DNA of 63,227 nucleotides from Leucobacter sp. Ag1. GTDB taxonomy: Bacteria; Actinomycetota; Actinomycetes; Actinomycetales; Microbacteriaceae. This document shows, piece by piece, positions 1 to 63,227 of the stretch. Every line of letters starts with the position of its first letter. Positions within the stretch are counted from its first letter, which is position 1. Made by a program: the position numbers and the translations under genes. The stretch spans positions 1 to 63,227 of the forward strand of contig NZ_LAYO01000093.1 in assembly GCF_000980875.1 (NCBI RefSeq), written 5' to 3'. The notes under the pieces are model-generated. The model was not told the origin of the DNA. It worked only from the letters and a program-made list of their open reading frames with translations, and did no database searches.

Positions 1-927
1 CCGGTGCCCGGAATCGAAGGAGAGCACGAGCATCTCACCGATCTGCGGTTTCGGCGGCGCGGGAGCGATCGGGGCGTCGACCGCGACGACCCCGGCCGGC
101 AGCGGAGCGGACGCCGGTGCCGGTGCCGGTGCCGCACCCCCGTGCGGCGCGACGGGTGGAGCCGGCTGCGCCGGAGCGAACGGAGCGATCGGCGCGGACG
201 GAACGGCCGGAGCCGTCGCGACCGGCTGAGGCGGGTGGGCACCGGCGGCGGGCACCGCGGCCTCCGCCACGGGCGCGCTCTGCGCCCACACCTCGGCGTT
301 GCGCGACCAGGCCTCCCGCTCGGCCTCCGACGGGACGCGGACGACGAGCGTGCGCCCGGCGCGGTCGGCCCAGCTGCGCCCCATGCGCGTCGGATCCGCC
401 GCGCTCGTGGCGACCACGATCCACCCGCCGATCAGGGCGACCAGGCTCGCGGCCCCGGTGATCAGGCCGCGCACGAGGTTCCGCCCGACACCGGGCGAGA
501 AGGGGGCGTCGTCGCGGGCGGTGCGCTGCCGCAGCAGGAGGTTGCCGAGCGTGGCGCCAGTGCGCGCTTCGAGCACGAGCTGGATCACCGCGACCTCGAG
601 CAGCACGAGGACGCCGAGCAGCGCGCTGCGGGTGAGGCCGCCCACGACCGCCGCGATCACCAGGGTCACCGCCGCATCGATGGAGAACGCGGCGATCCGA
701 GCGCCGGTGCTCGCGGGACGCGCCCACGCACGGGAACGCGCCAGGGCGTTCGAGAGACGGGCCGACGGATCGGGCCGGCTCCCGCGGGGAGCCGCGGCGT
801 CGCGCCCCGCCTCCCGAGCGAGCCGCTGCCGGGTCCGCTGGGTCTGCTGAGCGGTCTGCGATACGGGCGCCTGCACGGGGTTCGAGCGCCGACGCGGACC
901 GGCCGGATTCGGCGTGTAATCGGACAT
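1..927 (-). CDS. RDD-domain membrane protein, 3' end cut off by window edge; probable C-terminal FHA domain
   Basis: Open from the ATG at 927 to the window edge, 309 codons without a stop, so the C-terminus is missing. A basic cytoplasmic head (1-70) is followed by an RDD domain: Arg77 and Asp84 in the first helix, then further membrane segments to about residue 175 and Asp188 in a WADRAG motif. An Ala/Pro-rich linker (about 205-290) leads into a strand (LVLSFDSGH) that looks like the start of an FHA phosphothreonine-binding domain; that reading is inference because the sequence stops there. Its ATG overlaps the stop of the upstream EccD-like gene (TGATG), so the two are translationally coupled. 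With a Ser/Thr kinase encoded nearby, an FHA module would be the natural reader of its phosphorylation. Confidence 0.8.
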   Translation of the reverse strand, partial: MSDYTPNPAGPRRRSNPVQAPVSQTAQQTQRTRQRLAREAGRDAAAPRGSRPDPSARLSNALARSRAWARPASTGARIAAFSIDAAVTLVIAAVVGGLTRSALLGVLVLLEVAVIQLVLEARTGATLGNLLLRQRTARDDAPFSPGVGRNLVRGLITGAASLVALIGGWIVVATSAADPTRMGRSWADRAGRTLVVRVPSEAEREAWSRNAEVWAQSAPVAEAAVPAAGAHPPQPVATAPAVPSAPIAPFAPAQPAPPVAPHGGAAPAPAPASAPLPAGVVAVDAPIAPAPPKPQIGEMLVLSFDSGHR

Positions 928-2255
928 CAGGTGAGCACCCCTCGCAGCAGATCCAACGTGCCCGCGGCGAGCAGTCCGGCCGGGAGCACCAGTGCGATCG
1001 CGAGACTATCGACGATGTCGCCCGTCCGCGACCACCCGAGCGAGCGTTCGCCGCGCGCGAGCGGCAGCACCGCGGCCGCGGCGACGAGCGCGGCGAACAG
1101 CAGCGCGCCGGCTCCGATCGCGGCTCCCGCCGCCGAGGCCTGCGGCACGACGACCGCTGCGAGCAGGAGGAGCCCGATCACCGCCGCGGCCCGGGGCGGG
1201 ATGCGCAGCGCGGGCGCCGCCGTGCGCCGGGAGGTGAGCAGCAGCGCCAGCACCGCAAGCAGCACGTAGACCATCGCGGAGATCCGGGCGACCGGATCGG
1301 GACCGACCAGCGCCGGCGCCGCGGCGGGCAGCCCGGCCCCGGCGAGCACCGCGAGCATCAGGATCGCCGAGTCGAGACGGGCTTCGGCTGCGGCGACGAT
1401 CTCGCGCACGCGCTGCTCGTCGATCCGGTCGATCGAGACGGGGACGCGGCCCCGCACCGTCCACCGGAGCACCATGAAACGGCCGTAGTCGATGTGATAG
1501 CCCGGCTCCACGCCGACGAGGAGGCTGGGCGCGGCCCGGATGCCGACCACCGCGATCGCGGACGCCGCGATCAGCAGCTGATTCGGCGCCCATCCGAGCA
1601 TCGGGCCGGTCAGCGCCAGAGCCGCGAACAGCGCCGCGATCACAACGACGGGGGCCGCCGCCGCGCGGGCGCGCGCCGTCCGCGCGACGACCATCAGCAG
1701 GGCGGCGAGCACCGCCATCGCCGCGCCCGCGACCGCGAAGGCGAGCACCGGTGCGTCCACGAGGATCGTCAGCGCGCCCAGGCACGACCCGATCCCCGCG
1801 AGCACCAGGGAGGCGGCGGCGCCGATGTCGCCGGTTCCGCCGCGCGCGACGCCGAACACCATCGAGACCAGCGCGGCGAGCGCGAGCACGCCGGCCGTCG
1901 GCCACCGCAGCCGCTCGTCTCCGACGGCGAGCATCGCGGCGACGATCCCGAAACCGACCAGCGCCCAGGGCAGCGGGTTCACGGATCCGCCGGCCGTCGC
2001 GCGGTCGATCCGCCGGGCGGGCGTCGCCGCGGGTCCGGCGACGGCGTACAGGCCGCCCTCGAGCAGCTGCGCGGCGGGGGTGCCGAGATCCACCGGGGAT
2101 CCGTCCGGTCCCTGGACCCGGGAGCCGGCCCCGAGGTGCACGCCGATGGACGCGAGAGCCCCGACGAGCGCCTCGCCGCGCGGCATCGCGAGGTCGTGAC
2201 GCCGTCCGGCCACATCGATCACGATGCGACGCAACTGCGGCATGGGGTCGGTCAC
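927..2255 (-). CDS. EccD-like T7SS membrane protein (second EccD paralogue)
   Basis: About 442 residues. An N-terminal ubiquitin-like segment (RRIVIDVAGRRHDLAMP onward, about 5-80) is followed by roughly eleven hydrophobic helices broken by one polar cytoplasmic loop in the middle (around GYHIDYGRF to VREIVAAAEARL). This is the EccD/YukD-plus-membrane plan. It is divergent from a second EccD gene that starts at 2407. GTG 2255 is preferred over upstream codons because a TACACT -10 box ends 7 nt before it, which would give a leaderless mRNA, and the upstream extension is low-complexity. EccD forms the membrane vestibule of ESX translocons as a dimer. Function in secretion is inferred from family and neighbours. 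Confidence 0.75.
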   Translation of the reverse strand: MTDPMPQLRRIVIDVAGRRHDLAMPRGEALVGALASIGVHLGAGSRVQGPDGSPVDLGTPAAQLLEGGLYAVAGPAATPARRIDRATAGGSVNPLPWALVGFGIVAAMLAVGDERLRWPTAGVLALAALVSMVFGVARGGTGDIGAAASLVLAGIGSCLGALTILVDAPVLAFAVAGAAMAVLAALLMVVARTARARAAAAPVVVIAALFAALALTGPMLGWAPNQLLIAASAIAVVGIRAAPSLLVGVEPGYHIDYGRFMVLRWTVRGRVPVSIDRIDEQRVREIVAAAEARLDSAILMLAVLAGAGLPAAAPALVGPDPVARISAMVYVLLAVLALLLTSRRTAAPALRIPPRAAAVIGLLLLAAVVVPQASAAGAAIGAGALLFAALVAAAAVLPLARGERSLGWSRTGDIVDSLAIALVLPAGLLAAGTLDLLRGVLT

Positions 2256-2262
2256 GCGACTC

Positions 2263-2268
2263 AGTGTA
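2263..2268 (-). promoter_or_regulatory. Probable -10 box for the EccD-like/RDD operon (leaderless)
   Basis: On the minus strand the hexamer TACACT lies 7 nt before the GTG at 2255, the distance expected between a -10 element and the transcription start. The transcript would begin at or next to the start codon. No good -35 is visible. Confidence 0.4.
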
Positions 2269-2349
2269 GCGTCGGGTCCGACGGGATCGGGGCCGGATCC
2301 GTATGCCGGAACCGGATCCCGCCCCGCCATCCGGCCCGAGAAACCGGGT

Positions 2350-2355
2350 TAGGAT
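2350..2355 (+). promoter_or_regulatory. Possible -10 box for eccD-eccB-mycP
   Basis: TAGGAT sits about 50 nt before the GTG of eccD, followed by an AGGAGG ribosome site at 2397-2402. The -35 is not recognisable, so this is only a candidate. Confidence 0.3.
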
Positions 2356-2406
2356 ACTTGCGCGCGGAGCAGCCGATTTCGTGTCGACATCACACAGGAG
2401 GTACGC

Positions 2407-3744
2407 GTGAGCGTTGAGGCAGTCGACCCGAGTGCCGTCGTGCGGCTCTCGGTCGTTCACGCCGAGCGCCGCATCGACCTGGCCGTGCCCGGGCGCCTCC
2501 CCCTGCTCGAGGTGCTCCCCGGCGTCGCCCGCGGCCTCGGCGTGCTCGACGCCACGCTGCTGCACGGAGGCTATCGACTCACCCGCTCGGACGGCACGGA
2601 GCTCGATCCGACCCGCGGCGCGATCGCGCAGGGCATCGACCAGGGCGAGATCCTGACCCTGACCCGGGGCCAGCTCGTCGCGGTACCGCGTCGCTACGAC
2701 GACGTGGTCGAGGCGGTGGTCGACGCGACCTCCGCGCATCACGCCGCCTGGCGCCCCGAGGACGCGGCCCGCACGGCCGTCGCGATCAGCCTCACCCTCG
2801 TCGGCCTCAGCGCGATCATGCTCGCCCTGCAGCCCGCGGGCTCGCTCCTGCCCGCGATCATCGCCGGAACGGGCACGATCGTCCTGCTCGCCCTCACGGC
2901 CGCGCTCGGCCGGCTGGCCCAGCCGGAAGCCGGGCTGGCGTTCGGGATCGCCGCAGCGGGATTCGCCGGCCTCACCGGATACCTCCTGGTCCCGGGCGGA
3001 TCCCTCTGGGGGTTCCCGCTCGCGGCGGCCGGACTCGGGGGCATCGTCGGCGGCGGCGCGGCGTTCCTGCTCGCGGCGAAACCGGCCGAGATCCTCGCGC
3101 TCCCGATCGCGCTCGGCATCGCGGTCGGCCTGCCTGCGGGGATCGTCGGCCTCACGGGGGTCGACCCGACCGGGCCCTACGCCGTGATGGTGGCGTGCGC
3201 CGGGCTGCTCGCGGGCGCGCTGCCCTGGCTGACGCTCAGCAGCACCCGGATCCGGGTCATCTCGCCGACGACGGAGCTCGAGATGTTCGACCCGCCGCAG
3301 CCCATCGATCCCGAGCGCGTCGCCGCCCGGGTCGACGCCGGGCATCGGCTGCTCGTGGCCCTGCGCGTCGCCTTCGCCCTCTCTGTCCTGATCGCCGCAC
3401 CCCTCGTCTCGGGCTCGGGCTGGATCGGCACGATCCTCGTGCTGACGTGCGGGACCGTGCTGATGTTCCAGTCCCGCCAGTCCGCACGCCGCGCCTCCGT
3501 CATCGTCCTCCTCGCCGGCGGGACCGCGATCCTCGCCGTCGGCGGGCTCGCGGCGATCCTCGACCAGCGCGAGCAGGCGCCCCTGCTGCTGATCGCGCTG
3601 CTGGTCGCGACGGGCATCGTCACCGGGCTGACCCTGCTCAGCACCCGGGTCCGCATGCGCCTCACCGCGCTCGGCGACACCGTCGAGGTGATCCTGCTGG
3701 CGCTGCTGCTCCCGCTCGGTGCACTCACCGCTGGGCTCGCGTAG
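2407..3744 (+). CDS. eccD: T7SS integral membrane protein EccD
   Basis: 445 residues from a GTG with an AGGAGG site 4 nt upstream. Residues about 8-90 form the ubiquitin-like cytoplasmic domain; from about 120 there are roughly eleven hydrophobic helices with a polar loop near residues 280-320 (TELEMFDPPQPIDPERV), the normal EccD architecture and length. It is first in a rightward operon with eccB (2-nt gap) and mycP. EccD pairs with EccB, EccC and EccE in the ESX inner-membrane complex; only EccB and MycP are visible here. The divergent paralogue at 927-2255 shares the plan, so the pore may contain two different EccD chains. Confidence 0.88.
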   Translation: MSVEAVDPSAVVRLSVVHAERRIDLAVPGRLPLLEVLPGVARGLGVLDATLLHGGYRLTRSDGTELDPTRGAIAQGIDQGEILTLTRGQLVAVPRRYDDVVEAVVDATSAHHAAWRPEDAARTAVAISLTLVGLSAIMLALQPAGSLLPAIIAGTGTIVLLALTAALGRLAQPEAGLAFGIAAAGFAGLTGYLLVPGGSLWGFPLAAAGLGGIVGGGAAFLLAAKPAEILALPIALGIAVGLPAGIVGLTGVDPTGPYAVMVACAGLLAGALPWLTLSSTRIRVISPTTELEMFDPPQPIDPERVAARVDAGHRLLVALRVAFALSVLIAAPLVSGSGWIGTILVLTCGTVLMFQSRQSARRASVIVLLAGGTAILAVGGLAAILDQREQAPLLLIALLVATGIVTGLTLLSTRVRMRLTALGDTVEVILLALLLPLGALTAGLA

Positions 3745-3746
3745 GC

Positions 3747-5087
3747 ATGGCGACCAAGAAGGACCTGCTCGAGGCGCAGAGTTTCAGCAAGGCGCGACTG
3801 CTCTCGGCGTTCGTCGGCGGCGCCCCCGGCGGTAAGGAGCTCGAACCCGCCAAGCCGCTGCGCGCCGTGTTCGCGGGCATCGCGCTCACGGCCATGGTGA
3901 TCCTCGCCGGCGTGTTCATCGGCCTCAAACAACCCTCGCTCCCGAGCGGCTGGCAGAACAACCGCCTGATCGTGGCGAGCGACACCGGTGCGCGCTACGT
4001 CAGCGTCGACGGCACCCTGCACCCCGTGATCAACACGGTCAGCGCGCGCATGCTGATCCCCGCGAACGAGTTCGCCATCATCAGCGTCAAGCAGCAGTCC
4101 CTCGACGGGATCCCCATCGGCGGGACGCTCGGGATCCTCGGCGCACCGGACACGCTTCCGAAGGCGAGCGCCCTCGACGGGACGGGCTGGCGCGCCTGCT
4201 CGACGGCGGAGACCACCGAGGTGCGCGTCGGCGGCCAGCCGCGGACCGCCGCCCGCGACGCGGAGGGCATCGTCGTCGAGGCCGACGGCAAGACCTACGT
4301 GGTCACCGCAGGCACCAGCCTGCTCGTTCCGGCGGAGCACCGCACCGCTGTGCTCCGGGCCATCGGCCTGGACACCGCGACCCCTGTCCCGGTGCGCGGC
4401 GAATGGCTGGCCCTCTTCGCGAAGGGCGACGACCTCTCCCCCATCGTGCGCGCGGGCGGCGGCACGGTCGCCGGCGTCGGCCTGCCCGCGGGATCCGTGA
4501 TCCACTCCGCCGGAACCAGTGAAGCCAAGCAGTACCTGCTCACCGGCGACGGGAAGCTCGCCCCGCTCAGCCCGCTGGCGTATCGGCTCTACCGCCTGGG
4601 CCTCGGAACCGGGCCCGGCGGTGGCTCGCTCGGGGAACCCGTCGAACTGAGCCCGGCCCAGATCGCACCGCTGCCGACGGCAGATCCGGTCGCGCCCGAG
4701 GGCTGGCCGGAGGACGGTCTCGTGCCGCTCGCCGGCGTCTCGGCGCCCTGCGCCACGCTCGCGGGTGAGCGCTCCGATCAGCGCACGGTCCTCGCCGCGG
4801 CCGGCGGATCGCGCAACGCCTCCTCTGACGCGGCGGCAGGCAGCACCGAGGTCACCGTGGCGAAGGACGGCGGAGCGCTCGTGCGCGGCGGCTCGGCCGG
4901 TACGCTGACCCTCGTCGACGGCAGCGGCACCGCGTACGCGATCCCGGGATCCGTGAAGACCGGTGCCGCCCGGCTCGGCTACCGCAGCACCGATGTCGAC
5001 GTGCTCCCCGCGCCGTGGCTCCAGCTGCTGCAGGCGGGACCGGCGCTCACGCCCGAGGCTGCCGGTGCGACGCCGGAGGGCCAGTAG
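3747..5087 (+). CDS. eccB: T7SS membrane/periplasmic core protein EccB
   Basis: 446 residues. A short cytoplasmic head rich in charged residues (1-37), one membrane helix (about 38-60), then a long external part made of repeated beta-rich modules. Cys151 and Cys335 are the pair that forms the stabilising disulfide in EccB family members. The ATG at 3747 follows the eccD stop after 2 nt and starts with MATKKDLLEAQ, typical of EccB; an in-frame extension back to 3195 overlaps eccD and is rejected. EccB joins the inner-membrane complex to the outer envelope, and MycP, encoded next, stabilises this assembly in mycobacteria. Confidence 0.93.
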   Translation: MATKKDLLEAQSFSKARLLSAFVGGAPGGKELEPAKPLRAVFAGIALTAMVILAGVFIGLKQPSLPSGWQNNRLIVASDTGARYVSVDGTLHPVINTVSARMLIPANEFAIISVKQQSLDGIPIGGTLGILGAPDTLPKASALDGTGWRACSTAETTEVRVGGQPRTAARDAEGIVVEADGKTYVVTAGTSLLVPAEHRTAVLRAIGLDTATPVPVRGEWLALFAKGDDLSPIVRAGGGTVAGVGLPAGSVIHSAGTSEAKQYLLTGDGKLAPLSPLAYRLYRLGLGTGPGGGSLGEPVELSPAQIAPLPTADPVAPEGWPEDGLVPLAGVSAPCATLAGERSDQRTVLAAAGGSRNASSDAAAGSTEVTVAKDGGALVRGGSAGTLTLVDGSGTAYAIPGSVKTGAARLGYRSTDVDVLPAPWLQLLQAGPALTPEAAGATPEGQ

Positions 5088-5096
5088 GACCGCGGC

Positions 5097-6383
5097 GTGG
5101 ACCGGAAGCAGACCCGTCTGAGGATCGCCGCCGCGCTCGTCGCGCTGCCGATCCTCGGCACCGCGCTCACGGGACCCGCCTCCCCGCTGGCGGTGCTGTC
5201 CCCGCTGGCACCCGTTCCGGCGTCGGCGGCGGACGAGTGCACCATCGGGGTCATGGCGCGCCTGCCCGGACCGCCCGTGGCGTTCGCCGAGATGGGGCTC
5301 CCGGCCGACGGACGACGGTACACGGGCGCCGGCATCACCGTCGCGATCGTCGACTCCGGGGTCGACGCCTCCCGCCCGCAGCTCACCGGCGCCTTCGCCC
5401 GGGGCAGCGAATCGCTGATCTCGGACGGCGAGCGCTCCGACGGGCTCGGAGATTCCCAGGGCCACGGTACGGCGCTCGCCGGGATCATCGCGGCTCGCCC
5501 CAGCCCCACCTCCGGCGTGGTCGGCATCGCGCCCGACGCACGGATCATCTCGCTGCGCGTGTTCCGGGACGACAGCCAGCAGAGCATCGACAAGGGCCTC
5601 GGACCGGACGCCGGACGGATCGCCACGGCGATCCGGAAGGCCACCGACCGCGGCGCACGCGTGATCACCGTCGCACTCAGCGACGACGTCGACACCCCCG
5701 CGCTGCGCGATGCGACGAACTACGCGACGTCGCGCGGCGCGCTGGTCGTCGCGAGCGCGGGCAACCGCGACACGACCAAGCAGACCGAGGATTCGCCTCG
5801 ATTCCCGGCAGCCTATCCCGATGCGCTCGCCGTGACGGCGGTCGGCCCCACCGGCCTCGCCACGGCCTCGTCGATCCACGGACCGCACATCGACGTCGCG
5901 GCCCCGGGCCAGAACGTGCTCACCACATCGAGAGAGGGCGGGGACTGCCGCTACGCGACGGAGTCCCCATCGTCGAGCTTCGCGACGGCCTACGCGGCGG
6001 GTGCTGCGGCCCTCGTCGCCCAGGCCTACCCGAGCGAGACCCCGCAGCAGTGGGCCTACCGGCTCGAGGCGACGGCGGATCGTCCCGACCCCGACGCGCG
6101 CGATGACCGGATCGGCTGGGGCACGATCCGACCGGCCGCGGCCCTCGGTCTGCGGCCGAGCAGCAGCACCCGGGGCCCGGTCAGTCCGTTCGTCGACACC
6201 AGCGGTGCGGCACGCGCCTCCGTGTCCACTCGGGTCACCGCGCACGAGACGCGCGCCGACGACATCACCTTCGTCGCGGCGCTCGTCCTCGGTGCCGGAG
6301 GTCTCATCGCGGTGTTCGCGCTGGCCGCACGGACCCGGCGCCGCCCGGGCGAGGGACGGCGGGACGGCGGCACCGCGGCCTGA
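5097..6383 (+). CDS. mycP: Mycosin MycP, T7SS-associated subtilisin-like protease
   Basis: 428 residues, GTG start 9 nt after eccB. Signal peptide (about 1-45), S8 domain with Asp86 (AIVDSGVD), His123 (GHGTALAG), oxyanion Asn223 (SAGN) and Ser294 (SSSFATAYA), all catalytic residues in place. A C-terminal helix (about 393-413) followed by an Arg-rich tail anchors it, as in mycosins. Mycosins sit on the outer face of the ESX complex; they process some substrates and are needed to keep the complex stable. The stop TGA (6381-6383) directly touches the stop of the convergent gene (6384-6386), leaving no room for a terminator between the two operons. Confidence 0.93.
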   Translation: MDRKQTRLRIAAALVALPILGTALTGPASPLAVLSPLAPVPASAADECTIGVMARLPGPPVAFAEMGLPADGRRYTGAGITVAIVDSGVDASRPQLTGAFARGSESLISDGERSDGLGDSQGHGTALAGIIAARPSPTSGVVGIAPDARIISLRVFRDDSQQSIDKGLGPDAGRIATAIRKATDRGARVITVALSDDVDTPALRDATNYATSRGALVVASAGNRDTTKQTEDSPRFPAAYPDALAVTAVGPTGLATASSIHGPHIDVAAPGQNVLTTSREGGDCRYATESPSSSFATAYAAGAAALVAQAYPSETPQQWAYRLEATADRPDPDARDDRIGWGTIRPAAALGLRPSSSTRGPVSPFVDTSGAARASVSTRVTAHETRADDITFVAALVLGAGGLIAVFALAARTRRRPGEGRRDGGTAA

Positions 6384-7217
6384 CTAGCCGAAGGCGAGGA
6401 CCGCGACCCCCCAGAGGCCGAGCACCGAGACGACGACCGCGACGCCGAGCCCGATGATCGTGCCGAGCCCGAAGCGCCGGTTCGCGCGAGCGGTCGAACG
6501 CAGCCCGTCACGCTCGGCCGAGAGCGGCTCCGGCACCGACGCCGGCGGCGGACCGAAACGCTCCGAGAGGGTGCCGCCCTGGCTCGCGTCCGCCTCGCTG
6601 AGGCTCCGCACCGGGCTCAGGACCGGGATGCCCGGGGCGACGCCCCGCCGCGGCAGGGTGTGCTCCTCGGGCGGGGTCGGCGCGTCGGGGATCCGCAGCT
6701 TCGCGTCGAGCGGCGACTTGAACATGCGCGCGACGACGTCGGCCGGCAGCTGCCCCGCGGACGGCTCCTCGATGGGCGGTGCCGGGTTCGCCGTCCCGCT
6801 GCGGGTCGACCGCCCCGAGTCCTCCCCGATCGGCGCGGACCGCGACGTCCGATCGGGTTGCGGCGCCTGATCCGGTTGAGGCGTCTGATCGGATCGCGGG
6901 GGCCGCGCGACGACGATCGTCCCATCGTCGTCGCCCACCGGAGCGGGGCCCGCGCTCCGCGGCGGGCGAGCCGCCACGATCGTCGCGTCGTCCGGCGCCG
7001 CCGGTTCTACCGGCGCCGCCGGCGCTGCGGGTTCTGCGGGTTCTGCGGGTTCTGCGGGTTCTGCCGATGCTCCGGCGGGTCCCGCGCCCTCCGCCGCGAT
7101 GCGGGCGCGCGGCGCGACCACGGTCGCGTCGAGCTCGTCCTCGCCGTTCTGGCCGGCGCCCGGGCCGAGTCCGCTCGGGCCGGCGCCGGTTCCGGCTCCT
7201 GCGCGTTCTTCCGTCAT
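6384..7217 (-). CDS. Ala/Pro-rich tail-anchored protein with repeated acidic-Thr-hydrophobic motifs
   Basis: 277 residues, no recognised enzyme fold. The first 245 residues are disordered-looking (many Glu-Pro-Ala repeats at 52-74) and the last 25 (about 251-275) are one membrane helix, so the bulk should be cytoplasmic. Three similar motifs carry Thr32 (LDATVVAPR), Thr79 (DDATIVAARPPR) and Thr100 (DDGTIVVARPPR). Acidic residues before and hydrophobic residues after the Thr resemble sites used by actinobacterial PknB-type kinases and read by FHA domains. It is the last gene of the operon that starts with a Ser/Thr kinase; its ATG overlaps the preceding stop (ATGA). A role as a phosphorylated scaffold is inference. 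Confidence 0.7.
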   Translation of the reverse strand: MTEERAGAGTGAGPSGLGPGAGQNGEDELDATVVAPRARIAAEGAGPAGASAEPAEPAEPAEPAAPAAPVEPAAPDDATIVAARPPRSAGPAPVGDDDGTIVVARPPRSDQTPQPDQAPQPDRTSRSAPIGEDSGRSTRSGTANPAPPIEEPSAGQLPADVVARMFKSPLDAKLRIPDAPTPPEEHTLPRRGVAPGIPVLSPVRSLSEADASQGGTLSERFGPPPASVPEPLSAERDGLRSTARANRRFGLGTIIGLGVAVVVSVLGLWGVAVLAFG

Positions 7218-9715
7218 CGTCGGTTCCCTCCGCGCGGTCGTCGTGAGCGCCGGGCCCGTGCGCGACGCGATTCGGGCAGCAGCGAGCGCAGCGAGAACCG
7301 CGCGCGCATCCGCCCCCAGAACCCGATGCGCTGGCGCCGTTCGAGCAGGGCCTCGTCGACCACGGCCCAGACCTGCTCGGCCTCCGCGTCGCCGATGCCC
7401 TCGCGGGCGTAGACCGCGCGGTCCACGGTCCAGGCGGCCCAGTCACCGCCGGGCACCCCGAGCTCTTCGGCGATGTCGCGGCGGCTCCTCCGGGATCGGG
7501 GTGCGGCGCCGCTGTCGGCGTACCCGTCGACGAGTTCGTCCCAGGCGCCGAGCGCGCGCACCTCGGGGGCGGCGGTCTGCCGCCTGCGGCGGACGCGCAG
7601 CCGCTTCGCGACGGGGACGAAGAGCAGTGGCAGGGCGAGCAGCGCCAGTGCCAGCGCTGAGAGCCCCACGCCCTTCAGGATCGGCCAGAGCGCCGCGAAG
7701 CTGCTGCGCTGCGGGTCGGGCACGGGATCGGTGGAGTCGCTGCTCGATCCGCTCGGCGGGTCCGCGACCGTCGCATTGCGGTCCTCGGGCACCGTCGGGA
7801 ACTCGGGGAGCTGCTCGCCGCGGTCGAGCGTGACCGGCGGCATCGCGACCTGCGGGCTCGTGTCGATCGGGGCCCAGTCGCCGCCGTCGCCGCGCACCTC
7901 GATCCACGCGGCGAGATTCTCACCGGTGCAGGCCTCGGCGCACGCCGGGACTCCGGGTACTCCGGCCCGTTCGCCACCGAGCCGCACCCCGAGCACGACC
8001 CGGGAGTCGTAGCCCATGGCGCGGGCGATGAGCGCGGCTGCGGCCGAGAACTGCTCGTCGTCGCCGATGCCCGAGACGAGCGCGCGCTCGTCGCTCGTCT
8101 CGCCCGCGGCCGCCTGCTGTTCGTTCAGCTGTTGGAAGAGCTGCTCGATCCGAGCGATCGAATGCCCGCCGGCGCTCGGCACGAAGCGCGTGCCGTACTG
8201 CGGCGCGAGCGCGGCGATCCAGTTCCGTTCGCCCTCGCCGTCGGTGAGCGAGTGGCTGAGGTAGCCGCGCTGGCGCAGCCGGTCGATGGCCTCGAGGAGT
8301 CCGTCGCGGTCGGCGGGGAGCCGCTGCTCGTCGAGCCAGCGCTTCAGCTGCGGCGTGCGTTCGAGGTCGATGAGCGGCTTCGCGTCTGCGGGACGCTCGG
8401 CGGGCTTGACGTCGCCGGCGGTGCTCATCCGGGCCGAGTACTCGTCGCCCGCGCGCAGACCGCTGCCACCGGGCACCGCGATCGCGGCCCAGCTGCCGCG
8501 GTTGATGTAGAGGCTGTCGCTCAGCTCGGATGCCCGCGGCCCGAGGAAGGCGGGCGGTTCGGCGAGCGGTGGCGCGACCGGCAGCCAGATCCCCCGGTAG
8601 CCGTCGATCCGGATCCGGACCTCGGCCGGTTCCGCGATGGGGTCGCCGCTCGGGAACCGGGTGAACCGACCGTCCCCGCCCGGGTCCACGAAGAAGTCGA
8701 CCCCGTCGTAATCGTCGAGCACGGCCATGCGCAGCCGGGTCGGCAGCGTCCCGTTCCCCGACACGGTGAACAGGGTCCGTTCGAACTCGTCGTCCCGCTT
8801 CGCCGACCGGTAGGAGGCGAGGGGGCTGGTCTGCTGACGTACGACGAGCTGCGGGTCGATGCTGTCGCGCGGCACCGTGCGGTCCGCGCCGACGGCCGGC
8901 GCGATCAGCGCCCCCGCCCCGAGCGCGACGACCGCGATCACCGCGGCGCTGAGCGCGCGCATCGCGGTGTTGCGCCGCACCCCGCCGGAGCGCTCCGCGG
9001 GTTGGCCGAGGCGGCCCAGCCTGAGCGCAGCACGGCGTTCGATGCCGGACGACCACGCGACCCAGACCGCACCGATCACGCAGGCCCCGGCCCACAGGGC
9101 GAGCTCCTTCGGCGCCTGGATCCGCAGCGGTCCGAGGCCGAGGGGAGCGCTCACCTGAGAGGCGCCGAACACGACGCCGAAGAGGACGGGCACGAGGACG
9201 GGCAGCGCCGCGAACGGGGCCGTGCGGCGCCCGGAGAGCGCGAGCGCGACGATCGCCCCGGTGGTGACCATCGTGACGACGAGCAGCGGGACGAGCACCG
9301 CCTGGTAGCTGCCGACGGGCAGCGTCAGGGTGAGCAGTTGCTTCCAGCCGAGCGCGACCGAGGCGAGACCGTCGCTCAGCCCGCGCACCCAGCCGGCGGG
9401 ACCTGTGGACAAGGCGCCGGGGACGGCGAGCGGCACGACGGCCGCGACGAACGAGACGATCAGCGCCACCGGGGTCATGAGGCCCCAGCCCCACCGGCGT
9501 CCGCACCACACGATCCCGGCGGCGAGCGCCCAGCCGACCCCCGCCACCAGCCAGACCTGCGGGGTCCGGTAGATCGGCATCGCCGAGGCGGCACCGAGCG
9601 CGGCAGCGGCCGCGCTCAGCAGCAGCGCGCCGAGCGAGATCGCCGCGGACGGTCGTCTCGACGCGTTGGCACGTCGTGCGCGTCGCCGCGAGGCGGACCG
9701 CGCTTCCCCGCTCAC
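7214..9715 (-). CDS. Membrane protein with transglutaminase-like fold, catalytic Cys and His absent
   Basis: 833 residues. The N-terminal third holds about seven membrane helices of the TgpA/DUF3488 type, the middle is an external region, then a transglutaminase-like core (about 480-625), one more helix (about 675-695) and a basic cytoplasmic tail. In the core the usual GxCxxF motif reads GDDEQF, so the nucleophile position is Asp553, and the usual HAWVEV reads AAWIEV with Ala603 at the His position; Asp618 (PIDTSP) remains. The protein is therefore probably not a working transglutaminase. The GTG at 9715 overlaps the stop of the DUF58 gene (GTGA). MoxR, DUF58 and TgpA genes commonly travel together. 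Confidence 0.85.
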   Translation of the reverse strand: MSGEARSASRRRARRANASRRPSAAISLGALLLSAAAAALGAASAMPIYRTPQVWLVAGVGWALAAGIVWCGRRWGWGLMTPVALIVSFVAAVVPLAVPGALSTGPAGWVRGLSDGLASVALGWKQLLTLTLPVGSYQAVLVPLLVVTMVTTGAIVALALSGRRTAPFAALPVLVPVLFGVVFGASQVSAPLGLGPLRIQAPKELALWAGACVIGAVWVAWSSGIERRAALRLGRLGQPAERSGGVRRNTAMRALSAAVIAVVALGAGALIAPAVGADRTVPRDSIDPQLVVRQQTSPLASYRSAKRDDEFERTLFTVSGNGTLPTRLRMAVLDDYDGVDFFVDPGGDGRFTRFPSGDPIAEPAEVRIRIDGYRGIWLPVAPPLAEPPAFLGPRASELSDSLYINRGSWAAIAVPGGSGLRAGDEYSARMSTAGDVKPAERPADAKPLIDLERTPQLKRWLDEQRLPADRDGLLEAIDRLRQRGYLSHSLTDGEGERNWIAALAPQYGTRFVPSAGGHSIARIEQLFQQLNEQQAAAGETSDERALVSGIGDDEQFSAAAALIARAMGYDSRVVLGVRLGGERAGVPGVPACAEACTGENLAAWIEVRGDGGDWAPIDTSPQVAMPPVTLDRGEQLPEFPTVPEDRNATVADPPSGSSSDSTDPVPDPQRSSFAALWPILKGVGLSALALALLALPLLFVPVAKRLRVRRRRQTAAPEVRALGAWDELVDGYADSGAAPRSRRSRRDIAEELGVPGGDWAAWTVDRAVYAREGIGDAEAEQVWAVVDEALLERRQRIGFWGRMRARFSLRSLLPESRRARARRSRRPRGGNRR

Positions 9716-11064
9716 GCGAAGCCTCCGCGCACCATGAGCTGCGGCAGGTCGTCGAGCGCGCCGACGGTGAACATGGTCCCGGCGTCGAACAGTCGGGCTG
9801 CGGGGTCGGCGAGCCGTTCGCAGCGCACCACGAGCACATCGACGTCCTCGGCGAACGCGGCGGCCGCGCGACGCAGGCGCGACGGGTCGGGGACCGATCC
9901 GGTGACGAGCATCACGATCGAGAGCGGACGCCGCGACTCGGCGAGGTGGCGCGCCAGGCGTTCGATCGGCAGCGGATCCTCGGCGGCTTCGAGCTCCGCC
10001 CAGGCGTCGAGCAGCTGGGTCGGCGTCTGCGCGGGCAGTTCTTCGAGCCCGTCGATGCTCGGGCGGATCCGGCCGGGGGCCCACTGGGAGGCGATGAAGC
10101 GTTCGCGGCCCTCGCGCACCGCGAGCAGGCCGAGGGAGGCCGCCGCGCTGACGCCGAGCTCGAACTCCTCGTCGTCGCTGTAGGAGGTGCGGTCGGCGTC
10201 GAAGAGGATCGCGGCCCGCGCGGTCTGGGACTCCTCGTACTGCCGCACCATCAGGGTGCCGGTCTTCGCGGTCGACTTCCAGTGCACGTGTCGGAGCGCA
10301 TCGCCGTGCACGTATTCGCGGACGGCGTGGAACGAGAGGTCGGAGTCGGTGAGCCGGCGGCTCGACGCCCCTTCGAGATCGCGCACGAGTCCGACGGACC
10401 CTGGCGGGAGCAGCACCGTGCGCGGGTGCACGTGGATGAGGTGGCGGTCGCGCCAGGTGATCTCGCGGCGCACGAGCCCGAGCGGGTCGCGGCGCGCGAG
10501 CTTCAGCGGCCCGACGCCGATGACTCCGCGCGCGGTCGTCGCGATCTCCACGGGGATCGTCGTCTCGCCGTGCGGTCCGATGAACGGGATCGCGATCTCG
10601 CGCAGCGCTTCACCGACGGGCAGTTCCGCGGTCGCGGGGAGCGCGGGCCGGGCACCCGCGTTCTCGACCTCGATGCCGAGGCGTACCCGCCCGCCCGCGG
10701 TCACCCGGGTGCGGTCGACGGCGATGCGGATCAGGTAGGCGCGGGATCCCAGCAGGAACGGGAGGCCGAGCAGCAGCAGGACGCCGAAGACCGCGGCGAC
10801 GAACCAGGCCTCGATCCAACCGAGGGTCGCGGCGAGCACGAGCGAGAGGATCGCGGCGCCCAGCACGAAGTAGCCGGTCGGCGTGATGGTCTCGACCGTC
10901 CGACGCATGCGGCGTCGATTGCGGCGCCACCAGCGGCGCGCGCGACGGCGCCCCGCGCCGAGGTATCCCGTCGAGCGCTGGGTGTCGCCGAAGCGCGTGC
11001 TGGTGCTGCCCCGGGTCGCCGTGCCGGTGTCGGAGATCGGGGCGCGTGAGGTGTTCTGTCTCAC
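9712..11064 (-). CDS. DUF58 domain protein
   Basis: 450 residues. An Arg-rich cytoplasmic head (1-60), two closely spaced membrane helices (about 65-105), a beta-rich segment, then the DUF58 core with its diagnostic stretch (EYVHGDALRHVHWKSTAKTG) and a vWA-like remainder that contains the ILFDADRTS strand. The GTG at 11064 overlaps the stop of the MoxR gene by four bases. DUF58 proteins are the usual partners of MoxR ATPases and are thought to be assembled or remodelled by them; the actual substrate is unknown in most systems, and nothing here reveals it. Confidence 0.87.
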   Translation of the reverse strand: MRQNTSRAPISDTGTATRGSTSTRFGDTQRSTGYLGAGRRRARRWWRRNRRRMRRTVETITPTGYFVLGAAILSLVLAATLGWIEAWFVAAVFGVLLLLGLPFLLGSRAYLIRIAVDRTRVTAGGRVRLGIEVENAGARPALPATAELPVGEALREIAIPFIGPHGETTIPVEIATTARGVIGVGPLKLARRDPLGLVRREITWRDRHLIHVHPRTVLLPPGSVGLVRDLEGASSRRLTDSDLSFHAVREYVHGDALRHVHWKSTAKTGTLMVRQYEESQTARAAILFDADRTSYSDDEEFELGVSAAASLGLLAVREGRERFIASQWAPGRIRPSIDGLEELPAQTPTQLLDAWAELEAAEDPLPIERLARHLAESRRPLSIVMLVTGSVPDPSRLRRAAAAFAEDVDVLVVRCERLADPAARLFDAGTMFTVGALDDLPQLMVRGGFA

Positions 11065-12053
11065 ACCGAGCCGTTCTCCTGGGGTGCGGCGACGTCGAGC
11101 AGGATCTGGCCGAGCACCTGCGCCGCCGTCACCCCGTCGAACTCGGCCTCGGGCTCGAGCACGAGGCGGTGCGTCAGTACCGGCATGGCGAGGTCGCGGA
11201 CGTCGTCGGGAGTGACGAAGTGCCGACCGCTCGCGGCCGCCCAGGCGGAGGCGAGGCGCACGAGCGACAGTGCACCGCGCACGCTCGCGCCGAGACGCAC
11301 CTCGTTCGCACGACGGGTGGCTTCGACGAGGCGCACCGCGTACTCGGCGACGAGCGGGCTGACGTGCACGCGGTTGATCAGGTCCTGCGCCTGGGTCACC
11401 ATGCCCGTCGTGACGACCGGTGAGAGGGGCTGCTGATGCGAGCGGTCGCCCTGCAGGATCCGGGTCATCGCCGCCTGGTCGGGGTAGCCGATGGAGGTCT
11501 TCACCATGAACCGGTCGAGCTGGGCCTCGGGCAGCCGGTAGGTGCCCGCCTGCTCGACCGGGTTCTGGGTCGCGATGACGAGGAACGGGCTGCCGACGTC
11601 GTGCGAGGTGCGGTCGACCGTGACCCGGCCCTCCTCCATCACTTCGAGCAGCGCCGACTGGGTCTTCGGGCTGGCGCGGTTGATCTCGTCGGCCAGCACG
11701 ACGTTCGCGAAGATCGGGCCCGGATGGAATTCGAAGGCGCCCGCGCGCTGGTCGAAGACCGACATGCCGGTGATGTCGCTCGGCAGCAGGTCCGGGGTGA
11801 ACTGCACGCGCGAGAACGAGCCCTGGATGACTTCGCCGAGCGCGCGGGCGAGCGCCGTCTTGCCCGTCCCCGGCACGTCCTCGAGCAGCACGTGGCCTCC
11901 TGCGAGCACGCAGGCGATCACCAGCTCGACCACGCGGCGCTTGCCGTGGATCGACTGCTCGATCGCGTCCGCCGTGGTCGAGAACAGGCGCGCGACCCAC
12001 TGGGCCTGCTCGGGTGAGATCGCCGTCGAGTCGGTCTGGGGCTGCGTGTTCAT
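11061..12053 (-). CDS. MoxR-family AAA+ ATPase
   Basis: 330 residues, the usual size. Walker A is GTGKT (62-66) in the segment LLEDVPGTGKTALARAL; Walker B is VLADEINR with Asp122 and Glu123; sensor and arginine-finger regions follow (ATQNPVEQ and the VTPDDVRDL helix). MoxR proteins are cytoplasmic ATP-driven chaperone-like enzymes that act on vWA or DUF58 partners; the partner is encoded next with a four-base overlap. The ATG lies 39 nt after the stop of the giant exoprotein gene, the only gap in this operon longer than an overlap. Confidence 0.93.
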   Translation of the reverse strand: MNTQPQTDSTAISPEQAQWVARLFSTTADAIEQSIHGKRRVVELVIACVLAGGHVLLEDVPGTGKTALARALGEVIQGSFSRVQFTPDLLPSDITGMSVFDQRAGAFEFHPGPIFANVVLADEINRASPKTQSALLEVMEEGRVTVDRTSHDVGSPFLVIATQNPVEQAGTYRLPEAQLDRFMVKTSIGYPDQAAMTRILQGDRSHQQPLSPVVTTGMVTQAQDLINRVHVSPLVAEYAVRLVEATRRANEVRLGASVRGALSLVRLASAWAAASGRHFVTPDDVRDLAMPVLTHRLVLEPEAEFDGVTAAQVLGQILLDVAAPQENGSV

Positions 12054-12092
12054 GCTGGGCCTTCTGCTGGGGAGAGGTGGGGTGAATCGAGA

Positions 12093-15000
12093 CTACGGGG
12101 TGGTGCAGACGTTGAGGGTGGCCTGTTGCAGTGCTTGGAACGAGCCGCCCCAGGTGATGGTCAACGGGATCAGCCCGTTGGCAGGCGTTCCTGCCTTCAC
12201 CGTCGCGTCCGGGGCTGCTGCCGCCGAAATCGTGAGGTACCCCTTGAGCTCGTCCGAGCTCGGATTTCCGGCGGATCCGTTCGTCAACGGGATGCATTGG
12301 CCGTTCGGCTTCGCCGTCACGATGGTCGGCGCGTTCCGCCATCTGACGTTCGCCTCGGCGGAGCAGGGGCTGTCGCCGTAGCACTGCTTGACTTTGAACT
12401 CCGCGGCCGAGGCAGGATCGATCGTGAACTCCTCGGTTCCCGTGTTGCTGTATATGAGCTTCGTGTCGGCTTCTTTCCCCTGCAGATCGAGCTTCGGAGT
12501 GCCATCGGGATTCTTGAGGAGGTCATAGATGACGCCGTCACCTGCCGCGGCCGGCGCGTTCGCGATCGTGTAGGTCACCTGCGGGGCTTGCAGCTGGCGC
12601 CCGATGAAGACCGGGTCGGACGTCCCGGAGCTCATACCGTAGTCGCTGCGTAGGCAGGCCATGGCGCTGATGAAGCTGTACTTCCGCAACCCGTCGAAGT
12701 CGGGGCTGCTCTGCCCATCTGCGAAACAATTCTTGGGGCCCTGGATCGCGTTCTTCCCGATCGTATAGCTCGCCGTGACGACCTCGGACGACTGTGCTCC
12801 GCTCCCGGAGTAGCTGACGTGCGCGGAGGTGTCGCCCGTGCTCGCGAGAGACACGGCGCCTATCACGGGCGCGCCGATCACCGTGCCGTCCTTGCGCGTC
12901 GCTTCACCCGTCCCGCTACCGCCTCCAATGTTGGGCAGATCGAACCGAGTGACCGGAGTCACCGTGAACGAGATCTCCCCCGCAGCCTGATCCGGGAAGT
13001 CCTTGGTGCCACCGGGTCCGGCGAGAGACCCTGCGTCCTGGCCGTTGAGTTGCAGCGCGAACTGCTTCGTGTCGTCGGACCCGCTCACGGTCAGGCGGAC
13101 CCCGCCCCGGTCGGTCCTCGTGTTCTGCGGGTTCTTGATCGGAGTCACCGTCACGGTCGGAGCCTTCGGCGGATCGTACGCCCACGCCGTCACGGCGGTC
13201 GAGGCCTGCGAGGATCCGACCGCGTTGACCGCCTGCGCGGTGAACTGGTGCTTCTGGCCGTTGCTCAGGTCGCCGGCCGTGCACTGGTAGGTCGCGGGTC
13301 CGACCGCGGCGCAGGATCCCGATCCGCCGCCCAAGAGGGTCACGCTCGTGACCGCCGGGTGCGCCTGCTGCGAGCCGAGCGTCACGGTGAAGCTCGCGCT
13401 GCTCGCCGTGTACCCGGTCTGCTGGATGCTGGGCGTGCCCGGCAGCCCCTGCGCATCGAACTCGACCGTGCCCTCGCCGGTGCGCCCCTGCGCATCGCGC
13501 ACGGTGAACCCGACCCGGCAGGTGCCGCCGATGCCGCGCGCGTTCGGCCAGGACACGGAGATGCCCGAGTCGCCCACCCGAGAGAAGGAACCGAAGGTGC
13601 AGGAGTCGCCGTTCACCGAGGCGAGCTTGAGGCCGCCTCCCGTCTTGCCCGCGAACGGGTCGTGCTCGCCGGCGACGCCGACGAGCTGCGCCTGGCAGGA
13701 GCTGCCCACGGTGCACTGCAGCGCGACGGTCCCGCCGCGCGGCAGGTCGCGCGGGGCCTGGCCGACCTGCAGGGTCAGCGGGGCTCGCGAGTCGCCCGCC
13801 CCGCTGACGGCGATGGACACCGTCTCCTGCGTGCCGGGTACCGCGTCCGCGCGCGCCGTCACGCGCAGCGAACTGCCGTTCTGCTGCACCTCGAACAGCG
13901 AGGTACCGCCCGACTCCGCGAAGCTCAGCTTGCCCGTGTCACCCTTGCGCCCGCCCTCCCAGGTCACCATGTCGGTGAGCGAGATGGTCTGCGTCGCGCC
14001 GGGATCGACGGTGCGGGTGAGCGCCTGCGCCTGCGCCACCGGCTGCTTGGGCACGATCACGACCGGAACCGGAAGCGCGGTCCAGCGGTCCTGACCGACC
14101 AGTCGGGCATCGATGAGGCAGCTGTCGGTCCACGGAGCCTCTCCGCCGGCCGAGTACCGGAGCCGGTCGCCCGAGACCGCCTGACAGCTCGCCTGCGCGC
14201 GTCCGACCACGAAGGAGCCCTTGCGCAGCTCGACCCGATCGCTCGGTCCGACGTCGACGAGGTCCGTCACATCGACCTCGGTCTGCTGGTTCTCGTCGAC
14301 CGTGAGCGGCTTCAGGCCGGGCTTCAGCGTCAACGGCAGCTCGTCGAGCGGCAGGATCACGAGCAGGCCGTAGGTCGCGACCTGCTTGCCCGAGGCGTCC
14401 GCTCCGCTGAGCTTGAACACCACGGTGTCGCCCTCCGCGCGGTACTGCCCGAGGATCCGGGAGCCCTTCACCCGGTAGTCGGCGGCCCCGCTCCCCCAGA
14501 TCGAGAGCTTCAGCTTCGACACGTCGCCCGTGGCCCAGCGGGTCTTGCCGGTGAGCACATCGACGCCCTTCGATGCGAGATCGGCCCGGTCGCGGACGTT
14601 GAGCACGGTGTCGCTCACCGCGGGCGCCTGCGCTCCGACGTGCTCGGAGGTCTGCACCACGATCAGTCCGTCCGCCGTGCTCTTGGTCTTGGCCGAGCGG
14701 ACCGTGTAGCGGAACGAGTCGGTGCCGAGCTCGCGGCCGGGCTCGATCGAGACCCGGCCCTGCTTCATCTCGGAAAGGTCGAGGCGCCCGGCGAGCGCCC
14801 GGTACGCGGGGTTCGTCTTCCCGCCCGGAAGATTCGGGGTCACGGAGGTGAGTTCGAGCGTGCCGCCCGACTGATCGACATCGTTGTCGAGCGGACTCAG
14901 AACGACCGCGTCGCCGCCCGGACCCACACGGAGCGAATCCGTCGTCGCGACGATGCCCGCAGCTTCCTGCTCGGGCAGCACGACGACGCCGAGCTTGCCG

Positions 15001-18000
15001 GTGCCGCGGGCGCCCGAGGGATCGACGACGGTGTACTTGAGCTGCTTCGTGCCCGATTTGGCGCCGGCCGCGGCGGAGACTTCGATCCCGGTGCCCGTGT
15101 CGTTCAGGGCCGCCACGATGCCGGATCCTTCTTCGGTCTGCACACCGGTGAGGCGCACCCGGTCGCCGTCGGGGTCGACGCCCGAGAGCGGGACCGCGAC
15201 CTGGGCCGTGGCCCCCGCTGCGACTCGCGCGGTGAGCGCCGCCGGCTGCGGATCCCGGTTCGCTCCGGTCGGCAGCACGGTCACGATCACGGCGCCGACG
15301 TCGCCGGAGGTCGGATCGCTCGCCCCGTACGCGGTGTAGCTGAGCCGGTACGTGCCGGGCTTCTTGGGCGCGAGGTAACGGAGCACGTTGCCCGAGGCGA
15401 ACGCGAGTTCGCCCTTGGTTCCCGAGCCGACGATCTCGGGCTGCAGGACCAGGCGCTCACCCGGAGCGGCCACATCGTTGTCGAGCACGCGGATATCGAC
15501 CACCGAACCGGCGCGAACGGTCGCGGTATCCGCGACGGCGATCACCCCCGAGGGTGCGTTCGCCGCGACCTGGAACACGGTCAGCTTGCCCGTCGCGGTC
15601 GTGCCGCCCTCGGCCACCGTGACATCGACAGCGCCGATACGGCCGGGCGCTCCGTCCGGGGTGCTTCCGGACACGTGCACCTTGGAGTGGTCGATCACGG
15701 AGGCCTGGAGCTCTCCACCGCCCGACTTCGCGCTCTGCACCGCGAGCGAGCGGGACCCGGCCCCGGGGATCGCGTCGAGGATCTCGACGGTCGTGTCGGT
15801 GAGAGGACGCACGAACGCGCGCAGTTCGGGAAGCGCGAGCGGCGGACCGGCCGGGGTCGCCGTGACGCGGAGCTGGCCCGTGACCTCGGTCCCGGTGGCC
15901 GTATCGCGGACCATCACCGAGACGGTCGTGCTGCCGGCCTGCGAGGCCTGCAGATCGATCGTGCCGTTCGACGTGTGCGGGGTGACGCGCAGATTGGGGC
16001 TCGGCGAGGTCGCGTCCAGCAGCGCGAAGCTGCCCGAACCGCCCGCCACCCGCTCGAGCGGCCGCACGGTCATGGTCTGGCCCACCCGCACCGTCGTCGC
16101 CGACGCGGTGAACTCGGCCGCCGCTCCCGGCTGCGCCGAAACGCCCAGGTTCCTGCGGGTCTGCTTGCCGCGGCTGTCGGTGACGGTGACCCGGAGCGTC
16201 ATCTCGGCCGCCCCGGCGTTGGGGTCGGTGTGCCGCAGCGCAAGACGCCCGTCCGCGGTCACCATGGCGCGCAGCGGATCCTCCTTGCGCAGCGGCTCGA
16301 CGCTCGTGAGAGTCATCACGTCGCCCTCGGGATCGACCCAGCCGTCGAGCAGCGGGGCGACGAGCGTGCCGCCGGGGGCGAGCGGAGGCACACGCCACTC
16401 GCGTCGGCAGCCATCGACCGGGCACCACGCCGGCGCGGTGTTCTCGGCCTCGGGCGCGACCCGCAGGGTCACCGTCGCCGGGTTCGAGGTCAGCGCGCCG
16501 TCGGTCACTCGGTAGGTGAACGTCGCGGTTCCGCTCGCCTTCGCGGCGACGCGGACCATGAGGGACTGCCCGTCGGGCATCAGCTCGAGCGAACCGAACG
16601 GCTTCGGCAGGCTGCTCGCGCCGAGGGAGTCCGGCACGACCGTCAGCACATCGCGCTTGTTGGGATCGAAGTCGTTGAGCAGGACCGGGAGCGGCGCCGA
16701 TGCGCCGGCTCGCACCCCGAAGGTGTCGTTCACCGCGGTCGGGGGTTGCTGATCGGTCACGTCGGTCACGACGACCGAGCCGCGATCCTGCTTGGGCGGA
16801 TCCGAGATGCTCCACTGGGAGAGCGGGATCCGCTTGCCGTCGGGCAGCGTCCAGAGCATGCCCGTGCGCATCTCGTTGAGCACGGCCCGGGAGCCGTTGC
16901 TCCGGATGGTCGGCTGGAGGTCGCCGGATTCGCGGGCGGCGTCGTCGAACGCCAGCGGCTTGTCGCCCTCGTTCGAGTTCCACAGCGTGCCCGCGCGCTG
17001 CCCCAGCCAGGCCGCGTAGACCGCGCCCTCGACCGCCGTCGGCTGCGCCGGCGCACCGTTCGCCTGCAGCACGCGCTTCGCCGTGCCGCCGGAGGACACC
17101 GCGAGGAGTCCGCCGGTGTCGGCGATGAGCACCGCATCGACCGCGGCGTCCTGGCCGCTCCGGCGTTCGCCGGCCGAGACCCGCTTCCGCTGCTCGGGAT
17201 CGAGGCTGCCCTGCAGCACGCCGGAACCCTCGAGCTTCACCGTGGTCTCGCCGCCGCCCGAGCGCCACAGTCGCCCGCTCTCGCCGTCGAGCAGCACCCA
17301 GTCGTCGCCGAGCAGCGCGAGCTGCGGGGACTGGAGCTTCCCCGCCGCATCGGGCACCGGGTCCGCGCGGCCGACGGGTTCGCCGGCGGCGATGTCGAAT
17401 CTGAGCACCGAGCCGTCGGAGCTGGAATATGCGCCGATCACGCCCGCCGAGGTGAGCGTGATCGCCGCAGCACGATAGCCGGCGTCCGCTCCGGCGGAAG
17501 GCTTCTTCTGCCCCTCACCGGAAGGATCGACGCGAACCAGCGACGACAATCGCCGCTCCAGATCCGCGGTGTCCGCAGTGCTCACGGCTGCGGCGTTCGC
17601 ACCGAGCCCATCCGTTTCGGACGGCGCGAGCTCGCCCGCGTAGACGGCCCCGGACTCGGTGCGGATCGCGACGAAGCGGCCGGCGCTCACGATGTCGCGA
17701 GTGCCCTCGGGCATGCGCACCGACTCCGCGGAATCCTGGGACTGCGCGGACTGGTTCGAGGCCGGCTGCGCCGACTTCGGGGGCTGCTCCCCGCCGCTCG
17801 TCGCGGGCTTGACGTCGAGGTCGACCGGGTTGGAGGGGTCGAGGCTCCAGGCCCTGCCGTTCCCGTTCGAGAGCACGGCGCCGCGACCGCCGCTCTGGAT
17901 GATCCCGCTCGGGTCCGAGACCTTGCGGACGAGATCGAGCTCCCCGGTATCGGTGTTCACCCGGGCGTACTGGCCCGATTCGCGCGCGACCCAGACCCCC

Positions 18001-18143
18001 GGTTCCTCACGCGGAGTCTGCCTCGCGTCGTATCCGCTCGCGATCACGGCGACCGTCACGACCAACGCGGTCACGACACCGCCGGCGATCCACCACTGCA
18101 GTCGACGGGGACCGCGCCGCTCGCCCGAACCCGCCGAGGTCAT
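12093..18143 (-). CDS. Giant membrane-anchored exoprotein with tandem Ig-like and FN3-like domains
   Basis: 2016 residues. One N-terminal helix (about 17-37) with a basic head before it makes it a signal-anchored protein with nearly all mass outside. Residues about 45-465 look like a beta-propeller or WD-like region (repeated 'VLSNGNGRAW', 'AVYAGEL', 'VLLDGES' strands). From about 470 to 1560 come around ten Ig-like or cadherin-like modules; several begin with an 'xVxDxxxVRAGxxVxxxVLxND' pattern. From 1560 to the end are FN3-like modules with many Cys, ending in TLNVCTTP. The ATG overlaps the kinase stop (ATGA). Possible roles are cell-surface sensing, adhesion or scaffold for the secretion system; the sequence does not decide. 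No LPxTG-type signal is present. Confidence 0.85.
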   Translation of the reverse strand: MTSAGSGERRGPRRLQWWIAGGVVTALVVTVAVIASGYDARQTPREEPGVWVARESGQYARVNTDTGELDLVRKVSDPSGIIQSGGRGAVLSNGNGRAWSLDPSNPVDLDVKPATSGGEQPPKSAQPASNQSAQSQDSAESVRMPEGTRDIVSAGRFVAIRTESGAVYAGELAPSETDGLGANAAAVSTADTADLERRLSSLVRVDPSGEGQKKPSAGADAGYRAAAITLTSAGVIGAYSSSDGSVLRFDIAAGEPVGRADPVPDAAGKLQSPQLALLGDDWVLLDGESGRLWRSGGGETTVKLEGSGVLQGSLDPEQRKRVSAGERRSGQDAAVDAVLIADTGGLLAVSSGGTAKRVLQANGAPAQPTAVEGAVYAAWLGQRAGTLWNSNEGDKPLAFDDAARESGDLQPTIRSNGSRAVLNEMRTGMLWTLPDGKRIPLSQWSISDPPKQDRGSVVVTDVTDQQPPTAVNDTFGVRAGASAPLPVLLNDFDPNKRDVLTVVPDSLGASSLPKPFGSLELMPDGQSLMVRVAAKASGTATFTYRVTDGALTSNPATVTLRVAPEAENTAPAWCPVDGCRREWRVPPLAPGGTLVAPLLDGWVDPEGDVMTLTSVEPLRKEDPLRAMVTADGRLALRHTDPNAGAAEMTLRVTVTDSRGKQTRRNLGVSAQPGAAAEFTASATTVRVGQTMTVRPLERVAGGSGSFALLDATSPSPNLRVTPHTSNGTIDLQASQAGSTTVSVMVRDTATGTEVTGQLRVTATPAGPPLALPELRAFVRPLTDTTVEILDAIPGAGSRSLAVQSAKSGGGELQASVIDHSKVHVSGSTPDGAPGRIGAVDVTVAEGGTTATGKLTVFQVAANAPSGVIAVADTATVRAGSVVDIRVLDNDVAAPGERLVLQPEIVGSGTKGELAFASGNVLRYLAPKKPGTYRLSYTAYGASDPTSGDVGAVIVTVLPTGANRDPQPAALTARVAAGATAQVAVPLSGVDPDGDRVRLTGVQTEEGSGIVAALNDTGTGIEVSAAAGAKSGTKQLKYTVVDPSGARGTGKLGVVVLPEQEAAGIVATTDSLRVGPGGDAVVLSPLDNDVDQSGGTLELTSVTPNLPGGKTNPAYRALAGRLDLSEMKQGRVSIEPGRELGTDSFRYTVRSAKTKSTADGLIVVQTSEHVGAQAPAVSDTVLNVRDRADLASKGVDVLTGKTRWATGDVSKLKLSIWGSGAADYRVKGSRILGQYRAEGDTVVFKLSGADASGKQVATYGLLVILPLDELPLTLKPGLKPLTVDENQQTEVDVTDLVDVGPSDRVELRKGSFVVGRAQASCQAVSGDRLRYSAGGEAPWTDSCLIDARLVGQDRWTALPVPVVIVPKQPVAQAQALTRTVDPGATQTISLTDMVTWEGGRKGDTGKLSFAESGGTSLFEVQQNGSSLRVTARADAVPGTQETVSIAVSGAGDSRAPLTLQVGQAPRDLPRGGTVALQCTVGSSCQAQLVGVAGEHDPFAGKTGGGLKLASVNGDSCTFGSFSRVGDSGISVSWPNARGIGGTCRVGFTVRDAQGRTGEGTVEFDAQGLPGTPSIQQTGYTASSASFTVTLGSQQAHPAVTSVTLLGGGSGSCAAVGPATYQCTAGDLSNGQKHQFTAQAVNAVGSSQASTAVTAWAYDPPKAPTVTVTPIKNPQNTRTDRGGVRLTVSGSDDTKQFALQLNGQDAGSLAGPGGTKDFPDQAAGEISFTVTPVTRFDLPNIGGGSGTGEATRKDGTVIGAPVIGAVSLASTGDTSAHVSYSGSGAQSSEVVTASYTIGKNAIQGPKNCFADGQSSPDFDGLRKYSFISAMACLRSDYGMSSGTSDPVFIGRQLQAPQVTYTIANAPAAAGDGVIYDLLKNPDGTPKLDLQGKEADTKLIYSNTGTEEFTIDPASAAEFKVKQCYGDSPCSAEANVRWRNAPTIVTAKPNGQCIPLTNGSAGNPSSDELKGYLTISAAAAPDATVKAGTPANGLIPLTITWGGSFQALQQATLNVCTTP

Positions 18144-19285
18144 CCGGCACCGCCGGTCAGCGCCCACACCACGACCGCGATCGCGGCGACGCCGGCGAGC
18201 GCGGCCCCGGCACCGATCAGCCCGGCGCGCAGGGGCGAAGCGGGCCGGTCGAGCAGCAGGCCGTCGTCATCGGTGCCGCGCTTCTGCGCGAGCATGTCGG
18301 CTCGGGCCTCGGCGCGGGTCGCGCGACCGACGGAGGTCACCACAGGGCCACGGGTGCCGGTCTCGACCGATTCGGTGCGCGGCACCCAGGCGTCGGGAGT
18401 CACCTCGAGCGGAGTGACGTCGAAGCCGTAGGCGCGCTGCAGCGCCTGCAGCGCCTCGCCGAACTCGGCCATCGACGCGTAGCGCTCGTGCGGCAGCCTC
18501 CGCAGCGCACGCGCGATGACCTCGTCGAAGTGTTCGTAGCCCTGCGCCCCCGGGATCCCCTGGTAGACCGCTTTGGCGATCCGCTCCGACAGCTTCGCAC
18601 GCGTGTTCTGCGCACGATCCGCGAGCTCGAACGGCGAGCGCCCCGAGGCGAACGAGTACAGGGTCGCGCCCAGCGACCACACCTCCGTCGCAACACTGCC
18701 GCTGCTCTCGAGCTGCACGACCTCGGGTGCGGACCACGGGATCGACATCGCGAGCTCGCCCTCCGCCTGCCGACCACCCAGCACGTGCGCGATACCGAAG
18801 TCGGACAGGGCGGGCTTGCCCAGCGTCGTGAGCAGCACATTGGACGGTTTGATGTCGCGATGCAGAACCCCGGAACGGTGCGCCGTCTCGAGCGCCCCGG
18901 CGATGCGCACTCCGGCGTCGAGCACGTCGACGAGCCGCGCCGGCTTGCCCTTGGTCAGCTGTCCGAGAGACCCCGGGCAGAACTCCATCGCAAGATAGGG
19001 GTGCCCTTCGAGCGAGATGCTCGCCTCGTAGATCGACACCACCGAGGGGTGGCTGCTGAGGCGGGCCATCACGTCCGCCTCGCTCTCGAACGTCGCCCGC
19101 AGCTCGGCACCGGCGCCGTCGCCCGCGACCGACCCGTTCAGCACCTTGATCGCGACCAGGCGGCGAGGCATGTCCTGCTCGTAGAGGAACACCTGCGCGA
19201 ATCCGCCGGCGCCCAGCGGACGCACGTAGCTGAAGCCCGGAATCGCCGGTGCGTTGATCGATGCGCGCGCGCTCACGACAGCCAC
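18140..19285 (-). CDS. Membrane-anchored Ser/Thr protein kinase
   Basis: 381 residues. The kinase domain starts near residue 18: glycine loop LGAGGFAQVF, Lys47 in VAIK, catalytic HRDIKPSN with Asp144, DFG at 162-164, APE at 186-188, so it should be active. The activation segment is short (about 20 residues). A linker (about 285-350) leads to a single C-terminal helix (about 356-376) and almost nothing outside, unlike PknB with PASTA repeats. The missing external sensor may be supplied by the giant exoprotein encoded next with a four-base overlap (inference). First gene of the six-gene operon; GTG start, with other GTG codons a few residues downstream possible. Confidence 0.92.
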   Translation of the reverse strand: MAVVSARASINAPAIPGFSYVRPLGAGGFAQVFLYEQDMPRRLVAIKVLNGSVAGDGAGAELRATFESEADVMARLSSHPSVVSIYEASISLEGHPYLAMEFCPGSLGQLTKGKPARLVDVLDAGVRIAGALETAHRSGVLHRDIKPSNVLLTTLGKPALSDFGIAHVLGGRQAEGELAMSIPWSAPEVVQLESSGSVATEVWSLGATLYSFASGRSPFELADRAQNTRAKLSERIAKAVYQGIPGAQGYEHFDEVIARALRRLPHERYASMAEFGEALQALQRAYGFDVTPLEVTPDAWVPRTESVETGTRGPVVTSVGRATRAEARADMLAQKRGTDDDGLLLDRPASPLRAGLIGAGAALAGVAAIAVVVWALTGGAG

Positions 19286-19326
19286 CGTCCGTGACCGCAG
19301 CGGGGAATGCGAGACATCATCAACTC

Positions 19327-19332
19327 ATACTA
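19327..19332 (-). promoter_or_regulatory. Probable -10 box of the kinase operon
   Basis: TAGTAT on the minus strand, about 42 nt before the kinase start codon and downstream of the rplA terminator. No clear -35 hexamer is seen at the expected distance. Confidence 0.4.
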
Positions 19333-19380
19333 AACGGTACCGGGAGTCCGGCAGCGCCCGCCGGGAATCTGTGGAAAAGC

Positions 19381-19416
19381 CGGAGGCCCCGGCAGTCGAA
19401 ACTGCCGGGGCCTCCG
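19381..19416 (-). terminator. Rho-independent terminator of rplK-rplA
   Basis: A perfect 16-bp GC-rich stem closed by a TTCG loop on the minus strand, followed by GCTTTTCC. It lies 34 nt after the rplA stop and separates the ribosomal operon from the kinase operon. Confidence 0.9.
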
Positions 19417-19449
19417 ATTCCGATCGCACGTCCTGCGGACGCGCCTCGA

Positions 19450-20139
19450 TCAGATGTTGTTGACGTCGAGCGGGATGCCCGGGCCGAACGTGGTCGAGAC
19501 GGCACCCTTGATCAGGTACTTGCCCTTCGACGACGCCGGCTTCAGACGCACGATCTCCTCGAGCACCGAAGCGATGTTGTCGTTCAGCTGCTCGGCCGAG
19601 AACGAGGCCTTGCCGACGATGAAGTGCACGTTGGCGTGCTTGTCGACGCGGAACTCGATCTTGCCGCCCTTGATGTCGGTCACGGCCTGAGCCGCGTTCG
19701 GGGTGACGGTGCCGGTCTTGGGGTTCGGCATCAGACCGCGGGGGCCGAGCACCTTACCCAGACGACCGACCTTGCCCATGAGCTCGGGGGTCGAGACGGC
19801 CGAGTCGAAGTCGGTGTAGCCTGCGGCCACCTTCTCGATCAGCTCGTCGCCGCCGACCTCGTCGGCACCGGCAGCGAGAGCCGCCTCAGCCGCGGGGCCG
19901 GTCGCGAACACGATGACGCGCGCCGTCTTGCCGGTGCCGTGGGGCAGGCTGACGGTGCCGCGGACCATCTGGTCCGCCTTGCGGGGATCCACACCGAGCT
20001 TGACGGCGACCTCGACGGTCGAGTCGGTCTTGGTGGAACCGGTCTCCTTCGCCAGGGCCACGGCCTCGGCGGGGGAGTAGAACTTGCCTGCTTCGATCTT
20101 CTCGGCAGCGGCGCGGTACGCCTTGGACTTCTGTGCCAT
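19450..20139 (-). CDS. rplA: 50S ribosomal protein L1
   Basis: 229 residues, normal length. It starts MAQKSKAYR and contains the conserved L1 stretch [15 protein letters not shown] and the C-terminal [10 protein letters not shown]1 forms the mobile L1 stalk by the ribosomal E site and in many bacteria represses its own operon by binding the mRNA leader. It is 11 nt downstream of rplK in the standard secE-nusG-rplK-rplA order. The ATG at 20139 is preceded by a GGGGTACGGAA site; longer in-frame extensions overlap rplK. Confidence 0.98.
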
Positions 20140-20150
20140 TTCCGTACCCC

Positions 20151-20582
20151 TTAGCCTTCGACCGTGATGCCCATGGAGCGAGCGGTGCCCGCGATGATCT
20201 TCGAAGCCGCGTCGATGTCGTTCGCGTTGAGATCGGCCTGCTTCTGCTCGGCGATCTGACGAACCTGCTCGGCGGTGACCTTCGCGACCTTGACGGTGTG
20301 CGGGGTGCCCGAACCCTTCTGCACGCCGGCTGCCTTCTTCAGGAGCTCGGCGGCCGGCGGGGTCTTCAGGACGAACGTGAACGAACGGTCCTCGTAGACG
20401 GTGATCTCGACGGGGACGATGTTGCCCCGCTGGGATTCCGTGGCCGCGTTGTAGGCCTTGCAGAATTCCATGATGTTGACGCCGTGCTGACCCAGCGCAG
20501 GACCCACGGGGGGTGCGGGGTTGGCGGCGCCGGCTGCGATCTGAAGCTTGATCAGACCGGTAACCTTCTTGGCCTTTGCCAT
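20151..20582 (-). CDS. rplK: 50S ribosomal protein L11
   Basis: 143 residues, normal length. The N-terminal domain has the proline-rich [20 protein letters not shown] region that contacts the GTPase centre and thiopeptide antibiotics; the C-terminal RNA-binding domain ends [12 protein letters not shown]. The ATG at 20582 (MAKAKKVTG) follows a GAGGAAA ribosome site. Transcribed with rplA from its own promoter downstream of the nusG terminator. Confidence 0.98.
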
Positions 20583-20718
20583 GATGTTTCCTTTCCTCGA
20601 ACGCGCGCGCTTCCGCACGTGCTCTCCCGCGACTTCCGGCCGTTCCGGAACGCGGTGCGCGGTTCGCATCGGCGCTCGCTGCTTCGGGAAGCAGGATCAC
20701 GCGGACGCAAACCACAAC

Positions 20719-20724
20719 AGTGTA
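20719..20724 (-). promoter_or_regulatory. Probable -10 box for rplK-rplA
   Basis: TACACT on the minus strand about 137 nt before the L11 start, leaving a long leader. The leader could hold the L1 autoregulatory site. The -35 region is a poor match. Confidence 0.4.
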
Positions 20725-20794
20725 GCAGGGATCGGGGGTGCGAGCGAGGTCGCGGCGGTCGGACGCAGTCCACCAGCGGGCCGCCCGCCAAACG

Positions 20795-20830
20795 CGAACG
20801 CCCCGCTGCTCGGGAGCAGCGGGGCGTTCG
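20795..20830 (-). terminator. Hairpin terminator after nusG
   Basis: Perfect 17-bp inverted repeat with a 2-nt centre, 20 nt after the nusG stop. Only a short T run (GCGTTTGG) follows on the minus strand, so termination would depend mainly on the stem. Confidence 0.7.
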
Positions 20831-20850
20831 GCGAATGCGGACCTCGAGGG

Positions 20851-21666
20851 TCAGACCATCTTGGTGACCTGGTCGAAGCTGAGCTCGACCGGAGTCTCGC
20901 GCTCGAACAGGGAGACGAGCACGGTGAGCTTGCCGCTCGCCGGGTTGATCTCGCTGATCGTGCCGGGCAGGCCCTCGAAGGAGCCCGACTTGATCGTGAT
21001 GGTCTCGCCGACCTCGAAGTCGATCTCGACGTTGCCCTGCGCAGCGGCGGTGGCCGCGGCCTTGCCCTTGGCGGTCGCGACCGGCTCGAGCTCGACGGTG
21101 CTCTTGAGCATCTCGAAGGCTTCCTTGAAGCGCAGCGGCACGGGGTTGTGCGCGTTGCCGACGAAGCCGGTCACGCCCGGGGTGTGGCGCACGACGGACC
21201 AGGAGTTCTCGTTGAGGTGCATACGGACCAGCACGTAGCCGGGGATCCGCACGCGGGTCACCATCTTGCGCTGACCGTTCTTGACCTCCATGACCTCTTC
21301 CATGGGGACCTGGATCTCGAAGATGTCGTCGACGGCGCCCATGGTCTCGCGGCGGTTCCAGAGGTTCGACTTGACCTTGCGCTCGTAGCCCGCATAGCTG
21401 TGCACGACGTACCACTTGCCCGGCTTGACCCGCAGCTCGCGCTTGAACGCGGCGTAGGGGTCCTCGGCATCCGCTTCTGCGTCCGCAGCGGCCTCGCCGT
21501 CCGCGGTGGACTCGGCGATAGCGGTCGCCGCGGCATCGGCCTCGGCCGGCCGGTCGATCTCGAGCGCGTCCTCGACCACGGCGTCCGCCTCGGGGTCAGC
21601 GGAGCGGGCCAGCGCGTCGAGGGCAGCGTCGAGGTCGGACTCGGGGGTGTTGTTCTCGGTCGTCAT
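20851..21666 (-). CDS. nusG: Transcription termination/antitermination protein NusG
   Basis: 271 residues. An acidic, Ala-rich N-terminal extension of about 75 residues, common in actinobacteria, precedes the NGN domain ([33 protein letters not shown]) and the C-terminal KOW domain ([19 protein letters not shown]). NusG binds RNA polymerase and links it to Rho or the ribosome. It follows secE as in most bacteria. Confidence 0.98.
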
Positions 21667-21715
21667 CTGACTTTCTTGCTCTCTCGCGAAAAACGAAATC
21701 TCTGGGATCGGAGCG

Positions 21716-21988
21716 CTAGTTGAGCGGAGTTCCGAAGATGAACAGGGTGGCCGCACCCGCCGCCAGGTCGAGGACCCAGACGAGCGCCATCATCACGACG
21801 ACGAAGCCGATCACCACGAGGGTGTAGTTGATGAGCTCCTTGCGGGTCGGCGTGACGACCTTCTTCAGCTCGGCGACGACCTGCCGGAGGAACAGGAGAA
21901 TCCGACCGAACCAGCCGCGCTTGGCACTGTCGGCCTTGGCGCGCTCGACGAGGCCGCCACCGGACTCTTCGATTTCACTGCTGCTCAC
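21716..21988 (-). CDS. secE: Preprotein translocase subunit SecE
   Basis: 90 residues. A hydrophilic head, the conserved amphipathic stretch ([20 protein letters not shown]) and one membrane helix, the single-span SecE form. SecE clamps SecY in the Sec channel. The GTG at 21988 is chosen because AAAGGACGGGA lies just before it; an ATG six codons upstream overlaps that site. It sits between tRNA-Trp and nusG. Confidence 0.97.
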
Positions 21989-22041
21989 GGATTCCCGTCC
22001 TTTCATCGCCCCGTCGCTTTCGCGACCGCGATGCGACGAGG

Positions 22042-22117
22042 TGTGGCAGGGCGGACAGGACTCGAACCTGCAACCTGCGGTTTTGGAGACCGCTGCGCTA
22101 CCAATTGCGCCACCGCC
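22042..22117 (-). tRNA. tRNA-Trp (CCA anticodon)
   Basis: 76 nt including an encoded CCA end. Acceptor AGGGCGG pairs with CCGCCCT, the anticodon loop is CTCCAAA, and the TTCGAGT T-loop is present. Its place before secE is conserved in actinobacteria. Confidence 0.97.
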
Positions 22118-22331
22118 CTATGGAGTGCTTATCCGCCGAATTTCCGACCCCTTCGGGCATAGGAAATTCTGGCAGAAGTCAACTACCGCTGATGAGTCTA
22201 CGGGATCACCGCCCGGATGTCGAACGCGGCACCGTCATCCCGGGCGCGCCGCGCACCGATCGAGGGCCCGGATCCGGCTCTCCCAGCGAACGCATGCGAA
22301 CGGACCGCACCCTCCGCCGTAGGATGGATAC

Positions 22332-23537
22332 GTGAGCCACATCTCCCGTCTTTCAAAGAAGATCGGCGCCATCGCCGAGTCCGCAACGCTCAAGGTCGAC
22401 GCGAAGGCGAAAGCCCTCCAGGCCGCGGGTCGTCCCGTCATCAGCTACGCCGCGGGCGAACCCGATTTCGCGACTCCCGCGCACATCGTCGACGCGGCCC
22501 GTGCCGCGCTCGACGACCCGAAGAACTTCCGCTATACCGCGGCCGCGGGCCTGCCCGAGCTGCGCGAGGCGATCGCGGCCAAGACGCTCCGCGACTCCGG
22601 GCTCGAAATCCCTGCATCGCAGATCATCGTGACGAACGGTGGCAAGCAGGCCGTCTACGAGTCATTCCAGGCGCTGCTCGATCCGGGCGACGAGGTGCTG
22701 CTCCCCGCGCCCTACTGGACCACCTACCCCGAGGCCATCCGCCTCGCCGACGGTGTGCCCGTCGAGGTCTTCGCGGGCTCCGAGCAGGGCTACAAGGTGA
22801 CCGTCGAGCAGCTCGAGGCCGCACGCACCGATCGCACCAAGGTGCTGCTCTTCGTCTCCCCGTCCAACCCGACCGGCGCCGTCTACTCCCCCGAGGAGAC
22901 GAAGGCGATCGGCGAGTGGGCCGACGCCAACGGCCTCTGGGTCATCTCGGACGAGATCTACCAGAACCTCACCTACGACGGCGTGCGCGCCGTCTCGATC
23001 GTCGAGGCCGTCCCGGCGCTCGCCGATCGCACGATCCTCGTGAACGGCGTCGCCAAGACCTACGCCATGACCGGCTGGCGCCTCGGCTGGATGCTCGGCC
23101 CCGCGGACGTGATCAAGGGCGCCGCGAACCTGCAGTCGCACCTCAGCTCGAACATCAACAACATCGCGCAGCGCGCGGCGATCGCGGCGCTGAACGGCCC
23201 TCAGGAGCCGATCGAGCAGATGCGCCAGGCCTTCGACCGTCGCCGCAAGACGATCATCGCCGAGCTCAACAAGGTCGACGGCTTCCACGCCCCGACCCCC
23301 GAGGGCGCGTTCTACGCCTACGTCGACGTCGCGGGCGCGCTCGGGCGCGAGATCGACGGCGTCACGCCGACCACCTCGCTCGAGCTGGCCGACCTGATCC
23401 TCGACCGGGCCGAGGTCGCGGCGGTCCCCGGTGAGGCCTTCGGCCCGTCCGGCTTCCTCCGCTTCAGCTACGCGCTCGGCGACGATGCACTGCTCGAGGG
23501 CGTCCAGCGCATCCAGAAGCTGCTCGGCACGAACTGA
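22332..23537 (+). CDS. Pyridoxal-phosphate aminotransferase, aspartate aminotransferase-like (class I)
   Basis: 401 residues. Fold-type I family: substrate-binding [11 protein letters not shown] near the N-terminus, the [11 protein letters not shown] motif, SDEIYQ, and the Schiff-base Lys242 in [28 protein letters not shown] near the C-terminus holds the Arg that binds the substrate carboxylate. Length and motifs fit the AspB-type aspartate (or broad aromatic/aspartate) aminotransferases. The GTG at 22332 is preceded by AGGATGG. It is divergent from tRNA-Trp/secE with no operon partner upstream; the exact amino acid used cannot be read from sequence. Confidence 0.9.
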
Positions 23538-23549
23538 CGCGAGCGCATC

Positions 23550-24641
23550 ATGCGTCGGCTCGAAGGGCGGCAGGATCCTCGGATCCTGCCGCCCTTCGGC
23601 GTTCCGATCGCAGCGCACGGCCTCCGGTCGCGCCGGGGCCATCTGCTCTCGCTGCTGCTCGTGCTCCTGCTGCTGGTCGCCGTATTCGCGGTGCACGAGA
23701 CGCTCGCCAGGGTCACCCCGGCGGCCGGGGCGACCGGCACCACGACCCAGGGCGCGACCGTACGGATCGCCGCTCCCCTGCCCGGTCCCGACCCCTCGAC
23801 CCCGATCGCGGAGACCTGGCGCGCCCCGGCCGACCTGCCGAAGCACGGCGCGGTCGTGCCCCTGAACGGCGCGCTCCAGATCCCGTCGACCGCCGGTTTC
23901 TCCGCACGCTCCGCGTCGCTCTACCTGCCGCCCGCCGCGCTGACGCGGGACCCGCCGTCGCTGCCCCTCGTCGTCTTCATGATGGGACAACCCGGATCCC
24001 CGGATCCCGGACCGATCAGCGAGGCCATGGACCGCCTCGCCGCGGAGCACCACGGCCTCGCCCCGATCGTCATCGTCGCCGACCAGCTCGGCGCGATCGA
24101 CAACAACCCCGCCTGCGTCGACTCGGCCGCCTTCGGCGGCGTCGAGGAGTACTTCACCACCGATATCCCGCGCTGGGCCCGGGCGCACCTCCGGATCCTC
24201 TCGAACGCGTCGTCCTGGACGATCGCGGGCTTTTCGAACGGCGGCGGCTGCGCGCTGGACTGGGGCCTCGCGCACCCCGAGCTGTGGGGCAACGTCGTCA
24301 GCCTGTCCGGCGAGTCCTATCAGGGGACGGAGTTCCCCGAGCAGGTGCTGCAGCAGGTGTTCCGCGGCGACGAGGCCGCGTACGAGGCGGCGAAGCCCGC
24401 GACGAAAGCGGCGGAGAACACCGGCGGCTACGCCGGGCACGTCGCGGTGTTCACGGCGGGCGATCAGGACGCCCAGTTCACGGAGCAGACGCAGCTCGCC
24501 GCGCAGATCGCCCGCGACGCGGGGTTCGAGACCTCGTGGTTCGCGATCCCCGACGCGGACCACAGCGGCGCCCTCGTGCCCGGGCTCCTGAAGGCGTTCC
24601 CGGTACTGTTCCCGCGCATCGGGCTCACCGCGGCCCACTGA
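23550..24641 (+). CDS. Exported alpha/beta-hydrolase (esterase family)
   Basis: 363 residues if the ATG at 23550 is used. A basic stretch and a strongly hydrophobic helix (about 33-52) form a signal peptide or anchor. The hydrolase domain carries the nucleophile elbow GFSNGG with Ser229, a probable acid in TAGDQDAQF and His338 in DADHSG, and resembles the esterase D/mycolyltransferase-like group of exported esterases. Substrate unknown. The first 15 codons lie over a perfect 18-bp hairpin that looks like the terminator of the aminotransferase gene. No ATG/GTG/TTG later in frame keeps a positively charged signal-peptide head, so the start is kept with caution. Confidence 0.8.
   Translation: MRRLEGRQDPRILPPFGVPIAAHGLRSRRGHLLSLLLVLLLLVAVFAVHETLARVTPAAGATGTTTQGATVRIAAPLPGPDPSTPIAETWRAPADLPKHGAVVPLNGALQIPSTAGFSARSASLYLPPAALTRDPPSLPLVVFMMGQPGSPDPGPISEAMDRLAAEHHGLAPIVIVADQLGAIDNNPACVDSAAFGGVEEYFTTDIPRWARAHLRILSNASSWTIAGFSNGGGCALDWGLAHPELWGNVVSLSGESYQGTEFPEQVLQQVFRGDEAAYEAAKPATKAAENTGGYAGHVAVFTAGDQDAQFTEQTQLAAQIARDAGFETSWFAIPDADHSGALVPGLLKAFPVLFPRIGLTAAH
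23561..23598 (+). terminator. 18-bp perfect hairpin after the aminotransferase gene
   Basis: Arms 23561-23578 and 23581-23598 with a 2-nt centre, 23 nt after the aminotransferase stop. No T run follows. It overlaps the first codons of the esterase ORF, so it may act as terminator, attenuator, or sign of a wrong start call. Confidence 0.6.
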
Positions 24642-24669
24642 GCCGCGAAGCGCGGCGCAAACCGCGGGA

Positions 24670-25230
24670 TCAGTGCGCGCGCAGCACCTGGTCGAGCACC
24701 TGCTCCATCGACTGATCCTGCCGGAACAGCAGCCAGTCGAGGCAGGCGCCCGCGAGCGCGCCGAAGAAGGCCGCGCCCGCGATCTCAGTCACCTCGTCCG
24801 CCGTGGGGTCCCCGGCGACCCGGCGGGCCTCGCGCAGCACGTCCCGGAACCGCACCACCACGGACGACCTCGCCAGATCCATGGCCGAAGCCCACGGCCG
24901 ATCCGTGCGGAACACCTCGGAGGCCATCAGCTTCGCGAGGTCCAGGTTGCCGCGCAGCGTCTCGAGCGTGGCGCCCGCGACCGCGCGCGGCGCATCCGCC
25001 GGGGCGACACCCTCTCGCGCGGCGTCGATGGCCTCCGCCAAGTGCTCGAACCCGCCCTGGATCACAGCCTCGAAGATCGCGTCCTTCGACGCGAAGTTGT
25101 AGTACAGGCTGCCCTTCGCAACCCCGGCGGCCTCCGCGATCTGATCCATCGAGGCGCCGCTGATGCCGTGCTCGGCGGCCACGCGCACCGCCGCGTCGCG
25201 GATGAGCTGCTTCGTGTTCACGCGTGCCAT
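24670..25230 (-). CDS. TetR-family transcriptional regulator
   Basis: 186 residues. The N-terminal helix-turn-helix is typical (ISGASMDQIAEAAGVAKGSLYYNFASKD split over residues 23-50) and the rest is a helical ligand domain with a hydrophobic C-terminal helix (AAFFGALAGACLDWLLF). It lies just downstream of, and in the same direction as, the YhgE operon. A perfect 14-bp palindrome over the -10 of that operon is a likely target, and dyads at 25270-25336 ahead of its own start suggest autoregulation. The ligand is unknown. Confidence 0.92.
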   Translation of the reverse strand: MARVNTKQLIRDAAVRVAAEHGISGASMDQIAEAAGVAKGSLYYNFASKDAIFEAVIQGGFEHLAEAIDAAREGVAPADAPRAVAGATLETLRGNLDLAKLMASEVFRTDRPWASAMDLARSSVVVRFRDVLREARRVAGDPTADEVTEIAGAAFFGALAGACLDWLLFRQDQSMEQVLDQVLRAH

Positions 25231-25269
25231 GCGTCCATCCTCCCCTACCGCGGGTGCCGCCGTGCCTCC

Positions 25270-25336
25270 GTGCGGAGATCCGCACGATCCCGGATCCGAT
25301 TCCCGTGGAATCTCCGATCTCGTGCGGATCTCCGCG
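25270..25336 (-). promoter_or_regulatory. Cluster of three dyads upstream of the tetR gene
   Basis: Dyad 1 at 25270-25285 (GTGCGG/CCGCAC arms), dyad 2 at 25298-25312 (GATTCC-CGT-GGAATC, perfect), dyad 3 at 25321-25336 (TGCGGA/TCCGC arms). Dyads 1 and 3 contain the same sequence in opposite orientation. They fill the gap between the yhgE-like and tetR genes and may be an operator or an intercistronic hairpin. Confidence 0.5.
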
Positions 25337-25357
25337 CGAGGGCCGCAACCCCTCCCG

Positions 25358-27631
25358 CTAGATCGCGAGCTCCGGGTGCAGACGCTTGATCGTCCACACC
25401 TTCTGCCGACGCGCGGCGACCGCACTGATCGCGAGCGAACCGATGAGCACCGCGAGCATCACCAGGAGCGACCCCCAGAATCGACCGTCGATGCCGCCGC
25501 CGATCAGCTGCCGCAGACCGTCGACCACGTAGGACGCGGGCATGAACGGGTGCAGCACCTGGAAGAATCCGGGCGTCGTCTCGACCGGGTACGTGCCGCC
25601 CGACGACGAGAGCATCAGCATGAGCAGCACGAGGCTGACCACGCGGCCCGTCGCCGTACCGAGCACCGCGATGAACATCTGCTGCAGCGCGAGGAACGCG
25701 AACGTCGTCAGCAGCATGAACAGGCTCATGCCGATCCAGTGCACCGGCCGCAGGCCGATCCCGAACACCAGCACCGACATCATGATGATCACCTGGCCGA
25801 CGCCGATCAGCGCCGCAGGACCGAAGCCGGTGAGCACCGAGCGCAGACCCGAGACGTTCGACGCCAGCGGGCGGCGCGGCATCGGGCGCAGGATCAGCCA
25901 CGTGATGAGCGCACCGACGAAGGACGCGAGCGCGATGAAGAACGGGGCGAAACCGCCGCCGAAGCCCTGCACGCCGTTCTCGGTCGTCTCGTCGAGCTTG
26001 ACCGGAGCGGCCATCGTCTCGGAGATCTTCGCGGTCTGCCCCTCTGCGAAGGTCGGAGCCTCGGCGGCGCCGTCCTTGAGCTTCGACGCGAAGGTGCCCG
26101 CGCCGTCGTCGACCTTCGTCGCGCCCTTCACGAGGTCCTTCGACTTCGAGCTGGCCTCCTGCGCGCCGTCGTTGAGCTTCGTCGCGCCGGCGGCGAGCTC
26201 GGGCGTCTTCGACGCCAGCTGCCCGGCGCCGTCCGAAAGCTTCTGAGTGCCGGCGGCGAGCTGCCCCGCACCCGACGCGAGCTCCGGGCTCTTCGCCGCG
26301 ACCTGCTGCGCGCCGGCCGCGAGCTCGCCCGACTTCTGTGCGAGGGTGCCCGCACCGGCCTGGAGCTGCTGCAATCCGGCCTCGAGCTGCTTGGCGCCGG
26401 TCTGGGCCTGGGCCGCCTTGTCGGGGAGGACCGAAGCTCCGGTGTTCAGCTCCGTGAGTCCAGCAGTGAGTCGCTGAGCGCCGGTCGAAGCTGTTCCCAA
26501 CCCGGCCGCCACCTGCTTGGATCCTGCTGAGAGCCCGCTCAATGAACCACCTTGCGCAGCGAGTGCCGCTTCCAACTGGGCGAGCGTCATATCGGGATTG
26601 CTTTGAGCCAGCCCCGCGATCTGCTCCAACGCACCGGAGACGGTACCCGCCCCCGTCTGCAGCCCCGAAAGGCCGGTGGAAAGCTGCTGAGAGCCTTGCA
26701 ACGCGCTCTGAGTTCCCGCAGAGAGCCTCGGCGCCTGCTGTGCCAGCTCGTCCATCCCTGCGCGCAGCTGCGTCGCGCCCGCAGCTGCGGCCGGGAGCTT
26801 CTCGCTCAGCGTCTTCGCACCCGCGGACAGCTGCGTCGCCCCGTCGGATACCTTGCCGGTGCCCTCGGCGAGCGCCTGGCTGCCCGCGGCGAGCTTCGCG
26901 CTGCCGTCGCGAGCTTCGCCGGCGCCGTTCGCGAGCTGCTGCGCGCCGTCGACGAGCTGCGGCGCCTTCTCGACGATCTCGGCCGTGCCGTCGGCGAGCT
27001 TGCCCAGGCCGACGCTGAGCTTGCCGCTGCCCGTGGCGAGCGCCGAGGTGCCCTGCTCGAGCGTGCCCGCGGCGTCGGCCGCGGTGCGAGTGCCGTCGCT
27101 CAGCTTCTCGACGCCCACGAGCACCTGCTCGGCGGCGGTCTGCGTCGCCGTCTCGGCGACCGCGCCGCGCAGCTGCACCATGGCCTGCTTGCCCAGCGTC
27201 GACGCGAGGAACGAGTTGTTGTCGTTGTAGACGACCTGGATCTCGCCGGCCTTCGGATCGTCCTGGAGCCCGGCGAGCGTGCTCGAGAAGTCCTTCGGGA
27301 TCGTGACCGAGAAGTAGACGTCGCCGTCCGATACCGCCGTCGCCGCCTCGTCCGCGTCGAGCGTCTTCCAGTCGAGGTCCTTGCGATCCTGCAGCTGCTC
27401 GACGACGTCGTGGCCAGCGGAGAGCTTCGACCCGTCGGGCTTCTCGGCGGACTCGTCGAGGTTGACGATCGCCACGGGCAGCTTGTTCATGTTGTCGGTG
27501 GGCGCCCAGAACGCCCAGAGGTACAGGGCGCCGTAAATGAGCGGGATGACGAGGAGCACGACGAGCGAGATCTTCGGCAGGGTGCCCTGCTTGAAGCGCT
27601 TCAGCTCGGTGCTGCGAGTGAGGAGTGACAT
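25358..27631 (-). CDS. YhgE/Pip-domain membrane protein
   Basis: 757 residues. A cytoplasmic start, one helix (about 20-42), an external domain (PVAIVNLDESAEKPDGSKL), then about 370 residues of repeats built on 'LxxGAxxLxxGxxxL' with 7- and 14-residue spacing, which should form a long helical or coiled rod, then five or six membrane helices (from about 545) and a short basic tail. This is the YhgE/Pip (phage infection protein) family, related to ABC-2 type permeases; members span the envelope and are linked to phage receptors and export. It is coexpressed with an ABC-type ATPase gene upstream, so a transport role is plausible. Confidence 0.88.
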   Translation of the reverse strand: MSLLTRSTELKRFKQGTLPKISLVVLLVIPLIYGALYLWAFWAPTDNMNKLPVAIVNLDESAEKPDGSKLSAGHDVVEQLQDRKDLDWKTLDADEAATAVSDGDVYFSVTIPKDFSSTLAGLQDDPKAGEIQVVYNDNNSFLASTLGKQAMVQLRGAVAETATQTAAEQVLVGVEKLSDGTRTAADAAGTLEQGTSALATGSGKLSVGLGKLADGTAEIVEKAPQLVDGAQQLANGAGEARDGSAKLAAGSQALAEGTGKVSDGATQLSAGAKTLSEKLPAAAAGATQLRAGMDELAQQAPRLSAGTQSALQGSQQLSTGLSGLQTGAGTVSGALEQIAGLAQSNPDMTLAQLEAALAAQGGSLSGLSAGSKQVAAGLGTASTGAQRLTAGLTELNTGASVLPDKAAQAQTGAKQLEAGLQQLQAGAGTLAQKSGELAAGAQQVAAKSPELASGAGQLAAGTQKLSDGAGQLASKTPELAAGATKLNDGAQEASSKSKDLVKGATKVDDGAGTFASKLKDGAAEAPTFAEGQTAKISETMAAPVKLDETTENGVQGFGGGFAPFFIALASFVGALITWLILRPMPRRPLASNVSGLRSVLTGFGPAALIGVGQVIIMMSVLVFGIGLRPVHWIGMSLFMLLTTFAFLALQQMFIAVLGTATGRVVSLVLLMLMLSSSGGTYPVETTPGFFQVLHPFMPASYVVDGLRQLIGGGIDGRFWGSLLVMLAVLIGSLAISAVAARRQKVWTIKRLHPELAI

Positions 27632-27692
27632 TGCGGTTCTTTCGACTATCGGTGACGTTCGTCGGTGCTGCGGCGCGGCCGGAGCGGAGGGA

Positions 27693-28433
27693 TCAGAGCT
27701 CGACGACGGTCGGCTCGTGGGCGGCGAAGAGCTCGGCGTCGCCCGGGTCGCTGGTGGCGAGCACCACGCGGATCCCCTGCGTCGCGAGGGCGCTCAGGCG
27801 TTCGGCCACGACGGCGCGCTCCGCGGGATCCCGCACGGCGTCGAAGTCGTCGACGACGAGCAGCTCGGGTCCCTCGATCAGGGCGAGCGCGATGCGCACG
27901 AGCATTTCTTCGGCGGCGCCCAGCTCGCGCACGAGCGTTCCGGGATCCGGCTGCTCGAACTCGCCGAAGGCCGCGGCCAGCAGCTCGGACGAGAGCTCGG
28001 GGGTGATGCGGGGCGTGCGCCGGTACCAGGGCATCGCCCAGGCGAGGCGTTCGCGCAGGATCGCACCGAGGGTGACGGCGTGCTCGAGCGCGTCGACGGC
28101 TTCGAAGCCGACGACGCCGGTGCGGCCGCGGATCTCGCCGAGCCGGGTCTCGCCGAGCGTGGTGAGCTCGCCCCCGCTCAGCTTCATGCGGCCGGAGATG
28201 CTGAGCAGCAGCGCGGTCCGCCCCGTGCCGCGGGAGCCGAGCACCACCGACACCGGGCTCGCGCTCGCGACGGTGAGCGGACCGAAGACGGTGCCGCGGT
28301 CGGCGGTCACAGTCGCGCCGCGCAGCTCGAAAGCGGGGCGGGTGGTGCCGGCTGGCCCGGCGACGGTCGAGGGCGCGGAGGTCCCGGTCGGCCGATCGAG
28401 TTCCAGGATCTGGGTCGGATCCGATGCGTTCAC
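27693..28433 (-). CDS. Degenerate ABC-type ATPase partner of the YhgE-like protein
   Basis: 246 residues from a GTG preceded by AGAGGA. ABC nucleotide-binding fold, but altered at key points: the P-loop is GSRGTGRT (66-73), so the invariant Lys is Arg72; the LSGGQ signature is replaced by LGAAEEM (about 171-177); Walker B ends VVDDFD, with Asp196 in place of the catalytic Glu. It may bind nucleotide weakly or be a regulatory subunit. It is first in the operon, 61 nt before the yhgE-like gene, and its promoter carries a TetR-type palindrome. Confidence 0.8.
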   Translation of the reverse strand: MNASDPTQILELDRPTGTSAPSTVAGPAGTTRPAFELRGATVTADRGTVFGPLTVASASPVSVVLGSRGTGRTALLLSISGRMKLSGGELTTLGETRLGEIRGRTGVVGFEAVDALEHAVTLGAILRERLAWAMPWYRRTPRITPELSSELLAAAFGEFEQPDPGTLVRELGAAEEMLVRIALALIEGPELLVVDDFDAVRDPAERAVVAERLSALATQGIRVVLATSDPGDAELFAAHEPTVVEL

Positions 28434-28463
28434 GGAGATTCCTCTGGTTCGATGCATTTCTAA

Positions 28464-28503
28464 ACTGACTAGTCAGTCTAAAACGATGAACCTGGGAGCG
28501 CAA
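28464..28503 (-). promoter_or_regulatory. Promoter of the ATPase/YhgE operon with TetR-type operator
   Basis: Minus strand: -35 TTGCGC (28503-28498), 17-bp spacer, -10 TAGACT (28480-28475). The perfect palindrome ACTGACTAGTCAGT (28464-28477) overlaps the -10, so a bound repressor would block the polymerase. The nearby TetR gene is the obvious candidate. Confidence 0.7.
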
Positions 28504-28533
28504 GTAGGTCGATACGGGGCGCGGCGCACACCA

Positions 28534-28561
28534 GCGCCCTGCGCCCTGCGCCCTGCGCCCT
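28534..28561. repeat. Four tandem copies of GCGCCCT
   Basis: A 7-bp unit repeated four times without a mismatch in the noncoding gap between two divergent genes. Slippage-prone; no function seen. Confidence 0.9.
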
Positions 28562-28623
28562 GCGCAGTACCTTGGTACGAGAGGCTGTAGTCTTCCCCCA
28601 GACGCCGACCCCCAGGAGCCGAT

Positions 28624-29127
28624 GTGACGAACGAAGCTGCCCCAGCCGCCCGATCCGACGCGACACCTCAGCCCGATGAGCGCGGCTCAGGCGGCGCGCT
28701 GCGATCCGAGAGGACCTGGCGCGTTGTGAGCCGGAGCCTCCTCGCCGCTTGGATCGTCGCGATCGGACTGCTGCTCTTCATGCCGCCGAGCATCTCGTAC
28801 GGCTCGCAAGCATTCGCATGGTGCCGCCCGCTCAGCCCCGGCACGGTGAGCGATGCGACGATCAACGGTTTCCCGAGCTACACGGAAACCCGGCGCGGCG
28901 TCGAGGCCTCCCTGAAGGACTGGTCGACCGATAGCACCGAAATCGACCGGCTACAGGCGAAGCTCGGAGGCGCCGAGGCCTGCTCGGACGCCCGAACCAA
29001 TCAGCAGACCCTGCTGACCGTCGTCCTGGCCGCCGGCCTCGCGGTCATGCTGGGGATCACGATTCGCAACCAGCGCCGATCGCTCGCACAAGTCGCCGCA
29101 CTCGGTGCGACGATCTCAAAGGACTGA
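28624..29127 (+). CDS. Two-helix membrane protein, unknown family
   Basis: 167 residues from a GTG with an AGGAGCC site. Not recognised. A disordered, charged head (1-35), one helix (about 38-55), an external segment of about 75 residues with two Cys (in WCRPLSPG and EACSDAR), a second helix (about 127-146) and a basic tail. It is followed after 12 nt by a 502-residue helical protein, so the two probably work together. The plan (two helices and a small cysteine-paired external domain) resembles small secretion- or toxin-associated membrane proteins, but no assignment is made. Confidence 0.7.
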   Translation: MTNEAAPAARSDATPQPDERGSGGALRSERTWRVVSRSLLAAWIVAIGLLLFMPPSISYGSQAFAWCRPLSPGTVSDATINGFPSYTETRRGVEASLKDWSTDSTEIDRLQAKLGGAEACSDARTNQQTLLTVVLAAGLAVMLGITIRNQRRSLAQVAALGATISKD

Positions 29128-29139
29128 AGGGAGCCCCTC

Positions 29140-30648
29140 GTGGGAAGCACTGCCGTCACGGCCGACCAAATCGGGAAGCTGAAGCGCGCCGCCATCGACG
29201 CGTGGATGAAAGGCCAGAGCGTGCCGGTTCTCGGCACCTTCTCCATCTCAGACGGGCACTATTCCCTCACCGGCCCGGGTGCCTCAGTGCTCGTCGACCG
29301 CCCCGGGTCGGACGGCAGTGGCGGCGGAACCGGGACGCAGAGCCAGACGGTCTCGGCCGGCCCGTTCTCCAGCCCGCACACCACGGTGAGCGAGGCCGAC
29401 TACACGGCGCAGTTCGACACTATTCGAGCGCGCGTCGACGGGCTTCTCGAAGCATGGACGGAGCTGCCGACCCCCTCCGAGCTGGAGGGGTACGTCGAGA
29501 AGTGCCGAACGGTGTCGAGCAGGCTGTCTCGCACAGCCTGGAGCGACGGCGGCGGCGTCCACCGCGGAGCCGGCACGGAGATCGACAGCCTGCTCCGAGA
29601 AATCGACGCGGACACCGAGGACTTCCGCGGAGAGACGGCCCGGAGCTTCCGGAAGGAGATCCTCTACAAGCTCCCCGCCGTGCTCGAGAACCACCTCAGC
29701 CTCACGCTCACCCGAGGCGGTGCGATGTACGGCCAGCAGAAGCTCTGGGCCGGGGCACGTTCGGACATCGAGAATCTCGTCTCGAGCACCACCTCGGTCC
29801 TGAACGCGATCGCTCACGACGGCAACGGTCAGGCGAAGCGTTCCCTCGAGGTCGTGGACATGATGCTCGAGGGCATCAAGCTGTTCACGCCCGGCGCGGT
29901 GGGCAAGGGCATCGACCTCGCGAAGCTCGGCATCAAGGGGGCGACGAGTTCGCTTCCGAAAGAAGTAACCCTCGACGCCACAAGCTACGAGGACGCGATC
30001 GGCCAGCTGGAATCAGCGCTCAAGACGCTGAACCAGCACATCTCGGCTGAGGAGCTCACCGCGAGAACCGCGATCAAGAACCATGCCGAGGTGACCCGCG
30101 ACGGCGAGACGCGCGGCGACTACGACCTGGAGAATCCCGACCTGCCGGGCCACTCGATCATCGGGCTCGATGCCGAGAAGCTCCGCGGGATCGCGGATTC
30201 GACGCTTCCGTCACTGGCCATGGAGCTCAACTCGATCGCCGACCTGAACCTCTCCTGCTCATCGCCCATCGCGGTCTCCCGTGACGGGAGGATCGGCCTG
30301 GGCGCCAACGGCCCCGGTCGCGACGTGGCGGACTTCGATCAGTACATTCACAACCTCATCGAGGAGGCCGCGGGCGACGCGCTCGACGGCGCCGTGCACC
30401 TGACCAACGCGATCAACGACTTCCAGGAGACCGAGGAGGAGATCATCCGGCGGCTGAACCAGCACCTCCACGGCATCGATGGGGTGACCGCCGACCGGCT
30501 CCCGAAGAGCCCGATCGACAGCCCCTACCCCAACACCGCCTGGCACCCGCCGATGGCGGTCGACGCGCAGCCGTCCGATCCGGCATCTCCGTTCTTCGGG
30601 CTTCCGCTCGACGAACTCATGGGCAAGGATCCCTCGAAGAAGCCGTAG
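29140..30648 (+). CDS. Large, mostly helical protein of unknown family, possible secreted (T7SS-type) substrate
   Basis: 502 residues from a GTG with AAGGGAG 6 nt upstream. No signal peptide and no membrane helix. Residues about 85-420 are predicted by eye to be long amphipathic helices (for example DTIRARVDGLLEAW, AGTEIDSLLREIDADTEDF, DAIGQLESALKTLNQ), with a low-complexity Gly/Ser stretch at about 56-67 and a Pro-rich tail. Helical, leaderless proteins of this size beside a small membrane protein are seen among WXG/LXG-like T7SS substrates, but the classical YxxxD/E signal is not found, so this is only a suggestion. It converges on the MFS gene 12 nt away. Confidence 0.65.
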   Translation: MGSTAVTADQIGKLKRAAIDAWMKGQSVPVLGTFSISDGHYSLTGPGASVLVDRPGSDGSGGGTGTQSQTVSAGPFSSPHTTVSEADYTAQFDTIRARVDGLLEAWTELPTPSELEGYVEKCRTVSSRLSRTAWSDGGGVHRGAGTEIDSLLREIDADTEDFRGETARSFRKEILYKLPAVLENHLSLTLTRGGAMYGQQKLWAGARSDIENLVSSTTSVLNAIAHDGNGQAKRSLEVVDMMLEGIKLFTPGAVGKGIDLAKLGIKGATSSLPKEVTLDATSYEDAIGQLESALKTLNQHISAEELTARTAIKNHAEVTRDGETRGDYDLENPDLPGHSIIGLDAEKLRGIADSTLPSLAMELNSIADLNLSCSSPIAVSRDGRIGLGANGPGRDVADFDQYIHNLIEEAAGDALDGAVHLTNAINDFQETEEEIIRRLNQHLHGIDGVTADRLPKSPIDSPYPNTAWHPPMAVDAQPSDPASPFFGLPLDELMGKDPSKKP

Positions 30649-30660
30649 CGACGGTCGCCG

Positions 30661-32028
30661 CTACACCGCGTCGCCCGTCGCGATCGCCTGCGCCTCGCCC
30701 TCCGCACTCTCGTGCGGGGTCGCGCCGACGCGGTGCAGCAGGTGCCCGACGCTCGCGAGCACGACGATCGAGACGACGAGCGACGCCGCGCCGATCCAAT
30801 AAGGAGCCGCAGCGCCCAGACCCGCGGCGATGGGTCCGGCGACGGCTGGCGCGATCGCGCCGCCGATGAAGCGCACGGCCGAGTAGGTGGAGGATGCCAC
30901 ATTGCGCGGCAGGTCCGTCGCCTCCATGACCGCCTCGGTGAGGGCGGTGTTCATGATGCCGAGCAGCAGGCCGCTGACGATGATCACCACGACCAGACCG
31001 GCGAAACTGCCGACGAACACTCCCAGCAGCGCGAGGCAGACGGTGAGCCCGCCGAGCATCGTGAAGAGCACGGGGCGCAGGCCGAAACGACGAGTGAGCA
31101 CGGGCGCGACGAGCACCGAGGTGATCGCGAGCGCGAGGCCCCAGCCGAAGAACACGAGGCCGAGCTCATGCGCCCCGAACGCGGTCATGCCTGCCGCCTT
31201 CGCCGCGGCCTCCATCGGATACGGGCTGTAGGCGAGCAGTACGAAGAAGCCGAAGTTGTAGAAGAAGGCCACCGCGGCGAGCGCGAGCAGCGCCGGGTTG
31301 CGGAGCGCCCGGAAGCTGGCCGTGAACGAGGGCCGCGCCGCACGCGCCACCGCACGCTCGGCCGCGCTCTGCTTCGGAGCGCGCAGCAGCACGAGGATCG
31401 CGATGAGGGCGATCGCCATGAGCGCCGAGGTCCCGAAGAACGGGCCGCGCCACGAGATCGACCCGAGCGCGCCGCCGACGAGCGGACCGATCGCCATCCC
31501 GACACCCAACGCGGCCTCGTAGAGCACGATCGCCTGCCGGGATCCGCCCGATGCCGCGCCGACGATGGCCGCGAGGGCGGTCGAGATGAAGAGCGCGTTG
31601 CCGAGGCCCCAGCCTGCCCGGAATCCGATGATCTCGTCCACGGTGCCCGAGAGGCCGGCGAAGGCCGCGAACACCACGATGAGGATCAGCCCGAGCACCA
31701 GGGTCCAGCGCACACCGAGCAGGCCGGAAACCCAGCTGGTGAAGAACATCGCGATGCCGGTGATGAAGAGGTAGCTCGTGAAGAGGAGCATCGTCTGCCC
31801 CGAGCTCGCGCCGAGCTCGTGGCTGATCGCGGGGAGGATCGGGTCCACGAGCCCGATCCCCATGAAGGAGATGGCGCAGGCGAAGGCGATCGCCCAGACC
31901 GCGGTGGGCTGGCGCAGGATCGAGGCCTTGCGGGGCACGGCGGCCCGGCCGGCCGCGCGGGCACTGCCCGGGCTCGGCACCGGTACGGATCCGGTGGATG
32001 GCTGGGGATCGGTGAGCGTACTCGTGAT
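30661..32028 (-). CDS. Major facilitator superfamily transporter
   Basis: About 455 residues with twelve membrane helices; the loop between helices 2 and 3 has the MFS drug-efflux flavour (SWVSGLLGVRWTLVLG) and helix 1 carries GIGLVDPILPAISHELGAS, typical of DHA-type multidrug transporters. It lies 32 nt downstream of a marR gene. The start is unusual: after a good GAAGGAG site there is no ATG, GTG or TTG; the natural-looking N-terminus begins at ATC (32028, giving M-TSTLTD) or ACG (32025). The first conventional start is GTG at 31980, still ahead of helix 1. The end and frame are certain, the start is not. Confidence 0.85.
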   Translation of the reverse strand: MTSTLTDPQPSTGSVPVPSPGSARAAGRAAVPRKASILRQPTAVWAIAFACAISFMGIGLVDPILPAISHELGASSGQTMLLFTSYLFITGIAMFFTSWVSGLLGVRWTLVLGLILIVVFAAFAGLSGTVDEIIGFRAGWGLGNALFISTALAAIVGAASGGSRQAIVLYEAALGVGMAIGPLVGGALGSISWRGPFFGTSALMAIALIAILVLLRAPKQSAAERAVARAARPSFTASFRALRNPALLALAAVAFFYNFGFFVLLAYSPYPMEAAAKAAGMTAFGAHELGLVFFGWGLALAITSVLVAPVLTRRFGLRPVLFTMLGGLTVCLALLGVFVGSFAGLVVVIIVSGLLLGIMNTALTEAVMEATDLPRNVASSTYSAVRFIGGAIAPAVAGPIAAGLGAAAPYWIGAASLVVSIVVLASVGHLLHRVGATPHESAEGEAQAIATGDAV

Positions 32029-32060
32029 GACTCCTTCGGAACTGGTGGTGGGACGACGGG

Positions 32061-32516
32061 TCAAACGCGGTCGACGCCGTCGGCGAGCTGCTGGAGCAGC
32101 TCGGACGCGCGCGCGAGCGTGGCCCGGTCGAAGTCGGTGAGGTCGGCGAGCAGCGGACGGAAGCGTTCGGACGCCGCACGCCGGTAGTCGGCGAGCGCCG
32201 CGGATCCGGCAGCGGTGATTTCGATGCGGGTGGCCCGCCCGTCGTCCGGATCGGGTCGGCGGTCGACCCAGCCCTCGGACTCGAGGCGCTGCACGAGCGC
32301 GGTCATGGAGGGCTGCGCGATGCGCTCGCGCTGGGCGAGTTCGCTGACCCGGGCGGGGCCCTGCAGCTCGAGCTCGGCGAGCACCCGCCACGCCACGGTC
32401 GAGTAGGTGCTGCCCGGGACCCGACCCGCGAGCCGAGTGAACCTGGATGCCGCCCGAGTCAATTCGAGAGCCAGGTGATCCATCTGTCCACCGACACCGG
32501 CGCTGTTCTCTTCCAC
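32061..32516 (-). CDS. MarR-family transcriptional regulator
   Basis: 151 residues from the GTG at 32516; ATG 32537 and ATG 32483 are alternatives. The winged-helix core is clear: ELQGPARVSELAQRERIAQPSMTALVQRLE, then the wing DPDDGRATRIEIT. It precedes the MFS gene in the same direction, the common arrangement of an efflux pump and its repressor. The ATG at 32537 lies inside the left arm of a 16-bp inverted repeat that is probably the operator, which is why the inner start is preferred. Confidence 0.9.
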   Translation of the reverse strand: MEENSAGVGGQMDHLALELTRAASRFTRLAGRVPGSTYSTVAWRVLAELELQGPARVSELAQRERIAQPSMTALVQRLESEGWVDRRPDPDDGRATRIEITAAGSAALADYRRAASERFRPLLADLTDFDRATLARASELLQQLADGVDRV

Positions 32517-32529
32517 AGCAAGCAACTGT

Positions 32530-32566
32530 AGCATCATTTACATAGCTTCGCTATGTAAATGATGCT
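32530..32566 (-). promoter_or_regulatory. Long inverted repeat, probable MarR operator
   Basis: Arms of 16 bp (32530-32545 and 32551-32566), perfect, with a 5-nt centre. The AT-rich core CATTTACATAG / CTATGTAAATG is typical for MarR proteins, and the repeat lies across the promoter and start region of marR-MFS. Confidence 0.7.
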
Positions 32567-32583
32567 CAAGCCCATTCTGTTCG

Positions 32584-32621
32584 AAACTTGCCGTTGACAA
32601 GTTTGCTTGTTTTTTGCAAGC
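32584..32621 (+). promoter_or_regulatory. Two CTTG-N7-CAAG dyads and TTGACA box, probable HxlR operator
   Basis: Site 1 is AAACTTG-CCGTTGA-CAAGTTT (32584-32604, perfect 7-bp arms). Site 2 is GCTTG-TTTTTTG-CAAGC (32605-32621). The half-sites repeat every 19 bp and a TTGACA (32594-32599) lies within site 1. They stand before the VOC-hxlR genes. Confidence 0.65.
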
Positions 32622-32669
32622 TATTGACATCGGGTAGGCCCGAGTCACCGAACGCACAAGGGAGTCATC

Positions 32670-33122
32670 GTGATCTTCGTCAACCTCACCACCAAGGACC
32701 TCGAACGCAGCAAGGCGTTCTACACGGCGCTCGGCGCCGGCATCAACCCGCTCTTCACCGACGAGAACGCCGCGTGCATCGTCTGGGACGAGAACACCTA
32801 CTTCATGATGCTGACGCACCAGCACTTCTCGCAGTTCACCGAGAAGCCGATCGCGGACCCCGAGACGAGCGCCCAGGTGTCGGTCGCCTTCACCCGAGAC
32901 TCCCGCGAGGCCGTCGACGCGATCGTGGAGGCCGGCGTCGCCGCCGGCGGCTCCGAGGCCGGCGAGGCCAAGGACTACGGGTTCATGTACCAGCGCGGTC
33001 TGCACGACCCCGACGGCAACATCATCGACTTCAACTGGATGGCGCAGGCCGCCGCCGAGCAGGGCCCCGAGGCATACGTCGCCGAGCACGGCGCAGGCCC
33101 GGATCCGGTCCCCGGATCCTGA
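32670..33122 (+). CDS. VOC-family (glyoxalase/dioxygenase-fold) protein
   Basis: 150 residues, GTG start. It opens with the beta-alpha-beta module typical of the fold (MIFVNLTTKDLERSKAFYTALGAG) and ends it with LHDPDGNIIDFNWM. Two betaalphabetabetabeta modules fit the length. This subgroup is often called a lactoylglutathione-lyase relative, but the metal-binding Glu set is incomplete, so the reaction cannot be named. It is followed after 1 nt by an HxlR regulator and then a reductase, suggesting a small stress or detoxification operon under the CTTG-N7-CAAG operator. Confidence 0.88.
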   Translation: MIFVNLTTKDLERSKAFYTALGAGINPLFTDENAACIVWDENTYFMMLTHQHFSQFTEKPIADPETSAQVSVAFTRDSREAVDAIVEAGVAAGGSEAGEAKDYGFMYQRGLHDPDGNIIDFNWMAQAAAEQGPEAYVAEHGAGPDPVPGS

Positions 33123-33123
33123 G

Positions 33124-33840
33124 ATGGCCGCGCGCAGCTACGGCCAGTACTGCGGCGTCACCTCCGCCGTCGAGCTGGTCGGGGAGCGATGGGCGCTGCT
33201 CATCCTCCGCGACCTGCTCGTCGGCCCCCGCCGATACACCGATCTGAAGCAGGGCCTCCCCCGCATCCCGACCAACATCCTCAGCACCCGTCTCAAGGAG
33301 CTGCAGGAGGGTGGTGTGGTGCGTCGGGTCCCGCTTGCCCGGTGCGGCCTCGTCTACGAACTCACCGAGTACGGACGCGCGCTGGAGCCGATCATGATCG
33401 CGCTCGGGCGCTGGGGGTTCCAGACCATGGGCGATCCCGAGGACGGCGACATCGTCACCCCCGACTCGCTCAGCATGGCGCTGCGCACCTCGTTCCGCCC
33501 GGAGCACGCCGCCGACGCCGACTACGAACTCCACGTCGGCGAGGTGGCCCTCCGCGCGACCGTCCGCGATCGCGCACTCGCCATCGCGAGGATCGCGCCG
33601 GATCCGACCGTTGCGGGCAACCGCATCCCCGACGGCGACCCCGACGGCGTGATCGTCGCGGGGCCCGGCATCCGACGCCTCATCGGCGGCGAGGTCGACG
33701 CCGCCGAGGCACTCGACCAGGATCTCGTCGCCGTGGTGCGGGGCGACGCCTCACTGCTCGGCACCTTCGCCGAGACCTTCCGCATCGATCGCATCATCCC
33801 CGCGCCCGACCGGGACGTCGCCGAGCGCGCACTCACCTGA
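33124..33840 (+). CDS. HxlR-family regulator with SCP2-like C-terminal domain
   Basis: 238 residues. Residues about 10-100 are an HxlR winged helix (YCGVTSAVELVGERWALLIL; the GPRRYTDLKQGLPRIPTNIL recognition region; LKELQEGGVVRR). Residues about 125-235 form an alpha/beta domain resembling the sterol-carrier/SCP2 domain often fused to this subgroup, a possible small-molecule sensor. It is the middle gene of the VOC-hxlR-reductase set and the likely binder of the dyads at 32584-32621. The ATG is 1 nt after the VOC stop. Confidence 0.88.
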   Translation: MAARSYGQYCGVTSAVELVGERWALLILRDLLVGPRRYTDLKQGLPRIPTNILSTRLKELQEGGVVRRVPLARCGLVYELTEYGRALEPIMIALGRWGFQTMGDPEDGDIVTPDSLSMALRTSFRPEHAADADYELHVGEVALRATVRDRALAIARIAPDPTVAGNRIPDGDPDGVIVAGPGIRRLIGGEVDAAEALDQDLVAVVRGDASLLGTFAETFRIDRIIPAPDRDVAERALT

Positions 33841-33852
33841 ACGGAGTCCGCC

Positions 33853-34500
33853 ATGCCTGAGCAGAATCCGGCCGGTCGCATCGTGATCGACCTCTTCACC
33901 ACCCTCGACGGAGTCGCCCAGGCTCCGGGCGGGCCCGACGAGGATCCGAGCGGCGGCTTCCGCTTCGGCGGTTGGCAGGCGCCGTTCGCCGACGACCTGG
34001 CCGGCCGCACGATCCTGGACGGGATCCGGAACATGGACGCGCTGCTCCTGGGCCGCCGCACCGCCGACATCTTCACCGCCTACTGGCCGCTGCACGACGA
34101 CACCGAGATCGGGAGGATCCTCAACTCCCTCCCGAAGTACATCGCTTCACGGGATCCGGGGACGCGGCTCGATTGGGACGGCAGCACTCGGATCGGGGAC
34201 GACCTCGAGAGCGAGATCGCGGCGCTGCGCGCCCGGCACCGCGAAACGCACGTGATCGGCAGCATCGACCTGGCGCAGACCCTGTTCGCGGAGCGGCTCT
34301 TCGACGAACTGCGGCTCTGGGTCTACCCCGTCGTTCTCGGGGAAGGACGCCGCGTGTTCCCCGATGGCGCCGCGCCCCGCAATCTCCGGCTCGTCGAACC
34401 GCCGGTCTCGGGGAGCGCCGGTGCCCTCCTGCTGCGCTACGCGCCGCTCCCCGGGGAGCCCGCGATCGGAATCATGAGCGCTTCCGACTCGCCCGAGTAG
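33853..34500 (+). CDS. Dihydrofolate reductase-fold (RibD C-terminal-like) protein
   Basis: 215 residues. The DHFR/RibD-C family pattern is clear: IDLFTTLDGVAQAPGG at the start, DALLLGRRTADIF, THVIGSIDLAQTLF and a late LWVYPVVLGEGRRVFPDG. Members use NAD(P)H, but most of this YyaP/YwjB-type subgroup have no proven substrate. It sits 12 nt downstream of the hxlR gene, so it is probably controlled with it. Confidence 0.9.
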   Translation: MPEQNPAGRIVIDLFTTLDGVAQAPGGPDEDPSGGFRFGGWQAPFADDLAGRTILDGIRNMDALLLGRRTADIFTAYWPLHDDTEIGRILNSLPKYIASRDPGTRLDWDGSTRIGDDLESEIAALRARHRETHVIGSIDLAQTLFAERLFDELRLWVYPVVLGEGRRVFPDGAAPRNLRLVEPPVSGSAGALLLRYAPLPGEPAIGIMSASDSPE

Positions 34501-34626
34501 CCGGATCGTCCTACACAGCTCGGGTCCGGCACGAGTTCTCCACAGATTGCATTCGGCGGCCGCAAGGCGCGCCGAACGCGCCTAGCCTGGCTGGTATCCA
34601 CCCATCCGACCGACCGAGGAGGCAGT

Positions 34627-35160
34627 TTGGAGCTCAGCGCGCTCGTCACCGTCCTCGTCGGCTTCGTGACGCTCGGCGCCACCCTCGGCGGCATGATCCT
34701 GACGACCAGCCGACGCTCGGAGGGGCGCCTCACCCATCGCATCGACGGTCTGGAGCACCGCATCGACGCGGTCGGAACCGCCCTCACCAACCGCATCGAT
34801 GCAGTCGAGACGAAGCTCACCAAGCGGATCGACCAGGTCGAATCCCAGCTCGGCAAACGAATCGACGCGGTCGACGCGAAACTCAACAAACGGATCGACC
34901 AGGTCGAGACGAAACTCGGCGACCGGATCGACCAGGTCGAGACTCAGCTCGGCAAGCGGATCGACCAGGTCGAATCCCAGCTCGGCAAACGAATCGACGC
35001 GGTCGACGCGAAACTCTCCAAGCGAATCGACCGAGCGGAGAATCGCTTCGGGGCGCGCTTCGACCGGGTCGACGATCGACTGTTCGCCCTGGCGACCCAC
35101 ACGGGACCCCTCGACTTCTCCCACCCGGAGCAGTTAGGACCGAAACCGCGATCCGCATAG
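34627..35160 (+). CDS. Membrane-anchored 11-residue-repeat coiled-coil protein
   Basis: 177 residues from a TTG with GAGGAGG 5 nt upstream. One N-terminal helix (about 5-27), then from about residue 38 to 150 ten near-perfect 11-residue units of the form RIDxVxxxLxK, and a short unrelated tail. Hendecad spacing gives a nearly straight or slightly right-handed coiled coil, probably an oligomeric stalk standing on the membrane. The DNA copies are so alike that recent unit duplication is clear. No partner is obvious: the neighbours are a reductase and a TfoX-like gene. Function unknown. Confidence 0.8.
   Translation: MELSALVTVLVGFVTLGATLGGMILTTSRRSEGRLTHRIDGLEHRIDAVGTALTNRIDAVETKLTKRIDQVESQLGKRIDAVDAKLNKRIDQVETKLGDRIDQVETQLGKRIDQVESQLGKRIDAVDAKLSKRIDRAENRFGARFDRVDDRLFALATHTGPLDFSHPEQLGPKPRSA
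34821..35016 (+). repeat. 33-bp coding repeats including a 64-bp exact duplication
   Basis: 34821-34884 and 34953-35016 are identical, 132 bp (four 33-bp units) apart, inside the coiled-coil gene. In-frame gain or loss of 33-bp units would keep the reading frame. Confidence 0.95.
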
Positions 35161-35172
35161 GCGGCGGACCGC

Positions 35173-35532
35173 TCAGCGCTTCGCCCGAGACGGCTTCGGC
35201 GCCTTCGGTGGAAGCGTCGCGACGTGGGCCAGCGCCCGCCCGATCCACTCCGCCGCATCCGCGTCCGCCGGCAACGTCAGGTACCCGCCCATCGGCCGCT
35301 CGACCGGCCCGAACGGCCCGCCACCGGACGCGGCCAGCACCGCCGCGTCCGGTTCGGCGAGCTTCACACCGAGATCGGGCCCGAACAGCCCCGCGAACAT
35401 GTTGCCGTTCACGAACGCCCCGAGCTGGCCGAACATCGGCTTCACCTCCACCTCGGGAGCACTCGCGCCCACCTCCGCGATCAGATCGCGGAAGCGCTGC
35501 TTCTGATCCTCGGAGGCCTTCGGCATCTGCAT
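35173..35532 (-). CDS. TfoX N-terminal-domain protein
   Basis: 119 residues. It contains the TfoX-N motif set (VKPMFGQLGAFVNGNMFAGLFGPDLGVKL) and ends in a Lys/Arg/Pro-rich tail. Only the N-terminal TfoX domain is present; such stand-alone proteins are common in actinobacteria and are not shown to control competence. It is 34 nt downstream of the DUF2853 gene in the same direction. Confidence 0.88.
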   Translation of the reverse strand: MQMPKASEDQKQRFRDLIAEVGASAPEVEVKPMFGQLGAFVNGNMFAGLFGPDLGVKLAEPDAAVLAASGGGPFGPVERPMGGYLTLPADADAAEWIGRALAHVATLPPKAPKPSRAKR

Positions 35533-35566
35533 CTCGGATCCGCCCCTCGGCGCGCTCGACGCCGGC

Positions 35567-35878
35567 TCAGCCGCCGAAGACGGAGAGCTTGCCGTAGTGC
35601 TGCGCGAGCAGGTAGTAGACGGTGAGCCGCTGCTTGTGGCCGGGCACCTGCTCCCCCACCTTCGCGATCGCCGCGTCGATGTCGGCGTCGGAATCAGCGA
35701 CCCCGAGCTTGCCCTTCACGAAGCTGTCCCGCACCGTCTTCAGCTCCGCCGGATCACTGAAGGAGACCTGGCGCGCATCGGCGTCGCGCAGCGCGAGCGC
35801 ATACGTCTTCTCCATCGCGGCGACCACCGACTCCTCGGCCTGCGGGGCGTACTTCCTGATGTCTTCCAGAGCGCTCAT
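35567..35878 (-). CDS. DUF2853-family small protein
   Basis: 103 residues from the ATG at 35878 (MSALEDIRKYAP); an ATG two codons upstream is also possible after the AAGGAT site. All-helical, soluble, with the DUF2853 ending VYYLLAQHYGKLSVFGG. No function is known for the family. Confidence 0.82.
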   Translation of the reverse strand: MSALEDIRKYAPQAEESVVAAMEKTYALALRDADARQVSFSDPAELKTVRDSFVKGKLGVADSDADIDAAIAKVGEQVPGHKQRLTVYYLLAQHYGKLSVFGG

Positions 35879-35992
35879 CTGCATTGATCCTTTCGGGACT
35901 CTCGACCCGGAGCGGGCCTGGCATCATTCTGTCCCCAGGTCGCGCCCGCGTCGAGAGTCGGATCTGAGAATTCACCGACCGCCCGCGAACGA

Positions 35993-36028
35993 CGACGGGC
36001 CCCGAAGCCGAAGCTCCGGGGCCCGTCG
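35993..36028 (-). terminator. Hairpin terminator after the class III aminotransferase gene
   Basis: 12-bp perfect stem (35993-36004 with 36017-36028) and a 12-nt loop, 19 nt after the aminotransferase stop. No T tract follows. Confidence 0.65.
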
Positions 36029-36046
36029 CACGAACGGTCGCTCGGA

Positions 36047-37411
36047 TCAGGCCGCGACGAACCCGTCGGCGACGTCGAGCGCCGCATCGATGATGTCGAG
36101 ACCCCGGACCAGGTCCTCCTCGCTGATGACGAGCGGCGGCGCGATCTGCAGGCGGTTGCCCGCAGCGAACGGCCACAGGCCCGCGTTCTTGCAGGCCGCG
36201 ATGACCGCGTTGTATCCGTCGCCCTCGAGCGGAGCGCGCGTGCCGCGGTCGGTGACGAGCTCGAGCGCCCAGAACAGTCCGGTACCGCGCACCTCGCCGA
36301 TCGACGGGTGCTTCTCGGCGAGCTCGCGCAGGCGGGGCTCGACAACCCGAGCGCCCAGGTCGCGCACGCGCTCGATGATCCCCTCCTCCTCGAAGATGTC
36401 GAAGGTGGCGACGCCCGCGGCGCAGCCCAGGGGGTGACCGCTGTAGGTGAGGCCGCCGGGGAACGGCTTCTCGACGAAACTGTTGTGGATCTCCTCGGAG
36501 ATCACGACGCCGCCGAGCGGCACGTAGCCCGAGTTGACGCCCTTCGCGAAGCTCACGAGATCGGGCTTCACGTCGAACGCCTGGTAGGCGAACCACTCGC
36601 CCGTGCGCCCGAAGCCCGCCATGACCTCGTCGCAGATCAGGACGATGCCGTACTTGTCGCAGAGCGCGCGCACACCGGCGAGGTAGCCGGGCGGCGGGAC
36701 GAAGATGCCGTTGGTGCCGGTGACCGTCTCGAGGATGATCGCGGCGATCGTCGCCGGGCCCTCGAGCTGGATCGTGTGCTCCAGGTGGGTGAGCGCACGC
36801 TCGGCCTCCTGCTCCGGGGTCTCCGCGTAGAACTCGGAACGGTACTGGTAGGGGCCGAAGAAATGCACGACGCCTGCGTCGGGGGTGCCGTTCGCCCAGC
36901 GGCGCGATTCGCCGGTCAGCGTGATCGCCGTCGCGGTGGAGCCGTGGTACGAGCGGAACCGGGCGAGCACCTTCTGACGGCCGGTGTGCTGACGGGCCAT
37001 GCGCACCGCGTACTCGTTGGCCTCGGCGCCGCCGTTGGTGAAGAACACCGAGCGGGCGCCGTCGAAGCTGCGCTCGACGATGCGCTTCGCGAGCTCGCCC
37101 CGCACATCGTTCGCCATCGCGGGCTGGATCGTCGCCAGGCGACCGGCCTGCTCCTGGATCGCCTTCACGAGACCCGGGTGCTGGTGCCCGAGGTTCAGGT
37201 TGACGAGCTGCGAGGAGAAGTCGAGGTACTCCTTGCCGTCGTAGTCCCAGAAGCGCACGCCCTCGCCCTTGGCGACGGGGATCGGGTCGATCTTGCCCTG
37301 CGCCGACCAGGAGTGGAAGACGTACTGGCGGTCGTTCGCGCGCACCTCGCGCTGGGCGTCGGAGTCGCCGAAGCTCTGCTCGGCGCCGTTCTGGTCGATG
37401 AAGTCGCTCAT
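36047..37411 (-). CDS. Class III PLP-dependent aminotransferase (omega-amino acid:pyruvate type)
   Basis: 454 residues. Class III motifs in order: FTNGGAEANEYAVRMAR, RSYHGSTATAITLTG, ILETVTGTNGIFVPPPGYL, the CDEVMAGFGRTGEWFA PLP-ring region, Lys290 in SFAKGVNSGY, and the GGLTYSGHPLGCAA motif. Members convert beta-alanine, GABA, taurine or polyamine-derived omega-amines with pyruvate or 2-oxoglutarate; which one is not decidable here. A PucR-type regulator is divergent from it, as in many nitrogen-compound degradation loci. The ATG at 37411 is chosen because upstream codons are low-complexity. Confidence 0.92.
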   Translation of the reverse strand: MSDFIDQNGAEQSFGDSDAQREVRANDRQYVFHSWSAQGKIDPIPVAKGEGVRFWDYDGKEYLDFSSQLVNLNLGHQHPGLVKAIQEQAGRLATIQPAMANDVRGELAKRIVERSFDGARSVFFTNGGAEANEYAVRMARQHTGRQKVLARFRSYHGSTATAITLTGESRRWANGTPDAGVVHFFGPYQYRSEFYAETPEQEAERALTHLEHTIQLEGPATIAAIILETVTGTNGIFVPPPGYLAGVRALCDKYGIVLICDEVMAGFGRTGEWFAYQAFDVKPDLVSFAKGVNSGYVPLGGVVISEEIHNSFVEKPFPGGLTYSGHPLGCAAGVATFDIFEEEGIIERVRDLGARVVEPRLRELAEKHPSIGEVRGTGLFWALELVTDRGTRAPLEGDGYNAVIAACKNAGLWPFAAGNRLQIAPPLVISEEDLVRGLDIIDAALDVADGFVAA

Positions 37412-37509
37412 GGGTTCTGCTCCGGATCCTCTTCTTCGTGGTGTCTCGCTGCGGGAAGCGGGCCGCGCCGACTGCACGGCCATCGCATCCGCGCCGCCTC
37501 GGGCAGTTT

Positions 37510-37616
37510 GTTCGACCTCGAACGCGGCGCACTGTCACCAGTATTTCAGGGAGGATCATCGCTGGAATCACGCAAAGCGACCGCACTTCTCAAGCCGACC
37601 GGACACTCTGTATGAT
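37510..37616. promoter_or_regulatory. Shared control region between aminotransferase and pucR: palindrome and pucR promoter
   Basis: The palindrome GTTCGACCTCGAAC (37510-37523) is a candidate PucR site. On the plus strand TTCTCA (37587-37592), 18 bp, then TATGAT (37611-37616) makes a reasonable promoter for pucR. A small CGCCCC-GTTC-GGGGCG hairpin lies in the pucR leader (37625-37640). Confidence 0.5.
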
Positions 37617-37666
37617 AGCCGCGTCGCCCCGTTCGGGGCGGAGTCCTGGAGCGAGCGGAGCACACC

Positions 37667-39391
37667 ATGGCCGACCCCCTCGAACGCCCCCCGCTGCCGA
37701 GCGTGCGCTCGGTACTCGCCCTCCCCGAGCTCACCGACGGACGCCTCGAGCTGATCGCCGGGCGCGGCGGGCTCGACCGCGAGGTGCGCTGGGCCCACGT
37801 GGTCGCCGGCAGCGGCGCCGATGGCGGCGCCTCGCTGCTCGACGGGGGCGAGCTCGTCCTCACCACGGGGGCGGGCTGGCCCCGCGACGAAGTCGGCCTG
37901 GCCCGTATCGCCGAGGCCCTCGTCGCCGCCGACGTCGCCGCGATCGTGCTGGAACTCGGCGTCCACTTCGCCGAGGCCCCGGCACCGCTCGTCGCCGCGT
38001 GCGAGCGCGACGGGATCCCCCTCGCCGTGCTGCGTCGCGAGGTCCGCTTCGTCCAGATCACCCAGCGCGTGCACCAGCGGATCCTCGCTGCTCAGAACGA
38101 GGCGCTGCGCGCTCGAGCGCAGGTGCACGACATGCTCACGGAGCTCGGACTCAACCGCAGCCCCGTCGACTACGTGATCGAGCGGCTCGCCGAGACCATC
38201 GGCGCCCCGGTCGTGCTCGAGGACTCCGCGCACCGGGTCGTCGCGTGGTCGGGGCCGGGGCACCCGCCCGAGGAGGTCCTGTCGGCCTGGGTCGCATCGG
38301 ACGGACGCGGATTCGAGCTGCCGGCGAGCTGGGTCCGAGTGCCCGTCGAGGCCCGGGGCAGCCGCTGGGGGTTCCTCACCGCGCTCCCCGGCGCGCCGCA
38401 CCCCGCAGGCCGGCGCACAGTGCTCGAGCTGGGCGCGTTCGCCCTCGCGCTCGGGCGCCTGGCCGATTCCGACGGCGACGCCTGGGTGCGGTTCTCATCG
38501 AAGCGGCTCGTCGGTGCGCTGCTCGGCGGCAGATACCGGCACGAGACCGAGCTCGCGGCGCAGCTCGCGGCCGGCGGGCTACCCGTCGCGGGCCGGGTGA
38601 CCGTCGGTGTCACGCTCCGCGGCGCCGGTGATTTCGGCGGGCCCGCCGCCAAGGAGCGCTCGGTGCTGGAATCGGCCCTGCGCCGGGCCATCGCGCCCGA
38701 GGGGCGAGCGCTCATCGCGGTCGACGACGGCGAGCTGTCCACGTTCGGCCCCGGCACGCCAGGCGGCGGGCCGGGCGACGCCGGGGTGCGGGGAGCGAGC
38801 GGTGAGCGCCCCGTGCTTCTCGCCCTCCTGTCCTTCCCCGACGGCGACGCCCGGGTCGCCCCGACCGGGGACCGCGGGATCGCCTCGCCCCTGGCCGCTC
38901 GGCTCGCCCGCGAGATCGATGCCCTCGCGCCCGCCGCCACACCGGCGGGCTGGCGCGCGCACCTCGGCCTCGGGGTTCCCGCCCGGCGCCTGCGCGGCGC
39001 CATCTCATCGCTCGAGACGGTGCGCGCGGTCGGGATCCTGCCCGCGGCCACCCGCGCGGGTCGGGTCAGCGTGCAGCAGGCCGAGCGCCAACCGCTCGCG
39101 TTCCTCGTGCGCGAGCTGTCGGGCACCCCCGAGGTGCAGGAGTTCGCGAGCGACGTGCTGTCGCCCCTCGTCGAGTACGACCGCGAGCACCACGGCGATC
39201 TGGTGCGCGTGCTCGACGCCGTGACGGCGCACCCTGCGAACCGCTCGCTCGCGGCGCAGCGGGCGCGGCTCTCGCGCTCGGTGTTCTACCAGCGGATCGC
39301 GCTCATCGAGGAGCTCCTGGGCGTCGACCTGACCGACGGCATGACCGTCGCGACGCTCACGGTCGCGCTGCTCGCCAGCCGCGAACGGTAG
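37667..39391 (+). CDS. PucR-family transcriptional regulator
   Basis: 574 residues. N-terminal PucR ligand domain (about 12-135: LPSVRSVLALPELTDGRLELIAG, GGELVLTTGAGWP), a middle GGDEF-like/CdaR segment, and the C-terminal PucR helix-turn-helix (VLDAVTAHPANRSLAAQRARLSRSVFYQRIALIEELLGVDL). Such proteins activate purine, amino acid or amine catabolism. Divergent from the class III aminotransferase, which is its likely target through the 37510 palindrome. Confidence 0.92.
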   Translation: MADPLERPPLPSVRSVLALPELTDGRLELIAGRGGLDREVRWAHVVAGSGADGGASLLDGGELVLTTGAGWPRDEVGLARIAEALVAADVAAIVLELGVHFAEAPAPLVAACERDGIPLAVLRREVRFVQITQRVHQRILAAQNEALRARAQVHDMLTELGLNRSPVDYVIERLAETIGAPVVLEDSAHRVVAWSGPGHPPEEVLSAWVASDGRGFELPASWVRVPVEARGSRWGFLTALPGAPHPAGRRTVLELGAFALALGRLADSDGDAWVRFSSKRLVGALLGGRYRHETELAAQLAAGGLPVAGRVTVGVTLRGAGDFGGPAAKERSVLESALRRAIAPEGRALIAVDDGELSTFGPGTPGGGPGDAGVRGASGERPVLLALLSFPDGDARVAPTGDRGIASPLAARLAREIDALAPAATPAGWRAHLGLGVPARRLRGAISSLETVRAVGILPAATRAGRVSVQQAERQPLAFLVRELSGTPEVQEFASDVLSPLVEYDREHHGDLVRVLDAVTAHPANRSLAAQRARLSRSVFYQRIALIEELLGVDLTDGMTVATLTVALLASRER

Positions 39392-39427
39392 CGCTCCCGC
39401 CCCCGGTCGAGGAACGGGCTGCCGAGC

Positions 39428-40084
39428 CTATGCTGCGCGGTTCCAGAGCGACGGGTAGTCGTGCCCGAGCTCGCGCACGAGGCGCCGGAACGCCGGCAGC
39501 GAGAGTCCGATCACGCAGCTGGTCGCGCCCTCGACCCGCTCGATGAAGGCCCCGGCGAGGCCGTCGATCGCGAATCCGCCGGCGAGTTCCAGCGGCTCGC
39601 CCGTCGCGACGTACGCTTCGAGCTCCGCGTCGGTGACGTCGGCGGCCAGCGACACCGTCGCGGTGTCGACGGCGCCCGCCGCCCCGCGCGGGGATCCGTC
39701 GGCCGCGACGTCGACGAGCCAGTGCCCCGAGTGCAGCACTCCGCTGCGGCCGCGGTGCTGCTTGGCGCGCGCGAGCGCCACCTCGGGCAGGTGCGGCTTG
39801 CCGAGGATCTGCTCGTCGATGAGGAACGCCGAGTCGCCGCCGAGCACGAGTCCACCGCCGAGCTCCGCGATCTCGGCGGCGTGCCGGCGCACCACGTCCT
39901 CGGCCTTCAACCGCCCGAGGTACTCGACGAGCTCGGGCGCGGTGAGCGCCCGCCCCAGCTCCGCCTCGCGCGCGACGACCTCGGCCTCCTCGTCGACCTG
40001 CGGCGAGAAGCAGACCGGCTCGATGCCGGCGGCGCGCAGCACCGAGAGACGGGCGGGCGAGGTCGAGGCGAGGATCAGACGCAT
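39428..40084 (-). CDS. Maf-family nucleoside triphosphate pyrophosphatase
   Basis: 218 residues. It begins with the Maf signature RLILASTSPARLSVLRAAGI, then EYLGRLKAEDV and GGDSAFLIDEQILGKP, and ends FIERVEGATSCVIGLSLP. Maf enzymes cut non-canonical or methylated NTPs to NMP and pyrophosphate, cleaning the nucleotide pool. It stands alone, 9 nt upstream (in the reading direction of the neighbour) of the ABC-2 permease stop region, reading the same way. Confidence 0.95.
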   Translation of the reverse strand: MRLILASTSPARLSVLRAAGIEPVCFSPQVDEEAEVVAREAELGRALTAPELVEYLGRLKAEDVVRRHAAEIAELGGGLVLGGDSAFLIDEQILGKPHLPEVALARAKQHRGRSGVLHSGHWLVDVAADGSPRGAAGAVDTATVSLAADVTDAELEAYVATGEPLELAGGFAIDGLAGAFIERVEGATSCVIGLSLPAFRRLVRELGHDYPSLWNRAA

Positions 40085-40093
40085 GCCGCGAGT

Positions 40094-40828
40094 TTACGGC
40101 GTCCGCCTCCGCAGGGTCGCTGCGGCGAGCGCGAGGGCGACCACCGAGACCGCCGCGATCACGATCAGCGGCCCCCAGAGCGTCCAGTCCTCGTCGCCCT
40201 TCGTGACGGCGGTGACCGCGTCGATCGCGTAGCTGAGCGGGAGCCAGTCGGAGATGGCGTGGAGCACGTCGGGCATCTGATCGCGCGGCATGAACAACCC
40301 GCCGAGCAGGATCTGCGGGAACACGAGCACGGGCATGAACTGCACGGCCTGGAACTCGGTGCGGGCGAACGCGCTGGCGAGCAGGCCGAGCGCGGTACCG
40401 AGCAGGGCGTCGAGCACGGCGACGAGACCCAGCTGCCAGACGGGGCCGGTCGTGCTGAGGCCGCAGACGATCACGGCGAAACCGACGGTGATCACGGCCT
40501 GCAGGGTGGCGGCGAGGCCGAAGGCGAGCGCGTAGCCGACGATGAAGTCGGCTTTGCCGAGCGGGGTCGTCATGAGCCGCTCGAGGGTGCCGGATCGTCG
40601 CTCGCGCAGCGTGGTGACGGAGGTGATGAGGAACATCAGGATGAACGGGAAGAGCGCGAGGATCGGTCCGCCGAGTCGGTCGAAGACGCCGGGCTGGTCG
40701 CTGAACAGCCAGGAGAAGAGCCCGACCAGCAGCGCCGGGGCGATGAGCACGAGCGCGACGGAGCGGGGGTCGTGAACGAGCTGACGCAGCACGCGCGCGG
40801 CGGTCGAGAGGGTGCGTGCGGGGTTCAC
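40094..40828 (-). CDS. ABC-2 type transporter permease
   Basis: 244 residues from the GTG at 40828. Six membrane helices in the ABC-2 arrangement; the family stretch TTLRERRSGTLERLMTTPLGKADFIVGY precedes helix 3 and LGGLFMPRDQMP lies before the last helix pair. Couples with the ATPase encoded upstream; stop and start overlap (GTGA). DrrB/NodJ-like exporters of this kind move drugs, lipids or sugars; the substrate is unknown. Confidence 0.9.
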   Translation of the reverse strand: MNPARTLSTAARVLRQLVHDPRSVALVLIAPALLVGLFSWLFSDQPGVFDRLGGPILALFPFILMFLITSVTTLRERRSGTLERLMTTPLGKADFIVGYALAFGLAATLQAVITVGFAVIVCGLSTTGPVWQLGLVAVLDALLGTALGLLASAFARTEFQAVQFMPVLVFPQILLGGLFMPRDQMPDVLHAISDWLPLSYAIDAVTAVTKGDEDWTLWGPLIVIAAVSVVALALAAATLRRRTP

Positions 40829-41592
40829 GGCGTCCGTCCTTCCCCGTCGGGCCGTGAAGGGCCCTCCGCGTCGGCCGCGATGACGGCGAGGAATGCGGAT
40901 TCCGGGTCCTCGGTCCCGGTGCGCCGCATGAGCGCGCCCGGGGTGGTGTGGGTCAGGATCCGCCCCTCGCGCATGAGGAGGAGGTCGTCGCAGCGGAGCG
41001 CCTCGTCCATGACGTGGCTGCTGACGAGCAGGGTCGTGCCCCCGTCGGCGAGGCGGTGGAACAGTTCCCAGAGCTCGGCGCGCAGCACGGGGTCTAGCCC
41101 GACGGTGGGCTCGTCGAGGACGAGCAGCTCGGGGGATCCGAGCAGGGCGGCCGCCAACGAGACCCGGTTGCGCTGTCCGCCGCTGAGCGCGTCCACTCGA
41201 CGGGAGGCCTCGGATTCCAGTCCGACGAGCGCGACGACCCGCTCCGGATCGTCGCGCGGGGCGCCGACGGCGCTGGCGAAGGCGCGGAGGTTCTGGCGCA
41301 CCGTGAGGTCGTCGTAGACGGAGGCCGCCTGGGTGGCGTAGGCGACCCGGCGGCGCAGCCCGCGGGAGCCGGCTGGCTCGCCCAGCACGCGCACGCTGCC
41401 GCTGACCCCGGCCTGCGCGCCGACGACCGTGCGCATGAGGGTCGACTTGCCGCATCCCGACGGCCCGAGGAGTCCGGTCACCCGTCCGGCCTGCACCAGG
41501 AGGTCGAGGTGCTCGATCACGGCCCGCCGCCCGCGACGCACGCCGAGCCCCCGGATCTCGATGGCCGCACCGGCCGGGGCGCTGGGCTTCAT
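40825..41592 (-). CDS. ABC transporter ATP-binding protein
   Basis: 255 residues. Walker A GPSGCGKST, Q-loop in YATQAASVYDDLTV, signature LSGGQRNRV, Walker B LLVLDEPTVGLDP, and the H-loop His in SSHVMDE, all intact. DrrA-like single-domain ATPase working with the ABC-2 permease encoded next. The ATG at 41592 gives MKPSAPAGAAIEIRGLG; longer frames run into the divergent methyltransferase gene. Confidence 0.94.
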   Translation of the reverse strand: MKPSAPAGAAIEIRGLGVRRGRRAVIEHLDLLVQAGRVTGLLGPSGCGKSTLMRTVVGAQAGVSGSVRVLGEPAGSRGLRRRVAYATQAASVYDDLTVRQNLRAFASAVGAPRDDPERVVALVGLESEASRRVDALSGGQRNRVSLAAALLGSPELLVLDEPTVGLDPVLRAELWELFHRLADGGTTLLVSSHVMDEALRCDDLLLMREGRILTHTTPGALMRRTGTEDPESAFLAVIAADAEGPSRPDGEGRTP

Positions 41593-41680
41593 GGCCTCAG
41601 CGTAGACCCGGCGGGGCGATGGCGCGAGCCCCGCCGCCGATCCGTGCGCACCGGCGCAGGAGGGATGGGAGAATGGGTGC

Positions 41681-42958
41681 ATGGCGAATACCTCACCCCT
41701 GCAGCCCGGCGACGAGATCGAGCTCGAGATCACCAACATCGCGCACGGCGGGGTGAGCGTGGCCCGGCACGACGGCCGCGTCGTCTTCGTCGCCGACGCG
41801 ATCCCCGGCGAGCGCGTGCGTGCGCGCGTGACCGAGGCCCGCAAGAAGTCGTTCGCGCGCGCGGTCACCCTCGAGGTGCTCGAGGCGTCGCCCGACCGGC
41901 GCCCCCACGTCTGGCCCGAGGCCGCCCTGGAACGCGATCCCGAGGAGCGCGCCGGCGGCGCCGAGTTCGGCCACATCGCGCTCGAGCGCCAGCGCGCCCT
42001 CAAGGCGCAGGTGCTCGCCGAGTCCCTGCAGCGCTTCGCGGGCGTGGAACGCGACGTGACCGTCGAGGCGGCGCCCGGCGACGACGAGGCGAACGGTCTC
42101 GGCTGGCGCAGCCGCGTGCGCCTGCACGTGGACCCCGAGACCGGCGCCGTCGGCCCGTACGCGGCGCGCAGCCGGACCATCGTGCCCGTCGAGTCCCTGC
42201 CGCTCGCGGTCGAGGGCGTCAACATGATCGCCCCGCTCGACGAGCCGATGCACCACCTGGTGTCGATCGACCTGATCGCTCCCAGCGCCGACGATCCCCG
42301 CATGCTGATCACGGCGGAGGAGGACGTGGCCCGCGCCGGCGAGAACGACGCCGTGCGCGAGCTCGTCGGCGACCGCGAGTTCCTGGTGCGCGCCGGAGGG
42401 TTCTGGCAGGTGCACCGCGAAGCGCCCGAGGTGCTCTTCACCGCCGTGCGCGACGCGATCATCGCGCTCGACGAGGCCGGACGTGTCGATGCCGGCGCGG
42501 CGAACCTCGACCTCTTCGGGGGCGCGGGCCTGCTGGCCGCTGCGATGGCCGAGGCCGTCGGCCCCGCGCTCAAGGTGACCACGGTCGAGGCCGACCCCGG
42601 CGCGACCGACGATGCCGCCGAGAACCTCTCGGAGCTCGTCGGAGCGCTCGCGGTGACGGCCCGCGTCGATCGTTACCTCGCCGACCTGCTCGCCGCGCCC
42701 GCGGCGGTCCGCGACCGCTTCCGTCGCTCGACCGTGGTGCTCGATCCCCCGCGCTCGGGTGCGGGCGGAGCGGTGAGCCAGCAGCTCGGCGAGCTGGCGC
42801 CCGCGAACATCGTCTACGTGGCCTGCGACCCGGTCGCGCTGGCCCGCGATACCGCGACGCTGCTGGGCCTCGGCTACGAGCTGGGACCGGTGCGCGCGTT
42901 CGACCTGTTCCCGCACACGCACCACCTCGAGGCGCTCGCGGTCTTCACCCGGGTCTGA
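41681..42958 (+). CDS. TRAM-domain 23S rRNA/tRNA uracil-5-methyltransferase-like enzyme
   Basis: 425 residues. N-terminal TRAM domain (GDEIELEITNIAHGGVSVARHDGRVVFV), then an SAM methyltransferase domain with the loop NLDLFGGAGLLAAAM, the motif VVLDPPRSG and the catalytic Cys382 in YVACDPVALARD, ending FDLFPHTHHLEALAVF with the base Glu. These are the RlmD/RlmC/TrmA (RNA m5U) signatures. The four-Cys iron-sulfur cluster of RlmD is not seen. The RNA target is not decidable. Divergent from the ABC exporter. Confidence 0.92.
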   Translation: MANTSPLQPGDEIELEITNIAHGGVSVARHDGRVVFVADAIPGERVRARVTEARKKSFARAVTLEVLEASPDRRPHVWPEAALERDPEERAGGAEFGHIALERQRALKAQVLAESLQRFAGVERDVTVEAAPGDDEANGLGWRSRVRLHVDPETGAVGPYAARSRTIVPVESLPLAVEGVNMIAPLDEPMHHLVSIDLIAPSADDPRMLITAEEDVARAGENDAVRELVGDREFLVRAGGFWQVHREAPEVLFTAVRDAIIALDEAGRVDAGAANLDLFGGAGLLAAAMAEAVGPALKVTTVEADPGATDDAAENLSELVGALAVTARVDRYLADLLAAPAAVRDRFRRSTVVLDPPRSGAGGAVSQQLGELAPANIVYVACDPVALARDTATLLGLGYELGPVRAFDLFPHTHHLEALAVFTRV

Positions 42959-42974
42959 TCCGGGCCGAGCCGGC

Positions 42975-45038
42975 TCAGTCCGCCGTGCCGTTCCCGGTAT
43001 CGGCGGGCTGCGGCGTGCCCGGGTCCGCCGGGGTCGCGGGCGATCCGGGATCCGCCGGCGTGGCCGGATCCGAGGCGGGGATGGCGATGCTCTGCCGCAC
43101 CCCGAATCGCGTGCCGGATCCGTCGCCGTCGCAGTAGGCGAACACCAGCGCCTTCGTTCCGGAGGGGTACAGCACCAGCCCGCGCTCATAGGTGCCTCGC
43201 GAGTCCAGCTGGATCCTGGGCGACTTAGCGGTGCCCGTGCTCACGCAAACCGTCGCACCGGGCACGCCGCCGGTGATCGAGACGGTCGCGGCGAAGCGGG
43301 TCGTGTCGATCGAACGCACCGGAAGGGCGGTCAGTTCGACCTTCGGTGCGGTGAGCGAGAAGGTGACGGGTGCGGCGGGCGACACGTTGTCACCACGGGT
43401 CTGAGTGATCTCGGCCCGCTGCGCACCCGGTCGCAGGTCCAGATCCGCGAGGTCGACGGCCCATTTCCCGTCCGCGGCGACCGGTGGCAGGATCCGCGCG
43501 CCCGCGACGGCGACGGCGATCTTCGTCCCGGGTTCCGCCGTGCCGCTGAGGCGCGGCGCGATGGTTCCCCCGGCGTCGCCGGAGCTCTGGACGGTCGGGG
43601 TCGGGAGCGCGGGGAGGTCCGGGCGCTGCGTCGGCGGAGGGTTCGGAGGGCCCACCCGGTCGCCTCCGTCGGGCTCGGGCTTGGGCCTCAGCGGAACCTC
43701 GGGGAGGAGCGAGTCCTCCCGCGGGACGACCTCGTCCGCGAGCTGCGCGGGACGCCCGTCGGTCTGCTGACCGGCAACGGCCCCGAGGCCCGCCCCCGGC
43801 TCCACTCCGGCCGCGGCGCCCGAGGTGCCGGGACGCTGCTTCGCCGGAGACCGGGGCGCGCCGCCGGTCGCCGATCCGTTGTCCGACGGCGCCGCATGCT
43901 GCCCGGTGCTCCAGCCGCTGCCCGCTTCGAGGGTGACGGGCTGCTGGGGGTCGAAGGGGTGCGCGAGCACCACCGTTCCGGCGATCGCGGCCGCGGCGAG
44001 CGTGGATCCCAGCACGAGTCCGGTCGATCCGATCGCGACCTTGCCGCCGACGGCGGTCGCGAGCTTGCCGAAACCGGCGCGGAGTCCGCCGGCCTGCGTC
44101 AGCACGGCGAGGGGGCGGATCATCGCCGCTCCGTGCACCGCGGTCGTCCCGCCCGTCGCGGCGAACGCCGCCGGAGCGACCGGATCCGCCGCCCGCAGCG
44201 CCGCGGTCAGCGCGCTCCCCGCGCCTCCGAGGAACAGCACGCCGAGGATCCCGCCGCCGAGACGCCGGTTCGCCTCGAGCAGTTGCTGCTCGGCGGAACG
44301 GCACTGGCCGCAGCCGCGCAGGTGCGAGCGCAGCAGCGCGGCCCGCTCGCGGGGCAGGGAGTCCCGGACGTACCGCGGCAGCGCTTCGAACACTCGGGCG
44401 TGCTCGATCCCGCCGGGCGGCGTCGGTAACCACTGCGCGAGCCAGGCGACGCGAAGCCCCTCGGTCGCGCGTCGGCCGAGCACCGAGACGGAGTTCGGAC
44501 TGATCCCGAGCCGCCGGGCGGTCTCCGCTCGGGGCAACCGCTCGACGGAACGCCACTGCAGCACCTGCTGCCAGCGGTCCGGCAGCGCGGCGAAGGCGCT
44601 GAGGATCATGGCCCGCTCTTCGACCGACTCCATGGCGTCGCCGACGCTCGGGTCCGGCACCTCTTCGACGGCGGGCACCGGGACGACCCGTCGGCCGGCG
44701 CGGAACCACCGCGCGGAGATCTCCCGCACGGTCTCGAGCAGGTGAGCGCGGAACGCCTCCGTCGGCGCGGAGTCGCGCTGCAGCCGAGCCCAGATCGTCG
44801 CGTAGGCCTCCGACACCACGTCGTCGGCGTTGCCCGGCGCGACCGAGCGGGCGACCGCGTAGGCCGCGCCCCGGTGCAGCGACCAGAGCTCGGCGAACGC
44901 GTCGGCGTCGCCGCGCGCCGCGGCATCGAGCAGGCGGGCGTCGGTATCGGGATCGACCGGGTCCTCGGCGAACGCGGATCGGGCAGGATCGGGCCCGAGC
45001 ACGACCGCGTCGCGCTCAGCCGTTCCCGACTCGCTCAT
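42975..45038 (-). CDS. Sigma-70 (ECF-type) factor fused to a zinc anti-sigma domain, membrane helix and external Ig-like domain
   Basis: 687 residues. Sigma region 2 (about 35-112, with DDVVSEAYATIWARL) and region 4 (about 143-200, LPDRWQQVLQWRSVERLPRAETARRLGIS) form an ECF factor. Then comes an anti-sigma zinc motif His239-x3-Cys243-x2-Cys246 (HLRGCGQC), a linker, one membrane helix (about 333-359), a Pro-rich stretch and an Ig-like external domain (about 490-650) with a Pro/Asp/Thr tail. So sensor, anchor, anti-sigma and sigma are one chain; release probably needs proteolysis. It lies downstream of an LAxTG wall protein gene, behind a terminator. Fused ECF groups of this kind are known from actinobacteria. 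Confidence 0.85.
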   Translation of the reverse strand: MSESGTAERDAVVLGPDPARSAFAEDPVDPDTDARLLDAAARGDADAFAELWSLHRGAAYAVARSVAPGNADDVVSEAYATIWARLQRDSAPTEAFRAHLLETVREISARWFRAGRRVVPVPAVEEVPDPSVGDAMESVEERAMILSAFAALPDRWQQVLQWRSVERLPRAETARRLGISPNSVSVLGRRATEGLRVAWLAQWLPTPPGGIEHARVFEALPRYVRDSLPRERAALLRSHLRGCGQCRSAEQQLLEANRRLGGGILGVLFLGGAGSALTAALRAADPVAPAAFAATGGTTAVHGAAMIRPLAVLTQAGGLRAGFGKLATAVGGKVAIGSTGLVLGSTLAAAAIAGTVVLAHPFDPQQPVTLEAGSGWSTGQHAAPSDNGSATGGAPRSPAKQRPGTSGAAAGVEPGAGLGAVAGQQTDGRPAQLADEVVPREDSLLPEVPLRPKPEPDGGDRVGPPNPPPTQRPDLPALPTPTVQSSGDAGGTIAPRLSGTAEPGTKIAVAVAGARILPPVAADGKWAVDLADLDLRPGAQRAEITQTRGDNVSPAAPVTFSLTAPKVELTALPVRSIDTTRFAATVSITGGVPGATVCVSTGTAKSPRIQLDSRGTYERGLVLYPSGTKALVFAYCDGDGSGTRFGVRQSIAIPASDPATPADPGSPATPADPGTPQPADTGNGTAD

Positions 45039-45176
45039 CGTCTCGAATAGCCCGGTTCCAGATCCTGCGCCGCCGAATTACGGCACCGGTCGATTGTGCA
45101 CCCCGAAACCGCCTACACCAATACTGTTTGTGGGGTTCCCGCAAGAACACGGGGAAACCTGCCCCGGAACGCGCAC

Positions 45177-45221
45177 GTGCGCGGGTGCGAACGGGCTGTT
45201 CGCCCATTCGCACCCGCGCAC
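45177..45221 (-). terminator. Hairpin terminator after the wall-protein gene
   Basis: 15-bp perfect stem (45177-45191 with 45207-45221), the 15-nt loop itself containing a GGGC/GCCC pair, 13 nt after the stop of the wall protein. No T tract, so strand is assigned from position. Confidence 0.7.
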
Positions 45222-45234
45222 TCGTCGCGTCGCG

Positions 45235-47820
45235 CTATGCCGTTCGGCGCAGTCGCCTCACCGCCAGCAGCGCACCGCCGCCGAGCAGGAGCACACCCGC
45301 CAGGCCGAGCACGCCCGCGGCGGTCGCGTCACCGGTATCTGCGAGTCCGCCGCCGTTCGGCTTCTTGGTCGTCGGGGGCGTCGTCGGCGGAGTGGTCGGC
45401 GGCGTCGTGGTCGGCGGCACCCGATCGACGGTTCCCTTGCCGTACCAGCTGTCCTTCGCGGGGTCCACGGTCAGGTCCGCATCCGTCCCCGTCGCGGTTC
45501 CGGACACCGTCACCGTGTTGACGTAGTCCCCCTTCGGCAGCTTGCCCGAGGCCGCGTAGGCGATGGAGGCTCCGGGGGCCAGCGTGCCGTCGAACCCGTT
45601 CGGCGCGGCGATGGTGCCGAGCCGGTCGTCCTTCACGCTGTCGACGCGCACGGGCACGTTGCCCGTGTTCGTGACCGTGTAGACGAACGGAACCGTCTTC
45701 TTCGTGGAGACGCTGTGGCGGTCCGCGGCGGTGGCAGCGCGGACGCCGTCACCCGTCTTCACGACCTGCAGACCCGCGGTCGCGCCGAAGCCGTACCAGT
45801 CGGCCTGCACCGGCTGCAGCTCGTTCGGCACGCCCGCCTCGGTCGCCTTGACAGTGACCCGGTTGTGGTAATCGCCCTCGGCCACGGGCCCGCTCGCGGT
45901 GAAGACGACCTCGTCGCCGACACCCAGCGTGCCGCTGAAGCCGCTCGGCGCGGGGATCGTGCCGAGCACGCTGTCCGTCACGTCGTCGATCTGCACCGGC
46001 ACGTCGCCCGTGTTCTTCACGGTGTAGGCGAACTGGACGGTGGATCCCGCCGCGACGTGCAGTGCGGAGGCCTGCGTGCCCTTCTGCTGGCCGTTGCCGG
46101 TCTTCGTCACCGAGATCGACGGGTGCGAGAGCGGCGCTCGCACGGTCGCGACCGCGGTATCGCCGTTGCCGGCCTCGTTCCACGCCGAGATGCGGAACTG
46201 GTAGGTCTTCGCGGGGTCGAGGCCCGAGACGGTCCGGGTCGCGGAGGTCGACGCAGCCGCGGGCACCAAGGTCCAGGTGGCTCCGGCGTCCTCCGACTGC
46301 TCGATCACGTAGTCGCGCACCGGCGCCTGCGCATCGGCGGTGACGCCGGCGGGCAGCGCGTTCCAGGTGAGATCGACCGAGGTCTTCGCCGGGCTCGTGT
46401 ACTGCGCCGCGAACTGCGTCACGGCGTCCGGGGTGCGGGCGAAGATCACCACGCGGGTCGCCGAGGACCCCTCGGCGACGGTCGCGTAGAGGAAGCCGCG
46501 CTCGTCGAAGGCGAGACCGCGGACCGTCGAGAGCTGTCCGTTGCCGGTGCCCGAGCCGAACGCCGAGAACTTGCCCTTCGCCGTTCCGTCCTTGGCGAAG
46601 ACCGAGATGAGCCCGCCGCGCTGCCCGACGTAGATGTCGCCCGTGCGGGGCTCCACCTGGATCGCGAAGGTGGCGTTGGTCTGCCCGTCACCGGTCGCGA
46701 GTGCGCCCACGCCGATCGTCTGGGTGACGGCGCACCGGTCGCGCGAGGATCCGGTCGGGTTGCCGACGGCCTCCGTGGTGCAGGAGTTCTGGTCGACGCG
46801 CTGAATGAAGGTCTTGTTGCCGTTGCCCGGATCGATGAAGCCGACGAGCAGGGTGCCGTCGGCAGGATCGACCGCGATCGCGTAGGGCGAGCGGAAGCCG
46901 CCGTCACCCGCGTACACGGTGTTCGCCGGCTGGTTCAGGTAGATGTTGCGCACGAAGGTGCCGTCGGGCTTGTACTGCTTCAGCAGTTCGGGCGTCTGGC
47001 TGGTGACGATCATGTCGCCGTTGTTCATGCGCGCGACGCCGACCGCGTAGTCGAAGGTCTCGGGGTCGTAGCGGTTCGCCCAGCCGTTGCCGCTCGGCCA
47101 GCTCGACTTGCCGATGGCTCCGGCTTCCGTACCGCCGGGAGCGATCATGCGGACGATCTTCTTCTGGTTGTTCAGCCACCCGGCCTGGCCGTCAGCATCG
47201 ATCGCCCACGCCGTGCCCGCCTGGGTCACGGCGATGCCGCGCACACCGCCGAACTTCCCGCTCGGCATGGTGCTGCCGTCCCACACCTGGGAGTCGGCGA
47301 TCTTCGCGTAGTTCGCACCGACGCCCGCGTTGTCTCCCGCGGCGACCGTTCCGTACGCGCCGTTGCCGGTGTATTGACCCGCCGCCCAGTCCGGCGTCGC
47401 GGCCAGCTCGTGCCGCTGCACTCGGGACTGACCGCTGTAGCAGGCCTTGCCGTTGTCGACGAGCACACCGCCCTGGGTCGAGCAGAAGAGCGTCGCGAGG
47501 GTTCCGTACGCGATCTTGGCGCTGTCGGTCACCCAGAGGCTGCCGTCGGACGGGCTGGTCGTCACACCGTAGCTGTAGACGAGGTCACTCGTGCGGGTCC
47601 GGACATCGCCCGCGTACCCCCAGAGGCCGCTGCCGCGCGCCTTGCCCGCGGTCTGAGCGACGCTGGTGGTGCCCGGAGCAGTGGTGGCGACGGTCGGGTC
47701 GCCGACGACGGCCGAGGCCGCGGTCGCTCCGAGCGCGCCGAGCGGGAGCGCGATCAGCGCTGCGGTCGCCCATGCGGCCGCGCGCGCGAAACCGCGGCGA
47801 GGTGGTGCTGCTGTATTCAT
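45235..47820 (-). CDS. Secreted LAxTG wall-anchored protein with NHL-like, FN3 and CARDB/DUF11-like domains
   Basis: 861 residues. Signal peptide (about 1-37). Residues about 55-445 carry repeated strand patterns of an NHL-type beta-propeller (FGGVRGIAVTQAGTAWAID; DGTLLVGFIDP; EPRTGDIYVGQRGGLIS). An FN3 domain follows (about 455-545), then two related modules each starting 'xVxKTGxG' and ending 'WYGxG', a Pro/Thr linker, LADTG, a helix and RRLRR. LAxTG is the class E sortase signal of high-GC Gram-positives. ATG 47820 has GGGGAA before it. A TATTCT -10 candidate lies at 47938-47933. No sortase in the window. A surface adhesin or ligand-binding role is inference. Confidence 0.9.
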   Translation of the reverse strand: MNTAAPPRRGFARAAAWATAALIALPLGALGATAASAVVGDPTVATTAPGTTSVAQTAGKARGSGLWGYAGDVRTRTSDLVYSYGVTTSPSDGSLWVTDSAKIAYGTLATLFCSTQGGVLVDNGKACYSGQSRVQRHELAATPDWAAGQYTGNGAYGTVAAGDNAGVGANYAKIADSQVWDGSTMPSGKFGGVRGIAVTQAGTAWAIDADGQAGWLNNQKKIVRMIAPGGTEAGAIGKSSWPSGNGWANRYDPETFDYAVGVARMNNGDMIVTSQTPELLKQYKPDGTFVRNIYLNQPANTVYAGDGGFRSPYAIAVDPADGTLLVGFIDPGNGNKTFIQRVDQNSCTTEAVGNPTGSSRDRCAVTQTIGVGALATGDGQTNATFAIQVEPRTGDIYVGQRGGLISVFAKDGTAKGKFSAFGSGTGNGQLSTVRGLAFDERGFLYATVAEGSSATRVVIFARTPDAVTQFAAQYTSPAKTSVDLTWNALPAGVTADAQAPVRDYVIEQSEDAGATWTLVPAAASTSATRTVSGLDPAKTYQFRISAWNEAGNGDTAVATVRAPLSHPSISVTKTGNGQQKGTQASALHVAAGSTVQFAYTVKNTGDVPVQIDDVTDSVLGTIPAPSGFSGTLGVGDEVVFTASGPVAEGDYHNRVTVKATEAGVPNELQPVQADWYGFGATAGLQVVKTGDGVRAATAADRHSVSTKKTVPFVYTVTNTGNVPVRVDSVKDDRLGTIAAPNGFDGTLAPGASIAYAASGKLPKGDYVNTVTVSGTATGTDADLTVDPAKDSWYGKGTVDRVPPTTTPPTTPPTTPPTTKKPNGGGLADTGDATAAGVLGLAGVLLLGGGALLAVRRLRRTA

Positions 47821-48108
47821 GAGGTTCCCCACGTGTCAGGAGCGCCGGCCCCCTCCGACCGCTCGAGCTGTCCGGGAGCGTTGGCACGGCCCCGACTTCG
47901 GCGAAGCGCCGTGCGCCCCCGAGCGGCACGGCAGAATACTTGAAACTTCCCCGAATCGAGTTGAGCGTACCTGGGGATCGCGCGTTCGTCCAGGACATTC
48001 CCTGACTTCGGTCCGGATTTGTGATCCGGAAGCTCCGGAGCTGGTGCTCGCGCTCCGCGAGGCCGCACGTTCTGCGGTCTGCCGGGCAGGTCGAGACCGT
48101 CGAGCGTC

Positions 48109-48861
48109 CTACCCGGGCAGGACCGCGCGGAACGCGTGAGTGACGTAGGGCATGCCGATCGACTCGCCGTCGCGCAGGCCGAGCCCGTCGAGGATCCGAG
48201 CGAGCCCGGCGTCGAGCTCCGCGCGTTCGACCGGGGATCCGGTGATGTAGTAGCTGCGGGAGCGCAGCATCCCGCCCAGCGTCGCACACGTCGCCGGATG
48301 CTCCCAGGCCCAGCTCGCGTGCTCGGGAGCGCCGAACGGGGGCGCCAGTTCGGGACCGCCCGCGGCCATCGTGTCGCGCGACCCGCTCGACCGCACCAGC
48401 GCTTCGAGCTCGGCCGCCCACGCCGTGCGGGGATCCCGCAGGTTCCAGACGAGGCCCAGCACACCGCCCGGACGCAGCACCCTCTCGATCTCGCGGGACG
48501 CGAGCACGGGATCGACCCAGTGCCAGGCCTGCCCGAGCACGACGGCGTCCGCGCTCGCGTCGGCGCAGGGCAGGGATTCGGCGGTGCCGATCCCCGTCGG
48601 GACCCCGGGCACCGAGTCGCGCAGCTGCTCGAGCATCTGCGCATCGGGGTCCATCGCGGTGACCCGGCATCCGGCCGCGACGAGGCCGCGGCTCAGCTTG
48701 CCGGTGCCCGCCCCGACGTCGAGCACCCGCGGCGATGCGGCGGTGCCGCGGACGGGCGCGAGCATCCACTCGATGGCGGCGGCCGGATATTCGGGGCGCC
48801 CCTGCTCGTACAGCTCGGCCACCGAGCCGAACGACGTGGCCCGCGCTTCCTGATCCGTCAT
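48109..48861 (-). CDS. Class I SAM-dependent methyltransferase
   Basis: 250 residues. Rossmann motif I VLDVGAGTGKLSRGL, motif II AMDPDAQML, then DAVVLGQAWHWVDP and RVLRPGGVLGLVWN, the layout of UbiE/Trm-like small-molecule methyltransferases of the 'Methyltransf_11' group. Substrate unknown. It is the last gene before a 288-bp noncoding stretch (47821-48108) that carries the wall-protein promoter and a 7-bp stem at 48012-48030 that may be its weak terminator. Confidence 0.93.
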   Translation of the reverse strand: MTDQEARATSFGSVAELYEQGRPEYPAAAIEWMLAPVRGTAASPRVLDVGAGTGKLSRGLVAAGCRVTAMDPDAQMLEQLRDSVPGVPTGIGTAESLPCADASADAVVLGQAWHWVDPVLASREIERVLRPGGVLGLVWNLRDPRTAWAAELEALVRSSGSRDTMAAGGPELAPPFGAPEHASWAWEHPATCATLGGMLRSRSYYITGSPVERAELDAGLARILDGLGLRDGESIGMPYVTHAFRAVLPG

Positions 48862-48923
48862 CGCGACCCCGATTCCCGATTCCCCGGTGGAGCGGGCCGC
48901 ATCCGACCCGCGCTGACCGCAGG

Positions 48924-49640
48924 CTACTGCAGCAGGCTCCGCACCCGCTCGATCGACAGCAAGCCGTCGATCATCGGCCCCGCGACGACGCAGTAGATGA
49001 GCGCGAGGAACACGGCGTAGGTCACGGTGAAGCCGGCGGCCGCCGCGATGTGGTCGCGCGTGCGGAAGTGCGCGAAGAACTTGCGCAGGAACGAGACGGG
49101 GTGGCGCAGGTCCCAGGAGTTGAAGCGCAGGTAGCGCCCCAGGTACATGCCGAACCCGAGCAGCAGCATGACGACCCCGACCGCCCCGAGCGCGCCCGGT
49201 TCCAGGAAGCTGCGCGCCGAGTCGCCGTACACGCTCGTCGTGAAGAACATGTGCGCGAGGAACACGTTGAAGACCGTGTTGATCACGCCCGACATCGCGA
49301 GGGTGATCACGAGGATGATGTCGTACCAGAGCGGCACCGGGTCGTCGTCCCGCCGGTGCGACTGGTTGAGCTCGGTGATGAGGTAGCTCGCGTTCGGCAG
49401 CATGAGCAGCCAGAGGATCGCCGTGACGGCGAGCACCGCGAGTCCGACCGCGGGAGCCGCGGCGAGCAGCGCGAAGCCGAACAGTCCGCCGATGCCGAGG
49501 ATGAAGACGGGCAGGACCGAGAGCAGGATGTTCCAGAGCATCGGCCGGTACAGCGGCGTGCGGTACACCCAGGCTCGAGCGAGCACGAGGATCAGGGCGT
49601 AGACGTTCAGCAGGACGGCACCGACGGGGAGGAAGAACAC
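48924..49640 (-). CDS. DUF1361-type integral membrane protein
   Basis: 238 residues from the GTG at 49640, about six membrane helices. The stretch LLMLPNASYLITELNQSHRRDD followed by PLWYDIILVIT is the DUF1361 core; no function is known for the family. A CTG at 49673 would give a four-base overlap (CTGA) with the stop of the pentapeptide gene and a basic, more natural N-terminus (MTRRLHEIIVSV), so a non-ATG start there is possible. Confidence 0.82.
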   Translation of the reverse strand: MFFLPVGAVLLNVYALILVLARAWVYRTPLYRPMLWNILLSVLPVFILGIGGLFGFALLAAAPAVGLAVLAVTAILWLLMLPNASYLITELNQSHRRDDDPVPLWYDIILVITLAMSGVINTVFNVFLAHMFFTTSVYGDSARSFLEPGALGAVGVVMLLLGFGMYLGRYLRFNSWDLRHPVSFLRKFFAHFRTRDHIAAAAGFTVTYAVFLALIYCVVAGPMIDGLLSIERVRSLLQ

Positions 49641-49669
49641 GGAGACGATTATCTCGTGGAGCCGTCGGG

Positions 49670-50341
49670 TCAGCTCGCGCGGATCTCCATGCCGAAGTGC
49701 GCGGCGAAGATCGGGGCGAGGTCGATGGCCTGCATCTCGGAGACGATCGCGCCGCGCAGGCCTTCGAGACCCTCGATGCTCGAGAACTCGAGGCCGCGCA
49801 GGTCGAGTCCTTCGGATCGCACGCCCGTGAGCACGAGCTTGCCGACCGTGCACCCCTCGAACGCCATGCGGGTGATGCGCGCGCCGCCGAGGTCGAGCTC
49901 TTCGATGTGGCAGCCGCGGAACAGCACATCGCGCAGCTCGGAGGCGCGCAGGTTGACCCACCCCAGCTTCGATCCCTCGAAGAGCACCTGGTGCAGCCCG
50001 GAGTCGTACAGCTCCGCCGCGCCGATGCGCGAGGAGAGGATCTCGACGTCCTTCCAGGTGGTGCGTCGGGCCTTGAGGTTCGGCGCGTCGAGGCGCTCGA
50101 AGCGGGTCTCGACGAACCGGGAGCCCTGCAGGTCGGTGTCGTGGGCCCGCAGGTCGAGCAGTTCGCACTCCATCAGGGTGAGCCCGGCGGCGGCGCGACC
50201 CGAGAGGTCGCCGCCCGCGAAGCGCTCGCCCTCGAACACGCGGCGCGGCCCGATCGCCTCGGGATCGCCGTCGCGGAGCTCGTCGAGTCGCACCGGATCG
50301 AGGCGGGGCGTGGGATCGACCCTGCGCGTGCGTGCGACCAT
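49670..50341 (-). CDS. Pentapeptide-repeat protein
   Basis: 223 residues, ATG with GAGGAG site. From about residue 38 to 200 it has Leu/Phe every fifth position with Asn/Asp/Arg before it (FAGGDLSG, CELLDLRAHDTDLQG, NLKARRT, LGWVNLRASEL), the pentapeptide pattern of a square beta-helix. Some members mimic DNA and protect gyrase, but most have no known role. It is upstream of, and probably cotranscribed with, the DUF1361 gene. Confidence 0.9.
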   Translation of the reverse strand: MVARTRRVDPTPRLDPVRLDELRDGDPEAIGPRRVFEGERFAGGDLSGRAAAGLTLMECELLDLRAHDTDLQGSRFVETRFERLDAPNLKARRTTWKDVEILSSRIGAAELYDSGLHQVLFEGSKLGWVNLRASELRDVLFRGCHIEELDLGGARITRMAFEGCTVGKLVLTGVRSEGLDLRGLEFSSIEGLEGLRGAIVSEMQAIDLAPIFAAHFGMEIRAS

Positions 50342-50495
50342 GGCGGCTCCTCTGCGATCGAAGTATCGGGACGGGCACGACCCTACCCCCGGCCACCGAC
50401 ACCGACCCGCGCGAGGGCCCACCCCGCGGGTAGGGTGGGCTCGGTTGCGGGCCGCCGCGTGGGGGACGGCCCCGGACCCGACCCGGAGGATTCCC

Positions 50496-52199
50496 GTGGC
50501 ACTTTCCCGTTTCCGTTCCGCCGTAGCGGCCCTGCTCGCCGGAGCGCTGATCCTCGGGATCCCGATGCTCCCGGCGCAGGCCGCCGTCGCCGATCCGGCA
50601 CCCGCGGCACCCGCGGCACCCGCGGCGCCCGCCGCGACCACCGCATCGCCCATCTCCGAGGTCGCGCTGCAGCCCTACCTTCCCGGCGAGCAGAGCTGGC
50701 CGTCGAGCTTCGCCCCCTCGTTCGCGCTGGTGATCCGGATCGAGACCGAGTACGCGCAGCCGGGCGCGCGCTTCTCGCTCGCGCTGCCGGAGCACCTCAT
50801 CGCCGTCGCGGATCCCGGAACCGTGACGGACGGGGCGGGCGAGACGATCGCCGACTACCGCGTCGACGCCGACGGCCGCACCGTTCGCTTCGCGTTCGCG
50901 CCGGGAGTCGCCTCGAAGAAGGACCTCCGGGCCCGCATCGCGCTCTTCGCCAACCTCGACGACGTCGGGGCTGCCGGGGGTTCGTTCACCGGTGAGGCGC
51001 GCAGCGGATCCTCCGTCTTCCCGCTATCGCTGAGCTACGGTGCGATGTCGTGGACCATGGGCAATATCTCCTCCACCTGGGTGCCCGGCCCGAACGGCGA
51101 GGGCGCACGACTCCGGGTCCGCGGCGCCGTAGCCGGTCACGCGGCCAACGCGGCCGAGGGCGGCCAGTGGATCGGGGCGCGCGGGGCCGATTCCTGGCCC
51201 GGAACGCTGCGCCCGGTCCCGGGGACGACGCGGCTCTTCGCCTTCGACGAACTGCCGAGCACCTCGGGCGCGCTCGGTGATCCTGCGGCGGCCGTGCCGG
51301 CCTCGGCGTACTCCGTCGCGGCCGAGGGCCAGGCGCCCGGCACCGTCACGATGGGCGTCACGGTGCCGGCCCCGCGCGACGGCTTCTATGTGATCGAGCA
51401 GCTGTTCTCGCTCGATTCCCCGGGCCCCTCCCTCTTCGAGGCCCCCGGCGAGACGCTCCCCAAGGGGGCGCGCTTGATCTATGCGACGGGCTCGCAGGTC
51501 GACACGAGTTCCGTGCTCGCGCACGCGCAGAGCGGGGGCGCCTCGAACGGAAGCTCGAGCCTGGCGTACTTCGTCTCCTCGGGCGCCGACGGGTCCGCCG
51601 CGGCGGCGAAGCCGTCCCTCGGCGCGGTCCGCACGGTCGCGACCGAGTCCTCGCCGTCGCGCGCGGTCGCCCGGGTCGACCTCGCCGTCACCAATTCGGG
51701 GAACACTCCCCTGCACGCGACCGCGGTCGAGCGGGTCACCGCCGACCGTGCCGCGGTCTCGATCGACGCGGCGACCGCCGATCGGGGAACGGTGCGCGTG
51801 GTGGGCGGGGCCGTCGAGTGGTCCGGCGACCTGGAGCCCGGTCAGCGGGCCCGCATCGCCTACACCGTCACCGCGAAGCACGCCGGCGGTTCGGCCGGAG
51901 AGATCACGATCAGCGGTACGACCGAGGGCGAGACCCCGTCGGGGCAGGAAGCCGACGCCGAGGTCGCGGACGACACCGTGACGGTGCCGTCCGCGCCGAC
52001 GGACGGCACCGGCACGGATCCGACCCGGACGCCGCCGGCCACCGGTGCCGGGGCCGACCCGACCGAGCTCGCCGCCACCGGTTCGGAGCCGCTGGACGCC
52101 GCCCCCTGGGTGATCGCCCTGCTGTTCGCCGGGGCGGCCTGCGGGACGCTCGGGTTCAGCCGCGCGGCGAGAGGATCCCGGCCGGGATCTGCTGCGTGA
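50496..52199 (+). CDS. Secreted LAxTG wall-anchored surface protein
   Basis: 567 residues from a GTG with GGAGG upstream. Signal peptide (about 1-30), an Ala/Pro repeat, then an all-beta region to about 480 with a 'TNSGNTPLHATAVERV' module of the DUF11/Ig type near residue 400, a Pro/Thr/Gly linker, LAATG, a membrane helix and a basic tail. The LAxTG signal matches class E sortase use. No enzyme motif seen; probably an adhesin or surface structural protein. Its last 44 bases overlap the end of the convergent agmatine deiminase gene. Confidence 0.85.
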   Translation: MALSRFRSAVAALLAGALILGIPMLPAQAAVADPAPAAPAAPAAPAATTASPISEVALQPYLPGEQSWPSSFAPSFALVIRIETEYAQPGARFSLALPEHLIAVADPGTVTDGAGETIADYRVDADGRTVRFAFAPGVASKKDLRARIALFANLDDVGAAGGSFTGEARSGSSVFPLSLSYGAMSWTMGNISSTWVPGPNGEGARLRVRGAVAGHAANAAEGGQWIGARGADSWPGTLRPVPGTTRLFAFDELPSTSGALGDPAAAVPASAYSVAAEGQAPGTVTMGVTVPAPRDGFYVIEQLFSLDSPGPSLFEAPGETLPKGARLIYATGSQVDTSSVLAHAQSGGASNGSSSLAYFVSSGADGSAAAAKPSLGAVRTVATESSPSRAVARVDLAVTNSGNTPLHATAVERVTADRAAVSIDAATADRGTVRVVGGAVEWSGDLEPGQRARIAYTVTAKHAGGSAGEITISGTTEGETPSGQEADAEVADDTVTVPSAPTDGTGTDPTRTPPATGAGADPTELAATGSEPLDAAPWVIALLFAGAACGTLGFSRAARGSRPGSAA

Positions 52200-53190
52200 T
52201 GCAGTGCGGACCGCCGCCACCGTACCCGATGGTGCGGCCGGGAACGCCCACGATCTCCCGATCGGGGTAGATGCGCTGCAGTACCGCGAGCATGCCGGCA
52301 TCGTGCTCGTCCTCGCCGATGGGGACGATCACGGCGCCGTTCGCGAGGTAGTGGTTGGCGTAGGCCACCTGCCCCTCGGCGGGGACGTCGACCTCGAGCA
52401 CCTCGATCCGGCGCCCGCGCGCGTCCGGCCCGGCGGCGAGCGCCGCGAGGTTGGCGCGCGATCGCTCGTACTCGGTGGATGCCGGATCGCTCGGCACTTC
52501 GAGCAGGATCCGGCCGGGACCGACGAGCTGGGCGACGCCGTCGATGTGCCCGTCGGTGCCGGCGGGGCCCGTGTCGAGCGCGTGCCCGTAGGGCAGCCAG
52601 ACGACGCGTTCGGCCCCGAGGCCCGCGCGCAGTTCCTGCTCGATCTGTTCCCGGTTCAGCTCGGGGTTGCGGTTCGGGTTCAGCAGGCACTGCTCGGTGA
52701 CGTAGACCGTGCCCTCGCCGTCGACGAAGAACGCACCGCCCTCGAGCACGAACGAGGTGCGGAAGTGCGGCAGGCCGAAGTGGTCGGCGAGGCGCACCGC
52801 GAGCTGCGCGTCCTCCGCGTGCGGCCAGCGCTCGCCCCAGGCATTGAAGCGGAAGTCCATCACGGCGAACTCGCCGGTCTCGTCATTGCGGAGGAAGATC
52901 GGGCCGCTGTCGCGGGCCCACGAGTCGTCGACGGGCACTTCGATGGGTTCGACCCCGGGGCCGCAGGCGGCGCGCACCTCGTCGGCGAGCCCGGGCGGGC
53001 ACACCATGAACACGGGTTCGAACCGCGCGACGGCGTTCGCGACCGCCGCGTAGTCGCGCTTCGCGGCGGCGAGCTGCGATCCCCACAGCTGCTTTCGGAA
53101 CGGCCACACCATGATGCAGCCGTCGTGCGGTTCCCACTCGGCGGGCATGGCGAATCCGGCCGCGGCCGGGGTGCTCTGGATCTCGGTCAT
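52156..53190 (-). CDS. aguA: Agmatine deiminase
   Basis: 344 residues. Family motifs: PAEWEPHDGCIMVWPF at the start, DDSWARDSGPIF (catalytic Asp), VLEGGAFFVDGEGT, GTDGHIDG (His), and nucleophile Cys330 in GGGGPHCITQQIP. It converts agmatine to N-carbamoylputrescine and ammonia, first step of the agmatine route to putrescine. GTG 53196, ATG 53193 and ATG 53190 are possible starts; 53190 has the best spacing from TTTGGAG. It is preceded by two copies of a 16-bp operator shared with the peptide importer. No N-carbamoylputrescine hydrolase gene is present here. Confidence 0.95.
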   Translation of the reverse strand: MTEIQSTPAAAGFAMPAEWEPHDGCIMVWPFRKQLWGSQLAAAKRDYAAVANAVARFEPVFMVCPPGLADEVRAACGPGVEPIEVPVDDSWARDSGPIFLRNDETGEFAVMDFRFNAWGERWPHAEDAQLAVRLADHFGLPHFRTSFVLEGGAFFVDGEGTVYVTEQCLLNPNRNPELNREQIEQELRAGLGAERVVWLPYGHALDTGPAGTDGHIDGVAQLVGPGRILLEVPSDPASTEYERSRANLAALAAGPDARGRRIEVLEVDVPAEGQVAYANHYLANGAVIVPIGEDEHDAGMLAVLQRIYPDREIVGVPGRTIGYGGGGPHCITQQIPAGILSPRG

Positions 53191-53203
53191 CATCACTCCA
53201 AAA

Positions 53204-53237
53204 TTTGGTTCTCAACAAAGTTTTGCTGAAAACCAAA
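53204..53237 (-). promoter_or_regulatory. Two operator copies upstream of aguA
   Basis: TTTGGTTCTCAACAAA at 53204-53219 (plus) and TTTGGTTTTCAGCAAA on the minus strand at 53237-53222, back to back 18 bp apart. They match two copies before the importer operon. Confidence 0.75.
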
Positions 53238-53380
53238 TATTGCGCAAGCCCCGATCGCTCGCCGAGCACCGGATATCGAGCGGGGGCCGGACGATGCCGC
53301 GGGGAGGATCCGGAAGAAGTTGGATATCCGGCGGAAGAAGGCCGCCAGGAACCGTCGGGAACGGCCGGGAGCCGCAGGGA

Positions 53381-53983
53381 TCAGGCGTCGCGCAGGCCGA
53401 GCAGTGCGGCGACCGCCGCGTCGGCGATAGCCCGGATGCGCTCGGGGCCGTACCCGGGCGCCTCCAGCACGAGCTGGATGGAGAGCCCGTCGAGCATGCT
53501 CGCGATCGCGGCCGCAGTCGCGTCGGGGTCCTCGGCGCGGAAACTGCCCGCGGCGATGCCCTCGTCGATCACCTGGCGCAGCAGCGCACGCCACTCGCCG
53601 TCGAGCGCGTGGTGCGACTCGGTGATCTCGGGGTGCAGCGCGGCACCGGCCCAGACCTGGAACCAGAGCAGCCAGCCCGGATCCCGCACCCGGTCGGCGA
53701 GCGACAGGTCGATCAGCGTGCGCAGGCGATCCTCGGGGCGCTCCAGGCGCGCGAGCGCCGCGCGGGCGTCCTCGATGAGCCGGCGCTCGCTCATCTCGAT
53801 CGCGCGCCGCAGCAGCTCCGACTTCGAGGGGAAGTAGTAGCTCAGATGGCCGGCGGTCATGCCCGCGCGCTTCGCGATGTCCGACAGGCGGACCTCCGAG
53901 AAACCGAGTTCGGCGAAGGACTCGATGGCCGCTTCGAGCAGCGCGCGCTCGCGGCTCTCCCGATTCGTCTCCCGTGCTCCCAC
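53381..53983 (-). CDS. TetR-family regulator, probable controller of aguA and the importer
   Basis: 200 residues from a GTG with GGAG before it. N-terminal HTH (FSEVRLSDIAKRAGMTAGHLSYYFPSKSELL) and helical effector domain with many Arg/Glu. It is 44 nt downstream of the importer's last gene and ahead of aguA, all in one direction, and the two flanking promoters share the TTTGGTT-type operator, which makes it the obvious regulator of both. The signal may be a polyamine or arginine derivative (inference). Confidence 0.9.
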   Translation of the reverse strand: MGARETNRESRERALLEAAIESFAELGFSEVRLSDIAKRAGMTAGHLSYYFPSKSELLRRAIEMSERRLIEDARAALARLERPEDRLRTLIDLSLADRVRDPGWLLWFQVWAGAALHPEITESHHALDGEWRALLRQVIDEGIAAGSFRAEDPDATAAAIASMLDGLSIQLVLEAPGYGPERIRAIADAAVAALLGLRDA

Positions 53984-54027
53984 GGCTCCACAATACCGAT
54001 CCGCGCCCGACGCCCCGCCACCCGCCG

Positions 54028-54807
54028 TCACACGGCGGGGAGCCTCGGGGCCGACTCGAGCAACCGGCGCGAATACGCGTGCCGGGGCCCCGCGAAGAAC
54101 GCCTCCGTCCCGCTCTCCTCGACGATCTCGCCGGCGCTCATGATCACGAGCCGGTCGCTCACCTGCCGCACCACCGCGAGGTCGTGCGTGATGAACAGCA
54201 GGGTCAGCCCGAGCTCCTCCCGCAAGTCCCGCAGCAGGGTCAGGATCGAGGCCTGCACCGAGACGTCGAGCGCGGCTACGGATTCGTCCGCGATGAGGAT
54301 CTCGGGTTCCAGCGCGAGCGCCCGCGCGATCCCGACGCGCTGCTTCTGCCCGCCCGACAGGCGACCCGGCACCGCGTCGGCGAGCTCGCGCGGCAGGCCG
54401 ACCGCGTCGAGCAGTTCGAGCACCCGCCCCTCGCGCCGATCCGCCGGCACGATCCGGTGCACAGCCAGGAGCTCCGCGAGGGTCTGGCGCACCGTGCGCC
54501 GCGGGTTGAGCGACGAGGACGGATCCTGGAACACCATCTGGATCCGTCGCTGCAGCGATGTCGGCCGCCGCGCGGGCATCGGCTCACCGTCGAGCAGGAT
54601 CTCGCCGCTCGTGGGCGGCACCAGCCCGACGAGGAGCTTCGCCAGGGTCGATTTGCCGCAGCCGGACTCCCCCACGATCCCGACGGCCTCCCCGCGCTCG
54701 ATGCGCAGCTCGGCGCCCCGCAGCGCCTCGCGCTCGGTCCGGCGGAACAGGCCGGCGGGGACCGGATAGCTCTTGCGCAGCGCGCGGGTCTCGAGCAGTG
54801 CGATCAC
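54028..54807 (-). CDS. Oligo/dipeptide-type ABC transporter ATP-binding protein (OppF-like)
   Basis: 259 residues. Walker A GESGCGKST, signature LSGGQKQRV, Walker B ILIADESVAALD, H-loop His in FITHDLAVV. Sequence order and the lead RALRKSYPVPAGLFRRTEREAL are OppF/DppF type. GTG 54807 overlaps the stop of the OppD-like gene (GTGA). Last gene of the importer, 44 nt before tetR. Confidence 0.93.
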   Translation of the reverse strand: MIALLETRALRKSYPVPAGLFRRTEREALRGAELRIERGEAVGIVGESGCGKSTLAKLLVGLVPPTSGEILLDGEPMPARRPTSLQRRIQMVFQDPSSSLNPRRTVRQTLAELLAVHRIVPADRREGRVLELLDAVGLPRELADAVPGRLSGGQKQRVGIARALALEPEILIADESVAALDVSVQASILTLLRDLREELGLTLLFITHDLAVVRQVSDRLVIMSAGEIVEESGTEAFFAGPRHAYSRRLLESAPRLPAV

Positions 54808-55790
54808 GAGAACACTCCTTCCCCGGCTCCGGGCCGGATGCATGCGGTCGTTCGGTCAGCCCCGACGGCGCGCAGCTCGGTCCGGGCCGAGCGGCAGGCG
54901 TCGTCGGCGAACCGGCAGCGCGCGGCGAAGCGGCAGCCGTCGGGGAACGCCCGCGGATCGGGCGGCGTCCCGGGGATGGGCAGCAGGCGATCCTGCCGGT
55001 GGTCGAGCGCGGGCGCCGCCGCGAGCAACGCCGCCGTGTAGGGGTGCGCGGGTCCGGCGAGGATCTCGCCGAGCGGACCCTGTTCGACGATCTCGCCCGC
55101 GTACATGACCGCTACCCGATCGCACAGCTGCGCGACGACACTCAGATCGTGCGAGACGAAGACGAGCGCGAGACCGCGCTCGCGCCGCAACCGGTCGAGC
55201 AGGGCGAGGATCTGCGCCTGCACGGTGACATCGAGCGCCGTGGTCGGCTCGTCGCAGAACAGCACGTCGGGCTCGGCGGCGAGCGCGACGGCGATCATGA
55301 CGCGCTGCCGGAGCCCGCCCGAGAGCTCGTGCGGCCAGTCCCGCGCCCGCTGCTCCGGCTCGGGGACGCCGACCTGCGCGAGCAAGTCCACCGCGAGCGC
55401 CCGGGCCGCGCGCGGTCGCACTCCCCGGGCCCGCGCGGCCTCCGCGATGGCGTCGCCGACCCGCATCGTCGGGTTCAGCGCCGAGAGCGGCTCCTGGAAG
55501 ACGAGCGCGGCGCGCGCCGGGACGCGCGATCCATCGGCGGCGACGGTCTCGAGCGCGACGGTTCCGCCTCGGCTCCCGCCCTCCGGCAGCACGTCGAGCA
55601 GGGCGCGCATGGTGAGGCTCTTGCCGCTGCCGGACTCGCCGACGAGTCCGAGCGCCTCGCCGCGGCGCACCCGCAGGTCGATCCCGCGCACCGGAACGAT
55701 GGTGCCGGATTCGAGCGCAAGGCGGACGGAGAGCCTCCGCGCGTCGAGCACGGTCGGGGCTGCGGGTTCGGTGCGCACGACGGCGGTCAT
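54804..55790 (-). CDS. Oligo/dipeptide-type ABC transporter ATP-binding protein (OppD-like)
   Basis: 328 residues. Walker A GESGSGKS, signature LSGGLRQRV, Walker B VLFCDEPTTALDV, H-loop His in FVSHDLSVV, and the OppD-specific C-terminal cysteine cluster (RFAARCRFADDACRS). The ATG at 55790 overlaps the permease stop (ATGA). Pairs with the OppF-like ATPase. Confidence 0.94.
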   Translation of the reverse strand: MTAVVRTEPAAPTVLDARRLSVRLALESGTIVPVRGIDLRVRRGEALGLVGESGSGKSLTMRALLDVLPEGGSRGGTVALETVAADGSRVPARAALVFQEPLSALNPTMRVGDAIAEAARARGVRPRAARALAVDLLAQVGVPEPEQRARDWPHELSGGLRQRVMIAVALAAEPDVLFCDEPTTALDVTVQAQILALLDRLRRERGLALVFVSHDLSVVAQLCDRVAVMYAGEIVEQGPLGEILAGPAHPYTAALLAAAPALDHRQDRLLPIPGTPPDPRAFPDGCRFAARCRFADDACRSARTELRAVGADRTTACIRPGAGEGVFS

Positions 55791-56677
55791 CGGGTCCTCC
55801 TCGAGTTCAGGCCCTCGGCAGCGAGGGAGAGGCCGACGCCGAACACGAAGACGGCGAGGCCGGGCACGGTGGCGAGCCACCACTGCTCCCGCAGGTAGGG
55901 CTTGCCCTGGGCGATCATGGCGCCCCACTCGGCGGTGGGCGGCTCGACGCCGAGCCCCAGGAACGACAGCGCGGCGAGGCCGAGGGTCGCCCCGATGATG
56001 TCGGCCGGCAGATAGAGCACGGCCTGCTGCAGCGAGTTCGGCAGCACGTGCCGCCAGAGCACCCGGCGGTCGCCGAGGCCCGCGACCCGGGCCGCCTGCA
56101 CGAAGTCCTGCTCGCGCACCCGCAGCACCTCGGTGCGCACCAGCCGGGCGTACGCCACCCACGAGACGAGGGTGAACGAGATCAGGATCGACACCGGTCC
56201 CTGCCCGAAGACGAACACGAGCGCGATGATGAGGATGTAGCTCGGGAACGCCTGCACCACGTCCGACAGCCGCATGATGAGCGCGTCGGCCCAGCCGCCG
56301 AAGTAGCCGGCGATCGCGCCCAGCGCGGTGCCCGCCACCGCGGGCAGCAGCGCGCCGAGCAGGCCGATGCCGAGGTCCACCCGCGCCGCGAAGATGAGGC
56401 GGCTGAGTACGTCGCGCCCGAGCTCGTCGGTGCCGAGCCAGTGCGCAGGGCTCGGCGGCGCGAGGATGTTCAGCACGTCCTGCTCGTTCGGGCCGTGCGG
56501 CGCGATCAGCGGGGCGGCGAGCGCGACGAGGACGAATAGGGCGACGATCGAGCCGCCGATGAGCAGTCCCGGATTCAGCCGGTGCCGCACGGCTCGCTCG
56601 CCCGGTTTCGCGGGCATCGCGGTCGTCAGCGCCTCGGTGCGCGGGAAGACGCTGGTCGGACGTGTGGGTTCGGACAT
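55787..56677 (-). CDS. Peptide-type ABC transporter permease (OppC-like)
   Basis: 296 residues. Six membrane helices; the OppC start domain (LAPPSPAHWLGTDELGRDVLSRLIFAAR) and the EAA loop region (ARVAGLGDRRVLWRHVLPNSL) are present. The ATG at 56677 shares its A with the stop of the OppB-like gene (TGATG). Forms the channel with OppB. Confidence 0.94.
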   Translation of the reverse strand: MSEPTRPTSVFPRTEALTTAMPAKPGERAVRHRLNPGLLIGGSIVALFVLVALAAPLIAPHGPNEQDVLNILAPPSPAHWLGTDELGRDVLSRLIFAARVDLGIGLLGALLPAVAGTALGAIAGYFGGWADALIMRLSDVVQAFPSYILIIALVFVFGQGPVSILISFTLVSWVAYARLVRTEVLRVREQDFVQAARVAGLGDRRVLWRHVLPNSLQQAVLYLPADIIGATLGLAALSFLGLGVEPPTAEWGAMIAQGKPYLREQWWLATVPGLAVFVFGVGLSLAAEGLNSRRTR

Positions 56678-57621
56678 CAGGATTCCACCTTCACGCGGGG
56701 ATCGAGCGCGGCGTTGACGACGTCGGCGATGAGATAGACGAGCACCACGATGACGGCGAACAGCAGGGTGTAGCCCTGGATCGCCGGGATGTCCCGCTGC
56801 TTCGCGGCGAGCACGATCCCCTGCCCCACGCCCGGCAGGGCGAAGGTGCTCTCGATCACGACGGCGTCGAAGAGCAGGAACCCGATGTTGAGCGCGAACA
56901 GCGAAACGCTCGGCGCCGCGGCGTTGCGGAGCACGAAGTGCCGCATGGTGCGGGATCGGCTGACGCCGAGGGTGCGCGCGAGCGTGACGAAGTCGCGCTC
57001 TCGGGTCTCGAGGATGCTCTCGCGCAGGCTGCGGATCTGCAGCGGCGCCACCGTGATCGCCAGGGTGACCGCCGGCAGGATCAGCGAGCGGAGATGATCC
57101 CCCGGGGTCTCGCCGATGCCCCCGGCGGGGAACCACCCGGTGGGCAGCGCGATCACGAGCACGAGCACGATGCCGATCCAGAAGGAGGGCAGCGCGAGGC
57201 CGCCTATCTCGAGGGTCGACACGACCGCCCGGGCGGCCCCGCCGCGACGGCGGGAGGTGAGGATCGCGACGGGGATCGACACGAGGAGCGAGATGAGGAG
57301 CCCGAGGCCGAGGAGCCCCGCGGTGACGGGGAAACGGTCCGCGATCATGCCCGCGACGGGTTCGCCCGACTTGAACGACATGCCGAGATCGCCGCGCGCC
57401 ACCCCGAAGAGGTAGTCGAGGAACTGCACCAGGACGGGCCGGTCGAGCCCCATCTCGGTGCGCACCCGCGCGACGTCCTCAGCCGAGGCCCGGAGGCCGA
57501 CGACCTGGCGCGCGGGGTCGCCGGGCGTGATCTGCAGGATCAGGAAGACGAGGAGGACGATGGCGACGAGCAGCGGCACCGCGAAGATCAGCCGCCGCCC
57601 GACGAAGGCGAACCGGTTCAT
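56677..57621 (-). CDS. Peptide-type ABC transporter permease (OppB-like)
   Basis: 314 residues. Starts MNRFAFVGRRLIFAVPLL and has the OppB/DppB features: LQITPGDPARQVVGLRA, LDYLFGVARGDLGMSF, and the EAA region ARTLGVSRSRTMRHFVLRNAA. ATG overlaps the stop of the binding-protein gene. Confidence 0.94.
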   Translation of the reverse strand: MNRFAFVGRRLIFAVPLLVAIVLLVFLILQITPGDPARQVVGLRASAEDVARVRTEMGLDRPVLVQFLDYLFGVARGDLGMSFKSGEPVAGMIADRFPVTAGLLGLGLLISLLVSIPVAILTSRRRGGAARAVVSTLEIGGLALPSFWIGIVLVLVIALPTGWFPAGGIGETPGDHLRSLILPAVTLAITVAPLQIRSLRESILETRERDFVTLARTLGVSRSRTMRHFVLRNAAAPSVSLFALNIGFLLFDAVVIESTFALPGVGQGIVLAAKQRDIPAIQGYTLLFAVIVVLVYLIADVVNAALDPRVKVES

Positions 57622-59123
57622 CTGCGCCCCACCTCGATCGTGTCCAGCGCATACATGCCCCACGGCGTCGGCGCGAAGCCCGAGACGTTCGACTTCACCG
57701 CGTGCTGCACGCTGTACTGGGCCAGGTTGATCGCCGGCAGCTCCTCCACGGCCGCGTCCTGCACGGCCGCGACGATGCGCTCCCGCTCCGCCGGATCGGC
57801 CGTCCGCCGATACTCGTCGATCCGGCCGAGCAGCGGGCCCGTGTCGAGGCCCGAGAACAGCCAGGACGTCCCCGTGAACCAGCTCATCGGATCGACCACG
57901 TCGGGCGAGACCGCGCCGAACGACCAGAGCACCATGTCGGCGTCGTGCCCGTATGCACGATCGATGAAGGTCCCCGTTTCGAGCCCGCTGAGCTTGAGCC
58001 GCACGCCGACCTGCTCGAACCCGGCCTGCAGGATCTGCGCGATCAGCACATCGGTGCTGTTGGACGCGTCGTAGATGACCTCGTACGACAGGTCCTTCGC
58101 CCCGGCCTTCCGCAGCAGCTCGCGCGCGAGTGCGGGATCGTGCTTCGGCATCGGCACGGTCGGCGGCACGACTCCCGGCAGACTCGGCGGCAGGATCCCC
58201 GACGGCGCCGAGGCCTTGCCCCGGAAGGCGCCGATCCGGATCGCGTCGGAGTCGATCGCGTGCGCGAGGGCCTCGCGCACGCGCCGGTCCCCGAGGCCCC
58301 GGCTCGCGCGGTTGAGGCTCAGGTGCTCGACCTGGCTGGGCGCGAGCGTGCGCAGCTCATCGCCGAAGCGCGAGGCCTCGAGCGGCGAGACGTACTCGAC
58401 GATGTCGAGCTGCCCGGCTTCGAACATGGTCTCGGCATCCTCCTCGAACACGTCGATCACCACGCGATCGACGTGGGGCCGACCGGGCAGGTAGTAGTGC
58501 GGGCTGCGGGTCAGCACGATCCGACCGCCCGGCGACCAGCGATCCACTTCGAACGGCCCAGCGCCCACCGGCTTCGCGAAGAACTGCCGGGCGGTGCGCC
58601 CGCCGAAGCCCTTCGGATAGATCGCGGACGAGGACCAGGTCATGAACACCGGGAACGACGCGTCGGGACTGCTCAGGTCGAAGCGCACCGTGCGGGCATC
58701 GGGGGTCTCGACGCGCGCGATCTGCGCGTACATCCCGCCGTAGTTCGGGCCGGCCTTCCACTGCTGCACCGAGAAGGCGACGTCGGCCGAGGTGAGCGGG
58801 GATCCGTCGCTGAACCGCACGTCGTCCCGCAGGGTGAAGGTCCAACGACGCTTCGCCGGATCGCTCTCCCAGCGGATCGCGATGCCCGGGTCGATCGAGA
58901 CGCCGTCCGGGTTCAGCCGCAGCATGGGTTCGAGCACGGCCTGCAGCGTCTGGTAGCTGGCGTACGCCGAGGCCTTGTCGGGATCCCAGCCGTCGAACGA
59001 CTCGGCACGCGCGATCCGGAGCACCCGCTCACCGGTTCCCGCGGGCGCGCTGCAGCCGCTGGCGGCCAGCAGCGCGCTCAGCGCGAGCGCCGCGGCGATC
59101 AGCCTTCGAGGAAAGCGCATCAT
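57618..59123 (-). CDS. ABC transporter substrate-binding lipoprotein (family 5)
   Basis: 501 residues. Lipobox with Cys24 (LLAASGC). Then the family 5 (peptide/nickel/polyamine-analogue) fold: RWTFTLRDDVRFSDGSPLTSADVAFS, and PKHDPALARELLRKAG late in the chain. It captures the ligand outside and delivers it to the OppBC channel. First gene of a five-gene overlapping operon behind the 59138-59185 control region. Coregulation with agmatine deiminase suggests an arginine-rich peptide or polyamine-type ligand, but this is inference. Confidence 0.93.
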   Translation of the reverse strand: MMRFPRRLIAAALALSALLAASGCSAPAGTGERVLRIARAESFDGWDPDKASAYASYQTLQAVLEPMLRLNPDGVSIDPGIAIRWESDPAKRRWTFTLRDDVRFSDGSPLTSADVAFSVQQWKAGPNYGGMYAQIARVETPDARTVRFDLSSPDASFPVFMTWSSSAIYPKGFGGRTARQFFAKPVGAGPFEVDRWSPGGRIVLTRSPHYYLPGRPHVDRVVIDVFEEDAETMFEAGQLDIVEYVSPLEASRFGDELRTLAPSQVEHLSLNRASRGLGDRRVREALAHAIDSDAIRIGAFRGKASAPSGILPPSLPGVVPPTVPMPKHDPALARELLRKAGAKDLSYEVIYDASNSTDVLIAQILQAGFEQVGVRLKLSGLETGTFIDRAYGHDADMVLWSFGAVSPDVVDPMSWFTGTSWLFSGLDTGPLLGRIDEYRRTADPAERERIVAAVQDAAVEELPAINLAQYSVQHAVKSNVSGFAPTPWGMYALDTIEVGRR

Positions 59124-59137
59124 TGCCCCTTCGTTGA

Positions 59138-59185
59138 TTTGGTTTTCATCAAAGAAGTGTGCAGCATATTTTGGTTTTCGTCAAA
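59138..59185 (-). promoter_or_regulatory. Importer promoter framed by two operator copies
   Basis: TTTGGTTTTCATCAAA at 59138-59153 and TTTGGTTTTCGTCAAA at 59170-59185, centres 32 bp apart. Between and over them, minus strand: -35 TTGACG (59184-59179), 17 bp, -10 CACACT (59161-59156). A repressor on both sites would cover the promoter. Confidence 0.7.
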
Positions 59186-59315
59186 ACTTTTCACAGGGAC
59201 GCGACTCGGCGACCACCCCAGCCAATCCACAGGCCGATCTATCAGACAGACTCCGATCGTTGTTTTCTAGATATTTTGCGCCGCCGGCCCAACCCGACCC
59301 CCGAAGGAGGAGCGC

Positions 59316-60395
59316 ATGCACGCGCACTCGCCCGAGCCCGCCGCCGCCCGTACGCCGCTCGCCGCTCGCGCGGATGCCCCCGCCGCGCTTCCGGTGCTCC
59401 CGGCCTTCGCCGGTCTGACGCCGCTCACCTGGCGGCGCGCACGCCGCACCGACATCCGGCGCATCCACGCGCTCGTGGCCGAGGCCGGCCGGGTCGACCA
59501 CCCGCGCACCCGGTTCGCGAAGGACCAGATCGCCATCGGCCTCTCGGGAGCGCACTTCAGCCGTCGGACCGACTCGATGATCGCGCTCGGTCCCGACGGC
59601 ATGGCCATCGCATTCGGGACCGCCAAACACACCGAGGATCCGACGACCGAGGTCGAGGTGGCGCTCGAGGGCACGGTGCGCCCCGACCACCGCGGGCTCG
59701 GCATCGGCCGTGCGCTGCTCTCCTGGCAGGAGGCCCGCGCCCGCCAGATCCTCACCGAGACCGGCGGAGACCTGCCCGCCATCATCACCGTCGCGAGCCG
59801 CGAGGAGAACCCGCAGAACCAGGCGCTGTACGCATCGGCGGGTTTCGCGCCGGCGCGCTGGTGGCTCGAGCTCTGGCGCCCGCTGTCCGCCGAACTCCCG
59901 GCCACCGCCCTGCCCGCGGGCATCGCACTCGTCCCCTTCACCGCCCGCCGCTCGGAAGCGACCCGGGCGGCGGTGAACGACGCGTTCCGTGACCACTGGG
60001 GGACGCAGCCGATCACGCGCCGGGAATGGGAGGCGGGCGGACGGGCCTCGGCGTTCGCGCCGAAGCTGTCCCGCCTCGCGATCGCCGGAGGCGGCACGCT
60101 CTCCGACCCGAGCCGGGTCGTCGGTTTCGCGCTCAGCGACGTCGACCGCGACGCGTGGGCGGCGAACGGCGGCCCGTTCGGCGAGCTCGGCATGATCGGG
60201 GTGGTGCGCGATTGGCGCGGCCGCGGACTCTCCACGGCACTGATCGCGGACACGCTGCGGGCGTACCGCGGCGCCGGACTCGACCGGGCCATGCTCAACG
60301 TCGACGCCGAGAACCCCAGCGGAGCGCTCGGCATGTACGAACGCCTCGGATTCCGCGCCGAGGATCGCGCGGTCACCTTCGCGAAGCGGGTGTAG
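59316..60395 (+). CDS. Tandem GNAT-family acetyltransferase
   Basis: 359 residues, ATG behind AAGGAGG. Two GNAT domains: the first (about 35-190) with the acyl-CoA loop VRPDHRGLGIGRALLSW, the second (about 205-355) with VVRDWRGRGLSTALIAD and NPSGALGMYERLGF. Double-GNAT enzymes acetylate small molecules such as mycothiol precursors, but here the substrate is unknown. Divergent from the importer operon, so the 59138-59185 region may also affect it. Confidence 0.9.
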   Translation: MHAHSPEPAAARTPLAARADAPAALPVLPAFAGLTPLTWRRARRTDIRRIHALVAEAGRVDHPRTRFAKDQIAIGLSGAHFSRRTDSMIALGPDGMAIAFGTAKHTEDPTTEVEVALEGTVRPDHRGLGIGRALLSWQEARARQILTETGGDLPAIITVASREENPQNQALYASAGFAPARWWLELWRPLSAELPATALPAGIALVPFTARRSEATRAAVNDAFRDHWGTQPITRREWEAGGRASAFAPKLSRLAIAGGGTLSDPSRVVGFALSDVDRDAWAANGGPFGELGMIGVVRDWRGRGLSTALIADTLRAYRGAGLDRAMLNVDAENPSGALGMYERLGFRAEDRAVTFAKRV

Positions 60396-60464
60396 CGCGG
60401 CAGACGGACTTGAAGCGAGCGCGACGGCCCGGCGCGGGAGCAGCTCGGACCGCGCAGAAACGAG

Positions 60465-60491
60465 AAAACCCCCGGCCGAACCGGGGGTTTT
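60465..60491 (+). terminator. Rho-independent terminator after the GNAT gene
   Basis: 11-bp stem AAAACCCCCGG/CCGGGGGTTTT with a 5-nt loop, ending in T residues on both strands, so it may work in both directions (GNAT and the tRNA genes). Confidence 0.92.
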
Positions 60492-60504
60492 TCGTGACTC
60501 TCTG

Positions 60505-60578
60505 TAGCTGAGGCGGGGCTCGATCCCGCGACCTCACGATTATGAGTCGTGCGCTCTAACCAGCTGAGCTACTCAGCC
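60505..60578 (-). tRNA. tRNA-Met (CAT anticodon)
   Basis: 74 nt, CCA not encoded. Acceptor GGCTGAG with CTCAGCT (one G-T pair), anticodon loop CTCATAA, T-loop ATCGAGC. It has the features of elongator Met; a lysidine-type Ile tRNA is not excluded but less likely. Confidence 0.9.
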
Positions 60579-60581
60579 AAA

Positions 60582-60605
60582 CTGGCCCGCACGAATGCGG
60601 GCCAG
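60582..60605 (-). other. Hairpin between tRNA-Thr and tRNA-Met
   Basis: Perfect 10-bp stem with a TTCG loop on the minus strand, filling nearly the whole spacer between the two tRNAs. May be a processing signal or partial terminator. Confidence 0.75.
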
Positions 60606-60613
60606 AGAGTCAG

Positions 60614-60685
<72 letters not shown>

Positions 60686-60762
60686 GCGGCCACCTTGCGA
60701 TGACAACCGTTAGAGAATAGCACTGTTGGCGACGCGATGCGAAATCTGCTTGACTCGGGCGT

Positions 60763-61245
60763 GTGCGCACCACCCTGATCACTGTTTTTTCCCTGGTCCT
60801 GGGCCTGTGGATCACCCTCGCCCGCGTGTCGTTCGGACTCGTCGGGCCCGTCGCAGTCTGGCTCGGCCCGACGCTCGGACTCGCCTTCGTCTGGCTCTGG
60901 ATCTGGACCGCCCGGCGCATGACGCAGACCGTCGCCCGCGGCTACCGGATCCGCCCGCGCACCCGGGTCGCCCTGGCGCTCTCCGCCGTGTGCGCGATCG
61001 CCTTCGGCCTCACGGCGCCCGAGTACGCGGACGGCGCGTTCCGCACGCTCTTCGGCGAGCTCGGTGGCGCGGGCGCGAACGAGATGTCGATCGCGCTCTG
61101 CAACCCGTTCGGCATCATCGCGATCGCGTGCGCCGTCGCCGCCGTCGCGTTCGCCGCGGCCGATGGCCGCGACCCCCACCCCGAGGAGGACGAGGATCTG
61201 ATCGACGAGTCCGGCATGGTGCGGCACCCGCTCGCGGATCGCTGA
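60763..61245 (+). CDS. Small integral membrane protein, unknown family
   Basis: 160 residues from a GTG. Not recognised. About four helices (about 5-25, 30-50, 67-85, 112-133), a YRIRPRTR loop and an acidic tail (HPEEDEDLIDESGMV). It is a lone gene between tRNA genes. Confidence 0.7.
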   Translation: MRTTLITVFSLVLGLWITLARVSFGLVGPVAVWLGPTLGLAFVWLWIWTARRMTQTVARGYRIRPRTRVALALSAVCAIAFGLTAPEYADGAFRTLFGELGGAGANEMSIALCNPFGIIAIACAVAAVAFAAADGRDPHPEEDEDLIDESGMVRHPLADR

Positions 61246-61361
61246 GGCGGCGACACCCGGGCGCCCCGAGGCCCGGATCCTCGGACCCGCGGGTGACCCG
61301 TGTCAGCAAGTCGACCGAGAACCGGCTAGTATGGAAAAGCTGGCTGCTCGCAGTCGGCGCT

Positions 61362-61449
61362 GGAGGATTCGCCTAGCGGCCTATGGCGCACGCCTGGAAC
61401 GCGTGTTGGGTTCACGCCCTCGGGGGTTCAAATCCCCCATCCTCCGCCA
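61362..61449 (+). tRNA. tRNA-Ser (GGA anticodon)
   Basis: 88 nt with encoded CCA. Acceptor GGAGGAT/ATCCTCC, anticodon loop CTGGAAC, long variable arm typical of Ser, T-loop TTCAAAT. Confidence 0.95.
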
Positions 61450-61456
61450 TCAACGC

Positions 61457-61494
61457 CTGAGGCCCTCGATTCCGTTCGGAGTCGAGGGCCTCAG
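61457..61494 (+). terminator. Terminator after tRNA-Ser
   Basis: 13-bp perfect outer stem (61457-61469 with 61482-61494) and an inner TCCG/CGGA pair, followed by ACGTTTTCC. Confidence 0.88.
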
Positions 61495-61699
61495 ACGTTT
61501 TCCTTGCATGATCACGTCTTCTTCGAGCCTCAGTGCGGCCGTTTTCAGGGGCTGTGGCCCGCCGAACGCCCCTCCAGCAGGGGCTTCTTCAAGCGAAGTT
61601 CGGCTCGGAGCTCCTCGCCGCTACTTCTGTGGCGGAAGATGGCCGGCTGCTCACCTCAGAGCCTCATCATTGAGGGGCTCGAAGGTCATGCGGTCAGCC
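61495..61699. other. Noncoding stretch, no gene recognised
   Basis: About 205 bp between the tRNA-Ser terminator and the terminator of the reductase gene. Open frames cross it but show no family motif, ribosome site or conserved pattern. Could be a decayed gene; nothing supports one strongly. Confidence 0.5.
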
Positions 61700-61735
61700 C
61701 GTTGCTGAACGGGATGAAGTCCCCGTTCAGCAACG
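61700..61735 (-). terminator. Hairpin after the NmrA-like reductase gene
   Basis: 14-bp perfect stem (61700-61713 with 61722-61735), 8-nt loop, 10 nt after the stop. No T tract. Confidence 0.7.
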
Positions 61736-61745
61736 AACCGAGGTG

Positions 61746-62591
61746 TCAGGCTCCCGCGCGAAGGCCCTCGACCAGCGGGGTGGTGGGGCGACCGATCAGG
61801 CGTGCGAGGGTACCGTCGGTGTCGGCGAGTGCGCCGTCGCGGATGCCCGCGTCGAGGGTCGCCACGAAGCCGGCGGTGCCTTCGTCGAGGCCGACGGAGC
61901 GCAGGGCGGAGACCTGCTCGTCGAAGCTCAGCGGCGCGTAGCTCACTTCGCGGCCGAGGACCTCCGCGAACGCGGCAGCGAGGTCGGAGTAGTTCCAGGC
62001 GACGTCGCCGGCCAGCTCGTACACCTCGCCGATGTGGCCGTCTTCGAGCAGCACGACGGCGGCAGCATCCGCGAAGTCCTTGCGGCTCGCCGACGCGACG
62101 CGCCCGTCCCCGGCACCGGCCGACAGGACTCCGGTCTGGGCGGCCGTGGCGAGGTCGCCCAGGTAGTTCTCGGTGTACCAGTTGTTGCGCAGGATCACGG
62201 CGGGCAGGCCGGAGGCGACGATGGCCTCCTCGGTGGCCTTGTGCTCGGGGGCGAGCACGAGATCGCTCGTGGTGGCCTTGGGGGCGCTGGTGTACACGAA
62301 CTTCGCCACTCCGGCGGCGGCCGCGGCGTCGATCACGGCGCGGTGCTGCGCGACACGCTGGCCCACCTCCGACCCCGACACGAGCATGACCGTATCGACG
62401 CCCTCGAGCGCAGCAGCGATCGAGGAGGCATCGGTGTAGTCGAGGTGCACGGCGCGGACACCGAGGTCGGCGGCCTTCGAGACATCGCGCGCTCCGGCGA
62501 TGATCTGGTCCGCCGATGCGCCGCGCTCGAGCAGGCTCTCGACGATCAGGCGACCGAGCTGGCCGGTGGCTCCGGTGACGAGGATGGTCAT
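61746..62591 (-). CDS. NmrA/QorB-like NAD(P)H-binding reductase
   Basis: 281 residues, ATG after AAAGGACACC. Rossmann start TILVTGATGQLGRLIVESLL, then VDTVMLVSGSEVGQRVAQH, FVYTSAPKATTSDL and ILRNNWYTENYLGDL, the atypical short-chain dehydrogenase (QorB, quinone reductase 2) group. Divergent from an HxlR regulator, a pair often used to answer quinones or electrophiles. Confidence 0.92.
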   Translation of the reverse strand: MTILVTGATGQLGRLIVESLLERGASADQIIAGARDVSKAADLGVRAVHLDYTDASSIAAALEGVDTVMLVSGSEVGQRVAQHRAVIDAAAAAGVAKFVYTSAPKATTSDLVLAPEHKATEEAIVASGLPAVILRNNWYTENYLGDLATAAQTGVLSAGAGDGRVASASRKDFADAAAVVLLEDGHIGEVYELAGDVAWNYSDLAAAFAEVLGREVSYAPLSFDEQVSALRSVGLDEGTAGFVATLDAGIRDGALADTDGTLARLIGRPTTPLVEGLRAGA

Positions 62592-62658
62592 GAGGTGTCC
62601 TTTCGTAGGTGACACGATCAACAACCCCCCGATGCGCCCATAACATTCCGCTCTATGG

Positions 62659-62681
62659 GTACCCACTTTGAAGTAAGGTAC
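62659..62681. promoter_or_regulatory. Dyad between reductase and hxlR, candidate HxlR operator
   Basis: GTACC-N13-GGTAC within the 94-bp divergent gap, partly symmetric inside. It ends 4 nt before the hxlR start, so binding would block that gene and reach the reductase promoter. Confidence 0.5.
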
Positions 62682-62685
62682 GCAC

Positions 62686-63177
62686 ATGACGGTGAGTTTT
62701 GCGGAGATCAAGGCGTCGACGCCGATGGCGTTCGAACCCGGATGCTCGACCCGGGTCGTCCTCGACCACATCATGAGCAAATGGGGGGTGCTGGTGCTCG
62801 CCGCGCTCTCCGACGGGACGCGGCGCTGGGGCGAGCTGCGCCGAGAGGTCATCGGCATCAGCGAGAAGATGCTCGCGACGACGCTGCGCACCCTGGCAGA
62901 CGACGGGATCGTGCATCGCGAGTCGTTCCCGACGGTGCCTCCTCACGTCGAGTACAGCCTCACACCGCTCGGACGCGATCTGATGGAGCGGATGCTGCCG
63001 CTGATCGAATGGGTCGCCGACCACTCGGACGGGATGCTGGGACGCTCCTCGGGTGCGGCCGGATCTCCGGGAGAGAATTCTGGACGGCGCGCGGCGTCCT
63101 CACTGGTCGGATCCGGACCGACGTCCCCTGAGGCGTCAGTGGCCGGCACGGCCGCCGCGATCCCGGCCGAGGCCTGA
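62686..63177 (+). CDS. HxlR-family transcriptional regulator
   Basis: 163 residues. Winged helix: CSTRVVLDHIMSKWGVLVLAAL, RRWGELRREVIGISEKMLATTLRTLADDGIVHRE, PHVEYSLTPLGRDLMERM. Cys20 stands at the place where HxlR/YodB-type redox sensors keep a reactive cysteine, so quinone or thiol sensing is possible. A 50-residue Ala/Ser/Gly tail is probably disordered. Divergent from the QorB-like gene. Confidence 0.92.
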   Translation: MTVSFAEIKASTPMAFEPGCSTRVVLDHIMSKWGVLVLAALSDGTRRWGELRREVIGISEKMLATTLRTLADDGIVHRESFPTVPPHVEYSLTPLGRDLMERMLPLIEWVADHSDGMLGRSSGAAGSPGENSGRRAASSLVGSGPTSPEASVAGTAAAIPAEA

Positions 63178-63183
63178 TCGTCA

Positions 63184-63227
63184 ACGCATGAGGCCCCGCT
63201 TCCGAGCGGAAGCGGGGCCTCATGCGT
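63184..63227 (+). terminator. Hairpin after hxlR, ends at window edge
   Basis: 21-bp perfect stem with a 2-nt centre, starting 7 nt after the stop codon. What follows is outside the window. Confidence 0.75.

Follow-up and report, generated by a model that had tools for sequence, protein, structure and literature searches.

A PFNA-type phospho-signalling operon tail to tail with type VII secretion genes in Leucobacter and other Micrococcales

Introduction

The window analysed here, a stretch of 63,227 nucleotides from Leucobacter sp. Ag1, begins with two gene sets that are transcribed towards each other: a six-gene operon headed by a Ser/Thr protein kinase on the minus strand, and genes for EccD, EccB and a mycosin, belonging to a T7SSa, on the plus strand. 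The question raised by this locus is whether the kinase and its companions act on the secretion machine or simply reside beside it. To our knowledge, little is known outside mycobacteria about how T7SSa secretion is switched on. An initial annotation, made from the sequence alone, had proposed that the two gene sets form a phosphorylation-controlled secretion or envelope machine.

Results

Domain searches and inspection of the sequence upheld the genes and the gene order of the initial annotation. The Pkb2-like kinase (18140..19285, minus strand, as is the rest of the operon) has a catalytic domain at residues 20-270 (PF00069, 2.5e-36), with VAIK, HRD and DFG seen in the sequence, and, by eye, one C-terminal hydrophobic helix, and is devoid of an extracellular sensor domain. 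It is followed by a giant exoprotein of 2016 aa (12093..18143), with five Big_9 Ig-like stretches and an N-terminal hydrophobic anchor recognized by eye, a MoxR-type AAA+ ATPase (11061..12053; PF07726, 6.4e-63), a DUF58 membrane protein (9712..11064; PF01882, 6.7e-11), a multi-TM pseudo-transglutaminase, Tgm, whose triad Cys and His are replaced (7214..9715; PF01841, 1.1e-8), and a membrane protein with Thr motifs in its sequence that matches no Pfam family (6384..7217). The four-base overlaps described for this operon hold at four of its five junctions, the exoprotein and MoxR genes being separated by a 39-base gap; the one-base overlap also ascribed to it is found instead between the gene encoding EccD2 (927..2330), left unnamed in the initial annotation, and that of an RDD protein.

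The operon itself is already known. According to the accessible text of PMC8430577 and PMC6803598, the PFNA operon of bifidobacteria has the gene order pkb2-fn3-aaa-atp-duf58-tgm, with prpC, hypothetical and fha genes as optional additions. BLASTP matched the kinase (3e-50), the DUF58 protein (1e-67) and Tgm (1e-20) of the window to their bifidobacterial counterparts, MoxR is 51% identical to the PFNA MoxR, and the giant exoprotein is a homologue of FN3 (4e-50, 25% identity over ~1500 aa), with no fn3 domain found in it by Pfam. Judged by these five homologous genes in identical order, the operon on the minus strand is the PFNA operon extended by the Thr-motif membrane protein. In the window, no PP2C gene separates Tgm from the Thr-motif gene, and the only PP2C found genome-wide at E<=0.001 is on contig C51, whereas four named Leucobacter loci do contain one; since prpC/PP2C is optional in PFNA operons, the membership of the window operon stands despite this absence. 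The genome encodes a second kinase, on contig C37.

On the plus strand, the first EccD copy, with a YukD-like N-terminal domain (2407..3744; TIGR03920 over cut-off; PF19053, 3.3e-27; PF08817), precedes EccB (3747..5087; PF05108, 2.4e-57; TIGR03919 over cut-off) and the S8 protease mycosin, MycP (5097..6383; PF00082, 8.9e-44; TIGR03921, 254.4 bits, under its cut-off of 278.75). Transcribed divergently from EccD, on the minus strand, EccD2 is a second, divergent EccD: its PF19053 match (0.0025) is below the cut-off, and its identity derives from a profile-profile match (probability 98.8, E 6e-17, 417 columns). The presence of two different EccD proteins, the second falling below the Pfam cut-off, corrects an assumption about this T7SSa. 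Next to EccD2, the gene for the N-terminal part of the RDD-FHA membrane protein (1..927, minus strand; PF06271, 1.2e-8) is truncated by the contig edge at window base 1. The locus continues on another contig of this genome, C52, whose first 134 bases match the end of the window except at one position, four bases from the edge of the latter. There lie the remaining, FHA-bearing half of the RDD protein (L087:102-440; FHA at C52:168-398, 7.7e-9), three WXG100 genes and EccC (C52:7945-11901). EccB, EccC, EccD, mycosin and WXG100 are, hence, encoded together across the window and C52, with a second mycosin in the substrate region. No EccE domain was found among the locus proteins scanned; EccE is lacking in some ESX-4 systems. 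FHA domains were detected at three places genome-wide, none of them inside EccC. In relatives, the RDD-FHA gene adjoins those for EccC and EccD2, and an EccD2-like protein, RDD-FHA and EccC are also found side by side in Bifidobacterium leontopitheci.

The convergent arrangement is confirmed, and in the window the stop codons abut, that of the mycosin ending at 6383 and that of the Thr-motif gene starting at 6384. The initial annotation had named the absence of linkage in other genomes as one finding that would refute its proposal; what we found is that tail-to-tail linkage recurs. Among 120 genomes of the family, it is present in 8 of the 13 that have EccB (8 of 14 EccB loci), with Tgm at most 5.3 kb from EccB. 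A wider genome scan yielded 106 EccB loci, and among the best 80 of these it was observed at 24, which belong to Microbacteriaceae, Cellulomonas telluris and a Demequina bin; one further locus, L166 in genome G143, is linked at 12 kb. EccB identity to the window ranges from 44% to 67% among the linked loci, which span three families. These counts make the linkage more than chance, and its recurrence across families led us to reject a coincidental neighbourhood. On the EccB tree, linked and unlinked loci fall into clusters (9 changes of state against a shuffled mean of 19.3, with 0 of 500 shuffles as low, L166 being counted as unlinked), and at least five changes are forced, meaning that linkage has been gained or lost on several occasions.

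The two gene sets also exist apart. A Tgm match at E<1e-60 was obtained in 29 of 107 family genomes lacking EccB, and 5 of the 13 EccB genomes have no such match; the comparison of 8/13 with 29/107 gives p 0.02 with kinship ignored, and it uses only the loosest Tgm threshold because stricter ones are biased, given that the query genome has a T7SS. The order Tgm-DUF58-MoxR-exoprotein was found in eight of the nine fetched among these 29 EccB-less genomes, including both of the same genus (G014 and G096), and T7SSa without adjacent PFNA occurs in Klugiella, Cellulomonas and the Microbacterium testaceum group. Among 29 genomes without Tgm at the fetched locus, 13 have only weaker matches and 16 have a strong Tgm elsewhere (E<1e-150), which is linked at 12 kb in one case, on another contig or >100 kb away in 13, and undecidable in two. 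The notion of a phospho-controlled machine is, thus, favoured by the recurring linkage, the FHA domain and the Thr motifs, but its strict form, a single machine, is not, as Tgm without EccB is common.

The Thr-motif protein has three acidic-x-T-[VI]-V motifs, all within a low-complexity N-terminal part, and, by eye, a C-terminal hydrophobic helix; it is a candidate kinase target and a candidate FHA ligand. With motif patterns drawn up after seeing the sequences, a protein with at least two acidic-Thr-hydrophobic motifs was found between mycosin and Tgm in all 24 linked loci (20 at first pass and four on re-reading, including one present just as a reading frame). The suspicion that the RDD protein carries an FHA domain proved correct: GR, SxxH and NG, which we take to be the conserved FHA binding-loop residues for phospho-Thr, are kept in 19 of 20 aligned rows, the remaining row being out of frame. 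RDD-FHA is, therefore, a predicted reader with its phospho-Thr-binding residues intact. As for Tgm, neither Cys nor His was found at the positions that we assume to be those of the Cys-His-Asp triad in any of the 30 readable rows of an alignment of 31 (the Tgm-TgpA alignment begins just after the Cys). Contrary to what has been assumed, the PFNA 'transglutaminase' looks catalytically dead in both the window relatives and bifidobacteria.

In bifidobacteria, the accessible text of PMC8430577 reports that the B. longum PFNA genes form one transcript and that MoxR is a Pkb2 substrate. We found a Thr motif in the N-terminal extension of MoxR in 15 of 17 bifidobacterial genomes, and at least two in 7 of 17, by a looser pattern than above and without shuffle control. 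A T7SSd-like operon lies facing PFNA in the genomes of four related bifidobacteria, and in one of them (G177) it includes an FtsK-type ATPase and WXG100. That this convergent locus is always a full T7SSd was ruled out, the ATPase being absent among the long ORFs of G120 and G165. A link between the T7SSd-type kinase and PFNA throughout the genus was likewise ruled out: of 61 genomes, 13 have this kinase at E<1e-190, and in these 13 it converges with PFNA on one contig in four, lies far from it in four, is accompanied by no strong Tgm in three and is undecidable at contig ends in two. A homology between the giant exoprotein and TsdI-like proteins was unsupported (bifidobacterial PFNA exoprotein against the adjoining TsdI-like protein, E 0.21). 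In G183, G165 and G177, genes found upstream of the kinase were read by eye as rpoB/rpoC.

Discussion

The observations are the genes and their homologies, a linkage that recurs, Thr motifs, intact FHA residues and the absence of triad residues from the transglutaminase, and the recurring arrangement suggests that phosphorylation controls the secretion machine. Our preferred reading, to which we give about even chances, is that a phospho-Thr/FHA relay, with the PFNA kinase as writer and FHA proteins as readers, may be attached to T7SSa and work like that proposed for T7SSd/e. The PFNA-type phospho-signalling operon and the T7SSa would then be one superlocus, kept in many Micrococcales. The kinase would phosphorylate the Thr motifs of the membrane-anchored protein, and FHA proteins, above all RDD-FHA, would bind the resulting phosphothreonines. 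Such binding would bring the T7SS membrane complex to a PFNA envelope complex made of the MoxR-DUF58 remodeller, the pseudo-transglutaminase and the giant Ig-like exoprotein, and this contact would gate or site secretion. PP2C, found near the Thr-motif gene in relatives and absent from the window locus, would act as an eraser resetting the relay.

A competing explanation, less probable in our estimation but of real weight, is that the neighbourhood is shared by two envelope machines that work independently: PFNA would be a chaperone module for the envelope or for adhesion and have a kinase of its own, the T7SS would use RDD-FHA together with another kinase, and the linkage would be an inherited island. 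The frequency of PFNA without T7SS and of T7SSa without adjacent PFNA agrees with this, as do the second kinase on C37 and the clustering on the EccB tree, by which shared ancestry explains part of the link. What it accounts for less readily is a linkage persisting across 44% to 67% EccB identity and three families, the DUF5684-FHA or FHA gene that follows the mycosin in 22 further loci without Tgm seen (among the best 80 of 106), and the second, T7SSd-like operon that bifidobacterial PFNA faces.

We regard two other possibilities as improbable. GarA and OdhI are closed when a Thr near their FHA domain is phosphorylated, and the FHA could similarly work mainly in cis, with phosphorylated Thr closing DUF5684-FHA, the Thr-motif protein serving as a competitor and T7SS not being the output. 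Among the 38 DUF5684 ORFs retrieved, 14 do have a Thr motif no more than 90 residues ahead of the FHA core (the core being recognized by pattern in 20 of the 38), yet none of the 20 rows of RDD-FHA, which is the reader that the T7SS operon encodes, shows such a motif. Slightly harder still to credit is transcriptional coupling, in which convergent transcription and mutual repression would switch the cell between envelope and secretion states. The argument is that the operons abut without a terminator, and hence repress each other; there are 0 bp between the stop codons, and a crude scan found no terminator-like site near 6383/6384, but the gap after the mycosin is 15 to 206 bases in the five relatives measured and, therefore, the exact abutment is not kept.

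Comparison with known systems places the proposed relay among several precedents. Bifidobacterial PFNA shares the five genes in matching order, and PP2C and an FHA accessory in relatives; in contrast to it, the window operon lies tail to tail with a T7SSa, and its Thr motifs are carried by a distinct membrane protein instead of a MoxR extension; unlike operons with prpC, it is missing PP2C. The published host-immunity reading of PFNA is not an obvious fit to the window's relatives, many of them environmental by name. The portion of PMC11217815 available describes T7SSd/T7SSe gene sets with a Ser/Thr kinase, FHA, a giant Ig-like protein and proteins that cross the membrane once and have unstructured cytoplasmic parts, plus PP2C in T7SSe. 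The locus shares these parts other than PP2C, the membrane kinase and the giant Ig-like protein matching T7SSd by architecture alone. However, the core here is that of a T7SSa (EccB, EccD, mycosin) with the FHA on the RDD protein and not on the ATPase, and T7SSd membership was ruled out on account of this core and of an EccC without FHA. From T7SSa/ESX systems, with which it shares EccB, EccC, EccD, mycosin and WXG100, the locus differs in its two EccD proteins, the RDD-FHA within the operon, the second mycosin and the EccE not found among the proteins scanned. The available part of PMC3953482 describes the PpkA/Fha threonine-phosphorylation pathway of T6SS, in which phospho-Thr on a membrane part activates secretion; kinase and FHA reader would be alike in the window, while the secretion machine is unrelated. 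Likewise, PMC10653824, in its accessible part, reports that PknA phosphorylates CFP10, changing T7SSa output, again a Ser/Thr kinase acting on T7SSa, although the target there is a secreted substrate. The literature searched yielded no description of a phospho-Thr/FHA relay attached to T7SSa.

Conclusions

The locus offers a compact, testable set, formed by a kinase, Thr motifs, FHA readers and, in relatives, PP2C, and available in culturable relatives. It also places the much-discussed PFNA operon of bifidobacteria in a secretion context. As a tentative and rather doubtful extension, PFNA might serve type VII secretion in Actinomycetota as a general phospho-relay module, which Micrococcales have coupled to T7SSa and a bifidobacterial group to a T7SSd-like locus. 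The common code for the FHA readers of the secretion machine would be a Thr-motif array that migrates between proteins, being located on a membrane protein of its own, on MoxR or on a DUF6382-FHA protein. If this were true, the operon described as 'immune-sensing' in gut bifidobacteria would act as a switch of secretion or of the envelope.

The kinase operon and its transglutaminase

The window is contig C42 from its first base, in a genome of 3.54 Mb and 111 contigs. Its minus-strand operon (19285 to 6384) encodes a kinase, a 2016-aa Ig-like exoprotein, MoxR, a DUF58 protein, a transglutaminase-fold protein (Tgm) and a Thr-motif membrane protein (6384-7217), the last gene on this side before the mycosin gene. 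The four- or one-base overlaps of the initial annotation hold for four junctions, each overlapping by 4 bases, whereas the exoprotein and MoxR genes are separated by a 39-base gap. The upstream neighbours are, by eye, secE-nusG-rplK-rplA; in the rplA-kinase interval (19286-19449), a strong inverted repeat rich in GC, also seen by eye and missed by the terminator-like-site scan, is probably a terminator. The first five genes follow the order of the bifidobacterial PFNA operon (pkb2-fn3-aaa-atp-duf58-tgm), as given in the available parts of PMC8430577 and PMC6803598. Beyond gene order, the PFNA cluster of Bifidobacterium leontopitheci (L198) was taken for comparison, and all five proteins proved homologous: kinase (E 3e-50), exoprotein (E 4e-50), MoxR (E 1e-112, 51% identity), DUF58 (E 1e-67) and Tgm (E 1e-20). 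By sequence, the minus-strand operon is a PFNA operon.

Its transglutaminase looks like a pseudoenzyme. In a Tgm alignment of 31 rows, of which one is partial and two (G078 and L033) are the same gene, the positions that we take to be those of the triad Cys and His hold other residues in all 30 readable rows. For 17 bifidobacterial genomes, 15 cores were recovered; these read GDSEQY, without Cys, and the second triad site lacks His in 17/17. The sole solved transglutaminase matched by Tgm was TgpA (6g49, E 0.004), in an alignment that begins directly past the Cys. Transglutaminase domains without catalytic residues have a precedent in polymorphic toxins (PMC3482391, in the portion available).

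A T7SSa with two EccDs

EccD, EccB and mycosin, on the plus strand, form the T7SSa core. The minus-strand gene at 930-2330, which has no NCBIfam family and matches PF19053 below the cut-off (E 0.0025), aligned with EccD in a profile-profile comparison (probability 98.8, E 6e-17, 417 columns, 21 sequences per side), and it is assigned as a second EccD (EccD2). The adjacent RDD gene is truncated at the edge of the contig; the FHA domain proposed for its product was located by a genome-wide FHA search, the missing half lying at the start of contig C52. Window 1-134 and L087:1-134 (the locus on C52) match except for one mismatch near the tip, indicating that the assembly branched there, at a strain variant or a repeat; the overlap sits in a (CACCGG)n-rich linker. 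C52 further carries three WXG100 genes, small proteins without a family over the cut-off, a second S8 protease resembling mycosin, a protein whose T7SS-signal match is weak (E 0.013, below the cut-off), and EccC, in which there are three FtsK stretches; the far end of the contig holds the first part of a DUF5684-like protein (E 1.3e-5, narrowly below the cut-off). EccC, RDD-FHA and EccD2 are adjacent in the relatives G017, G037, G102, G025 and G118, and no EccE was seen among the locus proteins scanned. As judged from its genes, this second system is a T7SSa that has two EccDs and includes an FHA reader.

In the substrate region, the second mycosin-like protease adjoins the proline-rich protein with the weak T7SS-signal match (L087:4341-5933 and 5930-7246), and the maps of some relatives (G098, G047, G017) show two or three such proteases there. 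Off the T7SS contigs, a candidate secreted protein of 350 aa (L091:6885-7937, on contig C33) matches WXG100 at its N terminus.

Linkage in relatives

EccB, used as the T7SS marker, was found in 13 of 120 family genomes (14 loci), and in eight of these 13, window included, a PFNA-type Tgm lies tail to tail with it at no more than 5.3 kb (by hand, from match tables and gene maps). A wider scan of genomes with a clade EccB alignment gave 106 loci. Among the best 80 of the 106, which partly coincide with those of the survey (L103 = G098, L171 = G102, L151 = G019), 24 are followed by a Tgm gene on the other strand, 6 have PP2C (in five the sequence ends in less than 4 kb), 22 match only DUF5684-FHA or FHA (some incomplete) and 18 have none of the three; 10 were too short. 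The operon linkage pointed out in the initial annotation thus recurs in other genomes. The nearest relatives of the window EccB are from Leucobacter, in agreement with the Microbacteriaceae of the initial annotation, and linkage extends to Cellulomonas telluris and to a bin from a metagenome that bears the name Demequina lutea. On a quick EccB tree with long branches (81 rows: 25 linked, 35 not, L166 entered among the latter, and 21 not scored), a minimum of 9 changes in link state is needed, of which well supported branches force 5; with shuffled states the mean was 19.3.

A strong Tgm (E<1e-150) was present outside the fetched locus in 16 of 29 searched genomes whose locus showed none: in L166/G143 it shares the contig and converges on the T7SS from 12 kb past EccB; 13 have it on a different contig or more than 100 kb off; and in two (L118, L134) it is without placement. 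The remaining 13 gave weaker matches, B. leontopitheci, whose PFNA is real, among them. Together with the 22 FHA-only loci, this indicates that an FHA gene often stays beside the T7SS without an adjacent kinase operon. With Tgm matches standing for PFNA and kinship ignored, co-occurrence was 8/13 genomes with EccB vs 29/107 without (p 0.02). Outside the window, genes were called by a codon model for which the window was the training set, and lower-GC genes were missed.

Where the operons are apart, PFNA in a Microbacterium (L200, G126) and the T7SS in a Demequina (L146) each adjoin a gene reading as rpsL, a hint that both may once have had a site in common. The gene order is rearranged in L099 (a Leucobacter-like bin) and L166 (Microbacterium nymphoidis), where EccC comes after mycosin and is encoded on the other strand.

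A further case among bifidobacteria

In B. leontopitheci, genes in convergent orientation to PFNA encode a kinase, a protein of 177 aa that has one hydrophobic helix, an Ig-like protein of 2595 aa and an array-FHA protein, a set alike in architecture to T7SSd/e (TsdD, TsdH, TsdI, TseJ) as presented in the accessible part of PMC11217815. DUF6382, the domain named there for TseJ, matched weakly in two relatives (E 0.0083 and 0.00066, under the cut-off). Another contig of this B. leontopitheci genome carries EccD2-like, RDD-FHA and EccC genes, and a third record EccD-EccB-mycosin. Across 61 Bifidobacterium genomes, strong Tgm (E<1e-90) occurred in 47 and a T7SSd-like kinase (E<1e-190) in 13, the two converging on one contig in four. 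Since the kinases of the other three are 80-81% identical to that of B. leontopitheci, these four loci were counted as one event. In one of them, G177, an FtsK-type ATPase, WXG100 and a T7SS-signal protein lie between PFNA and kinase; G183 was mapped by tblastn only, and the long ORFs of G120 and G165 included no FtsK-type ATPase. L198/L199 and L222/L223 keep the T7SSd-like kinase together with the Ig-like and array-FHA proteins, with no FtsK-type ATPase seen.

Phosphorylation parts

The GR, SxxH and NG residues of the RDD-FHA domain are kept in 19 of 20 aligned rows, the remaining one being out of frame. Acidic-x-T-[VI]-V motifs, a pattern defined after the sequences had been viewed, number three in the 277-aa Thr-motif protein vs six in 19,038 aa of other called window proteins; when the Thr-motif protein was shuffled 500 times, no shuffle reached three. 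In the 24 linked loci, the ORF richest in motifs between mycosin and Tgm held at least two in 20 at first count; longer open frames gave five in L098 and two each in L101 and L102, and L104 has five in a single frame, within a stretch of 2 kb that may contain more than one gene. The bifidobacterial MoxR N-terminal extension, read from the preceding stop with a looser pattern and no shuffle control, has a motif in 15/17 genomes, at least two in 7/17 and six in B. leontopitheci; MoxR is the in-operon substrate reported for Pkb2 in B. longum in the available part of PMC8430577.

At E<=0.001, the window genome has FHA domains in three places, two kinases and a single PP2C. The operon PP2C of the Leucobacter loci L098, L100, L101 and L102 is absent from the window locus (site 7214-7217); the single PP2C is on contig C51, near genes reading as ATP synthase.

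Proposed working

The PFNA literature searched made no mention of type VII secretion, no T7SSa with RDD-FHA and PFNA was announced in the titles and abstract openings searched (most subscription papers lying outside the search), and MoxR, DUF58 and transglutaminase are absent from the main text, as far as available, of the T7SSd/e paper PMC11217815.

Since no extracellular domain is visible in the sequence of the window kinase, its signal is likely to be read through membrane partners. The kinase would phosphorylate the Thr motifs of the Thr-motif protein, and RDD-FHA, encoded with EccD2 and EccC, would then dock the T7SS onto the PFNA envelope complex, of which the giant exoprotein may be the outer part, the pseudo-transglutaminase a membrane adaptor, and MoxR-DUF58 the putative remodelling machinery.
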